Positions 1-50,882 of a DNA stretch of 50,882 bases are shown piece after piece. The notes under the pieces were generated by a model. It was given only the letters and a program-made list of their open reading frames with translations. It did no database searches and was not told the DNA's origin. The DNA is from Marinifilaceae bacterium (lineage in GTDB: Bacteria > Bacteroidota > Bacteroidia > Bacteroidales > Marinifilaceae): positions 1 through 50,882 of the forward strand of contig JAGBFU010000049.1 in assembly GCA_017936285.1 (NCBI GenBank). The letters run 5' to 3'. Both the position numbers and the translations under genes were made by a program. The stretch's first letter is position 1; each line of letters opens with the position of its first letter.

Positions 1-70
1 AGATTTGCTTAGGAATTAGGAATAAGCCCCCTTATTAGCGAAAGCAAGCGTAGCGCGCTGAGCGAAGGGG
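1..70. repeat. Dispersed intergenic repeat, copy 1
   Basis: This stretch is nearly identical to 175-247: both start AGATTTGCTTAG, pass through AATTAGGAATAAGCCCCCTTATTAGCG in broken form and end in a run of G. Each copy contains C-run/TTATTAGC facing a G-run, so it can fold as an imperfect hairpin. No open frame is supported here. Related C-run/TTATTA modules occur at 3050-3330. Confidence 0.7.
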
Positions 71-174
71 GTTTGGGGGTTGGTAGACAACAAATTAAAG
101 CAAATCCACAAGATTACAAGTATAGAAAACATTGCCTGACAGATAGCATATAAAGGTATAGATAAGATTTGCGC

Positions 175-247
175 AGATTTGCTTAGTAATTAGGAATAAG
201 CCCCCTTATTAGCGAAAGCGAGCGTAGCGCGCTGAGCTAATAGGGGG
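175..247. repeat. Dispersed intergenic repeat, copy 2
   Basis: This second copy of the 1-70 element has only a few differences. Here the arms are clearer: CCCCCTTATTAGC at about 201 faces GCTAATAGGGGGG at about 235, so the element is an imperfect palindrome about 45 bp long. It lies just past the stop codon of the phosphopantetheinyl transferase and could also end that transcript. Between the copies (71-174) I see only AT-rich DNA without a gene. Confidence 0.7.
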
Positions 248-252
248 GTGTT

Positions 253-834
253 TTATAGTGAGGAGAGGTTGATTAATTCGAATGTAGGTTGGATTGAGGG
301 CGGTGTTGCAATTGCGCATATATGATTGTGAGCGAGGTTGCAATATGTTATGTTTGCCAGAGAGCTGACCCTGCTACCAAGAGTATCGGTATTTATACCG
401 CTTCCGATAAGTTTGCTGAAGGCCTCTTTTGCAGTCCATAGTTCGAAGAATGTGCGATTATATTGCTCGTCGCTGATGCATGAGTTGAGAATCTCTTTCT
501 CGTCAGGATGGAAGTAGCGTTCTGCGACATTTTTGCGTCCATTACGCAGCAACTCAATGTCAATACCTATATCAAAGTTAGCGGTTGCACATACCCACAT
601 ATCACGAGTGTGCGATATGCTGATGTATGCGTCTTCGCCCGATAATGACTTTATCAGGGGTTTGCCATGTTCGTTTCTGGCAATTGAATATTGGCTTTGG
701 GCGAGGTTAAAGCTTGCTTCTATGATGCGTGGTAGGTAGAGCTTTTTGGTTGTGTCGGTTACCTCGCTTTTGCTCAATCCTTTGTAGTCAGAGGTGGCAA
801 TATTCAGGAAAAAAATGGTTATTTTCTCTTTCAT
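253..834 (-). CDS. 4'-phosphopantetheinyl transferase superfamily protein
   Basis: This enzyme would transfer the phosphopantetheine arm of CoA to a serine of a carrier protein, activating acyl- or peptidyl-carrier proteins in the cytoplasm. From ATG 834 the protein has 193 residues. It shows the Sfp/AcpS hallmarks: ISHT at 73-76, the Mg-binding GIDIE at 90-94, and WTAKEAFSK at 133-141 with the catalytic Glu and Lys. The length fits the two-domain Sfp-like type rather than the about 120-residue AcpS. A TTG nine bases upstream (843) is in frame, but it lies inside the -7 promoter box, so ATG 834 is preferred. It stands alone and runs divergently from tonB. The carrier-protein partner cannot be read from the context. 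Confidence 0.88.
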   Translation of the reverse strand: MKEKITIFFLNIATSDYKGLSKSEVTDTTKKLYLPRIIEASFNLAQSQYSIARNEHGKPLIKSLSGEDAYISISHTRDMWVCATANFDIGIDIELLRNGRKNVAERYFHPDEKEILNSCISDEQYNRTFFELWTAKEAFSKLIGSGINTDTLGSRVSSLANITYCNLAHNHICAIATPPSIQPTFELINLSSL

Positions 835-840
835 ACGGGG

Positions 841-848
841 CAAAGATA
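841..848 (-). promoter_or_regulatory. -7 box TATCTTTG of the phosphopantetheinyl transferase gene
   Basis: This is an exact TAnnTTTG box on the minus strand with only six bases between its last G and ATG 834. In Bacteroidota, transcription starts about this far downstream, so the message would have almost no leader. Confidence 0.65.
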
Positions 849-911
849 CCCTTTTTAATTTTTTTTTGAGAGAAAATGCTGAAGAATCTTGGAATATTTA
901 AGCAATATTAA

Positions 912-919
912 TAACTTTA
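912..919 (+). promoter_or_regulatory. Probable -7 box TAACTTTA of tonB
   Basis: This is a one-mismatch TAnnTTTG box about 46 bases before the tonB ATG, in the only noncoding gap between the divergent genes. Confidence 0.45.
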
Positions 920-965
920 CCCTTCGAAAGTAGCATGAACAACAATATCTAATAAAAATAACAAA

Positions 966-1658
966 ATGGAAGTTAAAAAGACACCGAAAGCCGATCTTCA
1001 AAATAAGAGAGGATTGTTCCTTGAGATAGGATTGGCTGTGGCATTGGCTTGCACCCTTTTTGCTTTCGAGTACAGTACAAAGGCTGAGGAGAAGAAAGAG
1101 TTGCAGGCTCCGATGGAAGAGCAGGTTGAGGAGGAGATCATTCAGATTACCTTCCAGAACCTAAAACCGCCCCCACCACCACCTCCAACTCCAAAGTTGA
1201 CAGACTTGATGGAGATTGTTGAGGATGACTCACAGATTGATGAAGAGTTGGAGATTGAGGATGTTGACGATATGTCCGAGGTTCAGGAGGAGGTTGATTA
1301 CGAGGATTACGGAGATTACGGTGATGAGTACTCTGACGAGGAGGAGATCTATCAGTTCGTTGAGGAGATGCCTTCTTTCCCTGGAGGAGACTTGCAGAAG
1401 TGGTTGCAGAAGCAGGCTCGTTACCCAATGTCAGCATTGGAGAACGGAATTTCCGGTAAGGTTTATGTTCAGTTCGTGATTGAGAAGGATGGATCTGTAA
1501 CTCAGGTTCAGGTTATCCGTAGCGTTGACCGCGATTTGGACAACGAGGCTTTGCGTGTAGTTAAGTCTATGCCTAAGTGGAAACCTGGTAGACAGCAGGA
1601 TAAGGCAGTACGTGTTAAGTATACCGTACCTGTTAACTTCCAGATGCAGAACAGATAA
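966..1658 (+). CDS. tonB: Energy transducer TonB
   Basis: TonB couples the inner-membrane proton motive force to TonB-dependent outer-membrane receptors. The 230-residue protein has a short basic cytoplasmic start, one membrane segment at about residues 16-35, and a periplasmic spacer. The spacer holds a seven-proline run at about 66-72 followed by a strongly acidic Asp/Glu/Tyr stretch (about 80-125). The C-terminal TonB domain (about 137-228) contains FPGG, the ARYP motif, the GKVYVQFVI strand, and a final VPVNFQ strand. No exbB or exbD is adjacent, so it is transcribed alone, with its own promoter and a terminator at 1683. Several TonB paralogues are normal in Bacteroidales, so the symbol denotes the family. 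Confidence 0.9.
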   Translation: MEVKKTPKADLQNKRGLFLEIGLAVALACTLFAFEYSTKAEEKKELQAPMEEQVEEEIIQITFQNLKPPPPPPPTPKLTDLMEIVEDDSQIDEELEIEDVDDMSEVQEEVDYEDYGDYGDEYSDEEEIYQFVEEMPSFPGGDLQKWLQKQARYPMSALENGISGKVYVQFVIEKDGSVTQVQVIRSVDRDLDNEALRVVKSMPKWKPGRQQDKAVRVKYTVPVNFQMQNR

Positions 1659-1682
1659 TCTTGAATTATACAATATGATGAT

Positions 1683-1716
1683 AAGGGCTGCCAAATAGTT
1701 TTTTGGTAGCCCTTTT
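1683..1716 (+). terminator. Rho-independent terminator after tonB
   Basis: AAGGGCTGCCAAA pairs with TTTGGTAGCCCTT around a short loop and is followed by TTTTC. It separates tonB from hflX. Confidence 0.75.
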
Positions 1717-1731
1717 CTTGAAAATATCACT

Positions 1732-3009
1732 ATGGAGCAGGAGTTTGATAAAGGAGTTAAACAAGATAAGGTAGAGAAGAAGGATAAGTATTACTATACC
1801 AAGCGCGAAGAGGAGAAGGCGGTGCTTGTGGGTATTACCCGTATGCACGAAGGTGTTGATGCCACCAAGATGCAGGAGTATCTTGATGAGTTGGCATTTT
1901 TGGCCGAGACTGCCGGAGCCAAGACGGTGAAGGTCTTTACCCAAAAGATGGATAAGCCAATCCAGAGTACCTTTATTGGAAAGGGTAAACTGGAGGAGAT
2001 TCGTGCATGGATTGAGGAGAATCCTGTCGATATGGTTATCTTTGACGATGATTTGTCGCCAACTCAGCTTCGTAATATTGAGGATACTTTCAAGCGTTGT
2101 GTTAAGGTGCTTGACCGTACCAATCTGATTCTTGATATTTTTGCGAGCAGAGCAAGAACTGCTCATGCCAAGACCCAGGTTGAGCTTGCGCAGTATCAGT
2201 ATCTGTTGCCAAGATTGGCAGGTATGTGGACTCACCTTGAGCGTCAGAAGGGTGGTATTGGATTGCGTGGTCCCGGAGAGCGTGAGATTGAGACTGACCG
2301 CCGTATTATTCGTGATAAGATTGCCCGTTTGCGCGAGGAGCTTGATGGCATAGATAAGCAGAAGGTTATTCAGCGTAAGAATAGGGGTAAGCTGGTGCGA
2401 GTTGCCCTTGTGGGCTATACCAATGTGGGTAAGTCAACATTGATGAATTTGTTGAGCAAGTCTGAGGTGTTTGCAGAAAATAAGTTGTTTGCGACTCTTG
2501 ATACAACTGTAAGAAAGATTGCTATTAAGAATGTACCTTTCCTTTTAGCTGATACAGTAGGTTTTATCCGTAAGTTGCCTCACCATCTGGTTGAATCGTT
2601 CAAGTCAACTCTTGACGAGGTGCGCGAGGCCGATGTTGTGCTTCATGTTGTGGATATTTCACATCCGCAGTTTGAGGATCAGATGACTGTTGTTAATGCA
2701 ACTCTTGCAGAGTTGGTTAAGATGCAGAAACCTACTATTGTGGTGTTTAATAAGATTGATGCATTTAAGTACGAGGTTAAGGCCGAGGATGATTTAACTC
2801 CAAAGGAGCGTTGTAACTATTCGCTTGAGGATTTGAAGCAGATGTGGATGAATAAGCAGCCGGGAGTGCAGGCTGTTTATATCTCTGCTGCGAATCGTGA
2901 GAATATAGAGGAGTTGAAGGATGTGTTGTATGAGACCGTGAAGGAGATTCATTCGGCTCGATTCCCCTATAACGATTTTTATTATTCGGATTACACAGAA
3001 TCCGAATAA
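1732..3009 (+). CDS. hflX: GTPase HflX
   Basis: HflX is a ribosome-associated GTPase that binds the 50S subunit and splits stalled or stressed ribosomes. The 425-residue protein has the N-terminal HflX domain (with the GKGKLEEI-type segment near 80 and the GGIGLRGPGE motif near 170-185). The G domain follows, with P-loop GYTNVGKST at about 227-235, DTVGFIRKLP near 275, and NKID near 343. The length is typical. The last codons and the stop lie inside the left part of a 48-bp perfect hairpin (2972-3019), so the C-terminal tail is encoded by repeat DNA. That tail may not be ancestral. Confidence 0.95.
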   Translation: MEQEFDKGVKQDKVEKKDKYYYTKREEEKAVLVGITRMHEGVDATKMQEYLDELAFLAETAGAKTVKVFTQKMDKPIQSTFIGKGKLEEIRAWIEENPVDMVIFDDDLSPTQLRNIEDTFKRCVKVLDRTNLILDIFASRARTAHAKTQVELAQYQYLLPRLAGMWTHLERQKGGIGLRGPGEREIETDRRIIRDKIARLREELDGIDKQKVIQRKNRGKLVRVALVGYTNVGKSTLMNLLSKSEVFAENKLFATLDTTVRKIAIKNVPFLLADTVGFIRKLPHHLVESFKSTLDEVREADVVLHVVDISHPQFEDQMTVVNATLAELVKMQKPTIVVFNKIDAFKYEVKAEDDLTPKERCNYSLEDLKQMWMNKQPGVQAVYISAANRENIEELKDVLYETVKEIHSARFPYNDFYYSDYTESE

Positions 3010-3019
3010 TAAAAATCGT
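2972..3019. repeat. 48-bp perfect inverted repeat spanning the hflX stop codon
   Basis: Arms of 21 bp (2972-2992 and 2999-3019) are perfect complements around the six-base loop ACACAG. The hflX stop codon (3007-3009) lies in the right arm. The arms are AT-rich with a GG core, so it could work as a bidirectional terminator, although no clear U-run follows. Confidence 0.85.
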
Positions 3020-3163
3020 GTTACGATTACTTGTCTTACCAACCCCCGACCCCTTCGCCTTATTCGCTATGCTCATTACGGCTAATAAGGGGCGTTCGGA
3101 TTACACAGAATCCGAATAATAAAAATCGTGTTACGATTACTTGTCTTACCAACCCCCGACCCC
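2985..3163. repeat. 69-bp direct duplication, 110-bp period
   Basis: Positions 2985-3053 and 3095-3163 are identical over 69 bases. The first copy includes the last codons of hflX and the stop; the second is wholly intergenic and carries only the central part of the inverted repeat. The 41 bases between them hold a CCTTATT/AATAAGG palindrome related to the repeats at 1-247. Confidence 0.9.
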
Positions 3164-3363
3164 CATTAAGCTGCCTTCGGCATCTTCTACTTCTCGCGGC
3201 TCAGCATAGTGCAAATAAATTTGCCCTCTGAGTTCGCTCCGCAGCGTCGGTTCACTCAACTCCACTTCGTTACGTTTTTGTTAATAAGGGGGCTTTACTC
3301 GCTGACGCTCATTAACTCCTAACTCCTCACTCCTAACAAAAAAAACTCCCCGAAGGGAGTTTT
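3010..3363. other. Gene-free, repeat-rich spacer between hflX and typA
   Basis: This 354-base stretch has no credible gene. It holds the second copy of the 69-bp duplication, a palindrome at about 3056-3091, and a module near 3280-3300 (AATAAGGGGGCTT) that is the reverse of the one at 20-40. Tandem CTAACTCCT/CACTCCTAAC units follow, and then the shared terminator. Confidence 0.7.
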
Positions 3364-3366
3364 TTA
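3338..3366. terminator. Bidirectional terminator between hflX and typA
   Basis: AACTCCC and GGGAGTT pair around CGAA, with an A-run on the left and a T-run on the right, so it works in either direction. It overlaps the typA stop codon. Confidence 0.8.
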
Positions 3367-5199
3367 TCTCTCAGCTGCAGCAGCGTCGGCAGCCTCTTTT
3401 GCTCGAAGAGCGCGTTTACGCTCGGTTTCGTCAAGAAGGATTTTTCTTAGTCGCATAGATTTTGGAGTAACCTCTACGTATTCATCCTCTTGAATATATT
3501 CAAGTGCCTCCTCAAGGCTGAAGTGCTTTGCCGGAGCAATATTTACCTTCTCGTCAGAGCCGCTTGCACGCATGTTGGTCAATTTCTTTGATTTTCCAAC
3601 GTTGATTACTATATCCTCTGAGCGAGTGCTCTCGCCAATTACTTGTCCAGCATATACCTCTTCGCCCGGCTCAATAAAGAAACGTCCGCGATCCTGAAGT
3701 TTGTTGATAGCGTAGGCATAGGTGTCACCGGTCTCCATGGCAATAAGTGAACCATTGGTACGCATTGCAATCTCGCCACGATATGGCTCAAACTCCTTAA
3801 GGTTATGTGCCATAATGGCCTCGCCCTGTGTTGCTGTCAATAGGTTTGAACGAAGTCCGATAATTCCACGTGATGGGATTTCAAAGTCAAGGTGTACGCG
3901 ATCACCGATGGTCTCCATATTAATCATATTTCCTTTGCGGTTCGCAACCATCTCAATGGCCTTGCCCGAGAACTCTTCAGGTACGTCAATAGTCAACATC
4001 TCAATAGGCTCGCACTGCTCCCCATTTATCTCTTTGATGATTACCTTTGGCTGACCTACCTGTAGCTCATAGCCCTCGCGGCGCATTGTTTCGATAAGTA
4101 CGCTCAAATGAAGAACGCCTCGGCCGTAAACAATGAATGAGTCGGCTGTCTGACCGGGTTGTACGCGAAGGGCAAGGTTCTTCTCCAATTCACGCTCCAG
4201 ACGATCTTTGATGTGGCGCGATGTTACATATTTACCGTCGCGTCCGAAGAATGGAGAGTTGTTGATGGTGAAGAGCATACTCATGGTTGGCTCGTCGATG
4301 CTGATTGGCGGAAGTGGTTCAGGGTTTTCGTAGTCGGCAATGGTATCGCCAATCTCGAAGCCCTCAATTCCGAGCAGGGCACATATCTCGCCGGCATGTA
4401 CCTCGTCAACTCGCTCTTTGCCCATTCCCTCGAAGAGCATGATATCTTTGATTTTAGTCTTTACCATTGCACCGTCGCGCTTGCACAGGGTTACGTTCTG
4501 TCCGGCTTTCAGCGAGCCTCTGGTTATTTTTCCAATGGCAATTCGACCGACAAATGATGAGTACTCTAACGATGTTACCAGCATTTGTGGGGTACCCTCG
4601 GCTGTTTCAGGCTCCGGAATCTCCTCAATGATGGTGTCCAGAAGTGTTGTAATGTCGGTGGTTGGTTTGTTGTAGTCCAGTGACATCCATCCGTTTTTGG
4701 CACTTCCGTAGATGGTTTTGAAGTCAAGTTGCTCCTCGGTTGCACCTAAGTTGAACATCAGGTCGAATACCTGCTCCTGTACGTAGTCGGGGCGGCAGTT
4801 GGGCTTGTCGATTTTGTTGATTACCACAACTGCTTTTTTGCCGAGTGAAAGAGCCTTTTGCAGTACAAAACGTGTCTGAGGCATGGTTCCCTCAAAGGCG
4901 TCTACAAGCAGTAGTACGCCATCGCACATGTTCAGTACGCGCTCTACCTCGCCACCAAAGTCGGAGTGACCCGGGGTGTCAATAATGTTTATCTTGTAGT
5001 CTTTATAGCGAACAGAGACGTTCTTGGATACAATGGTAATTCCACGCTCTCGCTCCTGATCGTTGTTGTCAAGTAGTAACTCGCCTAGAGGCTTCTCATT
5101 ATCACGAAAGGTTCTTCCCTGAAGAATCATTTTGTCAACCAATGTGGTTTTTCCGTGGTCAACGTGTGCAATAATTGCAATGTTTCTTAATTTACGCAT
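3364..5199 (-). CDS. typA: Translational GTPase TypA/BipA
   Basis: TypA (BipA) is an EF-G-like GTPase that binds ribosomes and aids 50S assembly and stress or cold adaptation. The 611-residue length is typical. The G domain shows AHVDHGKTT at 10-18, the switch I RERGIT, DTPGHSDF near 75 and NKIDKP near 130. EF-G-like domains follow, and then the TypA-specific C-terminal domain with RGIIGLRSN. It is monocistronic, with a promoter box 24 bases upstream. The Ala-rich end (AADAAAAER) lies against the shared terminator. Confidence 0.96.
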   Translation of the reverse strand: MRKLRNIAIIAHVDHGKTTLVDKMILQGRTFRDNEKPLGELLLDNNDQERERGITIVSKNVSVRYKDYKINIIDTPGHSDFGGEVERVLNMCDGVLLLVDAFEGTMPQTRFVLQKALSLGKKAVVVINKIDKPNCRPDYVQEQVFDLMFNLGATEEQLDFKTIYGSAKNGWMSLDYNKPTTDITTLLDTIIEEIPEPETAEGTPQMLVTSLEYSSFVGRIAIGKITRGSLKAGQNVTLCKRDGAMVKTKIKDIMLFEGMGKERVDEVHAGEICALLGIEGFEIGDTIADYENPEPLPPISIDEPTMSMLFTINNSPFFGRDGKYVTSRHIKDRLERELEKNLALRVQPGQTADSFIVYGRGVLHLSVLIETMRREGYELQVGQPKVIIKEINGEQCEPIEMLTIDVPEEFSGKAIEMVANRKGNMINMETIGDRVHLDFEIPSRGIIGLRSNLLTATQGEAIMAHNLKEFEPYRGEIAMRTNGSLIAMETGDTYAYAINKLQDRGRFFIEPGEEVYAGQVIGESTRSEDIVINVGKSKKLTNMRASGSDEKVNIAPAKHFSLEEALEYIQEDEYVEVTPKSMRLRKILLDETERKRALRAKEAADAAAAER

Positions 5200-5221
5200 A
5201 CAAAATAACTATAATCACCCG

Positions 5222-5229
5222 CAAAATTA
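5222..5229 (-). promoter_or_regulatory. -7 box TAATTTTG of typA
   Basis: This is an exact TAnnTTTG box on the minus strand 22 bases before the typA ATG. It implies a leader of about 15 bases. Confidence 0.65.
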
Positions 5230-5250
5230 CTACAATTTCAATATTTTCCC

Positions 5251-5258
5251 TAATTTTG
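5251..5258 (+). promoter_or_regulatory. -7 box TAATTTTG of cysS
   Basis: This is an exact TAnnTTTG box 41 bases before the cysS ATG. It sits divergent from and 21 bases away from the typA box. Confidence 0.65.
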
Positions 5259-5299
5259 CTAGGTTAAATGGAGTATGATTTTTAATAAAAGCAGAAGAT

Positions 5300-6775
5300 A
5301 TGGAGAGTAAGCTTATAATTTATAATACAATGTCTCGAAAAAAGGAGCTTTTCGAGCCGTTGAACGCACCTTTTGTGGGTATGTATGTGTGCGGTCCTAC
5401 AGTTTATGGAGATGCACACCTGGGACATGCTCGTCCGGCAATTACTTTTGATTTGGTTTTCCGTTATCTTACCTATCTTGGATATAAAGTAAGATATGTG
5501 AGAAATATTACCGATGTGGGCCACCTTGTGAACGATGCTGACGAGGGCGAGGATAAGATTCAGAAGAAGGCTCGTCTGGAGCAGCTTGAGCCTATGGAGG
5601 TGGTACAGTTCTATACAAACCGTTTCCATAAGAATATGGAGCAGTTGAATACATTGTCTCCAAGTATCGAGCCTCACGCATCCGGCCATATCATTGAGCA
5701 ACAGGCTTTGGTTCAGAAGATTATTGATAATGGTTTTGCCTATGAGAGCGATGGCAGTATCTATTTCGATGTGAATGCCTATAACAAGAAGTATTCATAC
5801 GGTAAGCTGTCAGGAAGAAAGGTTGAGGAGCTTTTTGCGAATACCCGTCAGCTGGATGGTCAGAGCGAGAAGCGTAATCCTGCCGATTTTGCTTTGTGGA
5901 AGAAGGCAGCTCCCGAGCATATCATGCACTGGCCCTCACCATGGAGCGAGGGTTTCCCGGGATGGCATCTGGAGTGTAGCTGTATGAGCCAGAAGTATCT
6001 GGGCGATACTTTTGATATTCACGGAGGAGGTCTGGATTTGCAGTTCCCACACCATGAGTGCGAGATTGCTCAGAGTACAGCAGCGTATGGACACGAGGCT
6101 GTAAAATATTGGATGCATAACAATATGGTTACAGTGAATGGTCAGAAGATGGGTAAGTCGTTGGGTAATTTCATTACACTTGACCAGCTCTTTAATGGAG
6201 GTGCCGAGATTCTGGAGCAACCATACTCGCCAATGACTGTCCGTTTCTTTATTTTACAGGCTCATTATCGCAGTCCGCTTGATTTTTCGAACGAGGCCTT
6301 GAAGGCATCGGAGAAGGGGTATGAGCGTCTTATGGCGGCTGTCGAGGCTTTGAAGAAGATTAAGGTAAGTTCAACCAATACAGTGAACGTAAAGGAGTTG
6401 AGCGATAAGTGTTTCGAGGCTTTGAACGATGACTTGAATACACCGATACTTATCTCACATCTGTTTGATGGAGTTAGAATCATTAATTCTGTAGTTGCGG
6501 GAACCGAGAAGATAGATGCTGAGAATCTTGCGGCATTGACCAAGTTGTATAATGATCTGGTATTTGACGTTTTGGGATTGTTGCCGTTGACTGAGAGTGG
6601 CGGTTCCGAGCACGAGGCTTTGGACAAGGTTATCGGTATGGTTGCTGACATCAGAGCCGAGGCTAAGCGCAATAAGGATTGGGCTACAGCCGACAAGATT
6701 CGAGATGAGTTGAAGGGTGCAGGAATTCTGCTGAAAGATACTAAGGATGGCTATGAGTGGAGTTTGGAGCAGTAG
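5300..6775 (+). CDS. cysS: Cysteine--tRNA ligase
   Basis: CysS charges tRNA-Cys with cysteine. The 491-residue class I synthetase begins with the Zn-binding Cys of MYVCGPT and the HIGH-type sequence AHLGHARP near residues 38-45. The remaining Zn ligands are in HLECS and HHECE near 220-250, and the KMSKS loop is KMGKS near 282. The C-terminal DALR-type helical domain ends in the [10 protein letters not shown] motif typical of the family. The reading frame of the next gene starts inside its last ten codons, so the two are probably co-transcribed. Confidence 0.97.
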
Positions 6776-7877
6776 GAGTGTTGTGGTAACACTTGTATCG
6801 CTTGTTGTCTCTCTTATGGCCTGTGCCGGGGGTAAGAAGAGTACCGAAAGTGCCGGGGGCGAGGGTGCATCTGCACCCCTCTCCTCCGGTTCTCGTTTGG
6901 TTTCCGGAGTGAAGATTGAGTCTCCTAAACGTAATACAACAATCTCGACCGGCAAGACGCTCAGAGTGGAGTGGAGTGATAGTTATGCACAGAGGACCGA
7001 TTCGCTTCAGCTTATCTATGATAACAGATTGGTAAAGACCTTTACTCTGGGCGATTCTCTTTACGATATTGTGGTCGATAAGGGTGTTGGAGTTCGAAAT
7101 GTAAAGGTGCAGGCTTTTTATGCCGATGGCAATACCTCGGTTGCTGTTGTACCGATTACTGTGCTTCCGGATGCTCCAAAAAGGTTGACCTATAAGGTGC
7201 TGGCTACCCGAAAGCATGACAAGGGCTCATTTACCCAGGGGTTGTATTACAAGGATGGTTTTCTGTACGAGGGGACCGGTCAGTATGGGTCGTCGGCGCT
7301 TATGAAGGTTGAGCCCTCGACCGGAAAGATTGTAACAAGTATCGCCTTGAAGGATAGCTATTTCGGTGAGGGAATAGCAGAACTTGGTGGAGAGGTATTC
7401 CAGCTTACCTGGATGAATGGGCTTTGTTTGGTTTATGATGCCAAAACCATGAGTTACAGTAAGGAGTATGCTTATGGCTCACAGGGCTGGGGCCTGACTA
7501 CCGATGGTAAGGAGTTGATTATGAGCGATGGCTCGAATAAGTTGACCATTCTTGACCCTCGTAATTTCCAGCCGTTGCGACAGATTCAGGTTTATGATAA
7601 TCAGGGGGCTGTGGAGCAGTTGAATGAACTGGAGTATGTCGATGGGCTGGTGTGGGCAAATGTATGGCAGAGTGATCGGATTGTTGCAATCTCGATGGAG
7701 AGTGGCGCAGTTGTTGCCGATCTGGATTTGTCAAAGTTGCTCTCTGATGCTGACAGGCGAGGCCTTGATACCATAGATCACGTTTTGAATGGTATTGCAT
7801 GGGATAAGGAGCGAAATGTTTTCTTTGTGACCGGTAAATGCTGGCCAAAACTTTTTGAGATTCATATTAATAGATAG
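6747..7877 (+). CDS. Glutaminyl-peptide cyclotransferase, lipoprotein
   Basis: Glutamine cyclotransferases turn N-terminal glutamine of exported proteins into pyroglutamate. The 376-residue protein has a lipoprotein signal peptide ending at Cys26 (lipobox SLMAC). An Ig-like N-terminal region (about 45-145) comes next, then a five-bladed propeller of the plant/bacterial QC type (about 150-376) with [28 protein letters not shown] and NGIAWD. The start overlaps the end of cysS by 29 bases; a second ATG at 6753 would serve equally. It sits between cysS and ung, four bases before the ung start. Placement in the periplasm, where Bacteroidota modify Sec-exported proteins with Gln after signal cleavage, is inferred. 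Confidence 0.88.
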
Positions 7878-7881
7878 TGTT

Positions 7882-8553
7882 ATGGTAAATGTCAGGATAG
7901 AGGAGTCGTGGCGTGAACTTCTTGCCGAGGAGTTCGCTATGGATTATTTTAAGAGATTGACCGATTTTGTTCGTGATGAGTATGCGCGCGGTAAGCGAAT
8001 CTATCCTGCGGGCCGGAGTATCTTTAATGCTTTTGACCGGTGTCCTGTTGATAAGGTGAAGGTTGTGATTTTAGGGCAGGATCCATACCATGAAGAGGGG
8101 CAGGCGCATGGCTTGTGCTTCTCTGTACCAGAAGGGATTACCCCTCCGCCCTCGCTCGTGAATATCTTTAAGGAGATTAAGGCAGATTTGGGTAAGGAGA
8201 TCCCTGCCAGTGGGAATTTGGAGAGATGGGCAGATCAGGGAGTACTGCTGCTTAATGCGACCCTGACGGTGGAGGCACATAAGGCCGGCTCGCACCAGAA
8301 ACGTGGTTGGGAGCAGTTTACCGATGCCGTTATCAGACGACTGGCAGCAAGGCGAAATAACCTTGTCTTTATGTTGTGGGGCTCCTATGCCCAAAAGAAG
8401 GGGGCATTTATTGATGCCTCGCATAATCTGGTGTTGAAGAGCGTTCATCCATCTCCGTTGTCGGCAAACAGAGGCGGATGGTTTGGTAATCACCATTTTA
8501 GCAAGGCAAATGAGTATCTTGTGTCGATAGGCAAGGAGCCTATTGACTGGTGA
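7882..8553 (+). CDS. ung: Uracil-DNA glycosylase
   Basis: Ung removes uracil from DNA to start base-excision repair. The protein has 223 residues from ATG 7882. It carries the water-activating GQDPYH at 64-69, the LLNATLTV segment, and HPSPLSA near 189-195 with the catalytic His. The in-frame ATG at 7855 lies inside the preceding gene, before that gene's stop; 7882 follows the stop by four bases and is the better start. The 3' end overlaps the convergent mnmA gene by 14 bases. Confidence 0.96.
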   Translation: MVNVRIEESWRELLAEEFAMDYFKRLTDFVRDEYARGKRIYPAGRSIFNAFDRCPVDKVKVVILGQDPYHEEGQAHGLCFSVPEGITPPPSLVNIFKEIKADLGKEIPASGNLERWADQGVLLLNATLTVEAHKAGSHQKRGWEQFTDAVIRRLAARRNNLVFMLWGSYAQKKGAFIDASHNLVLKSVHPSPLSANRGGWFGNHHFSKANEYLVSIGKEPIDW

Positions 8554-9637
8554 TGATACCTCCGCCAAGTACGTCGCCATCGGGAGAGTAGAACAAGGCG
8601 CTCTGCCCAGGAGTTACCGAGTCAATAGGTGAGTCAAGTTCTACCATGATTTTTGTTCCATCCCCAATGGGGTGCAGGGTGGCATTGACACCTCGGCTTC
8701 TGTAGCGTATTTTGGCGATAACTCTCATACCCTCCTCAAAACACTCTGATTTTACAGGATTCAGCTCCGATACGATAAATTGCGATGAGAATACCTCGCT
8801 TCGAGGACCAAGGGTGACTTGATTCTTCTCGGGGTCGATTTTCAAAACAAACATCGGTTCGCCCAGTGCAATTCCCAGTTTTTTTCTCTGTCCTATAGTG
8901 TAGCGGGGGAATCCGCAGTGTTTTCCTAAAACCTTGCCTTCGCGGTTTATATACTCTCCGGGGCCAAATCTCTCTGAAAAGTTGGGGACGTTCGCCTCAA
9001 GGAAATTTCTGTAGTTGTCGTCGGGGACAAAGCATATCTCCTGACTTTCACGCTTTTCAGAGACCTTTACGAATCCCTGCTCGGCGGCAATGGCGCGTGC
9101 CTGGGGTTTTGTGTAGTCTCCCAACGGGAAGAGGGTACGTGCGAGTTGCTCCTGTGTAAGCATCCAAAGGAAGTAACTCTGATCCTTGGTTGAGTCCTCG
9201 CCCATCTTTATAAAGTAACGCCCATTATCAAAGCCAATCTTTGCATAGTGGCCGGTGGCTATGTATTTGCATCCTAAGCGGTCAGCCTCGTCGAGAAGTT
9301 TGCCCCATTTAATAAAGCGGTTGCAACGTGTACATGGGTTGGGGGTTCTGCCGTGCAGGTACTCATCTATGAAGTTATCAACAACAGAAGTTTTGAATTC
9401 GGGGCGGAAATCCATTATGTGGTGTTCGAAACCAAGGACATTTGCAATCTCTTTGGCTTCAAAGAGCGAGTTTACGCTACAGCATCCCTTCTCTTTCTCC
9501 ATGCACCCTTCTGCAATGGAGTCGTACACTCTGTATGTTGCCCCTACAAGTTCATACCCCTGCTGAAGCAGAAGAATTGCTGCTGCGGTGCTGTCAACAC
9601 CACCGCTCATTGCCATAAGTACACGCTCCTTTTTCAT
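8540..9637 (-). CDS. mnmA: tRNA-specific 2-thiouridylase MnmA
   Basis: MnmA thiolates U34 of Lys, Glu and Gln tRNAs, using persulfide sulfur and ATP. The 365-residue protein has the PP-loop SGGVDS at 10-15. The catalytic cysteines are in NPCTRCNRF near 100 and in QEICFVPDD near 200, and the MnmA-specific C-terminal beta-barrel contains PGQSALFY. It is divergent from nadA. Bacteroidales often carry more than one MnmA-like gene, so redundancy elsewhere is possible. Confidence 0.95.
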   Translation of the reverse strand: MKKERVLMAMSGGVDSTAAAILLLQQGYELVGATYRVYDSIAEGCMEKEKGCCSVNSLFEAKEIANVLGFEHHIMDFRPEFKTSVVDNFIDEYLHGRTPNPCTRCNRFIKWGKLLDEADRLGCKYIATGHYAKIGFDNGRYFIKMGEDSTKDQSYFLWMLTQEQLARTLFPLGDYTKPQARAIAAEQGFVKVSEKRESQEICFVPDDNYRNFLEANVPNFSERFGPGEYINREGKVLGKHCGFPRYTIGQRKKLGIALGEPMFVLKIDPEKNQVTLGPRSEVFSSQFIVSELNPVKSECFEEGMRVIAKIRYRSRGVNATLHPIGDGTKIMVELDSPIDSVTPGQSALFYSPDGDVLGGGIITSQ

Positions 9638-9665
9638 AAATCCTCTTTATTTTTTTCTGCAATCG

Positions 9666-9673
9666 CAAAGTTA
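9666..9673 (-). promoter_or_regulatory. -7 box TAACTTTG of mnmA
   Basis: This is an exact TAnnTTTG box 28 bases before the mnmA ATG on the minus strand. Confidence 0.6.
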
Positions 9674-9686
9674 CTCCAAAAATTGT

Positions 9687-9694
9687 TATCTTCG
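9687..9694 (+). promoter_or_regulatory. -7 box TATCTTCG of nadA
   Basis: This is a one-mismatch TAnnTTTG box 26 bases before the nadA ATG. It faces away from the mnmA box. Confidence 0.55.
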
Positions 9695-9720
9695 CACAAT
9701 TAAATATATTCTTATCAGTT

Positions 9721-10644
9721 ATGACTATTCAAGAGATGCAGGAGCGAATAGCTCAATTGAAAAAAGAGAAGAATGCCGTAATTTTGGCTCACTACTATAC
9801 TCGTCCAGAGGTTCAGGATGTTGCTGATTATCTGGGAGATTCGTTGGGGTTGTCTCAGGAGGCAGGTAAAACGGATGCAGATATAATTCTCTTTTGCGGA
9901 GTTCACTTTATGGCCGAGACAGCGGCTATTATCTCGCCCGATAAGAGGGTTCTGACTCCGGTTTTGGGTGCCGGTTGCTCATTGGCAGAGGCGATTACGG
10001 GATATGAATTGAAGAGGTGGAAGGAGGAGCATCCTGATGGTTTGGTGGTAAGTTATGTGAATACTACTGCCGATACAAAGGCATATACTGATGTATGCTG
10101 TACCTCGGCCAATGCTCTTGAGGTGGTAAAGGCACTGCCCGAGGATAAGGAGATACTTTTTGTACCCGATTCCCATCTTGGAGCCTGGATTCAGAAGGTT
10201 ACCGGCAGGGAGATGACATTATGGGATGGTCACTGTTGTGTTCATCATATTGTGGATGGCGAGATGGTAATCGAGGCTGCCAATAAATATCCCGAGGCTG
10301 ATATTCTGATTCATCCCGAGAGTATATGTTCATCTGACGAGAGGGTTTTGAATATGCCTAATGCCTATTTCTACTCGACAGCAGGAATGGTTAAACATGC
10401 AAAAGAGTCGCCGAAACGACAATTTGTTATTGCAACAGAGTTGGGAACTATCCATAAATTACAGCAGGATAGTCCGGATAAAGAGTTTATTCCGATCAGC
10501 GAGCGATTGATTTGTGCCCAGATGAAGAAGGTTACTCTGGAGGGTGTGTTAGAGGCTCTTGAGAAGGAGCAGTATGTTGTGAAGATTGACGAGCCAATGC
10601 GTAGTGATGCAGTGAAGTCAATAGATGCAATGCTTAAACTTTAA
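9721..10644 (+). CDS. nadA: Quinolinate synthase NadA
   Basis: NadA condenses iminoaspartate with dihydroxyacetone phosphate to quinolinate, the NAD precursor. It uses a [4Fe-4S] cluster with one open site. The 307-residue protein is the compact three-cysteine type; the likely ligands are Cys86 (GAGCSLA), Cys172 or 173 (WDGHCC) and Cys265 (RLICAQMKK). HYYTRPEVQ near 24-32 is the family's N-terminal substrate-binding motif. nadB and nadC are not adjacent, so the gene stands alone between its promoter and a strong terminator. Confidence 0.95.
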   Translation: MTIQEMQERIAQLKKEKNAVILAHYYTRPEVQDVADYLGDSLGLSQEAGKTDADIILFCGVHFMAETAAIISPDKRVLTPVLGAGCSLAEAITGYELKRWKEEHPDGLVVSYVNTTADTKAYTDVCCTSANALEVVKALPEDKEILFVPDSHLGAWIQKVTGREMTLWDGHCCVHHIVDGEMVIEAANKYPEADILIHPESICSSDERVLNMPNAYFYSTAGMVKHAKESPKRQFVIATELGTIHKLQQDSPDKEFIPISERLICAQMKKVTLEGVLEALEKEQYVVKIDEPMRSDAVKSIDAMLKL

Positions 10645-10685
10645 ACAGTTTCTAAGAATTACCTGGGTTTATGAGATATAAAAAA

Positions 10686-10720
10686 AACGAGGCAGGCCAT
10701 TCGGTCTGCCTCGTTGCTTT
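10686..10720. terminator. Strong bidirectional terminator between nadA and fba
   Basis: AACGAGGCAG plus GCC pairs with GGTCTGCCTCGTT around ATTC, giving a stem of about 13 bp. An A-run precedes it and T-rich DNA follows, so it can serve both convergent genes. Confidence 0.85.
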
Positions 10721-10735
10721 GTAATAAGGTGTAGA

Positions 10736-11737
10736 TTAGTCGCACTTAACTGAGTTTGCACTACCCAATACATTGGTGATCTTGTGCATGTACAACTTCT
10801 TCAACTCCTCACGAGCAGGACCCAAATATTTACGAGGATCGAACTCTGCAGGCTTCTCCATGATAACCTGACGAACAGCAGCTGTCATAGCCAAACGACC
10901 GTCAGAATCGATGTTGATCTTACAAACAGCAGACTTAGATGCTCTGCTCAACTGCTCCTCAGGAATACCTACTGCATCCTTCAACTGACCGCCATAGTGG
11001 TTGATCTGTGCAACATAGTTCTGTGGAACTGATGATGAACCGTGAAGAACGATTGGGAATCCAGGAAGTTTCTCCTCGATCTCTTTAAGGATGTCGAAAC
11101 GCAATGGAGGTGGGATCAAAATACCATTCTCGTCGCGTGTGCACTGAGCCGGTGTAAACTTAACAGCACCGTGTGAAGTTCCGATAGAGATAGCCAATGA
11201 ATCAACTCCGGTCTTTGTAACGAAGTCGATTACCTCCTCTGGACGAGTGTAGTGTGATTGCTCTGCAACAACATCATCCTCAACTCCTGCCAATACTCCA
11301 AGCTCTCCCTCTACAGTTACATCGTGAGCGTGTGCATACTCAACAACCTGACGAGTCAATGCAACGTTCTCATCATATGGAAGGTGAGAACCATCGATCA
11401 TAACAGAAGAGAATCCTGAATCGATACAGCTCTTACACAACTCGAAAGAGTTACCGTGGTCCAGGTGAAGAACGATTGGAACTGCACAACCCAACTCCTT
11501 TGCATACTCTACAGCTCCCTGAGCCATATAACGCAACAAGGTAGAGCTTGCGTAGTTACGAGCACCTGCAGAAACCTGCAAGATAACCGGTGATTTGCAC
11601 TCTACGGCAGCAGCTACGATAGACTGCATCTGCTCCATGTTGTTGAAGTTGAATGCTCCAATAGCATAGTTACCTGCCATAGCATCCTTGAACATCTCTT
11701 TGGTGTTAACCAATCCTAAATCTTTGTAATTTACCAT
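10736..11737 (-). CDS. fba: Class II fructose-bisphosphate aldolase
   Basis: This Zn-dependent aldolase cleaves fructose 1,6-bisphosphate to two triose phosphates in glycolysis and makes it in gluconeogenesis. The 333-residue sequence has the metal-site motif VLHLDHG near 90, EGELG near 145, SIGTSHG near 185 and VLHGSSSVP near 240. Codon choice is strongly biased (CTG/AAC/TAC-type preferred codons), consistent with high expression. It has its own promoter box and shares the terminator with nadA. Confidence 0.95.
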   Translation of the reverse strand: MVNYKDLGLVNTKEMFKDAMAGNYAIGAFNFNNMEQMQSIVAAAVECKSPVILQVSAGARNYASSTLLRYMAQGAVEYAKELGCAVPIVLHLDHGNSFELCKSCIDSGFSSVMIDGSHLPYDENVALTRQVVEYAHAHDVTVEGELGVLAGVEDDVVAEQSHYTRPEEVIDFVTKTGVDSLAISIGTSHGAVKFTPAQCTRDENGILIPPPLRFDILKEIEEKLPGFPIVLHGSSSVPQNYVAQINHYGGQLKDAVGIPEEQLSRASKSAVCKINIDSDGRLAMTAAVRQVIMEKPAEFDPRKYLGPAREELKKLYMHKITNVLGSANSVKCD

Positions 11738-11778
11738 AACACTTTGTGTATTTCGAAGTTATTTGTATTTTCCGTCCC

Positions 11779-11786
11779 CAAAATTA
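11779..11786 (-). promoter_or_regulatory. -7 box TAATTTTG of fba
   Basis: This is an exact TAnnTTTG box on the minus strand 41 bases before the fba ATG. Confidence 0.6.
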
Positions 11787-11861
11787 GTGAAAAAAGATAA
11801 AAAAGTACATATAACTATGATTTTTTTCTTGCAAGTAGTGTACAAATTGAAAAATTAACTA

Positions 11862-11869
11862 TACCTTTG
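11862..11869 (+). promoter_or_regulatory. -7 box TACCTTTG of the BACON lipoprotein gene
   Basis: This is an exact TAnnTTTG box 120 bases before the ATG. It is the only recognisable promoter for either member of the paralogous lipoprotein pair that leads into a signal peptide. Confidence 0.6.
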
Positions 11870-11875
11870 CCTTTA

Positions 11876-11989
11876 AGATTGCTTAATGACAAGTGTCCCC
11901 GTTTCTTTGCAAACGATTTCACTTGCTATTAATAAGGTCTGAAAAGATTTTTTTTTAATTAATATTGTTTAACTAAAAACATTAAGAAC
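11876..11989 (+). promoter_or_regulatory. Long structured 5' leader of the BACON lipoprotein
   Basis: The leader is about 110 bases, much longer than the 15-45 bases typical here. CAAGTG (11890-11895) and CACTTG (11920-11925) can pair around an inner CGTTT/AAACG hairpin (11900-11915). AT-rich DNA with a T-run near 11948 follows, and then the A-rich zone in front of ATG. A regulatory role is not shown. Confidence 0.35.
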
Positions 11990-13894
11990 ATGAAGAAAAG
12001 AATGTGGTTGTGGTGTATGATCGCCGCAGTAGGATTGGCATTCAACGTTGCATGTAGCGACGATGATGAGGATGTGACTCCAGAGCCTTCTCAGTCTCAG
12101 CCAGGAGATACTCAAAAGCCTCCTGTAGTTGTTGTAGTTGATACAATGGAGGTATTGACTTCAGAGATTGAGGTTGTTGCAGAGGGTCAGGAGATCTCTT
12201 TCGTAACACGTACAAACGTTGAGTATGAGGTTGCTGCAGATGCAGAGTGGATTACTGTAACAAGCACAGGTCGTGCTTTGACAGCTGATTACACTGTTAC
12301 TGCTACTGTTGCTGCTAATGAGGGTGAGGCTCGTGAGGGTAACATCACTGTTACTTTCAAGGATGAGGCTAACACAGCTAAGACTGTAGTTGTTAAGCAG
12401 GCTGCTTATCAAGCACCTGAGGACTCGCCCGTTCCTCCAGTAGCTGAGTATGAGACAGTTACAGTATCTTTGGAGATTTATCCTGGTGCAGCTGCACAGG
12501 AGGTAATTGTTCCAGAGGATATGGCTGTTGCTCTTGGTGTTGCTGACTTGGCAGCTGCTCTTGCTGACGGTACCGTTACATACGCTGGATTGAACGCAGA
12601 CGGTTCTGTTTACACAGCAGAGGATGGAACTGTTCCTCCATTTACAACCAATGGCCCTTACGGACACTGGTACAACTCTGAGTATAACCCAATCGTTTGG
12701 GCAACTCCAGATCCAAACGGAACAGGTGCTGTTCGTTTCGCATTCCTTGAGGGAGACGGTGTAACTTATAGCCTTGGATTTGACAATTCTGGTGCATTTG
12801 TAGCAGGAGATTCTTATGCAATTGCAGGTTTGTACACAAACGGCGATACAAAGATTAAGTTCGAGGTTGTATTCAACGTAGTTGAGGCCCCTGCAAGCGA
12901 GTTCGTAGCTCCAGAGGCTGACTACACTGTAAATATCGACGTTGTTCAGGATAATGCATGGGGTGCTACACACATCTCATTGGATGGAACAGATGTAACC
13001 GGAGCCGGTGCTTACGCTGATGCTAAAAAGTATGTTACTCCAGTAGTTGATTGGAGCGAGGATATCACCTCTCTAATTGAGGCAGGTCTATCTATCGAGG
13101 ACGGTTCACTTGAGGAGTACCTTGCAGGTGGTGAGGTTCTAATGGGAGCTTACAACAACATGAACGAGTTCCAGGATTGCTATAGCGTTCACTCATCTAA
13201 CACCTTCTTCTGGTTTGCTGCTGAGGGTTCTGCAGAGCCTGCATATGGCGGTATGGCATGTATCGACAACTTGGGAACAGGTTCAGGTGCTGCTGATTTG
13301 ACAGGAACAACATGTTTGATGCCAAACCAGGCTGTTGTTGGCGAGACATATCCTACATACATTGTATTTAAGACAAATAATTCTGATGGTTATTTGGATT
13401 ACGATGCAGAGTTCGTAGTATTGGTAAACATGACAGCTGTTGCAGTTCCTGAGCAAATTGCACTTCCTGAATTTACAGTAGCAGGAACATATGATAAGAG
13501 TTTCGATGTTATTTACGCTGCAGATTACGCAGTTTGTTCAGACTTCTCACTTGAGTCTGAGTGGACTGACATTACAACTCTTATCGGAGCAACTCCAGAT
13601 GTATTCTTGATCAGCGCTCTTGACGAGAATTTGGAGCCAACATTTGTTGACGCATTCACAGGTTTGGGTGGAACATCTCCTGACGGTTGGTTCAATGCAA
13701 ATGGAGCTATCGGTTGGGGAGCAGACGCCCTATACTGCATGAAGCCACAGGCTGATGGAACATTTGCTTCTCATTGTTGTATGCCTGTTGATGCTCCTGC
13801 AAGTGCGACAGCAGTTGCAACATTCCGTTATGCAAGTACAGAGACACAAAAGTGTGTTGACGTCACAATTACAGTTAATATCACTGTTGAGTAA
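11990..13894 (+). CDS. Surface lipoprotein: BACON domain plus DUF4859-like tail modules (expressed copy)
   Basis: The 634-residue protein starts with a lipoprotein signal peptide ending at Cys22 (FNVAC). SDDDED follows, matching the acidic surface-export signal of Bacteroidota lipoproteins, so it probably faces outward. After a Pro/Val linker, residues about 55-137 look like a BACON domain (ADAEWITV near 80, ending VVVKQ). The rest (138-634) seems to be three related beta-rich modules. The first, with GPYGHWYNS near 222, resembles DUF4859; the other two are more diverged. No catalytic motif is seen, so glycan or mucin binding is only a guess. From codon 134 on, the gene is homologous to the inverted cassette at 28004-29466, and the homology starts exactly at a palindromic 19-bp site (12390-12408). 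Codon use suggests high expression. Confidence 0.85.
   Translation: MKKRMWLWCMIAAVGLAFNVACSDDDEDVTPEPSQSQPGDTQKPPVVVVVDTMEVLTSEIEVVAEGQEISFVTRTNVEYEVAADAEWITVTSTGRALTADYTVTATVAANEGEAREGNITVTFKDEANTAKTVVVKQAAYQAPEDSPVPPVAEYETVTVSLEIYPGAAAQEVIVPEDMAVALGVADLAAALADGTVTYAGLNADGSVYTAEDGTVPPFTTNGPYGHWYNSEYNPIVWATPDPNGTGAVRFAFLEGDGVTYSLGFDNSGAFVAGDSYAIAGLYTNGDTKIKFEVVFNVVEAPASEFVAPEADYTVNIDVVQDNAWGATHISLDGTDVTGAGAYADAKKYVTPVVDWSEDITSLIEAGLSIEDGSLEEYLAGGEVLMGAYNNMNEFQDCYSVHSSNTFFWFAAEGSAEPAYGGMACIDNLGTGSGAADLTGTTCLMPNQAVVGETYPTYIVFKTNNSDGYLDYDAEFVVLVNMTAVAVPEQIALPEFTVAGTYDKSFDVIYAADYAVCSDFSLESEWTDITTLIGATPDVFLISALDENLEPTFVDAFTGLGGTSPDGWFNANGAIGWGADALYCMKPQADGTFASHCCMPVDAPASATAVATFRYASTETQKCVDVTITVNITVE
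12390..12423 (+). other. Candidate recombination site, copy A (inside lipoprotein gene)
   Basis: Bases 12390-12408 (TTGTTAAGCAGGCTGCTTA) recur exactly, in inverse orientation, at 29448-29466. After one mismatch a further 14 bases are identical. Arm TTGTTAAG and arm CTTATCAA are near-complements (7 of 8) around the seven-base centre CAGGCTG, the layout expected of a tyrosine-recombinase core site. The site encodes V-V-K-Q-A-A at the end of the BACON domain. Function is inferred. Confidence 0.6.
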
Positions 13895-13924
13895 TCTGCA
13901 TAACAAAGGAGATTTAAAACAACA

Positions 13925-13955
13925 CGAGGGCGGCCATTTGGTCGCCCTCGCTTTA
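13925..13955 (+). terminator. Terminator after the BACON lipoprotein
   Basis: CGAGGGCGGCC pairs with GGTCGCCCTCG around ATTT (13925-13950), giving a strong stem followed by a short T-rich tract. It also lies beyond the end of the convergent arg operon. Confidence 0.75.
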
Positions 13956-13980
13956 TCTGCTAATATTGAAAATAAGTTCA

Positions 13981-15321
13981 TTAAACACTCATTAGTTCAG
14001 ATTCTGCCTTGTGAACGAAGTCAACATCGATTCCAGCTTTGGCACGATTGAATTTAGCTTGAATCTTATCAAGGCACAAATTACCTATACTACCCTCATG
14101 AGTGTGGTGAATAGGACGAACCGCATTCTTGGTATATTCGCCATTCTGAACCTTCATACCGACAATTTTGTACGCCTCGCGGAATGGTACTCCCGCAGCC
14201 ACCATATCATTTACATCCTCAACGGTAAACAGATAATTATATCTCTCATCGCTGAAAATATCGGTATTAACCTCCATTACATTAAAGACATCGCCCGCAA
14301 TGTGCAGACAATCATTTAACTCCTTGAATGCAGGCATAAATATCTCCTTGGTCAACTGCATATCACGGAAATATCCCGATGGCAGATTTCCACAAACCAT
14401 GGACATCTGATATGGAAGCGACTGCAAGCGATTACACTTTGCACGCATCAACTCAAAAATATCGGGATTCTTTTTATGAGGCATAATACTTGATCCTGTG
14501 GTATATCTGTCCGGCAAATGCACAAAACCAAAATTTCCACAAGCATACAGACATATATCATAAGCCATCCTGCCCAAAGTCTGAGCGATGGAACCGACAG
14601 CATACAAAACATTCTTCTCACACTTACCACGTTGCATCTGAGCATAAACAGAGTTATATGCCAAATCGCGGAAACCAAGCAGTTCTGTTGTCATGGTTCT
14701 GTTCAAAGGAACCGATGAACCATAACCCGCTCCTGAACCCAATGGATTGGTATTCACCATATCATATGCAGCCTTCAATTGCAAAATATCATCGGCAAGA
14801 CTCTCGGCATAAGCACTGAACCACATTCCGAATGATGATGGCATTGCTATCTGCAAATGGGTATATCCGGGAAGCATCACATCTTTATACTGCTCAGCCT
14901 TCTGAATCATTATATCGAAAAGCCCCTCAACATTCTGCAGAATGGTAAATATCTCCTCACGGGTATAGAGTTTCAAATCTACCAAGACCTGATCATTACG
15001 TGAACGGCCAGTATGTATCTTCTTGCCAGCCTCGCCATACCACTCTGTAAGCATAAACTCAATCTGCGAGTGAACATCTTCGACACCCTCATCAATAACA
15101 AATGTTCCGTCAAGCACCATACGATATATGCAACGCAACCCCTCTTCAAGCTGCTCCAGCTCAGTGTCATTAATCAACCCTATGCTATGAAGCATCTTTG
15201 CCTGAGCCATATTACCCAGAACATCCGCCTTAGCCAGATAAACATCCAACTCTCTGTCTCTACCAACGGTAAACTCCTCGGTAAATTTATCAATGTCGTA
15301 ACCCTTATCCCAAAGTTTCAT
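13981..15321 (-). CDS. argH: Argininosuccinate lyase
   Basis: ArgH splits argininosuccinate into arginine and fumarate, the last step of arginine synthesis. The 446-residue protein has the fumarase/aspartase superfamily signature GSSIMPHKKNPD near 270-281, with HTGRSRND near 95 and TGYTHLQ-like PGYTHLQIA near 150. It is the last gene of a seven-gene minus-strand operon, six bases after argE. Confidence 0.95.
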   Translation of the reverse strand: MKLWDKGYDIDKFTEEFTVGRDRELDVYLAKADVLGNMAQAKMLHSIGLINDTELEQLEEGLRCIYRMVLDGTFVIDEGVEDVHSQIEFMLTEWYGEAGKKIHTGRSRNDQVLVDLKLYTREEIFTILQNVEGLFDIMIQKAEQYKDVMLPGYTHLQIAMPSSFGMWFSAYAESLADDILQLKAAYDMVNTNPLGSGAGYGSSVPLNRTMTTELLGFRDLAYNSVYAQMQRGKCEKNVLYAVGSIAQTLGRMAYDICLYACGNFGFVHLPDRYTTGSSIMPHKKNPDIFELMRAKCNRLQSLPYQMSMVCGNLPSGYFRDMQLTKEIFMPAFKELNDCLHIAGDVFNVMEVNTDIFSDERYNYLFTVEDVNDMVAAGVPFREAYKIVGMKVQNGEYTKNAVRPIHHTHEGSIGNLCLDKIQAKFNRAKAGIDVDFVHKAESELMSV

Positions 15322-15327
15322 ACTATG

Positions 15328-16377
15328 CTATATTTTCAATCCATCAAGAATCCTGATATACTGCTCAATGGCTTGTTCAATTTCACTTATGTAAATACAT
15401 TCATTTGCGGTATGGCTGCGTGAACTCTGTCCCGGACCAATTTTAAGAGTAGGGAAGTTCATCGCCGTCTGATTCGATGTTGTCGGTGAGCCAAACGGCT
15501 TCAACCCTAACTCTATGCACCTTGCCACCAACGGATGGCTACTATCGATATGCGATGAGTTGTGTTTGAATGAACGGGCCTTTACTTCACATTTTACGTT
15601 TCTCTGCACAATATCGAATATCTCACGATTTGTATAACAATCATTTATTCTGATATCAACCATAAAGGTACACTCCGCAGGGACAATATTGTGCAATGAT
15701 CCTGCCTGAACTCCGGTTACACTCATCTTCACAGCTCCAAGTTCCTCAGACTCCTTGGGGAATTTGTAACTCTTAAACCACTCTATATCGGGCAAGGCCT
15801 CATATATGGCGTTAATACCCTCATTACGAGCTGCATGGCCCGCCTTTCCTGTCGCTTTGCAATCCAAGACCAACAATCCTCGCTCTGCAGTAGCCGGTTG
15901 CATCCCTGTCGGTTCTCCAACAATTGCGGCATCGATTTCGGGCAAGGCCTCAAGGGCTGCCCTAATACCATGCTCTCCCGTCACCTCCTCCTCGGTCGAT
16001 GCCAGCCATATCAGATTGTATGGTTGCTCAACCTTATCAAGATGAAGAAACGTTGCAAGCAGAGAGACAACACTGCCACCGGTATCATTGCTACCCAATC
16101 CGATAATCTTACCATCCTCTTCAATAGGGGTGAAGGGATCGGTTTGCCATCCATCGGCAGGCTTTACTGTATCTATATGACCATCAAGCAATAGTGTCGG
16201 TTTATCACAACCCCAATGTTTGCTCTTAATCCATAAATTATGATGACAACGATTCACTTGATACCCAAGTCTCTCAATATAGCACTGCAACATATCTGCC
16301 ACAGCTCCCTCATCTCTGCTAAGCGAAGGGATGGCAATCATCTGCTTTAAAAGTTCGACAGCCTCAATTGCATTCAT
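15328..16377 (-). CDS. argE: Acyl-ornithine deacylase (M20 peptidase family, ArgE-type)
   Basis: This enzyme removes the N-acyl group to release ornithine (or citrulline, if the acyl group is kept through the transcarbamylase step). The 349-residue M20 metallopeptidase shows DGHIDTVKP near 66-74 and GSNDTGG near 96-102. TEEEVTGEHG near 128 holds the catalytic Glu, and VGEPTG near 155 is also present; these are the di-zinc site residues. It lies between argB and argH with gaps of 3 and 6 bases. Bacteroides fragilis is known to use N-succinyl rather than N-acetyl intermediates, and the sequence alone does not tell which applies here. Confidence 0.87.
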   Translation of the reverse strand: MNAIEAVELLKQMIAIPSLSRDEGAVADMLQCYIERLGYQVNRCHHNLWIKSKHWGCDKPTLLLDGHIDTVKPADGWQTDPFTPIEEDGKIIGLGSNDTGGSVVSLLATFLHLDKVEQPYNLIWLASTEEEVTGEHGIRAALEALPEIDAAIVGEPTGMQPATAERGLLVLDCKATGKAGHAARNEGINAIYEALPDIEWFKSYKFPKESEELGAVKMSVTGVQAGSLHNIVPAECTFMVDIRINDCYTNREIFDIVQRNVKCEVKARSFKHNSSHIDSSHPLVARCIELGLKPFGSPTTSNQTAMNFPTLKIGPGQSSRSHTANECIYISEIEQAIEQYIRILDGLKI

Positions 16378-16380
16378 AGC

Positions 16381-17145
16381 TCACTTCACAATAACGGTAC
16401 CACCATCAAGATGGTCCGGATCGGTCAGACGAACTGCCGACACTCCCGAGTCGATTGTTTTAAAAGCATTCTCAAGTTTCGGGAGCATTCCGGAGTAAAT
16501 TACTCCGCTCTCCTTTAGCTCTGCAAACTGCTCTCGGTTAATTGATGGGATAGCCGAGTTATCATCATCAATATCCATTAGCACTCCTGGCTTGTCGAAA
16601 CAGAAAGTCAACTCCACCTCGTAACGCTCGGCAAGTGCCGATGCTACACCATTGGCAACACTATCCGCATTGGTATTCAACAGTTCACCCTCCTTGCTGA
16701 AGGTTATGGGTGAAAATACCGGCATAATACCCTTCTCAAGAAGCATTGCAACCATATCGCAATTTACGCTCTCGATATCGCCTACAAATCCCCAGTCAAT
16801 ATCCTTCACCGGACGCTTGTGCGACACTACAATACCCATATCGCAACCCGACACTCCGCAAGCATTCACTCCCCGCTTCTGCAACTCAGCCACAACTGTC
16901 TTGTTTGCCAGTCCGGCATACGCCATTACTGTAACCTTCAATGTCTCGGCATCGGTAATTCTGCGTCCCTCGTGCATCTTAACCTCAAGTCCAAGTTTCG
17001 TAGCCAATTGTCCTGCCAGAGTTCCTCCACCATGCACAAGTACGCAATTGGGATAAAATCTGGGTAGCTCATCACAGAGACGGTTTAACAACTCTGTATT
17101 TTCAATCAGTTTACCACCGATTTTTATAACCTTTATCTTCTTCAT
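16381..17145 (-). CDS. argB: N-acylglutamate kinase (acetylglutamate kinase family)
   Basis: ArgB phosphorylates N-acetyl- (or N-succinyl-) glutamate in the second step of arginine synthesis. The 254-residue amino-acid kinase shows IKIGGKLI at its start, the VHGGG nucleotide/substrate loop near 39-43, the GRRITD motif near 60, NADSVAN near 178, and SGVIYSGMLPKLENA near 215. The short length and lack of an N-terminal regulatory helix match the arginine-insensitive ArgB type. Ten bases separate argD from it, and three separate it from argE. Confidence 0.93.
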   Translation of the reverse strand: MKKIKVIKIGGKLIENTELLNRLCDELPRFYPNCVLVHGGGTLAGQLATKLGLEVKMHEGRRITDAETLKVTVMAYAGLANKTVVAELQKRGVNACGVSGCDMGIVVSHKRPVKDIDWGFVGDIESVNCDMVAMLLEKGIMPVFSPITFSKEGELLNTNADSVANGVASALAERYEVELTFCFDKPGVLMDIDDDNSAIPSINREQFAELKESGVIYSGMLPKLENAFKTIDSGVSAVRLTDPDHLDGGTVIVK

Positions 17146-17155
17146 AGACCGGTTT

Positions 17156-18289
17156 TTAGAATCTCTTCATTGTGCCACGGAATGCCTCAAGGAATCTGTC
17201 GCACTCCTCGCGTGTGATTGTCAATGCCGGCAACAGACGCAAAGTATGTGTTCCTGCCATTCCGGTCAATACCCGGTACTCATTCAAAAGCACGCTTCTG
17301 AATTCACTCTGCGGCATTGGCAAATCGATACCAATCATCAATCCGCGTCCTCGCATCTCAACAATACGACTCTCCTTACTCAACTCGCTCATTAGATATG
17401 CTCCCTGTTCAGCAGCATTCTGTACCAGATTCTGGCTATTCATAACCTCCAAGACTGCCAATGCTGCAGCACAAGCCAAATGACTTCCGCCAAATGTTGT
17501 TCCAAGCATACCCTTTTTAGCCTCAATCTCGGGCTTAATCAATACTCCTGCCATTGGGAAACCATTACCAATTCCCTTAGCCATAGTAATCATATCTGGC
17601 TTAACTCCGCTCTGTTGGTGAGCAAAGAACAATCCGGTTCTGCCATATCCTGACTGAATCTCATCAAGGATAAGCATAGTTCCGGTTTCGTTGCACAACT
17701 CGCGCATCTTCAAAAGGTAATCATCATTTGGTACCTGAATACCACCAACTCCCTGAATACCCTCAATAAGCACAGCAGCATAACACTCCTTTCTCAACTC
17801 CTCCTCCAAAACAGCAACATCATTCATAGGGATAAATGTTACCTTCTGAGTTTTATTTACAGGAGCCTGAATTTTAGGATTATCGGTTGCAGCTACAGCC
17901 TGGCTGGTACGTCCGTGGAAAGCCGATTTCATAACCAGTACAGCATCGCGTCCGGTCTCGAACGAGGCGAGTTTCATGGCATTTTCATTGGCCTCCGCAC
18001 CGCTATTGCACAGAAACAACTTATAATCGGGATAACCCGCTGTTTTGCACAGCAACTCAGCCAGTTCCACCTGCAATGGATTCTTTACTGCATTCGAATA
18101 GAAGCCTATCTTATTCAACTGCTCTGAAATTCTCTTCACATAGTGGGGATGAGAGTGACCGATAGAGATAACCGCATGGCCACCATAAAAATCGAAATAC
18201 TCTGTACCATTTGCATCCCACAACAGCGAGCCCTGAGCCTTTACCGGCTCTACATCCAACAATCCGTAAACTTCAAACAGATTTGACAT
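17156..18289 (-). CDS. argD: Acylornithine aminotransferase
   Basis: ArgD is a class III PLP aminotransferase that converts N-acylglutamate semialdehyde to N-acylornithine. The 377-residue protein has FLCNSGAEANENAMK near 90-105, LILDEIQSGYGRTG near 200 with the PLP-contacting Asp, and MAKGIGNGFPMAGV near 235 with the Schiff-base Lys. It sits ten bases from its neighbours on both sides in the operon. Confidence 0.94.
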   Translation of the reverse strand: MSNLFEVYGLLDVEPVKAQGSLLWDANGTEYFDFYGGHAVISIGHSHPHYVKRISEQLNKIGFYSNAVKNPLQVELAELLCKTAGYPDYKLFLCNSGAEANENAMKLASFETGRDAVLVMKSAFHGRTSQAVAATDNPKIQAPVNKTQKVTFIPMNDVAVLEEELRKECYAAVLIEGIQGVGGIQVPNDDYLLKMRELCNETGTMLILDEIQSGYGRTGLFFAHQQSGVKPDMITMAKGIGNGFPMAGVLIKPEIEAKKGMLGTTFGGSHLACAAALAVLEVMNSQNLVQNAAEQGAYLMSELSKESRIVEMRGRGLMIGIDLPMPQSEFRSVLLNEYRVLTGMAGTHTLRLLPALTITREECDRFLEAFRGTMKRF

Positions 18290-18299
18290 ACCTATATAA

Positions 18300-19262
18300 T
18301 TAGAAGTAGTTAGCTTTTAACATTAATCCGCAACACTCATCCAGACCGCACATAAGATTCATATTCTGCACAGCCTGGCCCGATGCTCCCTTCAGCAAAT
18401 TATCAATAGTTGATGTAATAAGCAATTTATCTCCCTCCTTAGCCAGATGTATATAGCAGAAGTTGGTATTTACAACCTGCTTCATATATATTGCCTTATC
18501 ACTCACGCAGACAAACGGGTGATTTGCATAATATTTCTTATACAACTCCTTAATCTCATCGAGCGATGCCTCGGTTCTTACAACTATATCTGAGAATATT
18601 CCACGGCTATGACATCCGCGCACAGGCACGAAAGCAATATCCGGCACTACAGCACCTCCGCTCTTTGCAAGAGTCTCACCAATCTCTGCCAAGTGCTGGT
18701 GTGTAAATATCTTGTAGTTTGACAAATTCGCGGTACGATTACTGAAGTGTGTGTCGGTAGTAGGCTTCTGGCCTGCACCTGTTGAACCTGTAATTCCGAC
18801 AACAGTCACCTGCTCAGGAGCTAACCCTGCAGCAACCAATGGCAATAATCCCAACTCAATCGATGTTGCAAAACATCCCGGGTTTGCAATATGTTTTGCT
18901 TTTTTAATCTCCTCACGGCTAACCTCTGGCAAACCATACACAAAATCGCCTGCATCTTTTGCCAGGCGGAAGTCATTACCCAAATCAATAATCTTCACCT
19001 CCTCGGGAATAGAGTGACCCTCAAGATATGCCTGCGACACTCCATGTCCCATACACAAAAAGAGTATATCAATATCATTGAAATCAATCTCGGAGAAGTG
19101 CAAATCACACCACAAAAGATCGGCATGCACCGAAGAGACGTGCTCACCTGCATGGCTCTCACTGGCAATGTAGCGAATCTCAGCCTCAGGATGACATAAC
19201 AACAAACGGGTCAACTCACCGGCTGTATAACCTGCTCCTCCTGCGATACCTATCTTTACCAT
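18300..19262 (-). CDS. argC: N-acyl-gamma-glutamyl-phosphate reductase
   Basis: ArgC reduces the acylglutamyl phosphate made by ArgB, using NADPH. The 320-residue protein has the Rossmann start GIAGGAGYTAGEL, the catalytic ANPGCFAT near 147-154, GSTGAGQKP near 180, and the GxxCxRGI-type segment (VRGCHSRGIF) near 230. Its first codons overlap the end of argG by seven bases, which points to translational coupling. Confidence 0.95.
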   Translation of the reverse strand: MVKIGIAGGAGYTAGELTRLLLCHPEAEIRYIASESHAGEHVSSVHADLLWCDLHFSEIDFNDIDILFLCMGHGVSQAYLEGHSIPEEVKIIDLGNDFRLAKDAGDFVYGLPEVSREEIKKAKHIANPGCFATSIELGLLPLVAAGLAPEQVTVVGITGSTGAGQKPTTDTHFSNRTANLSNYKIFTHQHLAEIGETLAKSGGAVVPDIAFVPVRGCHSRGIFSDIVVRTEASLDEIKELYKKYYANHPFVCVSDKAIYMKQVVNTNFCYIHLAKEGDKLLITSTIDNLLKGASGQAVQNMNLMCGLDECCGLMLKANYF

Positions 19263-20455
19263 AGATTCTTCTCCTCCTTATTAACTGCATTATATATCTT
19301 CAAAGGCATTCCATAGATATTGGTAAAGCCCTTTACATCATCGGCACTCCATGCACTGTTCTTCTCTCCATACTGAGCGAAATCAGAACTCATCAAATCA
19401 TGCTCAGACTCAATTCCAACCAAATCAAAGTGGTATGGAGACAATCTGATTACAACCTTACCGCTTACATTGCGCTGGCTGCTATCAAGGAACTTCTCTA
19501 TATCACGCATTACCGGCTCCTGATACATAGACTCGTGCATAAACATTCCGTACCATGTACCCATCTGGTCTTTCCAGTACTGCTGCCACTTTGTCAAAGT
19601 ATGTTTCTCCAGCAACTCGTGACTCTTGATAATCAACATTGGAGCAGCGGCCTCGAATGCTACACGACCCTTAATTCCGATAATAGTATCACCAACGTGA
19701 GTATCACGACCAATTGCCCATGCAGCACCTATCTCCTCAATCTTCTGGATAGCCTTAACTCCGCACATAGCCTCGCCATTCACTGAACAGATCTCTCCAT
19801 TCTTATAACCAAGCTCAAGCAACTCCTCGCCCTCATTCTTAAGCTGAGAAGGGAATGCAGAACCCGGAATATTTGTCAATGAGCACAAAGTCTCCTTTCC
19901 GCCAACAGAGGTTCCCCACAAACCCTTATTGATTGAGTATTCCATCTTCTTCCAATCAGAATCTACTCCATGCTGTTTCAAATAGTCAATCTCGTACTCA
20001 CGTGAAAGTCCCATATCGCGGGTTGGGGTAATAATCTTGATATCCGGAGCTACAACCTGGAAAGTCAAATCGAAACGAACCTGGTCATTTCCCGCAGCTG
20101 TACTACCATGAGCAATTGCACTTGCTCCGATACTTCTTGCATAGTTGATGATAGCCAATGCCTGGAATGTTCGCTCAGAACTTACTGAGATTGGATATGT
20201 CTTGTTTCTCAAAACATTTCCAAACACCATATACTTGATACACTTGTCATAATACTCCTGTGAAACATCAAGATTTGCATGGCTCTTTGCTCCCAAAGCG
20301 TAAGCCTTCTCCTCAACGGCCTTAAGCTCCTCCTCGCTGAAGCCACCAGTATTTGCCAATGCTGTATGCACCTCCATGTGCAACTCCTCACTCAAATATT
20401 TTACACAGAACGATGTATCCAAACCACCGCTATATGCCAATACAACTTTTTCCAT
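19256..20455 (-). CDS. argG: Argininosuccinate synthase
   Basis: ArgG joins citrulline and aspartate with ATP. The 399-residue protein begins with the PP-loop VVLAYSGGLDTSF at 4-16 and has AHGSTAAGNDQVRF near 117-130, the ATP/citrulline-binding signature, and GRDTHVGDTIIGIKGR near 250. It is the second gene of the operon, 26 bases after the GNAT gene. The citrulline supplier (transcarbamylase) is not in this window. Confidence 0.96.
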   Translation of the reverse strand: MEKVVLAYSGGLDTSFCVKYLSEELHMEVHTALANTGGFSEEELKAVEEKAYALGAKSHANLDVSQEYYDKCIKYMVFGNVLRNKTYPISVSSERTFQALAIINYARSIGASAIAHGSTAAGNDQVRFDLTFQVVAPDIKIITPTRDMGLSREYEIDYLKQHGVDSDWKKMEYSINKGLWGTSVGGKETLCSLTNIPGSAFPSQLKNEGEELLELGYKNGEICSVNGEAMCGVKAIQKIEEIGAAWAIGRDTHVGDTIIGIKGRVAFEAAAPMLIIKSHELLEKHTLTKWQQYWKDQMGTWYGMFMHESMYQEPVMRDIEKFLDSSQRNVSGKVVIRLSPYHFDLVGIESEHDLMSSDFAQYGEKNSAWSADDVKGFTNIYGMPLKIYNAVNKEEKNLW

Positions 20456-20481
20456 GATTATATTATTCTGTTTAAATTTTA

Positions 20482-21102
20482 TTACTTACTTGTCTTTTTA
20501 AAGAGTTTTGACCAAATATGAGCCTTTGGCGCACTTCTCTCTACCTCTGCTTCGGCTGCTTCGTGCTTTGCCACCTCTTCCGGGTCATACAACATTCCGG
20601 TACACAAACACTTAGTCATATTGGTACGTTGCAGAATATCGTAGTTCACACATCCCTGACAACCTTTCCAGAACTCCTCATCATCGGTCAGCTTTGCAAA
20701 AGTTACAGGAACATAACCCAACTCTGTATTGATTCTCATCACTGCCTCGCCCGTAGTCAATCCAAAAATCTTGGCATTCGGGAATCTTTTGCGTGACAAC
20801 TCGAAAGCTGCCTGTTTGATACGCTTGGCAACTCCATAACCGCGATACTCAGGTTTCACTATCAAGCCTGAATTGGCAACAAACTTCTCGTGTCCCCACG
20901 ACTCAATATAGCAGAAGCCTACAAAAACATCGCCATTTACTGCTATGATAGCCTTGCCCTGCATAATCTTATCGGCAATATACTCGTCTGTACGGCGTGA
21001 AATACCTGTTCCACGAGCAGCAGCCGCAGCTGCAATTGTGTCATTAATTTCAGAAACAAAGGGCAGATGCTCCTTTGTTGCAACCATAACATCAATCTTC
21101 AT
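20482..21102 (-). CDS. GNAT acetyltransferase, probable first enzyme of the arginine pathway
   Basis: The 206-residue protein has a GNAT fold at about 5-150, with IVKPEYRGYGVAKRIKQ near 82-98 as the acyl-CoA-binding A motif. As the first gene of an arginine operon without argA or argJ, it is the natural candidate for N-acyl-glutamate synthase; that role is inferred from position. After the GNAT core comes a cysteine cluster near 148-172 (CQGC then, after a loop, CLC), a possible metal-binding hook, and then a charged tail. Whether it uses acetyl- or succinyl-CoA cannot be told. The promoter and a cluster of operator-like motifs lie directly upstream. Confidence 0.75.
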   Translation of the reverse strand: MKIDVMVATKEHLPFVSEINDTIAAAAAARGTGISRRTDEYIADKIMQGKAIIAVNGDVFVGFCYIESWGHEKFVANSGLIVKPEYRGYGVAKRIKQAAFELSRKRFPNAKIFGLTTGEAVMRINTELGYVPVTFAKLTDDEEFWKGCQGCVNYDILQRTNMTKCLCTGMLYDPEEVAKHEAAEAEVERSAPKAHIWSKLFKKTSK

Positions 21103-21157
21103 CTCTCAACTAACCTATAAAAGTTAATGTTTAAAAAAGTATTACGAAATCGGACTG

Positions 21158-21165
21158 CAAAGTTA
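21158..21165 (-). promoter_or_regulatory. -7 box TAACTTTG of the arginine operon
   Basis: This is an exact TAnnTTTG box on the minus strand 55 bases before the first ATG of the operon. Its first three bases are shared with the palindrome TTATGCATAA (21163-21172), so a protein bound there would block the promoter. Confidence 0.65.
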
Positions 21166-21291
21166 TGCATAAAATAGATGACTACGCCCCATTTTATGCA
21201 GAATTTTGGGTTAAAAAGTCCCTTTATACCCCCTTTATGCCAACTTTATGAGGCGATTATGCAATAAAATCCAAATCCTGCATAAATATGC
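21163..21291. promoter_or_regulatory. Cluster of TTATGCA/TGCATAA motifs, candidate ArgR operators
   Basis: Within 130 bases the motif occurs at 21163 (palindromic TTATGCATAA), 21193 (TTTATGCA), 21234 (TTTATGC), 21257 (TTATGCA) and 21279 (TGCATAAATATGC). TGCATAAAAT (21166-21175) and ATTTTATGCA (21191-21200) form a perfect 10-bp inverted repeat 15 bases apart. The motif resembles ArgR half-sites (TGnATAA/TTATnCA). The cluster lies between the arg operon and the divergent GIN-domain gene and may control both. Confidence 0.5.
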
Positions 21292-21348
21292 TATTTTTAT
21301 TCTGAACATTTTACCCCTACCAATCGTACAAACCGAAAAAAGAAAAAT

Positions 21349-21897
21349 ATGAAGATTGTATATCGAATAACAATGCACCTGGCACTCTTTCTGCTTCTCT
21401 CCTTCATTGCTCAATTTGCAGCGGGAGGCAAGCAGCAAACAAAAAGAGTTATTAAGGGCAATGGCTACACCCTGACACAAAGCCGCAACAGCGAACCATT
21501 TACAAAAGTAGAGGTGAGCGGCAACATAACACTCTTTATTGCTCAGGGAGAGCCCTTGCCCATAAAGATTACTGCCGACGATAATCTGTTTCCCTACATC
21601 ATAACCGATGTCAAAGATGGTACACTATACATTCACTTTGACGATTCTGTGGAGTTGACACACGCTAAAGGTACCTCTGTTCAGATTGCAATACCAACGG
21701 TCGAATACATAGGGGCCGATATGGGAGCAAAGGTTGTGAGCGCCAACGAACTTAACGCAAAAATTTTGAAGATAAACGCATTAAACAATGCAGAAATTAA
21801 AATCAAAGGGGAGGTTGATACCCTATATAGACACTCCGGGTCAGGCGGAATTCTGAATTACAAAAAAATAGTTGCACAACATAGCGAAGATTATTAA
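21349..21897 (+). CDS. Secreted GIN-domain (DUF2807) protein
   Basis: The 182-residue protein has a signal peptide (about 1-26). The single following domain matches the head GIN family of small right-handed beta-helix proteins, with EPFTKVEVSGNITLFIAQG near 48-66, ADDNLFPYIITDVKDGTLYI near 75-95 and short beta-turn repeats after that. Such proteins are periplasmic or surface located in Bacteroidota and have no known enzymatic activity. It is somewhat shorter than common family members (about 210-240). It is divergent from the arg operon and shares that operon's regulatory gap. Confidence 0.75.
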   Translation: MKIVYRITMHLALFLLLSFIAQFAAGGKQQTKRVIKGNGYTLTQSRNSEPFTKVEVSGNITLFIAQGEPLPIKITADDNLFPYIITDVKDGTLYIHFDDSVELTHAKGTSVQIAIPTVEYIGADMGAKVVSANELNAKILKINALNNAEIKIKGEVDTLYRHSGSGGILNYKKIVAQHSEDY

Positions 21898-21909
21898 ATA
21901 TTATGTAAA

Positions 21910-21958
21910 TTGCATCCACTAAAAACGGAGCACAAAGGGCTCTAAATAAAGGATGCAA
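21910..21958 (+). promoter_or_regulatory. Nested hairpin covering the start of the HHH/beta-barrel gene
   Basis: TTGCATCC (21910-21917) pairs exactly with GGATGCAA (21951-21958), and GAGC (21928-21931) pairs with GCTC (21939-21942) inside it. The right outer arm contains ATG 21953, and the second candidate ATG (21959) follows at once. The fold would hide the translation start. Confidence 0.4.
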
Positions 21959-23959
21959 ATGAATAGAATAATAACCTTTACGATATCACTGGCACTGCTT
22001 TTATCAGCACCAAAGCTATATGCACAAGTAGTAAATCAAACAGAAGGAGATTCTGAAGCAGAGTGGGAACGACTGGCTGACGAACTTCTGGAAGAGGGCG
22101 ACGAAACCGATTATGAGAGCTGGTGGCAACGGCTTGAAGAGACAAAACTGAATCCTTTGAATCTTAACACTGTAGGATTCGACTCACTGAAGATGCTCGG
22201 ACTTCTCTCTGAGCGGCAGATTGAGAACATTCTGCAGTTTCGCAAGGACTACGGAGGGTTTATGAACATAAACGAGTTACTCCTGGTAAACGGAATAGGA
22301 CTGAAGCAGTTGGGAGCATTACGACCGCTTCTATACGTCGATTCTCCGGAATACAGACAACGTATCGAGGCTATCAAAAAGGGGAGCAAACACGAGACAC
22401 TCTTCAAAATGAGCGGTAATCTGCCCCAGAACGACTATCTGCGCAACAACCGCTACCCCGGCGCTCCATTCTCGACCATGCTGAAGTACAAGGCCTCGCT
22501 CCATAAAAGGTGGAGCATATCACTTGTTGCCGAGAGCGATGCAGGAGAAAAGTTCTTTACAAACTCACAACGCGGTGGTTTTGACTTCTACTCGGGTCAT
22601 ATCGGCCATAAATCCGACAGGGTCATATCTCAATGGGTATTGGGCGACTTTAGAATGCAGTGGGGCCAAGGCCTGGTTCTATGGCAAGGTTTCACATCGG
22701 GCGGTTCATCGGGAATTTCAGGTATCGAAAAGAGTGCCGGAGGTATCGCCCCATATACCTCTGCAACCGAATATGACTTCTTTCGAGGCGGAGCCATAGC
22801 TATCCAGGCAGCCAAAAACCTCTCGTTTCAACTCTTCGCCTCATATAACAAAATCGACGGCAAGATTATTACCGACACGATTGGCGACGAAGAGGACTAC
22901 ACCTCATCGGTCTATGAAACAGGTTACCACAGAACAACTGTCGAGCGTGCGGGGAAGCGTCAACTGGGCGAGTTAGCATTTGGAGGTGCAGCAATATATA
23001 ACTCTTCTGTAGCGAGGCTTCAACTTCACTATCTACACTACAATTTGAACCCATATCTGGCCCGTGGACAACAGAAATATCAACAATACAACGACACATA
23101 CAGAGACAAAGACGTTTTTGGATTCTCATGGAAAACCTCGATTAAAGGAGCTCTCTTTTTTGGAGAGTTGGCAATCAATGAAAGGGGAGCAACTGCTTTG
23201 GTTACAGGATTAAGACACAACTTCAAACCCTTGAATATCGGAGTGTTGTACCACCGCTATGACAAGAGATATAGCGGTAGTTACGGTGCCGGATATGGGG
23301 CATACAGCAACACATCAAACGAGGAGGGTGTTACGTTGGCTATCGAGGCATCACCATCAAAGCAGTGGCAGATGCGTATGGCAGCAGACTACTACCACTA
23401 CTTCTCTGCCCGCTACAATGCAGAACTCCCGCACAACGGCTTCAAGGCATCGGGCGAGATTATCAATAACAGAGTCAGATGGCAAAACCAACTCTCGGTA
23501 AAATTCACCGCAAAACCCGACCAGGTGGCTCCAAAATTCAAATCACGCAGAAATACTTTGTCAACCAAACTGCAAAGTTCATTCAAAATTGACAAGCGGT
23601 TTGAGGTAAGAGCGCGGGGACAGTTCACCTACACAAACAAAAACCAGCATAAAGAGTATGGTTATATGGTTAGTGCCGACGGTATCATCACGCTATCCGA
23701 CAAATTTAAAACACAAGTAAGAGTTGCATACCACAACACAGACTCATACTACTCACGCATATATCTCTACGAGAACAACGTATTGTATGGCTACTACACT
23801 CCATCATTCCAGGGCGAGGGATGGCGCACATATATAAATCTTAACTATAAGGCATTCAAGGGTTTTACCATCTACGCCAAAGCGGGTGTATCCATACGTC
23901 CTGAAATGGCCCAAACCAAATATGGAGATATTATAGGCCAGATTCGCTATACTTTCTGA
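21953..23959 (+). CDS. Helix-hairpin-helix protein with C-terminal outer-membrane barrel
   Basis: The 668-residue protein has a signal peptide (about 3-24, ending LYAQ). A charged segment rich in Glu/Trp comes next, and then two ComEA-type helix-hairpin-helix units at about 60-125 (LNPLNLNTVGFDSL, then INELLLVNGIG). The remaining 530 residues are made of alternating aromatic/polar strands ending in a terminal Phe (IGQIRYTF), as in an outer-membrane beta-barrel. The combination is common in Bacteroidales. Its role is unknown; the HHH units hint at DNA contact at the cell surface, which is speculation. ATG 21959 is an equally good start. Confidence 0.78.
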   Translation: MQMNRIITFTISLALLLSAPKLYAQVVNQTEGDSEAEWERLADELLEEGDETDYESWWQRLEETKLNPLNLNTVGFDSLKMLGLLSERQIENILQFRKDYGGFMNINELLLVNGIGLKQLGALRPLLYVDSPEYRQRIEAIKKGSKHETLFKMSGNLPQNDYLRNNRYPGAPFSTMLKYKASLHKRWSISLVAESDAGEKFFTNSQRGGFDFYSGHIGHKSDRVISQWVLGDFRMQWGQGLVLWQGFTSGGSSGISGIEKSAGGIAPYTSATEYDFFRGGAIAIQAAKNLSFQLFASYNKIDGKIITDTIGDEEDYTSSVYETGYHRTTVERAGKRQLGELAFGGAAIYNSSVARLQLHYLHYNLNPYLARGQQKYQQYNDTYRDKDVFGFSWKTSIKGALFFGELAINERGATALVTGLRHNFKPLNIGVLYHRYDKRYSGSYGAGYGAYSNTSNEEGVTLAIEASPSKQWQMRMAADYYHYFSARYNAELPHNGFKASGEIINNRVRWQNQLSVKFTAKPDQVAPKFKSRRNTLSTKLQSSFKIDKRFEVRARGQFTYTNKNQHKEYGYMVSADGIITLSDKFKTQVRVAYHNTDSYYSRIYLYENNVLYGYYTPSFQGEGWRTYINLNYKAFKGFTIYAKAGVSIRPEMAQTKYGDIIGQIRYTF

Positions 23960-23968
23960 TTTTTTTTA

Positions 23969-23976
23969 TATTTTCG
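23969..23976 (+). promoter_or_regulatory. -7 box TATTTTCG of purE
   Basis: This is a one-mismatch TAnnTTTG box 30 bases before ATG 24006, right after the preceding stop codon. Confidence 0.55.
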
Positions 23977-24005
23977 CAAATTAGAAAAATCAGAAGTTGA
24001 AAAAT

Positions 24006-24512
24006 ATGACACCGAAAGTAAGTATCATTATGGGTAGTACGTCAGACCTTCCAATTATGGAAAAAGCGTGCAAGGTATTGAATGATTTTAAAATCCCATT
24101 CGAGGTGAATGCGCTTTCTGCACACAGAACACCTGCCGAAGTTGAGGAGTTTGCACATGGAGCTGCAGCTCGGGGGATTGAGGTTATAATTGCAGGAGCA
24201 GGCATGGCTGCACACTTAGCAGGAGTTATCGCAGCAATGACACCGCTTCCTGTTATCGGTGTACCCATCAAATCATCGTTCGAGGGTATGGATGCATTAC
24301 TTGCAATGGTACAGATGCCTCCGGGCATTCCTGTGGCGACTGTGGCTGTAAACGGAGCTATGAATGCCGGAATTTTGGCTGCACAAATATTAGCCACCGG
24401 AGATCAGACTCTTAAAGAAGAGATTGTTAGATTCAAAGAGGGGTTGAAGAAGAAAATCGTTGATGCCAACAAAGAGCTTTCAGAGATAAAATACGAGTAC
24501 AAGACTAATTAA
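24006..24512 (+). CDS. purE: N5-carboxyaminoimidazole ribonucleotide mutase
   Basis: PurE class I rearranges N5-CAIR to CAIR in purine synthesis. The 168-residue protein has IIMGSTSDLP near 8-17, SAHRTP near 41-46, the GAGMAAHLAGVIA loop near 68-80, and MPPGIPVATV near 107. The ATG at 24006 is chosen over the upstream TTG at 23997, which is nearer the expected transcription start. The purK partner is not adjacent. Confidence 0.95.
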   Translation: MTPKVSIIMGSTSDLPIMEKACKVLNDFKIPFEVNALSAHRTPAEVEEFAHGAAARGIEVIIAGAGMAAHLAGVIAAMTPLPVIGVPIKSSFEGMDALLAMVQMPPGIPVATVAVNGAMNAGILAAQILATGDQTLKEEIVRFKEGLKKKIVDANKELSEIKYEYKTN

Positions 24513-24544
24513 TTAAGGGTGTAGCATTTCTCCCCCAATTTAAT

Positions 24545-24552
24545 TATCTTTG
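24545..24552 (+). promoter_or_regulatory. -7 box TATCTTTG of hpt
   Basis: This is an exact TAnnTTTG box 19 bases before the hpt ATG, which gives a leader of only about 12-14 bases. Confidence 0.65.
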
Positions 24553-24571
24553 TGCCTCCAAATCAAGTGCA

Positions 24572-25117
24572 ATGGAAAGTATAACCCTACACGGTAAAAC
24601 ATTTAAGTTGCTTGCATCGCATAGCGAGCTATGTAAGGCTGTTGAGATATGTGCAGAGAAAATATCTGCAGATTTTCACTCCAAAGAGCCTCTCTTTATC
24701 AGCGTATTGAATGGCTCATTCATGTTTACGGCAGAACTCATGAAAAGAATTGATGTACCGAAATGCGAATTATGCTTCGTTAAGGTATCATCATACCAGG
24801 ATATGGAGTCAACAGGAATCATCTCGCATGTAATTGGCTTGAATCGTAACATTGAAGGTCGTGAGGTTGTCATTGTGGAGGACATGGTTGACTCCGGTTG
24901 CTCTATGTACAATTTGGTAAACAAATTCAAATCCGAGGGAGCAAAGAGTGTTAAGATTGCTTCTATGTTCTACAAGCCTGATGCTCTTAAATACCCGGTT
25001 GTTATAGACTATCCCGGTATGGCACTTGAGAATGATTTTGTAGTTGGATTCGGATTGGATTACAACGAATATGGCAGACAGTTGCCTGATCTGTATGTAT
25101 TGGATAACGACATTTAA
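24572..25117 (+). CDS. hpt: Hypoxanthine phosphoribosyltransferase
   Basis: Hpt salvages hypoxanthine and guanine with PRPP to IMP and GMP. The 181-residue protein shows LNGSFMF near 47-53, the KVSSYQDMESTG flexible loop near 71-82, and the PRPP-binding VVIVEDMVDSGCSM near 98-111, followed by DFVVGFGLDYNEYGRQLP. It is three bases before obgE, so the two are co-transcribed. Confidence 0.95.
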   Translation: MESITLHGKTFKLLASHSELCKAVEICAEKISADFHSKEPLFISVLNGSFMFTAELMKRIDVPKCELCFVKVSSYQDMESTGIISHVIGLNRNIEGREVVIVEDMVDSGCSMYNLVNKFKSEGAKSVKIASMFYKPDALKYPVVIDYPGMALENDFVVGFGLDYNEYGRQLPDLYVLDNDI

Positions 25118-25120
25118 TTT

Positions 25121-26107
25121 ATGGCATCGACAAATTTTGTAGATTACGTAAAGATATATTGCAGGAGCGGAGCCGGAGGTGCCGGTTCTGCTCATTTGCA
25201 TAGAGATAACTGGACAGCCAAAGGTGGCCCCGATGGTGGTGACGGAGGACGAGGAGGACATATCTATATCCGCGGAAATCGCAACTTCTGGACTCTGATT
25301 CACCTGAAATACGCTCGTCACATCTTTGCCGGCGATGGAGAAAATGGCAGCAAATGCCGAAGCACCGGAGCCAATGGTGAAGACAAGATTATTGAGGTAC
25401 CATTGGGGACTGTAGCCCGTGATGCTGAGACCGGTGAGAAGATCTGCGAAGTTACCAAAGATGGCGAGACCGTTATCATGGTAAAAGGAGGTCGCGGAGG
25501 ATTGGGTAACTGGAACTTTAAATCTCCAACTCTTCAAACGCCCCGATTTGCCCAGCCTGGTGAACCTCGCGTTGAGAGAACTGTAATCCTAGAGTTGAAG
25601 GTGCTGGCAGATGTAGGCTTGGTAGGATTCCCCAATGCAGGTAAATCCACACTTCTCTCCGTAGTTTCTGCTGCAAAGCCCGAAATTGCCGACTATCCAT
25701 TTACAACCCTGGTTCCAAACTTAGGAATTGTAACCTATCGTGACAATCGATCATTTGTAATGGCAGATATTCCCGGAATTATCGAGGGAGCTCATGAGGG
25801 TAAGGGATTGGGACTGCGATTCCTGCGACACATTGAGAGGAACTCGGCTCTGCTATTCATGATTCCTGCTGACAGCAAAAATATAAAAGAGGAGTACGAA
25901 ATTCTGCTAAATGAGCTAAGACAATATAATCCGGAATTGCTTGACAAAAAGAGAATTTTGGCCGTTACCAAGAGCGACTTCCTGGATCGTGAACTTATTG
26001 AGGAGATTGAGCAGGATATGCCAAATATCCCGTATGTCTTTATCTCATCTGTTATGCAGACAGGTATTACAGAACTTAAAGACTTGATTTGGAATGCCCT
26101 AAATTAG
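25121..26107 (+). CDS. obgE: Obg family GTPase
   Basis: Obg binds the 50S subunit and links ribosome maturation to growth and the stringent response. The 328-residue protein has the Gly-rich Obg fold at 1-157 ([12 protein letters not shown] near 35-46). The G domain follows, with GFPNAGKST near 169-177, [16 protein letters not shown] near 215-230 and TKSD near 288. It ends right after the G domain, without the C-terminal OCT domain and shorter than many homologues. The Asp of the usual NKxD is kept, but the first residue is Thr (TKSD). Confidence 0.94.
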
Positions 26108-26114
26108 ATTAATA

Positions 26115-27035
26115 ATGCCATTAAACTTACCTAACGGACTACCGGCAATTCAGGCTCTCAAAGAGGAGAATATCTTTGTTTTCGACAAAGACAGAGCCTC
26201 TACACAGGACATCAGACCTCTTAAGATTGTGGTACTGAACCTTATGCCTATCAAGATAACCACCGAAACGGACTTGATTCGTCTGCTTTCGAACACTCCG
26301 TTACAGCTTGAAATTACCTTTATGAAGGTAAAGAGCCACACTCCAAAGAATACCCCCATAGAGCATATGAAGATGTTCTATAAAGATTTTGAAATTCTTA
26401 AGGAGCAACGTTTCGATGGTATGATTATTACAGGTGCTCCGGTTGAACACATCAATTTCGAGGAGGTAAGTTATTGGGAAGAGATACAGGAGATATTTAA
26501 CTGGAGCAGAACGCACGTAACATCTACTCTCTATATCTGCTGGGCTGCACAGGCAGGACTTTACCATTTTTACAATGTACCCAAATATCCTCTCTCTGAA
26601 AAGATGTTTGGTATATTCCCACACAGAGTAGTCACCTCCGAAAGGTTGCCAATATTCCGAGGATTTGATGATCGCTTCTATGTACCGCACAGCAGGCACA
26701 CAGAGATCCGAAAAGAGGACATTCTGAAGCATAAAGAGCTTACCCTCCTGGCAGAATCGGACGAGAGCGGAGTATATATGGTAATGGCTCGCAATGGTCG
26801 TGAATTCTTTATTACCGGCCACTCTGAGTATGCACCAAACACATTGGATAATGAATACAAACGCGATTTAGGAAAGGGACTTCCCATAAAAATGCCCAAA
26901 AACTACTATCGCGACGATAACCCTGAGAAAGGGATTGAGGTTTTGTGGCGAGGACATGCTAATCTGATGTTCTCGAACTGGTTGAACTATTACGTTTACC
27001 AAACAACACCATACAATATTGACGAAATTAAATAA
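26115..27035 (+). CDS. metA: Homoserine O-acetyltransferase (MetA family)
   Basis: MetA acylates homoserine as the first committed step to methionine. The 306-residue protein carries the catalytic Cys142 (YICWAAQAG), GHSEYAP near 235 with the active-site His and Glu, and GAPVEHINFEEV with Glu111. In this family Glu111 goes with acetyl-CoA and Gly111 (as in E. coli) with succinyl-CoA, so acetyl transfer is predicted despite the common name homoserine succinyltransferase. It lies seven bases after obgE and 20 before proC. Confidence 0.93.
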   Translation: MPLNLPNGLPAIQALKEENIFVFDKDRASTQDIRPLKIVVLNLMPIKITTETDLIRLLSNTPLQLEITFMKVKSHTPKNTPIEHMKMFYKDFEILKEQRFDGMIITGAPVEHINFEEVSYWEEIQEIFNWSRTHVTSTLYICWAAQAGLYHFYNVPKYPLSEKMFGIFPHRVVTSERLPIFRGFDDRFYVPHSRHTEIRKEDILKHKELTLLAESDESGVYMVMARNGREFFITGHSEYAPNTLDNEYKRDLGKGLPIKMPKNYYRDDNPEKGIEVLWRGHANLMFSNWLNYYVYQTTPYNIDEIK

Positions 27036-27055
27036 TCAATTTATAATACAAAGGT

Positions 27056-27844
27056 ATGAAAGTTTTAGTTATCGGTGCCGGAAATATTGGAGGTGCCATT
27101 GCATGCGGAATTTACAACAAGGGAGTTGTAAAGCCAGAGGAGCTTACCTGTTCCGATTTGATTGAACAGAATTTGATTAACCTTCAGGCTAAATGTCCCG
27201 GTATCAACGTTACTCAGGACAATATCGAGGCTATCAAGCAAAACGACATTATTATCGTAGCTGTTAAGCCATGGGTTATCGAGCCTGTATTGGGAAGCAT
27301 TAAAGAGGCTTTAAATCCAGAGAAGCACCTATTGCTGTCTATCGTAGCAGGAGTTAATTTCGAGAAGTTGGACAAGTACCTTGGAGGTATGAATATCCCT
27401 ACATTCCGTGTTATTCCAAACATTGCTATTGAGGTTGGTAGCAGTATGACATTTGTTTCTGCAGATAAAGCTACAAAGGAGCAACAGGATTTGGTTGTTG
27501 AGATGTTCGATAAGTTGGGTAAGGCATACTTGATTAAAGAGAATTTAATGAGTGCCGGAACCGCTGTTGCATCAAGTGGAATTGCATTTGCACTCAGATA
27601 TATCCGTGCCGCCTCAGAGGGAGGAGTTGAGCTCGGCTTCTATCCTGAGCAGGCTAAAGAGATTGTTATGATGACAGCACAGGGAGCCGTAGATATTCTT
27701 CGCGCTCACAATAGTAACCCTGAACAGGAGATTGATAAGGTTACAACTCCAGGAGGTATTACCATCCGCGGATTGAATACCATGGAGATGGCCGGATTTA
27801 CAAACTCAGTTATCAAGGGTATTCTTGCAAGTAAGTCAAGTTAG
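27056..27844 (+). CDS. proC: Pyrroline-5-carboxylate reductase
   Basis: ProC reduces pyrroline-5-carboxylate to proline. The 262-residue protein has the Rossmann start VLVIGAGNIGGAIA, AVKPWV near 71, and the C-terminal family signature TTPGGITIRGLNTMEMAG near 235-252. It is probably the last gene of the hpt-obgE-metA-proC run, closed by a good terminator. Confidence 0.95.
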   Translation: MKVLVIGAGNIGGAIACGIYNKGVVKPEELTCSDLIEQNLINLQAKCPGINVTQDNIEAIKQNDIIIVAVKPWVIEPVLGSIKEALNPEKHLLLSIVAGVNFEKLDKYLGGMNIPTFRVIPNIAIEVGSSMTFVSADKATKEQQDLVVEMFDKLGKAYLIKENLMSAGTAVASSGIAFALRYIRAASEGGVELGFYPEQAKEIVMMTAQGAVDILRAHNSNPEQEIDKVTTPGGITIRGLNTMEMAGFTNSVIKGILASKSS

Positions 27845-27874
27845 TCGTTATTACATTTCAAGCAGATATAATCG

Positions 27875-27899
27875 AGCCGGTCTAATGACCGGCTTTTTT
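27875..27899 (+). terminator. Terminator after proC
   Basis: AGCCGGTC and GACCGGCT pair around TAAT and are followed by six T, a textbook Rho-independent terminator. Confidence 0.9.
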
Positions 27900-27943
27900 A
27901 TTGTAACACTTACCAATGCGAAAAACTCTTCAGTAGTATATAA

Positions 27944-27974
27944 TAAAAAAGGGGCGATCCATCCGGATCACCCC
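27944..27974 (-). terminator. Terminator of the inverted lipoprotein cassette
   Basis: On the minus strand GGGGTGATCC pairs with GGATCGCCCC (one mismatch) around GGAT, followed by a T-run (the A-run at 27944-27950 on the plus strand). It lies 30 bases past the cassette's stop, so the cassette keeps its own 3' end. Confidence 0.75.
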
Positions 27975-28003
27975 ATATATCAGTTGAATAATTTCAATTG
28001 AAA

Positions 28004-29545
28004 TTAAGCCTCTGGAGCTGTCAAAGTTACTGTAATCTTAACGTCTACAGCCTTCAACTCTGTATCGTTGCAATAACGGAATGTTACAGCAGCATCAACT
28101 GCACCCTCATTGATAGCAGCGCAATAGCCGAATGTACCATCTGTATTTGGCTTCAAGCAGAACATAACTGCCTGAGAACCCCAACCTGCAGCACCGTTAG
28201 CAGCAAACCAACCGTCTGTTACTGACCACTCCTGGAATGCCTCCTCCAAGTTGTCGTCAAGGTAGCTCATCAATACCTGAGAAACCTCTCCACCAATCAA
28301 TGTCTGGATGTCAGCAATAATATCCTCGTTAGAGAACATTGGATCAGGAGTTGTATAAGAATCTGGGTTAACAGTTGCGTATGTCTTCTCGTATGTCTCT
28401 ACTACTGTGTACTCCTTCAATGGTTGTTTCTCTGGAGCAGCAACTGCAGTACCCTTAACCTCTACTACGTACTCAGCGCTCTCGTCAGCTGCCTTGAATA
28501 CGATGTAAGCTGAATATGTTGTTCCGATCTGTGCATCGGTAGGGAACATACAAGTTGTTCCATACAACTGTGGATTACCATCGTGGTAACCAATGTTATC
28601 AATACAGAATACAGAATTCTGACCCCAACCTACAGCAACTCCTTCTACTGTATACCAGAAGAAGTAGTTAGAACCGTGCTCCTCATAAGCATCTCTGAAG
28701 TACTGGTTGTTATCAGCATCAACACCATAAGCACCAAGAAGAACATCTCCTCCGAATAGAGCATCCTCCAAAGCACCCTCATCAAGACCCAACTTAGCCT
28801 CAATCTCGCCTGTAATATCTACAGAAACGTCCTGGATTGTTGTCATATACTTATCAGGATCTGAATAAGCTCCCCAGTAACCAAACTCAGTTCCGTCCAA
28901 AGCGATATATGTAGCACCATAACCATTATCCTGAGCAACCTCTACCTCAAGAACATAGTCAGCAACAGGAGCCTCACCTACGTTGATAGCAACCTCGAAC
29001 TTAACCTTTGTATCACCATTTGAATACAAACCAGCAATTGCATAAGTTGTTCCAGGTGTCAAAGAAGAAGAGTTGTCATAACCAAGGTTATATGTTACAC
29101 CGTCTCCCTCAAGGTAAGCTAAACGTACTGCACCGGTCTCGTTTGGATCTGGAGTTCCCCAAATGATTGGGTTACCCTCTGAGTTATACCAGTGTCCGTA
29201 AGGGCCATTGGTTGTAAATGGAGGAACAGTTCCATCCTCTGCTGTGTAAACAGAACCATCTGCGTTCAAACCAGCGTATGTAACTGTACCGTCAGCAAGA
29301 GCAGCTGCCAAATCAGCAACACCAAGCTTAGCAGCAACCTCCTCTGCAGATACTGTTGTTCCTGCAGCACCAGGAACGATGTCCAAGGTTACGGTTACAG
29401 TCTCGTACTCTGTTACAGGAGGAACTGGAGTATCCTCAGGTGCTTGGTAAGCAGCCTGCTTAACAATTTTACATAAAGACTTTTGTAAATTATATTCTGC
29501 TAACAAATGTAGGAGATGCATATTGATTGTGTTAAAAATAATCAA
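28004..29545 (-). CDS. Headless, probably silent tail cassette paralogous to the BACON lipoprotein
   Basis: The open frame is intact, but only its part downstream of 29466 matches the lipoprotein at 11990. The match runs from VKQAAYQAPED to the end, with DUF4859-like modules (GPYGHWYNSEG in the first). The signal peptide, lipobox and BACON domain are missing. The about 26 residues upstream of the junction come from AT-rich DNA and look like chance extension. A TACATTTG box (29504-29511, minus strand) could start a transcript, but the first ATG after it (29473) is followed at once by a stop, so no good translation start exists. Identity with the other copy is very high in places (71 bp exact, 29187-29257). 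It is best read as a storage cassette that could be joined to the 5' part of the other gene by inversion; a degraded partial duplicate is the alternative. Confidence 0.72.
   Translation of the reverse strand: MIIFNTINMHLLHLLAEYNLQKSLCKIVKQAAYQAPEDTPVPPVTEYETVTVTLDIVPGAAGTTVSAEEVAAKLGVADLAAALADGTVTYAGLNADGSVYTAEDGTVPPFTTNGPYGHWYNSEGNPIIWGTPDPNETGAVRLAYLEGDGVTYNLGYDNSSSLTPGTTYAIAGLYSNGDTKVKFEVAINVGEAPVADYVLEVEVAQDNGYGATYIALDGTEFGYWGAYSDPDKYMTTIQDVSVDITGEIEAKLGLDEGALEDALFGGDVLLGAYGVDADNNQYFRDAYEEHGSNYFFWYTVEGVAVGWGQNSVFCIDNIGYHDGNPQLYGTTCMFPTDAQIGTTYSAYIVFKAADESAEYVVEVKGTAVAAPEKQPLKEYTVVETYEKTYATVNPDSYTTPDPMFSNEDIIADIQTLIGGEVSQVLMSYLDDNLEEAFQEWSVTDGWFAANGAAGWGSQAVMFCLKPNTDGTFGYCAAINEGAVDAAVTFRYCNDTELKAVDVKITVTLTAPEA
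29433..29466 (-). other. Candidate recombination site, copy B (head of silent cassette)
   Basis: This is the inverse copy of the site at 12390-12423: 19 identical bases, one mismatch, then 14 identical bases. Homology between the two genes stops exactly at its outer edge (29466). The recombinase gene ends 86 bases further out. Between them are two more small inverted repeats: TTTACA/TGTAAA (29468-29489) and ATTGATT/AATCAAT (about 29522-29546). Confidence 0.6.
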
Positions 29546-29551
29546 TAATTG

Positions 29552-30658
29552 TTAAATACGAAATAGTTTATGCAGTATAACTACTATGATACTCAGTAGT
29601 TTACGTTTTTTGCTTTTGGAATGAGTTGCTATGGGGTGCTCTGTTTTGCTCTTTTCTACGGCAAAAAATCGGCTTGCTCGTATTTCGCGATATGATTCGA
29701 GTAGCCGTTGGCCTCGTTCGGTGGTTGTTTCATGCAGATAGACATTATCAATCATTTTGGTGTCGGTGTGGGCAGTGGCAATTATTACATCCTCTTTCGG
29801 GACTCCTAATTTGCACATCAGGGTAATAAAGGTGTGACGGGCTGTTTGGGTGTGTACCAGTTCATATAGCTTTCTGCGTTGAATGATAATCCTGTTACCT
29901 ACTTGTGTAGCATAGTTTTGCTCGGAGGAGAGGTCGGCCTTTTTGCAGACGCTCTTTATAGTGCGGTTCAGTTCATTGTGTGCATATTTCATAACATTGT
30001 CGTCGTTTGAGAGCAGATTGAAGTATCTGAAACCATCTTCACGATATTTCAGGATAATCTCTTTTGCAATAGGAAAGAGATAGAGTGTTGCCTCCTCGCC
30101 TGTTTTCTGTACACAAAATGAGATTATCTCAATGTTGTCACTTGTCTTCAGTATGATGTAGTCTCCGCTGAATATCTTGGGAAGATCGCTAATGCGTTGT
30201 CCGATCAGACATTGACATACGAATATGTCACGGGCCTCCTCCTCTTTTGGGGTGAGTCCTTTGAGCGAGTATATGGCGTTGAGTTGCTCTTCGGTAAGGG
30301 GAACCTGTTTACTCTTCTTTTGCTCTTTGCTCCTTTTGTCCTCGAAACGTTTGTGGCCGGTAAGATTAATTTCGGCTTTGATAGTTTTGTCGCTGTTTGC
30401 ATAGTTTATCAGTGTGATAATGGCTCCCTCGTAGTTGTGGATGGTTTTGGCCTGTAGTTGGGCCCGTACCAGATAACCTACGAATTCATCGAGGAGTTCA
30501 GAGTTTATGCAATCTAATGAATCCTCTATCCTGTTGGAGCTCATAAAGTGTTTGAATTTATTCAGAGTGCTTTTGTAGAGGGATTGACTCCTGGAGTCAA
30601 TGTTTTTATCGATCATTTCGGTAAAAACGGTTGTTGCTTTCATTTTTAGTCTGTTCAT
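29552..30658 (-). CDS. Tyrosine recombinase/integrase
   Basis: The 368-residue protein has an N-terminal SAM-like core-binding domain (about 10-100) and a C-terminal catalytic domain (about 120-330). Catalytic residues visible are Arg155 (GQRISDLP), Lys185 (QKTGEE), Arg274 (TARHTF), His297 (ATAHTD) and the nucleophile Tyr307 (NVYLH). The usual His three residues before Arg274 is Gln271. The last about 35 residues are basic then hydrophobic, an unusual tail. No transposition, mobilisation or excisionase gene is nearby, and its neighbour is the headless lipoprotein cassette with an inverted site. That points to a local DNA invertase rather than the integrase of a mobile element, but this is inferred. 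No clear -7 box was found upstream. Confidence 0.88.
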   Translation of the reverse strand: MNRLKMKATTVFTEMIDKNIDSRSQSLYKSTLNKFKHFMSSNRIEDSLDCINSELLDEFVGYLVRAQLQAKTIHNYEGAIITLINYANSDKTIKAEINLTGHKRFEDKRSKEQKKSKQVPLTEEQLNAIYSLKGLTPKEEEARDIFVCQCLIGQRISDLPKIFSGDYIILKTSDNIEIISFCVQKTGEEATLYLFPIAKEIILKYREDGFRYFNLLSNDDNVMKYAHNELNRTIKSVCKKADLSSEQNYATQVGNRIIIQRRKLYELVHTQTARHTFITLMCKLGVPKEDVIIATAHTDTKMIDNVYLHETTTERGQRLLESYREIRASRFFAVEKSKTEHPIATHSKSKKRKLLSIIVVILHKLFRI

Positions 30659-30695
30659 GATTTCTTGATTGTTTAGATGATAAACTTTTTATTGC

Positions 30696-30703
30696 TAACT
30701 TTG
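30696..30703 (+). promoter_or_regulatory. -7 box TAACTTTG of the GH43 gene
   Basis: This is an exact TAnnTTTG box 38 bases before ATG 30742, in the gap divergent from the recombinase gene. Confidence 0.6.
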
Positions 30704-30741
30704 TCTTATTAAAATAGGTGTTTTGTCCAAAAGATAAAAAA

Positions 30742-32652
30742 ATGAAGTCAGTTGGAAAGGTCTTATTAACAGGAGTTGTTTGCGCCACTATTGGGGCGTC
30801 GTGTTCACGTGAGCCGTTTATGATGGTAGATGTGGATAATTTGTGGCAGGATAAGTATGGCAATTTGGAGGAGGACTCTACATTTTGGAGTCAGTGCAAG
30901 ACATATAATGTTCAAGATCCGAGCGTAAGGTTGATAGATGATACCTTCTATCTCTTTTCAAGCGATTATAAGTATATGGATATAGTCGCTCAGCGCAATA
31001 GTGGTAATAATAATCGAGGTAATCGCGATAACCGTGGTGGTGGACGTGGAGGTTTTCAGGGCTTCCCAGGCTTCCCCGGAGGTTTTGGCGAGGAGAATAG
31101 TCGTGCCAAGAAGAGTAAGGATAGGGTTGTAGTCAAGCGCGAAGAGCGTATGAAAATGCGTGCTGCAGCTTTGGGCGAGGATACAACAACGCTCAATGAG
31201 AGCGAGCAGGATACTCTACAGAGACCTGCTTGGGGAGGTGGTATGATGGCCGGCTCCGGTATGCGCGGTGGCTTCGCTCCAGGTATGCGCGGCGGTGATA
31301 CAACAGGTATGGCTGCAAGACGAGCTGCGATGGCTGCAAGAATGGGACAAGATTCTGTACGTGGTGGTAACAGACCTGAGACCGGAAACAGAGGTGGTGG
31401 AGGTAGTGCGCCTGCAATGGGTGGAGCTCCTGCCGGAGGTGGCTTTGGTTCGGGTATGACAGGAGGTTTCCCTGGCATGGGGGGCGAGGGCGGTTTTGCC
31501 GGTTTCCCGGGAATGCGTGGCAGACGCGGAGCTTCACAAGGAGTTGGGGATGGCTTTATTCAGCGAAGAAAGTCGGTTGATTTGTATAATTGGGAGTTTG
31601 CGGGCTGGGTACTTGACTCAATGCCCTCGTCTGCAAGTGATTGGATGAAGGGAATAGTGGGACCTCCGATTAATACAACCAAGGCACCTTTTGTTATGGA
31701 GTATGGTGGAGTTGTCAGAATATATTACACTTTGTCATCAATTGGACGTGGCCCTTCGTTTATCGGATTGATAGAGTCAGAGAGTGTTTATGGCCCATGG
31801 GAGGATAAGGGAGCGGTCCTAACAAGTAATTTCGATTCAGAGGCAGTTGCAACTTCGCCTACAGTTGTTGAGCATGATGGTAAGATGTATATGTACTATG
31901 GTGCTGCTCCGCAGGGGGTCTATTGTGTGGAGTTGAATCCTGCAACCGGTAAGCCTTTGGCTGAGGGTAGTTATGGAACGCTTGTTGCCAAGGGAATGGA
32001 GGCTCCAGAGGTTGTCTATAATGATGAGCATGAGATGTTCTATCTCTTCTGCTCTGCTGCTAACAGAGGGAGTCAGAATGTGCGTGTGGGACGTTCAAAG
32101 AGTCCGGTGGGCCCATTTACAGATTATGAGGATAATGTGGTGAATGGTAATAGCCTTCCCGAGGTTATTAATCCATATACTTTCGATAAGCATGCAGGCT
32201 GGCGAGAAGTTGGTCAAGTATCTGTTTTTGAGAATGACGGAGAGTGGTATGTATCTCACAATGCCGAAACAAATAGTGATGCAAGAATGATGACCCTCCA
32301 TTTGAGAAAGATGATCTTTACTGAGGATGGTTGGCCTTTGGTTATGCCTGAGAGGTTTGCAGGTGAGCAGCGTTTCCGTTTCACGACCGATGAGGTGTGT
32401 GGCGGATATGAGATATTGCGTTTTAATGGTAATGATTCAATCCCATGCAAATATTTGAATATTGAGGCTGCCGAGAGTGATTGGAGTTTTGATGAGTCTG
32501 AGCAGGTGCTGAATCTGACTTTGTGGAATGGCGAAGTGTTGAATGGAATGATGCCATTCCTCGGACACGATTGGGAGCGCCAATCAACAACTATTCAGTT
32601 TGTAGGAATTGACGAAAACGGCCATACCGTTTGGGGTAAGCGAGTGGATTGA
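30742..32652 (+). CDS. GH43 endo-arabinanase-like lipoprotein with a large Gly-rich insertion
   Basis: The 636-residue protein has a lipoprotein signal peptide (lipobox IGASC, Cys21). It aligns with family 43 alpha-L-arabinan hydrolases: QDPSV near 58-62 (catalytic-base Asp59), YNWEFAGW, FIGLIES, MYMYYG, GMEAPEV (Glu420, likely proton donor), VRVGRSKSP, EDGWPLVMPERFAGE, and a small C-terminal beta domain ending TVWGKR. Two things are odd. Residues about 86-268 are low-complexity Gly/Arg/Met/Phe/Pro repeats (GGG, FPG, MRGG) inserted between the first strands of the propeller. The WAPD-type segment reads KAPF (314-317), so the usual pKa-setting Asp is absent. It may be an inactive or binding-only relative. 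ATG 30742 is chosen over an upstream in-frame GTG because it opens the signal peptide. Confidence 0.78.
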   Translation: MKSVGKVLLTGVVCATIGASCSREPFMMVDVDNLWQDKYGNLEEDSTFWSQCKTYNVQDPSVRLIDDTFYLFSSDYKYMDIVAQRNSGNNNRGNRDNRGGGRGGFQGFPGFPGGFGEENSRAKKSKDRVVVKREERMKMRAAALGEDTTTLNESEQDTLQRPAWGGGMMAGSGMRGGFAPGMRGGDTTGMAARRAAMAARMGQDSVRGGNRPETGNRGGGGSAPAMGGAPAGGGFGSGMTGGFPGMGGEGGFAGFPGMRGRRGASQGVGDGFIQRRKSVDLYNWEFAGWVLDSMPSSASDWMKGIVGPPINTTKAPFVMEYGGVVRIYYTLSSIGRGPSFIGLIESESVYGPWEDKGAVLTSNFDSEAVATSPTVVEHDGKMYMYYGAAPQGVYCVELNPATGKPLAEGSYGTLVAKGMEAPEVVYNDEHEMFYLFCSAANRGSQNVRVGRSKSPVGPFTDYEDNVVNGNSLPEVINPYTFDKHAGWREVGQVSVFENDGEWYVSHNAETNSDARMMTLHLRKMIFTEDGWPLVMPERFAGEQRFRFTTDEVCGGYEILRFNGNDSIPCKYLNIEAAESDWSFDESEQVLNLTLWNGEVLNGMMPFLGHDWERQSTTIQFVGIDENGHTVWGKRVD

Positions 32653-32653
32653 T

Positions 32654-33538
32654 CTATTTTTTTAGGTTGATATTCAGTACAAGTAGGGATGAGCATATTA
32701 TGAGCATCCCTACTATTGTATTTGTATCAGGGGTCTCGTTACTTAGTGCTATCCAACTGATTATTGCTCCTGAGAGAGGTATGGAGAATCGCCATATATT
32801 TAACTCAGATACTTTTACTCCCGGTTGCGATATTAGGGAGTACCATATTGCAAAGGTTGCAGCAGGGATGATTCCTAACCATATCATGTTTAGGTAGAAT
32901 GGCATATCAAACTCTTTTAACGGAGGTTCTTCTACAATGAGTGATATAATAAAGATAATAACTCCTCCTATTAGATTGCCCATTGCAGCCAATACGTAGG
33001 GTGATAGTTTCCCTGAATATTTTTTTACGGTAATGTCGGCGTAGAAGCCACTTGCGCAACTCAAAAAAAGACATGTCAAGCCTATCCAGAACGATAGGTT
33101 TATGTTGTTCCCTTCGAATCCTTTGTTTAGACTTATGAATACTACTCCAATGATTCCCAATGCAATGGCTATGCTCTTTTTAAGGTTGAGTTTGTCATTT
33201 GGCAGAAAGATGTGTGCCATGACTGCAGCCATTAGCGGGCCGATACCTATAATGATTGCCGATACGGCGGCAGCAACTTTGTCCAGGCCAAAGTTGAATA
33301 GGCTGTATTGAATTACAGTCTGAATAAATGCAAATTTAATAAGAAAGCGCCACTCTTTGAGACATTGGTGCCAATCAGTCTTTTTATAGATTAATAGTGG
33401 GATGAGAAAGAGACCTGCCAATGTGAATCTTATTCCACACAGATGGAGAGGTGTTGTGTATGATAGTCCGAATTTTACACTTGCGAATGCGGTGCCCCAA
33501 AGCAGGCATACAAAGATTGCTAATATTTTGTTCTTCAT
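32654..33538 (-). CDS. EamA/DMT-family transporter
   Basis: The 294-residue protein has about ten membrane segments forming two EamA repeats, with LLWGTAFASVKFGL at the start and a second FLSCASGFYADITVKKY unit after about residue 150. This is the 10-TMS drug/metabolite exporter layout; the substrate cannot be inferred. The ATG at 33538 is used because an in-frame TTG at 33550 is only eight bases from the -7 box. The stop lies one base from that of the convergent GH43 gene, with no terminator between them. Confidence 0.88.
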   Translation of the reverse strand: MKNKILAIFVCLLWGTAFASVKFGLSYTTPLHLCGIRFTLAGLFLIPLLIYKKTDWHQCLKEWRFLIKFAFIQTVIQYSLFNFGLDKVAAAVSAIIIGIGPLMAAVMAHIFLPNDKLNLKKSIAIALGIIGVVFISLNKGFEGNNINLSFWIGLTCLFLSCASGFYADITVKKYSGKLSPYVLAAMGNLIGGVIIFIISLIVEEPPLKEFDMPFYLNMIWLGIIPAATFAIWYSLISQPGVKVSELNIWRFSIPLSGAIISWIALSNETPDTNTIVGMLIICSSLLVLNINLKK

Positions 33539-33557
33539 TTTTTCTTCCAATTTGGGG

Positions 33558-33565
33558 CAAAATTA
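33558..33565 (-). promoter_or_regulatory. -7 box TAATTTTG of the EamA gene
   Basis: This is an exact TAnnTTTG box on the minus strand 19 bases before ATG 33538. Confidence 0.6.
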
Positions 33566-33577
33566 ACATTTTCTTCC

Positions 33578-33585
33578 TATTTTTG
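33578..33585 (+). promoter_or_regulatory. -7 box TATTTTTG of ruvB
   Basis: This is an exact TAnnTTTG box with a TTTG (33551-33554) 23 bases upstream, matching the Bacteroidota -33/-7 layout. The leader would be about 55 bases. Confidence 0.6.
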
Positions 33586-33646
33586 TTACTATCTCTCTCT
33601 TTTATGTTGAGGAGTATTTTAGAGGTTGGAACAATTGTAAGCAGGT

Positions 33647-34672
33647 ATGGATGATTTCAATATTCGGGATAATGGAGTGAAGGATTCAGAGCGTGAGTTT
33701 GAGCGTGCTTTGCGTCCGTTGGTATTTGAGGATTTTCAAGGACAGCAGGGCATTGTTGAGAATCTGAAGGTATTTGTGAGTGCAGCGAAGATGCGAGGCG
33801 AGTCTTTGGATCATGTTATTTTGCATGGCCCTCCGGGATTGGGAAAGACTACCTTGTCGGCAATTGTGGCTAATGAGCTGGGGGTGGGAATGAAGGTTAC
33901 ATCAGGGCCGGTTTTGGATAAACCGGGAGATTTGGCGGGTTTGCTTACCAATCTTGAGCCTAATGATGTGTTGTTTATTGATGAGATACACCGATTAAGC
34001 CCGGTGGTTGAGGAGTATCTATACTCTGCTATGGAGGATTACAGAATTGATATTATGATTGACAAAGGGCCTGCTGCCCGTTCAGTACAGATTCAGTTGA
34101 ACCCTTTTACTCTTGTAGGTGCGACCACTCGAAGCGGTTTATTGACAGCCCCTCTTCGTGCAAGATTTGGGATTAATCTCCACCTGGAGTATTACGATTC
34201 AGATATTCTTGCGCAGATTGTTGAGCGTTCTGCAAGAATTTTGAATGTGGGTATAACAAAACAGGCGGCTAATGAGATAGCCTCACGAAGCCGTGGAACT
34301 CCACGTATAGCAAATGCACTTTTGCGTAGAGTTCGCGATTTTGCAATGGTTAAGGGGGACGGAACTATAGATATCAATATAACAAAGTACGCTTTGGCTG
34401 CGTTGAATATTGATGCTTATGGTTTGGATGAGATGGATAATAAGATTTTGACAGCTATAATCGATAAGTTTAAGGGAGGGCCCGTAGGATTGACTACAAT
34501 CGCAACTGCGGTAGGTGAGGATCCGGGAACGATTGAGGAGGTTTATGAGCCATTCCTTATAAAGGAGGGCTTTTTAAAAAGAACACCCAGAGGACGTGAA
34601 GTTACAGATTTAGCATATAAACATTTGGGGAAATTTTCCGAAAAGTCGGGAGAAATTGGCTCTTTGTTCTAA
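33647..34672 (+). CDS. ruvB: Holliday junction branch-migration helicase RuvB
   Basis: RuvB is the hexameric AAA+ motor that drives branch migration with RuvA. The 341-residue protein has the [14 protein letters not shown] start, Walker [10 protein letters not shown] near 65-73, Walker [11 protein letters not shown] near 108-117, the [18 protein letters not shown] sensor/arginine-finger stretch near 158-175, and the C-terminal winged helix with [17 protein letters not shown]. ruvA and ruvC are not adjacent. Confidence 0.97.
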
Positions 34673-34721
34673 ATTTTGCGTTAAATAGTGTAAAAACGCA
34701 CAATACTCAAATCTGAAATGT

Positions 34722-34729
34722 TAAATTTG
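34722..34729 (+). promoter_or_regulatory. -7 box TAAATTTG of rprX
   Basis: This is an exact TAnnTTTG box with only five bases before ATG 34735, so the transcript would be leaderless or nearly so. Confidence 0.6.
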
Positions 34730-34734
34730 CGGAT

Positions 34735-36240
34735 ATGAGTAAGAGACATATCATAATTTTATGCCTGATTCTTGGCTCTGCGCTGGTTGGTTTGATTATC
34801 ACCCAGGCCCGCTATTTCCAGACCGCTTTTCAATTGAGAGAGGCGCAGTTCGGTTTTGCGGTGAATAGGGCTTTGTCAGCGATTGTCAGTAGTATAGAGG
34901 AGAGAGATAAATTAATTTTAGCTGAGGCTGAGCGTGATAATAAGTCGGCGCTTGATTCTTTGATTTCGTCGGGAGTGTTTGGTCACGAGATAGATTCATC
35001 CGAGTTTGGAAAGACAAGAATAACAATAGGAGGGTTGGCAATTACAGCCTCGCCCCATACTCATACCTTTATGTTGAGCGGGCGTTCGGTTTCTGGGCTT
35101 AGAAGTAAGTTTGGAGCGGCGGTTACATCACACTCGTCGGTAGCTAATTTGGGTTACGAACTGGTATTTGCAGATAATTTTGTTGATGTGCCTATTGAAG
35201 AGCGATTACGTAGGATAAAACTCTATGAGCTGATAACTACGGAGTTGCTGGAGAATGATATAGACAGCGATTTCGAGTTTGCAATAAAGAGTGGCGATAA
35301 GAATGTCTATATGTCCGAGAACTATTACAATAGAGGAGTTTCAGAGACATATAACAGAAAGGTGTTTTTAAGGGGAATGGGTGATCAGACGTCTCTCAGC
35401 CTGGTTTTTCCGACAATGAAGCATAGTGTATGGGAGACAATCAAGTTGGTTATCCCCAGTTTGTTGATTACTGTACTGATTGTGTGTGGATGTCTTTTCT
35501 GTTTGATGGAGATTCTTAAGGAGAAGAAACTTTCAAATATCAAGAATGATTTTATCAATAACATGACTCACGAGTTGAAGACTCCGATTGCTACTATATC
35601 GCTTGCATCTCAAATGCTGAAGGATGGTGCAGTGAGCCATGCTCCCGATAGTATCAACAGAATTGCAGGTATCGTTTTTGATGAGAGTAAAAGATTGACA
35701 ATGCTGGTAGAGAAAGTGTTGCAGTCGGCACTCTTTACCGAGACACGAATGAAACTGAAGAAGAAGAGCCTTCATATTAATGAATTTGTTGAGAATTTTA
35801 CTCAGAAGTTTGCATTGCGTGTTGAGGGTAGCGGTGGAGAGATTTATACCCATCTTGAGGCGGAAGAGGATGAGGTGTATGTGGATGAGATGCATTTAAC
35901 TAATGTGATTTCAAATTTGCTGGATAATGCAATTAAGTATTGCCAGCGTACTCCGGAGATAAGTGTCTATTCAAGAAATAGTGGTAATAATGTTATTATC
36001 AGTGTTGTAGATAATGGAATAGGAATCGCTCCGCGCGATCTGAAGATGATATTTGAGCGTTTCTATCGAGTGTCAACAGGAAACAGACACGATGTTAAGG
36101 GCTTCGGTTTGGGTTTGTCGTACGTGAAGACGATTATTGAAGCTCATGGAGGCCGGGTAAGTGTTGAAAGCCAAGAGGGAAAGGGTACTCGTTTCGATGT
36201 AGTGTTACCGTTAGTTAAGGTCAATGCGGAGCAGGTTTAA
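34735..36240 (+). CDS. rprX: Sensor histidine kinase, RprX-like
   Basis: The 501-residue membrane kinase has a first membrane segment at about 5-23, a periplasmic sensor of about 215 residues without a recognised fold, and a second membrane segment at about 242-263. The HisKA domain follows, with phospho-acceptor His279 (MTHELKTP), and then the ATPase domain with N box LLDNAIKY, G1 DNGIGI and G2 GFGLGLSY. No HAMP domain is evident. It pairs with the response regulator 57 bases downstream. The pair matches the Bacteroides RprX/RprY arrangement; the symbol rests mainly on the regulator. Confidence 0.82.
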   Translation: MSKRHIIILCLILGSALVGLIITQARYFQTAFQLREAQFGFAVNRALSAIVSSIEERDKLILAEAERDNKSALDSLISSGVFGHEIDSSEFGKTRITIGGLAITASPHTHTFMLSGRSVSGLRSKFGAAVTSHSSVANLGYELVFADNFVDVPIEERLRRIKLYELITTELLENDIDSDFEFAIKSGDKNVYMSENYYNRGVSETYNRKVFLRGMGDQTSLSLVFPTMKHSVWETIKLVIPSLLITVLIVCGCLFCLMEILKEKKLSNIKNDFINNMTHELKTPIATISLASQMLKDGAVSHAPDSINRIAGIVFDESKRLTMLVEKVLQSALFTETRMKLKKKSLHINEFVENFTQKFALRVEGSGGEIYTHLEAEEDEVYVDEMHLTNVISNLLDNAIKYCQRTPEISVYSRNSGNNVIISVVDNGIGIAPRDLKMIFERFYRVSTGNRHDVKGFGLGLSYVKTIIEAHGGRVSVESQEGKGTRFDVVLPLVKVNAEQV

Positions 36241-36297
36241 ACATTTATCACTTAAAAACGTATAAAATCAAAAAAAATATATTCAAAAATCAATGTT

Positions 36298-36987
36298 ATG
36301 GAAGAGAAGATTAAAATTTTATTAGCAGAGGATGATCCTAACTTGGGAATGTTGCTACGTGAATATTTGCAGGCCAAGAATTACGAGGCTGAGTGGGCCG
36401 AGGATGGAGAGGCTGCTTATAAGGCTTTTTTGGAGCACCCTTTTGATATCTGTCTATTGGATGTAATGATGCCTAAGAAGGATGGTTTTACTTTGGCAAA
36501 GGAGATCCGTGAGGTTAATAGCGATATTCCAATTATCTTCCTTACAGCCAAAACGATGAAGGAGGATGTTCTGGAGGGCTTTAAACTTGGAGCCGATGAT
36601 TATATGACAAAACCATTCAGCATGGAGGAGTTGTTGTTGCGTATAGAGGCTATTTTACGCCGTTCAGCCAATGTAAAAGGTGGTGAGAGTCAAGAGGTTT
36701 ATAAGATTGGAAGAATGACTTTCAATTCTAAGAAGCAGACCCTTGTTGATGATACCGAGGAGGTTAAATTGACTACAAAGGAGTCAGAGCTTTTGAAGTT
36801 GTTGTGCGAGAATGTGAATGAGGTGCTTGAGCGTAATTATGCATTGAAGGCAATATGGGCAGATGACAACTATTTTAACGCAAGGAGTATGGATGTATAT
36901 ATCACTAAGTTGCGTAAGCATCTGAAAAAGGATCCTACTGTAGAAATTATTAACGTTCATGGTAAAGGTTATAAGTTGATTCTTTGA
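36298..36987 (+). CDS. rprY: OmpR-family response regulator, RprY-like
   Basis: The 229-residue regulator has a receiver domain (1-120) with EDD near 12-14, the phosphorylated Asp55 (LLDVMMPKKDGFTL), and Lys near 105 (TKPF). An OmpR-type winged-helix DNA-binding domain follows (about 130-229), with LTTKESELLKLLCEN and the recognition region NYFNARSMDVYITKLRKHL. The sequence closely resembles Bacteroides RprY, known from B. fragilis and as a binder of stress- and central-metabolism promoters in Porphyromonas. It is downstream of rprX. Confidence 0.87.
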   Translation: MEEKIKILLAEDDPNLGMLLREYLQAKNYEAEWAEDGEAAYKAFLEHPFDICLLDVMMPKKDGFTLAKEIREVNSDIPIIFLTAKTMKEDVLEGFKLGADDYMTKPFSMEELLLRIEAILRRSANVKGGESQEVYKIGRMTFNSKKQTLVDDTEEVKLTTKESELLKLLCENVNEVLERNYALKAIWADDNYFNARSMDVYITKLRKHLKKDPTVEIINVHGKGYKLIL

Positions 36988-36998
36988 TGTTTCCGAAT

Positions 36999-37028
36999 AA
37001 TAGTTTAATTTTGTAGAATTAAACTATT
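36999..37028. repeat. 12-bp perfect inverted repeat over the rpiB promoter
   Basis: AATAGTTTAATT (36999-37010) and AATTAAACTATT (37017-37028) are perfect complements around TTGTAG. The repeat contains the -7 box of rpiB, so it may be an operator; as RNA it could also end the rprXY message, but it lacks a U-run. Confidence 0.55.
37006..37013 (+). promoter_or_regulatory. -7 box TAATTTTG of rpiB
   Basis: This is an exact TAnnTTTG box 32 bases before the rpiB ATG, wholly inside the inverted repeat 36999-37028. Confidence 0.55.
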
Positions 37029-37044
37029 AAAATATATAATTACT

Positions 37045-37482
37045 ATGAAGATAGCTATAGCTTGTGACCATGCTGGTTTTGAGTACAAAGAGAGAGTTGT
37101 TAAGCATTTGCAGGAGTTGGGGCATGAAGTAAAGGATTTTGGAGCCTACTCTGCCGAGAGTATGGATTATGCAGATTCTGCGCACCCAATGGCATTTGCT
37201 GTGGAGAGCGGTGAGTATGAGCGAGGAATTGCAATTTGTGGTAGCGGAAACGGTATCTCTATTACTGCAAACAAGCATCAGGGTATTCGTTGCGCATTGA
37301 GTTGGAATACCGAGATCGCATCTTTGGGACGTCACCACAATGATGCCAATGTGGTTGGAATACCTGCGCGTTTTGTACCGTACGAGACTGCCGAGGCAAT
37401 TGTTGATACATTCCTGAATGAGCCATTTGATGGCGGACGTCACGCTACTCGTGTCTCTAAGATTCCAGTACCTGCAAAGTAA
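37045..37482 (+). CDS. rpiB: Ribose-5-phosphate isomerase B
   Basis: RpiB interconverts ribose 5-phosphate and ribulose 5-phosphate in the pentose phosphate pathway. The 145-residue protein has CDHAGFEYK near 7-15, the active-site Cys in AICGSGNGISI near 67-77, and HNDANVV near 98-104. It belongs to the RpiB/LacA family; no galactose-pathway gene is nearby, so the pentose role is preferred. The next gene follows after eight bases. Confidence 0.94.
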   Translation: MKIAIACDHAGFEYKERVVKHLQELGHEVKDFGAYSAESMDYADSAHPMAFAVESGEYERGIAICGSGNGISITANKHQGIRCALSWNTEIASLGRHHNDANVVGIPARFVPYETAEAIVDTFLNEPFDGGRHATRVSKIPVPAK

Positions 37483-37490
37483 TTTTACTG

Positions 37491-38843
37491 ATGAAGATAA
37501 GATTGATGTTTATATCGCTGCTTGCGGTCTGTATGGCTGCATGCAGCGATATCTCTTCAGGAGTAACGGTTGGTGTGCGCTTGGAGGGTGAGGCAATGAT
37601 GGCTCCGGTAACAATTGAATTCAGGGATACGACTTATGCAGTAAAACTTGATTCCCGTGGTAGAGGAGAGGTTAAGATGCAGGGTAACGAGGGCTTTGGA
37701 AGTCTGGTCTATAACGGAACGGTATTGCCTTTGTATGTGGATGATAAGGATTTTACTGTTGCTCTTTTTGTACGTGGCAATAGTATGCGCCCCTCATTTA
37801 CCGGTAAGGGTGCGAAGCAGAACTTTTATATGAGTAATGCAAGACGCGAGTTGCCTGCTTATGAGTTGGAGGAGACTGAGTTTATCGAGCAGTTAAAGAG
37901 CGCTTTGGAGAAGGCGGAGAGTCGTTTGGATGAGCAGGGTTTTGATCTTGATTTTGAGAATCTTGAGCGAGTTCGCCTACGTTATAACTATATGGGAGCT
38001 TTGCCGGGTTATCCCGTTTATCACTCTATGATAACAAAGCATGATGATACATTGAGCGACGCCTATTACAATGAGCTGTATGCTTTGCTTGATGGAAATA
38101 AAGAGTGGCTGGAGTTGCAGGAGTATCAGAATGCTTTGATGGTTGCCGTAAACAGAATTGCTCTACGCGGAATCAAGCGAACCGATACAAGCGATTTTAT
38201 TATTCGACAGCTGCAGGTTATCAAGGAGGGAATTAAGGATTCTGATGTAGCGTCGAGAGTGGCTTCGGCAATGGCTGTTCGTTACATTAATGACAGAGGA
38301 ATAGATGATTTGGGAGATTATCAGAGTTTGCTTGAAACATTGGTGGTAGTTCCTGCTGACTGGAAGAGTCTGGATAATGCAAAATCTCATTGGAAGACAA
38401 TTTCCAAGGGATGCAAGGTGCCATCGTTCGGAGGTCTGGTTACCATTAAGGATAAGGAGCTGAAGTGGGAGGATTATAAAGGCAAATATGTCTACCTGTT
38501 ATGCTGGCTGGCTGCATCCGAGGCTTCGGTTGAGGAGATGAAGGCATTGCAGAGTTTGATTAAGGAGTATGATGATGACTCTGTAGAGTTTATTGCTATT
38601 GCGGGCGATGGTTCTCAGCAGTATTGGAATAAGGTTATTGTTAAGAACCGTTTTGGTGGGACTCAGGCTATTGCTGCATCAAATCGTTCGTTCCTTGATG
38701 CAATGTCAGTGCAGTTGTATCCAAGAGCAATTGTTGTGGATGGTGAGGGTAAGATTGCATCGGCAGTTGCTCCTCTTCCAGGTAGCAACAGTGTGCGTCC
38801 ATTTCTGAACGCACTGCCTGGTTTAAAGAGCAGTTCAAAGTAG
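37491..38843 (+). CDS. Lipoprotein with thioredoxin-like domain lacking the CxxC pair
   Basis: The 450-residue protein has a lipoprotein signal peptide ending at Cys18 (CMAAC). The N-terminal half (about 25-120) resembles the DUF4369-like beta domain that often precedes TlpA/ResA domains in Bacteroidota, and a helical middle region follows. Residues about 305-445 look like a TlpA-type thioredoxin fold (VPSF near the start, LKWEDYKGKYVYLLCW, then the YPRAIVVDGEGKI strand with the cis-Pro). Where an active thioredoxin has WCxxC, this protein reads WLAASEAS, so it cannot do thiol-disulfide exchange. It probably shares the rpiB transcript. The last nine bases overlap convergent mutL. Confidence 0.7.
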   Translation: MKIRLMFISLLAVCMAACSDISSGVTVGVRLEGEAMMAPVTIEFRDTTYAVKLDSRGRGEVKMQGNEGFGSLVYNGTVLPLYVDDKDFTVALFVRGNSMRPSFTGKGAKQNFYMSNARRELPAYELEETEFIEQLKSALEKAESRLDEQGFDLDFENLERVRLRYNYMGALPGYPVYHSMITKHDDTLSDAYYNELYALLDGNKEWLELQEYQNALMVAVNRIALRGIKRTDTSDFIIRQLQVIKEGIKDSDVASRVASAMAVRYINDRGIDDLGDYQSLLETLVVVPADWKSLDNAKSHWKTISKGCKVPSFGGLVTIKDKELKWEDYKGKYVYLLCWLAASEASVEEMKALQSLIKEYDDDSVEFIAIAGDGSQQYWNKVIVKNRFGGTQAIAASNRSFLDAMSVQLYPRAIVVDGEGKIASAVAPLPGSNSVRPFLNALPGLKSSSK

Positions 38844-40682
38844 ATTTTGAAGCTCTGAATTGTTCAATATGGTTATTATGCGTTTGCCATCGGGAGTCAA
38901 GTGACTCTGGTCGCAATTCAGCAAATCGTATATCAGCGACTCGCTCTCTATGTCAGAGAGTGGGTCGCTTGCTTTTATGGCTGTAGATTGCGCCATAGCC
39001 AAGGCAATACGCTCTTTGTTCCTCTCTGCAATCTTTTCTCCTGTGTTGAATGTCTCAATGAGTTGCATAATTATCGGAATTGCACTCTTTTCCGAGAAGT
39101 CGGCAGGGACACTCTCAATCTGGAATGTGGTATCCGAGAGTTGGGTGCAGTTAAATCCCATATTTGCAAGTTGTGGCAGGAGCTCTGTCAGTATAAGGGC
39201 CTCCTCAATGTTTAATTCAATGGTTTCAGGGAACATAACGCTCTGTTTGCCAACCAACCTTGAGTCGAGAGCCATTCTGTATTTATCGTATAGAACTCTT
39301 ATGTGTGCAGCCCTTTTGTCAATGATCGCCACACCCTGTTTCATTGATGCTATAATGTAGCGGTCATGGTTTTTTGCCCACAAAATAGTCTGCTCGTTAT
39401 TTTCTGCAATAGGTTCTATTTCAAGCTGTTGTTCTCGTGCTTCATTGGCGCTGTCTTTGAGCCCCTCAAACAGTTGTTCCCACCCCTCGACGCTCTCTTT
39501 TCTGTGTGAGTCATAGAAGTCATTGAATGCCGGGGTTATGGCACTGTTTGTGCTTCTGCCTCCGCCACCATATTTGCTGAAGGGGTTGTAGCTGCTGTTT
39601 ACTCTGATTCCCGGGGCGTAGTTGCCAGCCTTTTCGGGCGATGGTTCAATGTAGCCCACATCTCCCTCTCGGTCGAAATCGAGCGATGCGGTGATGTTGT
39701 ATTTGCCTAAGACCTCTTTGATGCTTGTCTGTATAAGTACAAAGCAGTCTGATTCATGCTGAAACTTGATTTCGGTTTTTGTAGGGTGTATGTTTACATC
39801 TATCGTCTCAGGGTTGACAGTAAAGTAGAGGAAATACGATGGAAGGGCATCGCCTGGCAATAATCCTCCGTAAGCCTCTGTTACTGCTTTGTGGAAAGCC
39901 GGATGGCGCATATATCTGCCATTGGTAAAGAAGAATTGTTCACCGTGGCTCCTTTTGGAGTGTGATGGGATACATATATATCCGTTTATTGATAACAGGC
40001 CGGTTTCGCACTTTATGGGCATGAGTTTTGATTCGATATTTTTCCCAAATATCGATACGATTCTTTTGCGTAGTATGGCAGCAGGCAAGTTGTACAGCTC
40101 TTTTTCGTTGTTGCTGAGTCTGAATTCGATGTCAGGATGGGCGAGGGCTACTCTGATAAACTCCTGGATGATGTTGCGGAGTTCAGTGCTATCGGCCTTA
40201 AGGAATTTTCGGCGTGCAGGAATGTTGTAAAAGAGGTCGCGCACGCGAATATTTGTTCCTACAGCCATTGTTACCGGTTCGCATCCCTGTGGCTCCGATG
40301 CCGCAATTGTATATTTGGTTCCCAACTCTGACTCCTCGCGTCGGCTGCGTAGTTCTACTTGTGCAACAGAGGCGATAGAGGCAAGTGCTTCGCCTCTGAA
40401 TCCGAATGTTGCAATTGAAAACAGGTCAGTTGCCTGTGATATTTTTGATGTGGCATGACGCATAAAGGCCATTTCACAATCCTTTGGCGACATACCTTTT
40501 CCATTATCGATAACCTGAATTACAGAGCGTCCGCCATCTTTTAGAATGACAGATATTTTTGTTGCTCCGGCATCGACAGAGTTTTCAATAAGTTCTTTAA
40601 CTACAGATGCAGGCCGTTGAACCACCTCGCCGGCTGCGATCTGGTTTGCTACCGATTCAGGTAGAAGGTGTACTATGTCCAT
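38835..40682 (-). CDS. mutL: DNA mismatch repair protein MutL
   Basis: MutL links mismatch recognition by MutS to strand incision and removal. The 615-residue protein has the GHKL ATPase motifs KELIENSVDAGAT near 30-42, DNGKGMS near 60 and GFRGEALASI near 94-103, and the transducer domain to about 335. The C-terminal dimerisation domain follows (about 425-615). The endonuclease-type metal motif is degraded: DQHAxxER reads DKRAAHIR, and the CPHGRP element reads TPDGKR. This copy is therefore predicted to lack intrinsic nicking activity. It is the last gene of cvpA-tyrS-small protein-mutL; its ATG overlaps the preceding stop as TAATG. Confidence 0.95.
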   Translation of the reverse strand: MDIVHLLPESVANQIAAGEVVQRPASVVKELIENSVDAGATKISVILKDGGRSVIQVIDNGKGMSPKDCEMAFMRHATSKISQATDLFSIATFGFRGEALASIASVAQVELRSRREESELGTKYTIAASEPQGCEPVTMAVGTNIRVRDLFYNIPARRKFLKADSTELRNIIQEFIRVALAHPDIEFRLSNNEKELYNLPAAILRKRIVSIFGKNIESKLMPIKCETGLLSINGYICIPSHSKRSHGEQFFFTNGRYMRHPAFHKAVTEAYGGLLPGDALPSYFLYFTVNPETIDVNIHPTKTEIKFQHESDCFVLIQTSIKEVLGKYNITASLDFDREGDVGYIEPSPEKAGNYAPGIRVNSSYNPFSKYGGGGRSTNSAITPAFNDFYDSHRKESVEGWEQLFEGLKDSANEAREQQLEIEPIAENNEQTILWAKNHDRYIIASMKQGVAIIDKRAAHIRVLYDKYRMALDSRLVGKQSVMFPETIELNIEEALILTELLPQLANMGFNCTQLSDTTFQIESVPADFSEKSAIPIIMQLIETFNTGEKIAERNKERIALAMAQSTAIKASDPLSDIESESLIYDLLNCDQSHLTPDGKRIITILNNSELQNLL

Positions 40683-40996
40683 TAATATTTGATAAAGAGG
40701 TCGATGATTGCATCGCCATATTTAGCATATATAAATAGGCAGACAATCAATAAGAATATCATAATCAGAAAGAATCGGGTTGTTTGATTAGCAAAAATAC
40801 TGCTACTGCGATGATTCCTTACCGAGTTTTCATCATAGCGTTGACGAATTCGGCGACGAAACTCTTCGCGTTTCTCCTCCTCGGTCATCTCTGCGCCAGA
40901 TGTGCGCTTCATTCTGCGCTCTTTGGCCTCTTTTTTGGGGTCGTAGTAGCGCGGAATGTAGCGAAACTTTGGTATGTCTGGTTGTTTGAAAAACAT
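40682..40996 (-). CDS. Small single-span membrane protein upstream of mutL
   Basis: The 104-residue protein from ATG 40996 has a basic, Arg/Lys/Glu-rich cytoplasmic part (about 1-75; PRYYDPKKEAKERR, then TEEEKREEFRRRIRQ) and one hydrophobic segment (about 78-97) near the C-terminus. It looks like a tail-anchored inner-membrane protein. An in-frame TTG at 41026 would overlap tyrS and is rejected. The tight TAATG coupling to mutL suggests shared expression; no function is known to me. Confidence 0.78.
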   Translation of the reverse strand: MFFKQPDIPKFRYIPRYYDPKKEAKERRMKRTSGAEMTEEEKREEFRRRIRQRYDENSVRNHRSSSIFANQTTRFFLIMIFLLIVCLFIYAKYGDAIIDLFIKY

Positions 40997-41015
40997 AATG
41001 CTTTTTTTCTTTGAT

Positions 41016-42305
41016 TTACGAGGCAATTACTAAAAAGTAGTTCTTTTTACCGCTCTGAGCCAAAATATATTTTCCACTAATCAGGTTCTCCTCGTTGATG
41101 ATAAGAGTGTCGTTAACCTTCTCTTTGTTAATGCTGATACCGTTGGCCTTAAGTGCGCGACGAGCCTCGCCCTTAGAGTTCAGGATTGTTGTCTTTTCTG
41201 CAAGGAAATCAATGATTCCTATTCCGCTCTTGACTTCATCAAGTGAAATATTGAATTGGGGAACGCCTTCGAATACCGCAAGAAGGGTATCCTCGTCCAA
41301 CTTTCTGAGAGAGTCTGCGGTAGCCTTTCCAAACAGAATGTTTGAAGCCTCGAGAGCTGAGTTGTAAGCCTCCTCGCCGTGAATCAATACGGTAATCTCT
41401 TTTGCAAGTACCTTCTGTAGTTCACGGGCTCCCGGATTCTCGCGGTGACGCTCAATCAATGAGTCAATCTCGGCAGGTGGCAGGATTGTGAATATCTTGA
41501 TGTACTTCTCTGCATCCAAATCTGTGGTGTTTAACCAGAACTGGTAGAATTTGTATGGAGAGGTGCGCTTCGGATCAAGCCAGATGTTACCTGATTCTGT
41601 TTTTCCGAATTTCTTTCCATCGCTCTTTGTCATAAGGGGCCATGTCAATGCAAATGCCTCAAGATCAGTTTTTCTGCGAATCAACTCTGTTCCGGTTGTA
41701 ATGTTACCCCACTGGTCGGAACCTCCCATCTGCAGTTTGCAGTTATGGGTGGTGCGAAGGTGCAGAAAATCATATCCCTGAACCAACTGATATGTGAATT
41801 CTGTGAAGGACATTCCATGAGCAGACTCGGCTGAGAGGCGTTTCTTTACAGAGTCTTTCGCCATCATATAGTTGACAGTGATGTGCTTACCGATATCGCG
41901 AATAAACTCAAGGAATGAGAAGTTCTTCATCCAGTCGTAGTTATTCAACATAATGGCCGCATTGGGAGCATCGGATGTGAAATCGATGAATTTAGACAAT
42001 TGCGCCTTGATGGCCTCCTGGTTGTGGCGAATTGTGGCCTCGTCCAAAAGGTTTCTCTCTTGTGATTTACCGCTGGGGTCACCAATCATACCTGTAGCTC
42101 CTCCGATAATGAAGATGGGCTTGTGGCCTGCCAATTGGAAGTGTTTCATCATCATTACCGAAACCAGATGGCCCACGTGAAGTGAGTCGGCAGTCGGGTC
42201 AATTCCTACGTATGCTGTTGTTGTCTCTTTTGCAAGTTGCTCCTCTGTACCGGGCATGATGTTGTGAATCATACCACGCCATTGTAATTCTTCTACGAAG
42301 TTCAT
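41016..42305 (-). CDS. tyrS: Tyrosine--tRNA ligase
   Basis: TyrS charges tRNA-Tyr. The 429-residue class I synthetase has [14 protein letters not shown] near 33-46 with the HIGH-type [15 protein letters not shown] and [10 protein letters not shown] near 170-205, the [13 protein letters not shown] loop near 232, and a C-terminal S4 domain ([14 protein letters not shown]). It is preceded by cvpA with a six-base gap. Confidence 0.97.
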
Positions 42306-42311
42306 TATATG

Positions 42312-42785
42312 CTATTTTATTAATTTATAAATGTTTTGTGCAAAGTCAAGGAAGCTGTTGTATAGAGTGCTCCCCTCTACGTGACTCTCGGAAAATAGGT
42401 GGTAGTTGCTGTTTAGTTTGGTGATAAGCAACAGTAATACACATAGCATTACGGAGTATTTTGCACAACTGATAGCAGCTCCTATCAGATTGTCGAAAAG
42501 ACCCAATGCCTGAACTTTTTTGCTTCCAAAGAGTATTTTGCACAGTATGTTTATTGCAAAGATTATAGCCAGAAACAGTACAACCCCGGCAGTAAACGAT
42601 GCTGTCGAGTCAGACAAGCCGATACTTGTGAATACCGGTGTAAGGAGATGTGATAGAAACAGTGCGCCGAGCAGAGCTATAATTACACTGATCAGCGAAA
42701 CCAATTCATAGATGAATCCCTTGAAGAATCCGCGTAATAACGCCACTCCCAACACTATAAAAAAGGCAATATCAATCTTGTCCAT
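42312..42785 (-). CDS. CvpA family membrane protein
   Basis: The 157-residue protein from ATG 42785 has four hydrophobic segments and the CvpA start [24 protein letters not shown] in shortened family form (GxxRGxxKGF motif), with [12 protein letters not shown] later. CvpA proteins are inner-membrane proteins linked to colicin V production and envelope stress; the molecular role is unclear. The longer in-frame start at 42914 runs through the promoter and into aspS and is rejected. It heads the cvpA-tyrS-small protein-mutL operon. Confidence 0.85.
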
Positions 42786-42807
42786 AACTTTTTCTGCGTT
42801 TTCTGTG

Positions 42808-42815
42808 CAAAGGTA
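42808..42815 (-). promoter_or_regulatory. -7 box TACCTTTG of the cvpA-tyrS-mutL operon
   Basis: This is an exact TAnnTTTG box on the minus strand 22 bases before ATG 42785. Confidence 0.6.
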
Positions 42816-42829
42816 TAAAAAATTCTTGC

Positions 42830-42837
42830 TATTTTCG
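42830..42837 (+). promoter_or_regulatory. -7 box TATTTTCG of the aspS operon
   Basis: This is a one-mismatch TAnnTTTG box 33 bases before ATG 42871. It is divergent from the cvpA box. Confidence 0.55.
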
Positions 42838-42870
42838 CAAGTTAGTAAATATATAGATAGTTTTGATATT

Positions 42871-44619
42871 ATGTATAGGACACATACTTGTGGAGAGTTA
42901 AGAGCATCGGACATAGGAAAGAGTGTAACTCTTAGTGGTTGGGTGCAGAAAGTGAGAGACTTAGGTGCAATGACCTTCGTCGATTTGCGAGACAGATATG
43001 GAATTACTCAGATAGTAATTGCAGAAAATGCGACAGCAGAGTTGAAGGCACAGGCGGAGCGCTTGGGCAGGGAATTTGTCGTTCAGGTGACCGGAACTGT
43101 ATTGGAGCGTTCAAGTAAGAATCCAAAAATACCTACCGGAGATATTGAAATTGCTGCTGAGGTGTTGAATATTTTGAGTACTTCAGAGGTACCTCCGTTC
43201 ACGATCGAGGATAATACAGATGGTGGTGATGAGTTGAGAATGAAGTATAGATATCTGGACTTGCGCCGTAGTGCAGTAAGAAAGAATCTGGAGTTGCGTG
43301 CAAGAATGGCGCATGTGGTTCGTAACTATCTTGATGCTTTGGATTTCCTTGAGGTTGAGACTCCGGTATTGATTAAGAGTACTCCCGAGGGTGCTCGCGA
43401 TTTTGTTGTTCCATCAAGAATGAATCAGGGACAGTTCTATGCTTTGCCTCAAAGTCCTCAAACCTTCAAACAGTTGTTGATGGTTGCCGGTTTCGATCGT
43501 TACTATCAGATTGTCAAGTGTTTCAGAGATGAGGATTTGCGTGCGGATCGTCAGCCTGAGTTTACTCAGATCGATTGTGAGATGAGCTATGTGGATCAAG
43601 AGGATGTTCTTGAGGTGTTTGAGGGGCTGATTCGTGAGATGTTCAAGCAGGTGTTGAATGTTGATATACCGAAGTTGGAGCGCATGACATGGCATACAGC
43701 AATGGAGAAGTATGGTTGTGATAAGCCTGATTTGCGTTTCGGTATGGAGTTCTGCGAGATAACCGATCTGGTACAGGGCAAGGATTTTGCTGTCTTTAAC
43801 GATGCAGAGTATATTGGTGCTATCTGTGCTGAGGGTTGTGCGGGATATACCAGAAAGCAACTTGATGAGTTGACCGATTTTGTCAAGCGTTCACAGATTG
43901 GAGCAAAGGGATTGGTTTACATTAAGTATAACAATGATGGTACAATCAAATCTTCTATCGATAAGTTCTATAGTGCCGAGGATTTGAAGGCTGTTTGTGA
44001 GCGTTGCGGAGCCAAGGAGGGAGATTTGATTCTTGTTATGTGCGGTAAGAAGAAGAAGACTCTTCCACAGCTGTGTGAGTTGCGTTTGGAGATGGGTAAC
44101 CGTTTGGGCCTTCGTGATAAGAGCGTATTCAAGGCATTGTGGATTGTTGATTTTCCATTGCTGGAGTGGGACGACGAGACCGAGCGTTTCTATGCTATGC
44201 ACCACCCATTCACAGCTCCAAAACCCGAGGATATCTATATGCTTGAGAGTAATCCGGGAGCAGTCAGAGCAAATGCCTATGATATGGTTATCAACGGAGT
44301 TGAGGTTGGTGGAGGATCAATCCGTATCCACGATAAGGAGTTGCAGGCAAGAATGTTCAGATGTTTGGGCTTTACTCAGGAGCAGGCAGAGTACCAGTTT
44401 GGCTTCCTGATGAATGCATTTAAGTATGGAGCTCCTCCTCACGGAGGTCTGGCATTCGGTTTTGACCGTCTGGCTTCAATGTTTGCACAACTTGATAGTA
44501 TCAGAGATGTAATTGCATTCCCAAAGAACAATTCCGGACGCGATGTAATGATCGATTCGCCATCGCTTATTGCAGACGAGCAGTTGAAGGAGTTGGCTAT
44601 CAAGGTTGATATAAAGTAA
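42871..44619 (+). CDS. aspS: Aspartate--tRNA ligase
   Basis: AspS charges tRNA-Asp. The 582-residue class II synthetase of bacterial type begins [10 protein letters not shown], carries the N-terminal OB anticodon domain with FVDLRDRYG, motif 2 [18 protein letters not shown] near 215-232, the bacterial insertion domain, and motif 3 GLAFGFDRL near 530. The in-frame start at 42712 lies inside cvpA upstream of the promoter and is rejected. Its stop overlaps the next ATG as TAATG. Confidence 0.97.
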
Positions 44620-45746
44620 TGAAATTTCAGGAGGTTTTAGGACAAAAGTCGCTTTGTGCGGCTTTTCCCGCCTCTTTGAAGAGCGGGCACGTGGCTCATG
44701 CTCAACTTTTTGCAGGAAAGAGTGGGTATGGATCACTGGCCTTGGCTTTGGCTGTTGCACAATATCTTTTGTGCAGCAATCAGGGCGATGATGATTCATG
44801 TGGGGAGTGTCCTGCATGCAGAAAGGTGATAAAAGGGGTACATCCCGATTTGCACTTTGTATATCCTGTAGTTAAGAAAAAAGATTCAGCCCCTGTTAGC
44901 GATGATTATCTGCAGCAGTGGCGTGAAATTGTAACCTCGCCCTATTTCAGTCTGGATGAGTGGATTGAGAAGATGGGGGGCGAAGAGAATGCACAGCCGA
45001 TGATTTATGCGGCCGAGAGTGCGAACATTATAAAAAAATTATCGTTAAAGCCTTTTGAGGCAGACTGCAGAGTTGTGATAATATGGTTGCCGGAGCGCAT
45101 GAACGAGGAGTGTGCCAATAAGTTGTTGAAGATATTGGAGGAACCCTATCCCGGAACCTATTTTATTCTGGTCAGCGAGCAGCCGGAGCGTCTGTTGACG
45201 ACAATCAGGTCAAGAACACAAATGGTTATTATCCCTATGCTGGAGAAGGGAGTCATCGCCCATGAGCTGGGCAGAAGATATGGCTTGTCGGCTGAGCGAG
45301 GCAGATGGCTTGAGCGTATAGCCGCAGGAGATATGGTCAAGGCTATAGAACTTCTTAATGACGAGAGTAACCGCGCTAAAAACAGGGAGATGTTCATATC
45401 GCTGATGCGTTTGTGCTGGACTCGCGATATGGTGCCAGTAAATCGTTGGGTTAACGAGCTGGCAGATGCAGGGCGCGAACGGCAGAAACGTTTTTTGACC
45501 TATGCATCCGAGATGTTACGCGAGAATTTTATGCGTAATCTGAACAAGGATGAGATAGTATATATGACACCCGAGGAGGAGCAGTTTTCGGTTCGTTTTG
45601 CTCCCTATGTGAATGAGAATAATATTGTTGCGCTCTTTGCTGCGATGGAACAAGCTGCAATTGAGATTGGGCGTAATGGTAATGCCAAGATTATTTTAAC
45701 GGACCTCTGCATTAAGGTCATGCAGAATATCAGACCTACGACATAA
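44619..45746 (+). CDS. holB: DNA polymerase III delta' subunit-like (HolB family)
   Basis: Delta' is the stator of the clamp loader that places the beta clamp on DNA. The 375-residue protein has the FQEVLGQKSL start and HAQLFAGKSGYGSLALA near 27-43. A Zn-ribbon with CGECPAC near 67-73 comes next, then NEECANKLLKILEEPYPGTYFIL near 165-187 and a sensor segment RLLTTIRSRTQ. The P-loop has no GK[ST] after the second Gly, so it should not hydrolyse ATP, as usual for delta'. It is translationally coupled to aspS and 12 bases before the ricT-like gene. Confidence 0.88.
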   Translation: MKFQEVLGQKSLCAAFPASLKSGHVAHAQLFAGKSGYGSLALALAVAQYLLCSNQGDDDSCGECPACRKVIKGVHPDLHFVYPVVKKKDSAPVSDDYLQQWREIVTSPYFSLDEWIEKMGGEENAQPMIYAAESANIIKKLSLKPFEADCRVVIIWLPERMNEECANKLLKILEEPYPGTYFILVSEQPERLLTTIRSRTQMVIIPMLEKGVIAHELGRRYGLSAERGRWLERIAAGDMVKAIELLNDESNRAKNREMFISLMRLCWTRDMVPVNRWVNELADAGRERQKRFLTYASEMLRENFMRNLNKDEIVYMTPEEEQFSVRFAPYVNENNIVALFAAMEQAAIEIGRNGNAKIILTDLCIKVMQNIRPTT

Positions 45747-45757
45747 AGAGATTTGTT

Positions 45758-47338
45758 ATGAGTGAAGAGATAGAGATTGAAAAGATACAAGAGCCTCACA
45801 GCCGTCACCCGGAACGAGATATTCCGGTGGTGGATCATCGTTTGTTGGCGGGGCGATTGCATGAATATGACTGGATGAAGGGTGTTCCGACAGTAACCAC
45901 TGTATCGGATATCGTTGAGGTTAGGTTTAAGAATACCAGAAAGGCTTTCTTTACCAATCCGGAGGGTTTGCTTCTGAGCGAGGGCGATATAGTTGCGGTT
46001 GAGGCTGCTTTGGGACATGATATAGGAGTTGTCTGTCTGACAGGAGAGTTGGTTAAAGAGCAGATGCGTTTGAAGAGAGTTGATACTGAAAGAAATCCAT
46101 TAAAACGTATCTATCGTAAAGCCAAACAACATGATATTGATAAGTGGCATCAGGCAATTGCTTTGGAGCATGATACAATGATCCGTTCCAGAAAGATAGC
46201 TGCCGATTTGAAATTGGATATGAAAATTGGCGATGTAGAGTATCAGGGAGACAAAACCAAGGCGATATTCTACTATATTGCAGATGAGAGAGTTGATTTC
46301 AGAACCTTGATTAAGGTTTTGGCCGATGCCTTCCATATCAGAATCGAGATGAAGCAGATTGGTGCGCGTCAGGAGGCAGGAAGAATAGGAGGTATTGGTC
46401 CTTGTGGCAGAGCTTTGTGCTGTTCTAAATTTATTACAAATTTTGTATCGGTATCAACGTCTGCTGCACGTTATCAGGACATATCGCTCAATCCGCAGAA
46501 ACTTGCAGGCCAGTGTGGCAAGTTGAAATGTTGTCTTAACTATGAGGTTGATGCATACATTGATGCCCAAAAGGACTTCCCATCGCCCAATGTACAATTG
46601 AATGTCGGTGATGGTCTGTTGTACCACCAGAAAACCGATATCTTCAAAGGTTTGATGTTCTACACATCGGATAAGGAGGGTAGAGGAGCTTTGGTTGAGA
46701 TTCCGGTGGCAAGAGTTAAAGAGATTATTGCTATGAACAGGAAGGGCATTATTCCGGAGAAGGCAATAGATGAGAGTGCTACAGAGAGAGTTATGACCTA
46801 CTCGGATGGAATTGGCGAGGATAGTTTGAGCCGATTCGATGATGCAGGCAAGCGCTCCAAGAGGCGTAAGAACCAGAAGGGACGTAAGGAGCGTGTTCAG
46901 ATTGAGCAACAACAGGGTGAGCCTCAACCGATAGCCGTAAAACCTGCTAATGATGAGGAGAATAAGGATGTAAAGAGAGAGGTTGAGGTTGTAAAGGAGG
47001 TGAATATCGCTTCAGATAAAGTTTCAGAAAGTATTGCGGCAGTTGTTAGTGGTGAGCCGACTAATGAAACAAATGGGGATTCTGCTAAAGAACAGACTCG
47101 TGAACCTCGTGAGCGTAACTTTAACCGCCCACGTCGCAATAAGGTGTTCCGTAAACGCGAAGAGCGCGAAGAGCGCGATGAACGAGAGGAGCGTAATGAG
47201 GTAAAAGATGTTGCCGAGACAGTGTCTCAGGAGAGTGGAGAGAAAAACAGTGCGCGACCTCAAAGAAGAAGGCATTGGTCTAATAATCGTCAGCGTCGCT
47301 TTAATAAACCAAATTCAACAAATAGTTCAGAAGAATGA
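45758..47338 (+). CDS. PSP1-domain protein, RicT/YaaT-like, with a long charged tail
   Basis: The 526-residue protein contains the PSP1/RicT domain at about 40-330. It has the conserved cysteines in GIGPCGRALCCSKF near 213-226 and GKLKCCLNYE near 252-261, and the IEMKQIGARQEAGRIGG stretch. In Bacillus the RicT family helps RNase Y-dependent mRNA processing and carries Fe-S clusters with RicA and RicF; whether that holds in Bacteroidota is unknown. Residues about 370-526 are low-complexity Lys/Arg/Glu with repeated REER/DERE units and an Asn/Arg-rich end, typical of a flexible nucleic-acid-binding tail. Its stop overlaps the first rhomboid gene by four bases (ATGA). Confidence 0.82.
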   Translation: MSEEIEIEKIQEPHSRHPERDIPVVDHRLLAGRLHEYDWMKGVPTVTTVSDIVEVRFKNTRKAFFTNPEGLLLSEGDIVAVEAALGHDIGVVCLTGELVKEQMRLKRVDTERNPLKRIYRKAKQHDIDKWHQAIALEHDTMIRSRKIAADLKLDMKIGDVEYQGDKTKAIFYYIADERVDFRTLIKVLADAFHIRIEMKQIGARQEAGRIGGIGPCGRALCCSKFITNFVSVSTSAARYQDISLNPQKLAGQCGKLKCCLNYEVDAYIDAQKDFPSPNVQLNVGDGLLYHQKTDIFKGLMFYTSDKEGRGALVEIPVARVKEIIAMNRKGIIPEKAIDESATERVMTYSDGIGEDSLSRFDDAGKRSKRRKNQKGRKERVQIEQQQGEPQPIAVKPANDEENKDVKREVEVVKEVNIASDKVSESIAAVVSGEPTNETNGDSAKEQTREPRERNFNRPRRNKVFRKREEREERDEREERNEVKDVAETVSQESGEKNSARPQRRRHWSNNRQRRFNKPNSTNSSEE

Positions 47339-48171
47339 TACAAAGAGGAGGTTTTATCTCATCAATGCCACCGGGAGTAAGGCAACTACTGACCATCAAT
47401 GTGGTGATGTTTTTTCTAACGATTATCGTCAGATCCACAGGAGTTAATCTAAATCAGTGGTTAGGATTGCATTTGGTTGGTTCTCAGATGTGGGGACCTT
47501 GGCAATATATTACCAGTATGTTTATGCATGGAGGTTTTGGCCACCTGTTCTTTAATATGTTTGCACTCTTTATGTTCGGACGTGTTTTGGAACAAGTTTG
47601 GGGAACAAAGCGTTTCATCATCTACTATATGATATGTGGATTAGGTGCAGGAATGCTTCACAACTTTGTATCGTGGTATGAGTTTAACAAAGTGTTGGAG
47701 CCATGTCGCGAGTTTGCGATGAATGCCTCGCCCGAAGCCCTTTATGATGTTGCAAAACATTTGGGCGATGGTCTGTTCAAGAAGGATGTAATATTCGGAT
47801 TTATAGATCAGTGGCAGGCAGAACCGGGCAATTCACTCTATTTAGCCCAGGCAAAGAGTATGGTGTCGGAGATAGAGTCAACCTATAACACCATAGTTGA
47901 AAATACAACTACTATAGGGGCTTCCGGAGCTGTATTTGGAATTCTGTTGGCATTTGGAATGTTATTCCCAAATACAGAGATGTATATAATGTTCTTGCCA
48001 ATTCCTATCAAAGCAAAATATTTCGTTGCAATATATGCCTTCATAGAACTTTTTGCAGGAGTTCAGCAGATCCCGGGCGATAATGTGGCACACTTTGCCC
48101 ATTTAGGTGGCATGATAGTCGGTTTTGTATTGTTGAAAATCTGGAAAATGCGTAGAAATAGTTTCTATTGA
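47335..48171 (+). CDS. Rhomboid family intramembrane serine protease (first of a tandem pair)
   Basis: Rhomboids cleave membrane helices within the bilayer. The 278-residue protein has about six membrane segments, the HGGFGHLFFNM motif near 63-73 with the conserved HxxxN, the nucleophile Ser197 in GASGAVFG, and the catalytic His256 in AHLGGMIVG. A soluble insertion of about 60 residues (about 120-180) splits the core between the early and late membrane segments. It is coupled to the upstream gene by an ATGA overlap and followed after one base by the second rhomboid. Confidence 0.9.
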   Translation: MIQRGGFISSMPPGVRQLLTINVVMFFLTIIVRSTGVNLNQWLGLHLVGSQMWGPWQYITSMFMHGGFGHLFFNMFALFMFGRVLEQVWGTKRFIIYYMICGLGAGMLHNFVSWYEFNKVLEPCREFAMNASPEALYDVAKHLGDGLFKKDVIFGFIDQWQAEPGNSLYLAQAKSMVSEIESTYNTIVENTTTIGASGAVFGILLAFGMLFPNTEMYIMFLPIPIKAKYFVAIYAFIELFAGVQQIPGDNVAHFAHLGGMIVGFVLLKIWKMRRNSFY

Positions 48172-48172
48172 T

Positions 48173-49063
48173 ATGTTTTATTATCAGGGTAATAATGGTG
48201 GAATGCCTCTCTTTTCGATGGGATTGCGCGATATTATAAAGAGTTCGTTTAGGAACGGTTCGGCTGTAACTAAACTGATATACATAAACATAGCGGTATA
48301 TTTAGCTACCAAGGTAGGTCTGCTGCTGGCATTTTTTATGGGAATTGCCAAAGTGGAGTATTTCAGATTTCTGAACTCGGTTTTAGATTTGCCTGGAACT
48401 TTGACGGGGCTTAAGGATACTCCATGGAGTGTTTTGACATATATGTTTGTGCATTATGGGTTACTCCATCTGCTTTTCAATATGTTGCTTCTCTTTTGGG
48501 CGGGACGAGGTTTAAAGGGCAAACTATCAAACTCCGTAATTCTAATATTATACATAGTCGGAGGTGTTATAGGGGCTCTTGCATATATATTTATCGCTCC
48601 ATATTATGAGGTATCGACTACCCATCTGGCAGGAGCATCGGCTTCGGTAATGACCCTTCTTTCTGTAAGGTGTATATGGCTTTGGCGAGATGAAGCTCAT
48701 TTGCCACTTATAGGAGCAGTAAAGGGGGTATATCTGTTACTCTTTATACTGGGTTTTGAGTTATTGCAGTTAATGAACCCATTGAATGCCGGCAGTGCAG
48801 TTGTGCATATTGGTGGAGCTCTACTTGGAGTGATTGTAGGTTCTTTGCTTTTGTGCTGTAAAAGAGTTCCGGATAGTGCTGATGACAAGGATATCCATTG
48901 GGAAGGAGCAGAGGAGTGGAAAGCACCCCACAGGAGTGCAGACTCAAATAAAGGCAGTGACACCGATAGGGTAAATGCCATTCTTGACAAGGTGTCCGAA
49001 GAGGGGTATGAGAATCTTACTCCGGAGGAGAAGAGTATATTGTTCAAGTCAGGTCAGAGATAA
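48173..49063 (+). CDS. Rhomboid family protein (second of the tandem pair)
   Basis: The 296-residue protein also has a six-span rhomboid core, with MFVHYGLLHLLFNM near 90-103, Ser156 in GASAS (Gly replaced by Ala after the Ser), and His212 in VVHIGGALLG. Both catalytic residues are present. The cytoplasmic tail of about 65 residues ends in a DRVNAILDKVSEEGYENLT-like short helical unit seen in many Bacteroidota rhomboids. The two copies are diverged, so this is an old duplication, possibly with different substrates. Confidence 0.88.
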   Translation: MFYYQGNNGGMPLFSMGLRDIIKSSFRNGSAVTKLIYINIAVYLATKVGLLLAFFMGIAKVEYFRFLNSVLDLPGTLTGLKDTPWSVLTYMFVHYGLLHLLFNMLLLFWAGRGLKGKLSNSVILILYIVGGVIGALAYIFIAPYYEVSTTHLAGASASVMTLLSVRCIWLWRDEAHLPLIGAVKGVYLLLFILGFELLQLMNPLNAGSAVVHIGGALLGVIVGSLLLCCKRVPDSADDKDIHWEGAEEWKAPHRSADSNKGSDTDRVNAILDKVSEEGYENLTPEEKSILFKSGQR

Positions 49064-49074
49064 AACAGAATATT

Positions 49075-49935
49075 ATGAGAAGATTGTTATTTGTAATAGT
49101 AATGGCCTTTGCCTTAACTTCATGTGGCGAGGTAAAAGAGGAGGTTTGGGTTGAGAGTGACCAAATCAGATTTGATGTAACATGGGATATGACCAAAGAA
49201 CCCGCTTCGGGAGGTTTTTCATTTGGCTCGCTATTGAGTAAGTTAGGAAGTTATATGCCTGCAAGTGTCAATACAACCCTTATGAAGAGTGCGTTTGAGC
49301 AGATGGGAGTCCCGTATAATGGTCAGACTAAGATAGATTCCACCATCTATTTTGATAAAATGTCGTTTTTCAATTACAATACTCTTTTATCGGCTATCAA
49401 GAGTAAGGATAGTAAGGGTGTATTGACGTTGAAGGAGCAGCAGGCATTGTCGAAAGCATTGTGTAATGCAGTAAAGGGAGGTTGGGCAAAGTGTAACATT
49501 GATGCTCCTGCCAATAAGTATATCTTTAAGTTGCATATAGAGTGGGTGGATATGGATGACTTCAATACTATAAGCCGTAATCTGTATAAGATTGACAAGG
49601 AGTATGGTCTGGACTTGCACTATATCTTTGAGGGTAATAACAACTCTTTCCTTTTCTATCCTACCAATAAGGGCTTCGTTCGTGGAAGTTGTGACTATGC
49701 ACACTTGATTGATGTTAATGGTAGCGGGCCGTTTGCTTCAGATTCTCGTTTAGAGTATATTTTTGGCGATGGTAAGAGTTATGATATGGTGTCGATTTTC
49801 CATTTGCCAAAGAAGGTTTCATCGATGAGTAATCCCAAAGCTACTCTTTCGGGAGATAAGAGAACTGTAACCTTAAAACTTACTGCATCGGATATGTCGG
49901 CAGGCAGAACCCCCGCTAACGAAATAAAGTATTAA
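49075..49935 (+). CDS. Lipoprotein of unknown function
   Basis: The 286-residue protein has a lipoprotein signal peptide ending at Cys17 (ALTSC) followed by GEVKEE, an acidic start compatible with export to the outer membrane. I recognise no domain. The body is mixed: an SFGSLLSKLG-like stretch near 50, a beta-rich middle, and a C-terminal strand set ending ATLSGDKRTVTLKLTASDM. It follows the second rhomboid by 11 bases and is the last gene of the run before a terminator. It is not GldH, which sometimes follows the RicT-like gene in this phylum: length and sequence differ. Confidence 0.7.
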   Translation: MRRLLFVIVMAFALTSCGEVKEEVWVESDQIRFDVTWDMTKEPASGGFSFGSLLSKLGSYMPASVNTTLMKSAFEQMGVPYNGQTKIDSTIYFDKMSFFNYNTLLSAIKSKDSKGVLTLKEQQALSKALCNAVKGGWAKCNIDAPANKYIFKLHIEWVDMDDFNTISRNLYKIDKEYGLDLHYIFEGNNNSFLFYPTNKGFVRGSCDYAHLIDVNGSGPFASDSRLEYIFGDGKSYDMVSIFHLPKKVSSMSNPKATLSGDKRTVTLKLTASDMSAGRTPANEIKY

Positions 49936-49964
49936 GAATCTGATATTTTTGTAATAAAACAGTT

Positions 49965-50000
49965 ATCGCCCCTCAAAAGTTCAAACTTGCGAGGGGCGAT
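49965..50000. terminator. Terminator between the rhomboid-lipoprotein operon and the Rhs tail
   Basis: ATCGCCCCTC (49965-49974) and GAGGGGCGAT (49991-50000) pair perfectly around a 16-base loop that holds a smaller AAGT/ACTT pair. T-rich DNA follows on the plus strand, so it can serve both convergent units. Confidence 0.75.
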
Positions 50001-50044
50001 TTGTCTGCTCTTTCTGCTGCTATAGTGGTAACATCACGCATAAG

Positions 50045-50413
50045 CTACCATAGCCCATTATCATCCAATCTCATTTGTGTAACTACATCAGACACCTTGC
50101 CATCTTTGAACTCTATTCTGGTTCTAATGCAAACTCCCATATCGCCTCTTTGTAATTTAACATTTTGATTCGCTACGTTCAGACTATCTACTATATTTTT
50201 ATCATAAGCATTCGTAAAATCAAGATGCTCAAAATATCCCTGAAGACCATTTGTGACCCAAACATATAGACGCTGAGTTTCCACAACTCCTTCAGATCCA
50301 AAATTAAAGGTTCCTTTTCCTAATGCCCATATTTCCTCTCCATCAGGATCAATCAGATTGGTGGGGTTGTTGGCACAGTAGGCGTAGGGAGTTGTTTTCA
50401 TGGCGCAAGACAT
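50045..50413 (-). CDS. Orphan Rhs C-terminal tip
   Basis: The 122-residue frame from ATG 50413 begins with the end of an Rhs core: TPYAYCANNPTNLIDPDG is the hallmark that closes the RHS-repeat core. About 95 unrecognised residues follow (GEEIWALGKGTFNFG, then a charged end), where a toxin or variable tip normally sits. No YD-repeats or signal precede it. The frame is open back to a TTG at 50443 that overlaps the upstream stop. Such short core-plus-tip pieces next to other small genes are typical of displaced Rhs tip cassettes. A cognate immunity gene is not recognised, because the next gene on this strand lies beyond the terminator. Confidence 0.6.
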   Translation of the reverse strand: MSCAMKTTPYAYCANNPTNLIDPDGEEIWALGKGTFNFGSEGVVETQRLYVWVTNGLQGYFEHLDFTNAYDKNIVDSLNVANQNVKLQRGDMGVCIRTRIEFKDGKVSDVVTQMRLDDNGLW

Positions 50414-50439
50414 ATAACTATCAAGACCGACGGGGATTA

Positions 50440-50882
50440 TCAATAAGAATAAAGCATTTCATTTACGGTTTTTACAATTCTACCATCTTTAATCTCTATC
50501 CTATAGAACAATCTGATTTTTTTACCTTGCCCTATCTTGTTGCACTTCTGCGCATTTTCTGGTGAATCTACCCATATTGAACGAGACCTATGGAATTTTC
50601 TGAAATCATTCCGAGCATAATCATAATACCATCTGTTATGATTGGCGAGGTTAAATATGTAAGGTAATGCAGAACTTCTCATTGGATAGGAAAATAACGT
50701 GTATGATTTAAACATCTGGTCATATTGAGTTTCATTTATCCTGGCGTCAAGTTCGGCATCCTCAACATCATACTTTATTGTATCCCATATAATCTTGTCA
50801 TTATATACTTCATGTAAATACAACCGGCTATGATTTGAATTGAATTTGGCTACATTAAATAAAGGATTATTGGAAACCTCAA
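50440..50882 (-). CDS. Unrecognised protein, 5' end cut by the window edge
   Basis: The frame is open to the right edge (first full codon read at 50880) and ends at 50440, giving at least 147 residues. The visible part is rich in Tyr, Asn and Arg (NRWYYDYARNDFRK, then GKKIRLFYRIEIKDG). It ends in a short beta-hairpin that resembles a stretch of its neighbour: RIEIKDGRIVKTVNEM here and RIEFKDGKVSDVVTQM there. Both may therefore belong to the same family of Rhs tips. Its position upstream of the Rhs tip also fits an immunity gene or the tail of a full Rhs gene beyond the edge. Confidence 0.5.
   Translation of the reverse strand, partial: EVSNNPLFNVAKFNSNHSRLYLHEVYNDKIIWDTIKYDVEDAELDARINETQYDQMFKSYTLFSYPMRSSALPYIFNLANHNRWYYDYARNDFRKFHRSRSIWVDSPENAQKCNKIGQGKKIRLFYRIEIKDGRIVKTVNEMLYSY

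Follow-up and report, generated by a model that had tools for sequence, protein, structure and literature searches.

The window, the whole stretch of 50,882 nucleotides that was analysed from a Marinifilaceae contig, holds a lipoprotein gene and, 17 kb away on the opposite strand, a second reading frame that shares its tail and lies next to a tyrosine recombinase gene (Table 1). This layout raises the question of whether the lipoprotein can receive another tail by recombination at the point where the shared sequence begins, and whether the interval between the two frames is turned in the process, as stated by the original prediction of a 17-kb invertible segment. We compared the locus with the one other species of the genus that was included (G001, hereafter the sister species) and with public proteins.

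Table 1. Features of the locus, in coordinates of the window
Feature	Position	Strand	Remark
Possible -7 box of the lipoprotein promoter, word TAnnTTTG	11862..11869	+	weak
Lipoprotein gene	11990..13894	+	634 aa
Constant head: signal peptide with lipobox (NVAC-SDDDE) and BACON domain	11990..12394	+
Site A, inside the lipoprotein gene (codons ...V KQAAY)	12390..12408	+	19-bp exact run with copy B
Tail A, three modules, DUF4859 in the first	12409..13894	+	PF16151 and match to cassette Y of the sister species
Terminator-like hairpin 3' of tail A	13926..13949	+	read by eye
Interval of 14 genes	13981..27844		argH, M20 peptidase, amino-acid kinase, argD-type aminotransferase, argC, argG, GNAT, GIN-domain protein, HHH protein, purE, hpt, obgE, metA, proC
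Terminator-like hairpin 3' of the cassette	27951..27974	-	read by eye
Headless tail cassette (tail B)	28004..29464	-	open frame, PF16151 match, without BACON
Site B, inverted copy of site A	29448..29466	-
Flank without head, in-frame ATG 20 codons before KQAA	29467..29551	-
Tyrosine recombinase, 368 aa	29552..30658	-	PF13102

A short site shared by the lipoprotein gene and the cassette

The homology between the lipoprotein gene and the cassette starts abruptly at a 19-bp exact run, as had been claimed: the first 500 nt past the site are 83% identical, and upstream of it the head and the cassette flank gave no match at E 1e-4. The two copies are inverted and lie 17,054 bp from each other, on either side of 14 genes, and both fall within coding frames. 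A 26-bp site pattern has two copies in the window (12392-12417 on the plus strand, 29439-29464 on the minus strand) for zero expected from 100 shuffles. A third exact copy of GTTAAGCAGGCTGCTTA is absent from the genome to which the window belongs (86 contigs, 81.89% complete), where the next-best place has two mismatches and single-mismatch copies of the inner 14-mer occur on two further contigs. The proposed site structure, 8-bp arms around a 7-bp centre, describes the two copies in the window but does not hold across the five copies from the two species, which have 14 bp in common, containing the 13-bp palindrome AAGCAG-G-CTGCTT. Note that codon preference accounts for part of this identity; the codon-based estimate for finding the site identical five times (6.3e-4 to 1.9e-6) assumes independent copies, which they are not. 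Turning 12401-29455 in a script kept the phase across the site, with the lipoprotein frame remaining open at 620 instead of 634 aa and an open frame also left at copy B.

Pfam detects the BACON domain in the lipoprotein (PF13004, 39.8 bits for a cut-off of 25) and not in the cassette, in which DUF4859 (PF16151, cut-off 22.6) scores 46.7 bits compared to 25.9 in the lipoprotein. The description of the cassette as headless is thus borne out for BACON, the signal peptide being judged by eye only. The public protein P0141 begins within the flank that precedes the cassette. Regarding the fold of the tails, the best 50 Foldseek matches reach a TM of only 0.09-0.15 over the query, and further structure comparison was informative for residues 48-298 only, chiefly BACON. 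The lipoprotein is presumably located on the cell surface, and the cassette would be silent in its place. The word TAnnTTTG, which we take to be the Bacteroidota promoter consensus (-7 box), is a weak candidate for the lipoprotein promoter because a pattern search finds 59 such words in the window, both strands counted. For the cassette, the one such word at 29511 (minus strand) supports no claim, the word being too common.

Heads and tails in the sister species and in public proteins

The sister species carries an orthologue of the recombinase (69-70% identity) with a headless cassette (Y) directly adjacent behind it, and a second headless cassette (X) adjoining proC in direct orientation, i.e. 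two cassettes for one in the window. Its lipoprotein gene sits between fba and argH, and its three sites are spread out, the 14-mer being present without mismatch in the lipoprotein gene, X and Y. The absence of a signal peptide and head would fit a broken duplicate of the lipoprotein gene, with the shared start as a chance duplication edge; this is very improbable because the headless frames are open over ~484-491 codons in all three cassettes of the two species, each beginning at the site. In addition, the tail search led to 12 newly read proteins, 9 of which lack a head and carry KQAA in their first 9-20 residues.

The heads of the window and of the sister species share homology as far as the site (68% DNA identity over 425 nt), where the match stops; homology extending past the site in relatives, which would have spoken against the original prediction, was absent for the heads. 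Over the first 510 nt past the site, the two lipoprotein tails gave no match at E 1e-4. No cassette is preceded by DNA that matches either head. The lipoprotein tail of the window matches cassette Y of the sister species (73% over 516 nt, then 72.5% over 477), and modules 2-3 of the window's cassette match the lipoprotein tail of the sister species (72.6% over 901 nt). The correspondence between the two species falls short of a simple reciprocal exchange: in the window's cassette, module 1 is similar to the lipoprotein of the window (83%) and to Y (72%) but not to the lipoprotein of the sister species, and module 2 additionally aligns with X (73% over 535 nt). Within the sister species, the first module of the lipoprotein is unrelated in sequence to those of cassettes X and Y beyond the first 24-40 nt.

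Public proteins, which display many tail types, change partners at the same point. In the six windows that precede the site, the heads of P0002 and P0005 share 121 of 122 aligned residues, after which identity falls to 34% in module 1; P0006, with a head, and the headless P0144 have the same first tail module (170/170 residues), and P0144 and P0152 agree over the flank (15/16) and then at 33%. P0142 has the flank of the window's cassette (20/20), and its first module is 94% identical to the window's lipoprotein tail and 77% to the window's cassette. Further downstream, P0147 differs from the lipoprotein of the sister species in module 1 and then shares 305 of 311 residues with it, and P0149 and P0152 are near-identical up to the last module. 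Tail exchange at the site is well supported by these sequence comparisons because heads match only up to the site and public proteins swap heads, flanks and tails there, and it is likely that the cell changes its surface in this way.

Alternatively, homologous recombination or gene conversion between the similar tails, together with import from other strains, could be the only route of tail exchange, the shared start being merely a homology edge and the recombinase an unrelated neighbour. Such an exchange would account for mosaic tails that break at module borders (P0147 and the lipoprotein of the sister species, P0149 and P0152, and P0142, which is lipoprotein-like in its first module alone) and for an interval oriented identically in both genomes. 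We nonetheless consider it unlikely as the sole process: first modules with no sequence relationship change places at the left edge, and the flanks there are unrelated too, the same 14 bp opens five copies in two species, and the recombinase stays beside the cassette despite the drift of its sequence. The mosaic tails suggest homologous recombination as an addition to exchange at the site.

The recombinase and the orientation of the interval

The recombinase frame ends 86 bp from copy B, as claimed. Its SAM-like domain is recognized by Pfam (PF13102, 35.6 bits for a cut-off of 22.3), the catalytic domain PF00589 scores 18.6 bits, below the cut-off of 27.1, and no NCBIfam model matched. Arg155, Lys185, Arg274, His297 and Tyr307, which we take to be positions of the catalytic Arg-Lys-His-Arg-His-Tyr motif, are invariant in an alignment of 14 recombinase sequences; Gln271 occupies the place of the HxxR histidine, a position held by His in four of five long relatives. 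The clade comprises nine clusters at 64-99% identity. Of the family's 56 genomes, 31 show some match to the recombinase at E 1e-3, the best match beyond the genus being 31% identical, and no relative of solved structure was found at E 0.01. A scan of genome contigs, which depended on exact peptide words, returned two loci, one (L073) on a contig matching contig C28 of the sister species and the other at 26%. In viral contigs, neither the recombinase, by protein search, nor the site, by one site pattern, was detected.

All 14 genes of the interval form complete frames, and their names agree with those of the original prediction. The opposite orientation, which was sought in relatives, was not found, nor was a mixed population seen: both genomes agree in the order and direction of the 14 genes, and the window's contig is continuous through both sites. 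Inversion alone is insufficient because the orientation is the same in both species though the tails differ; therefore, either inversion is joined by a second exchange or the exchange runs another way. What stands of the proposal that inversion switches the tail is exchange at the site, the adjacency of recombinase and cassette in the sister species and the layout of a head plus a spare tail; the 17-kb inversion itself is putative.

With moderate confidence, we favour a split system in which the tyrosine recombinase likely recombines the 14-19 bp site with an inverted cassette copy 17 kb away. The enzyme, presumably cutting at this site, would join the site in the lipoprotein gene to the inverted site at the headless cassette; a new tail would then follow the constant head, which would keep its promoter, and the interval with its 14 mostly household genes would be turned, exchange in the cell presumably taking the form of an inversion of these 17 kb. 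A near-palindromic site, together with the direct orientation of cassette X, would also allow deletion of the interval. Because the tails are mosaic, homologous recombination between similar tails is proposed as a second step, which could restore the interval's usual orientation. Switching may be frequent and reversible. More tentatively, the locus could be a split shufflon in which the recombinase turns the 17-kb arginine/purine/methionine/proline/obgE block, and recombination between tails both reverts the block and shuffles modules, providing two layers of variation.

Tails that differ between species beside an interval that is not turned, two cassettes in the sister species for one in the window, and the many public tail types would also be expected if the recombinase took up or exchanged cassettes between DNA molecules (circles or imported DNA) without turning the interval. 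However, in the copies examined from the window and the sister species, no second site is present 3' of the tails, and no small circle could be excised because the cassette bears the site at one end only; we regard this route as quite improbable.

If the split system is real, surface variation is not necessarily local, since a spare tail could supply a constant head from the far side of a stretch of household genes, and the choice of surface would be linked to which way core genes face. Scans for short invertible segments would miss such systems, which could be searched for in genomes as two distant inverted in-frame sites, one within a signal-peptide gene and the other at the start of a headless frame adjoining a recombinase. 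The variable tails below the constant head would be, speculatively, candidates for contact with phages, host or glycans.

The contig ends of the sister species beside X and Y were considered as a sign of flipping and set aside, as these ends are repeats. For the C28 end, among five other full-length copies, three begin at contig base 1-2 and at least one ends at the last base; for the C13 end, at least three of five other copies begin at contig base 1. No transposase was identified in these repeat ends, which by eye look like insertion sequences in terminator loops.

Relation to known invertible loci

The locus can be described as a split, long-range variant resembling shufflons and the invertible loci of Bacteroides. 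This arrangement was not described in the titles and abstract openings searched, which is weak evidence of absence, subscription journals being mostly outside their scope. As in the R64-type shufflon (rci, pilV), which the available part of PMC11852207 describes with a constant 5' part, alternative C-terminal parts, in-frame sites and a neighbouring recombinase gene, the present locus combines a constant head with alternative tails joined at a shared in-frame site, and a tyrosine recombinase gene adjoins the cassette. The R64 segments are contiguous behind the constant part, whereas here a single cassette lies 17 kb off, past 14 genes, and the asymmetric sfx site (12-bp left arm, 7-bp core, 12-bp right arm; same part of PMC11852207) differs from the 14-bp near-palindrome.

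The invertible surface loci of Bacteroides fragilis and B. thetaiotaomicron (Tsr, SusC/SusD shufflons), as covered in excerpts of PMC11852207 and PMC3090145, offer a second likeness. Tsr-driven Bacteroidales loci also have the tyrosine recombinase gene beside the site, as found in the window and, directly adjacent, in the sister species. The best-known Bacteroides loci turn promoters or promoter-near segments; in contrast, the inverted repeats here do not surround a promoter and the site is intragenic.

In the familiar cases of hsdS-type inversion the two partners lie near each other, with no extended run of unrelated genes separating them, and the vpma and sap systems invert DNA between one expression site and silent genes. 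The hsdS-type gene-altering inversions concern another gene family and are alike in that inverted repeats within two opposed partial genes swap portions of coding sequence, a tyrosine integrase being encoded next to them (PMC3090145 and PMC4948785, in the parts available). The surface-switching inversion systems vpma of Mycoplasma agalactiae and sap of Campylobacter fetus (passages of PMC11852207 and PMC11868660) differ in their hosts and enzymes, and vpma switching, as cited in the accessible portion of PMC11868660, adds a promoter and not a new tail.

Lipoprotein, cassette and their shared site

The lipoprotein gene and the headless cassette, a tail that has no constant N-terminal part (head), begin to resemble each other as abruptly as the original prediction held: an exact 19-bp run (sites A and B) is followed by 83% identity over 500 nt, and to the left of this run we found no match between the lipoprotein head and the cassette flank. 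The predicted absence of BACON from the cassette agrees with the Pfam assignments, and the distance between the end of the tyrosine recombinase gene and the site was likewise confirmed. The head carries a signal peptide, a lipobox and a BACON domain (partly by eye) and may have its own promoter; each tail has its own stop codon and a terminator-like hairpin (the latter by eye). A lipoprotein at 30742-32652 combines a Gly/Arg-rich stretch within its first 268 residues with an arabinan endo-arabinosidase-like part, its NCBIfam scores all lying under their cut-offs.

Features of the lipoprotein and cassette locus in the window
Feature	Coordinates	Strand	Description
Lipoprotein	11990-13894	+	BACON and DUF4859 (Pfam)
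Site A	12390-12408	+	in the lipoprotein gene
Headless cassette	28004-29464	-	DUF4859, without BACON (Pfam)
Site B	29448-29466	-	at the cassette
Recombinase gene	29552-30658	-	oriented towards the cassette; end 86 bp from the site

The recombinase would pair sites A and B and, because these are inverted, the expected outcome would be an inversion of 17,054 bp between site centres. The frames are in phase across the site, as had been claimed, the lipoprotein frame staying open after inversion in silico (620 vs 634 residues).

Tail partners in the sister species

The genus search covered two genomes, the window's own and that of one other species (G001, 83% complete). G001 has a single recombinase match, 69-70% identical, with a headless cassette (Y) directly behind it; fba and argH flank its lipoprotein, and directly behind proC lies another headless cassette (X). 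The sequence AAGCAGGCTGCTTA is found without mismatch in all five copies (three in G001, two in the window), and over the 60 bases to their left the two heads agree at 43 positions, the other nine pairs at 11 to 21. An unlinked relative on a G001 contig has a different DNA word, AAACAGGTCGCATA, at the corresponding place, and its protein motif, KQVAY, differs as well.

Species were compared by DNA matches and by protein windows. The heads match at 68% over 425 nt, and the first 510 nt of the two lipoprotein tails gave no match at E 1e-4. The window lipoprotein tail instead matches cassette Y (73% over 516 nt and 72.5% over the next 477), and modules 2-3 of the window cassette match the G001 lipoprotein tail (72.6% over 901 nt). 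On these comparisons, a change of tail partner is visible at the DNA level, at the site. Module 2 of the window cassette also resembles X, with 73% over 535 nt, and its module 1 groups with the window's own lipoprotein (83%) and with Y (72%). Since the cassette modules thus match several partners, the exchange is not a clean reciprocal swap.

Within the interval, 13 of 14 proteins retain 75-98% identity across the two species, compared with 55% for the head and 69% for the recombinase. Outside the system, an arabinosidase-like neighbour shows 69% identity over the aligned part, and fast change is therefore not confined to the system. The lowest interval value, 35%, belongs to a GIN-domain protein (21349-21897).

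The unlinked relative (G001 contig C8, L037 4800-8570) combines a BACON head and a Y-like tail with additional C-terminal domains; a stop codon interrupts the frame of the head, and the relative has not retained the exchange site. The contig ends behind Y (L036 9833-9947) and X (L038 1-124) are repeats present at other G001 contig ends; by eye, they split the terminator loop of each cassette in the manner of an insertion sequence. The signal peptide MKKRMWLWCL recurs in lipoproteins of the window's genome (L039 240-1529, contig C73) and of G001 (L042 5012-8338, contig C10), both of which lack an exact copy of the site.

Interval orientation and mosaic tails

An opposite interval orientation, which the original prediction proposed to look for in related genomes, was not found in G001: order and orientation of the 14 genes are identical in both genomes. 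Inversion between A and B alone would tie each tail to its interval end, so that a changed tail would need a turned interval. As the tail has changed under the head without this, such inversion by itself would not account for the pattern. If the inverted tails, being similar, recombined by homology, the interval could turn back with their first parts left exchanged. In G001, X is in direct orientation relative to the head, and its joining to the head would therefore delete the interval, including obgE; the head could be served only by Y, or by X once turned. With a site this close to a palindrome, deletion would need to be avoided by some means.

The public comparison was made at the protein level; the head query (region 1-142) returned 20 proteins and the cassette query 16. 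Over the six windows that precede the site, P0002 and P0005 are identical at 121 of 122 aligned residues; in module 1, after the site, identity falls to 34%. P0006, with a head, and the headless P0144 are identical from the site onward (170/170 residues), and P0144 and P0152 agree at 15 of 16 flank residues and at 33% thereafter. Other tails are mosaic: P0147 differs from the G001 lipoprotein in module 1 and then has 305 of 311 residues in common, P0149 and P0152 are near-identical up to the last module, and P0142, whose flank equals that of the window's cassette (20/20), has a lipoprotein-like first module (94% to the window's lipoprotein tail vs 77% to its cassette) and a cassette-like remainder. 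Judged from sequence, these mosaics show what would be a second process besides site exchange. Among the 12 newly read proteins from the cassette search, nine lack a head and reach KQAA after 9-20 residues, two start inside the tail, and P0148 has its own BACON, with SQAA replacing KQAA. P0007, P0008 and P0009 have a BACON part 61-67% identical to the head and, soon after KQAA/KQAS, continue into a very dissimilar C-terminal part in which a HELxH motif resembling that of zinc proteases was read by eye.

Recombinase and known systems

The window system would be a variant of the tail-shuffling or invertible-locus kind, with a predicted inversion. It would act on C-terminal tails in the manner of a shufflon and is reminiscent of the invertible loci of Bacteroides; however, it differs from the R64 shufflon in not being contiguous and in a site that is not of the sfx type, and from the Bacteroides loci in not being promoter-flanking.

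Among the best 120 of 420 recombinase matches, nine protein clusters of 361-371 aa (64-99% identity) head the list, and the remaining 111 are longer (495-620 aa, 50-59%). In an alignment of 14 recombinases, the five long ones extend at both termini by parts missing from the nine short ones. Arg155, Lys185, Arg274, His297 and Tyr307, which we take to be catalytic, do not vary; at position 271, all nine short ones and P0038 have Gln, and the other four have His. Over 361 aligned codons, the recombinase genes of the window species and G001 are separated by 134 synonymous and 111 amino-acid differences, with a dN of 0.23 and a dS that is not computable.
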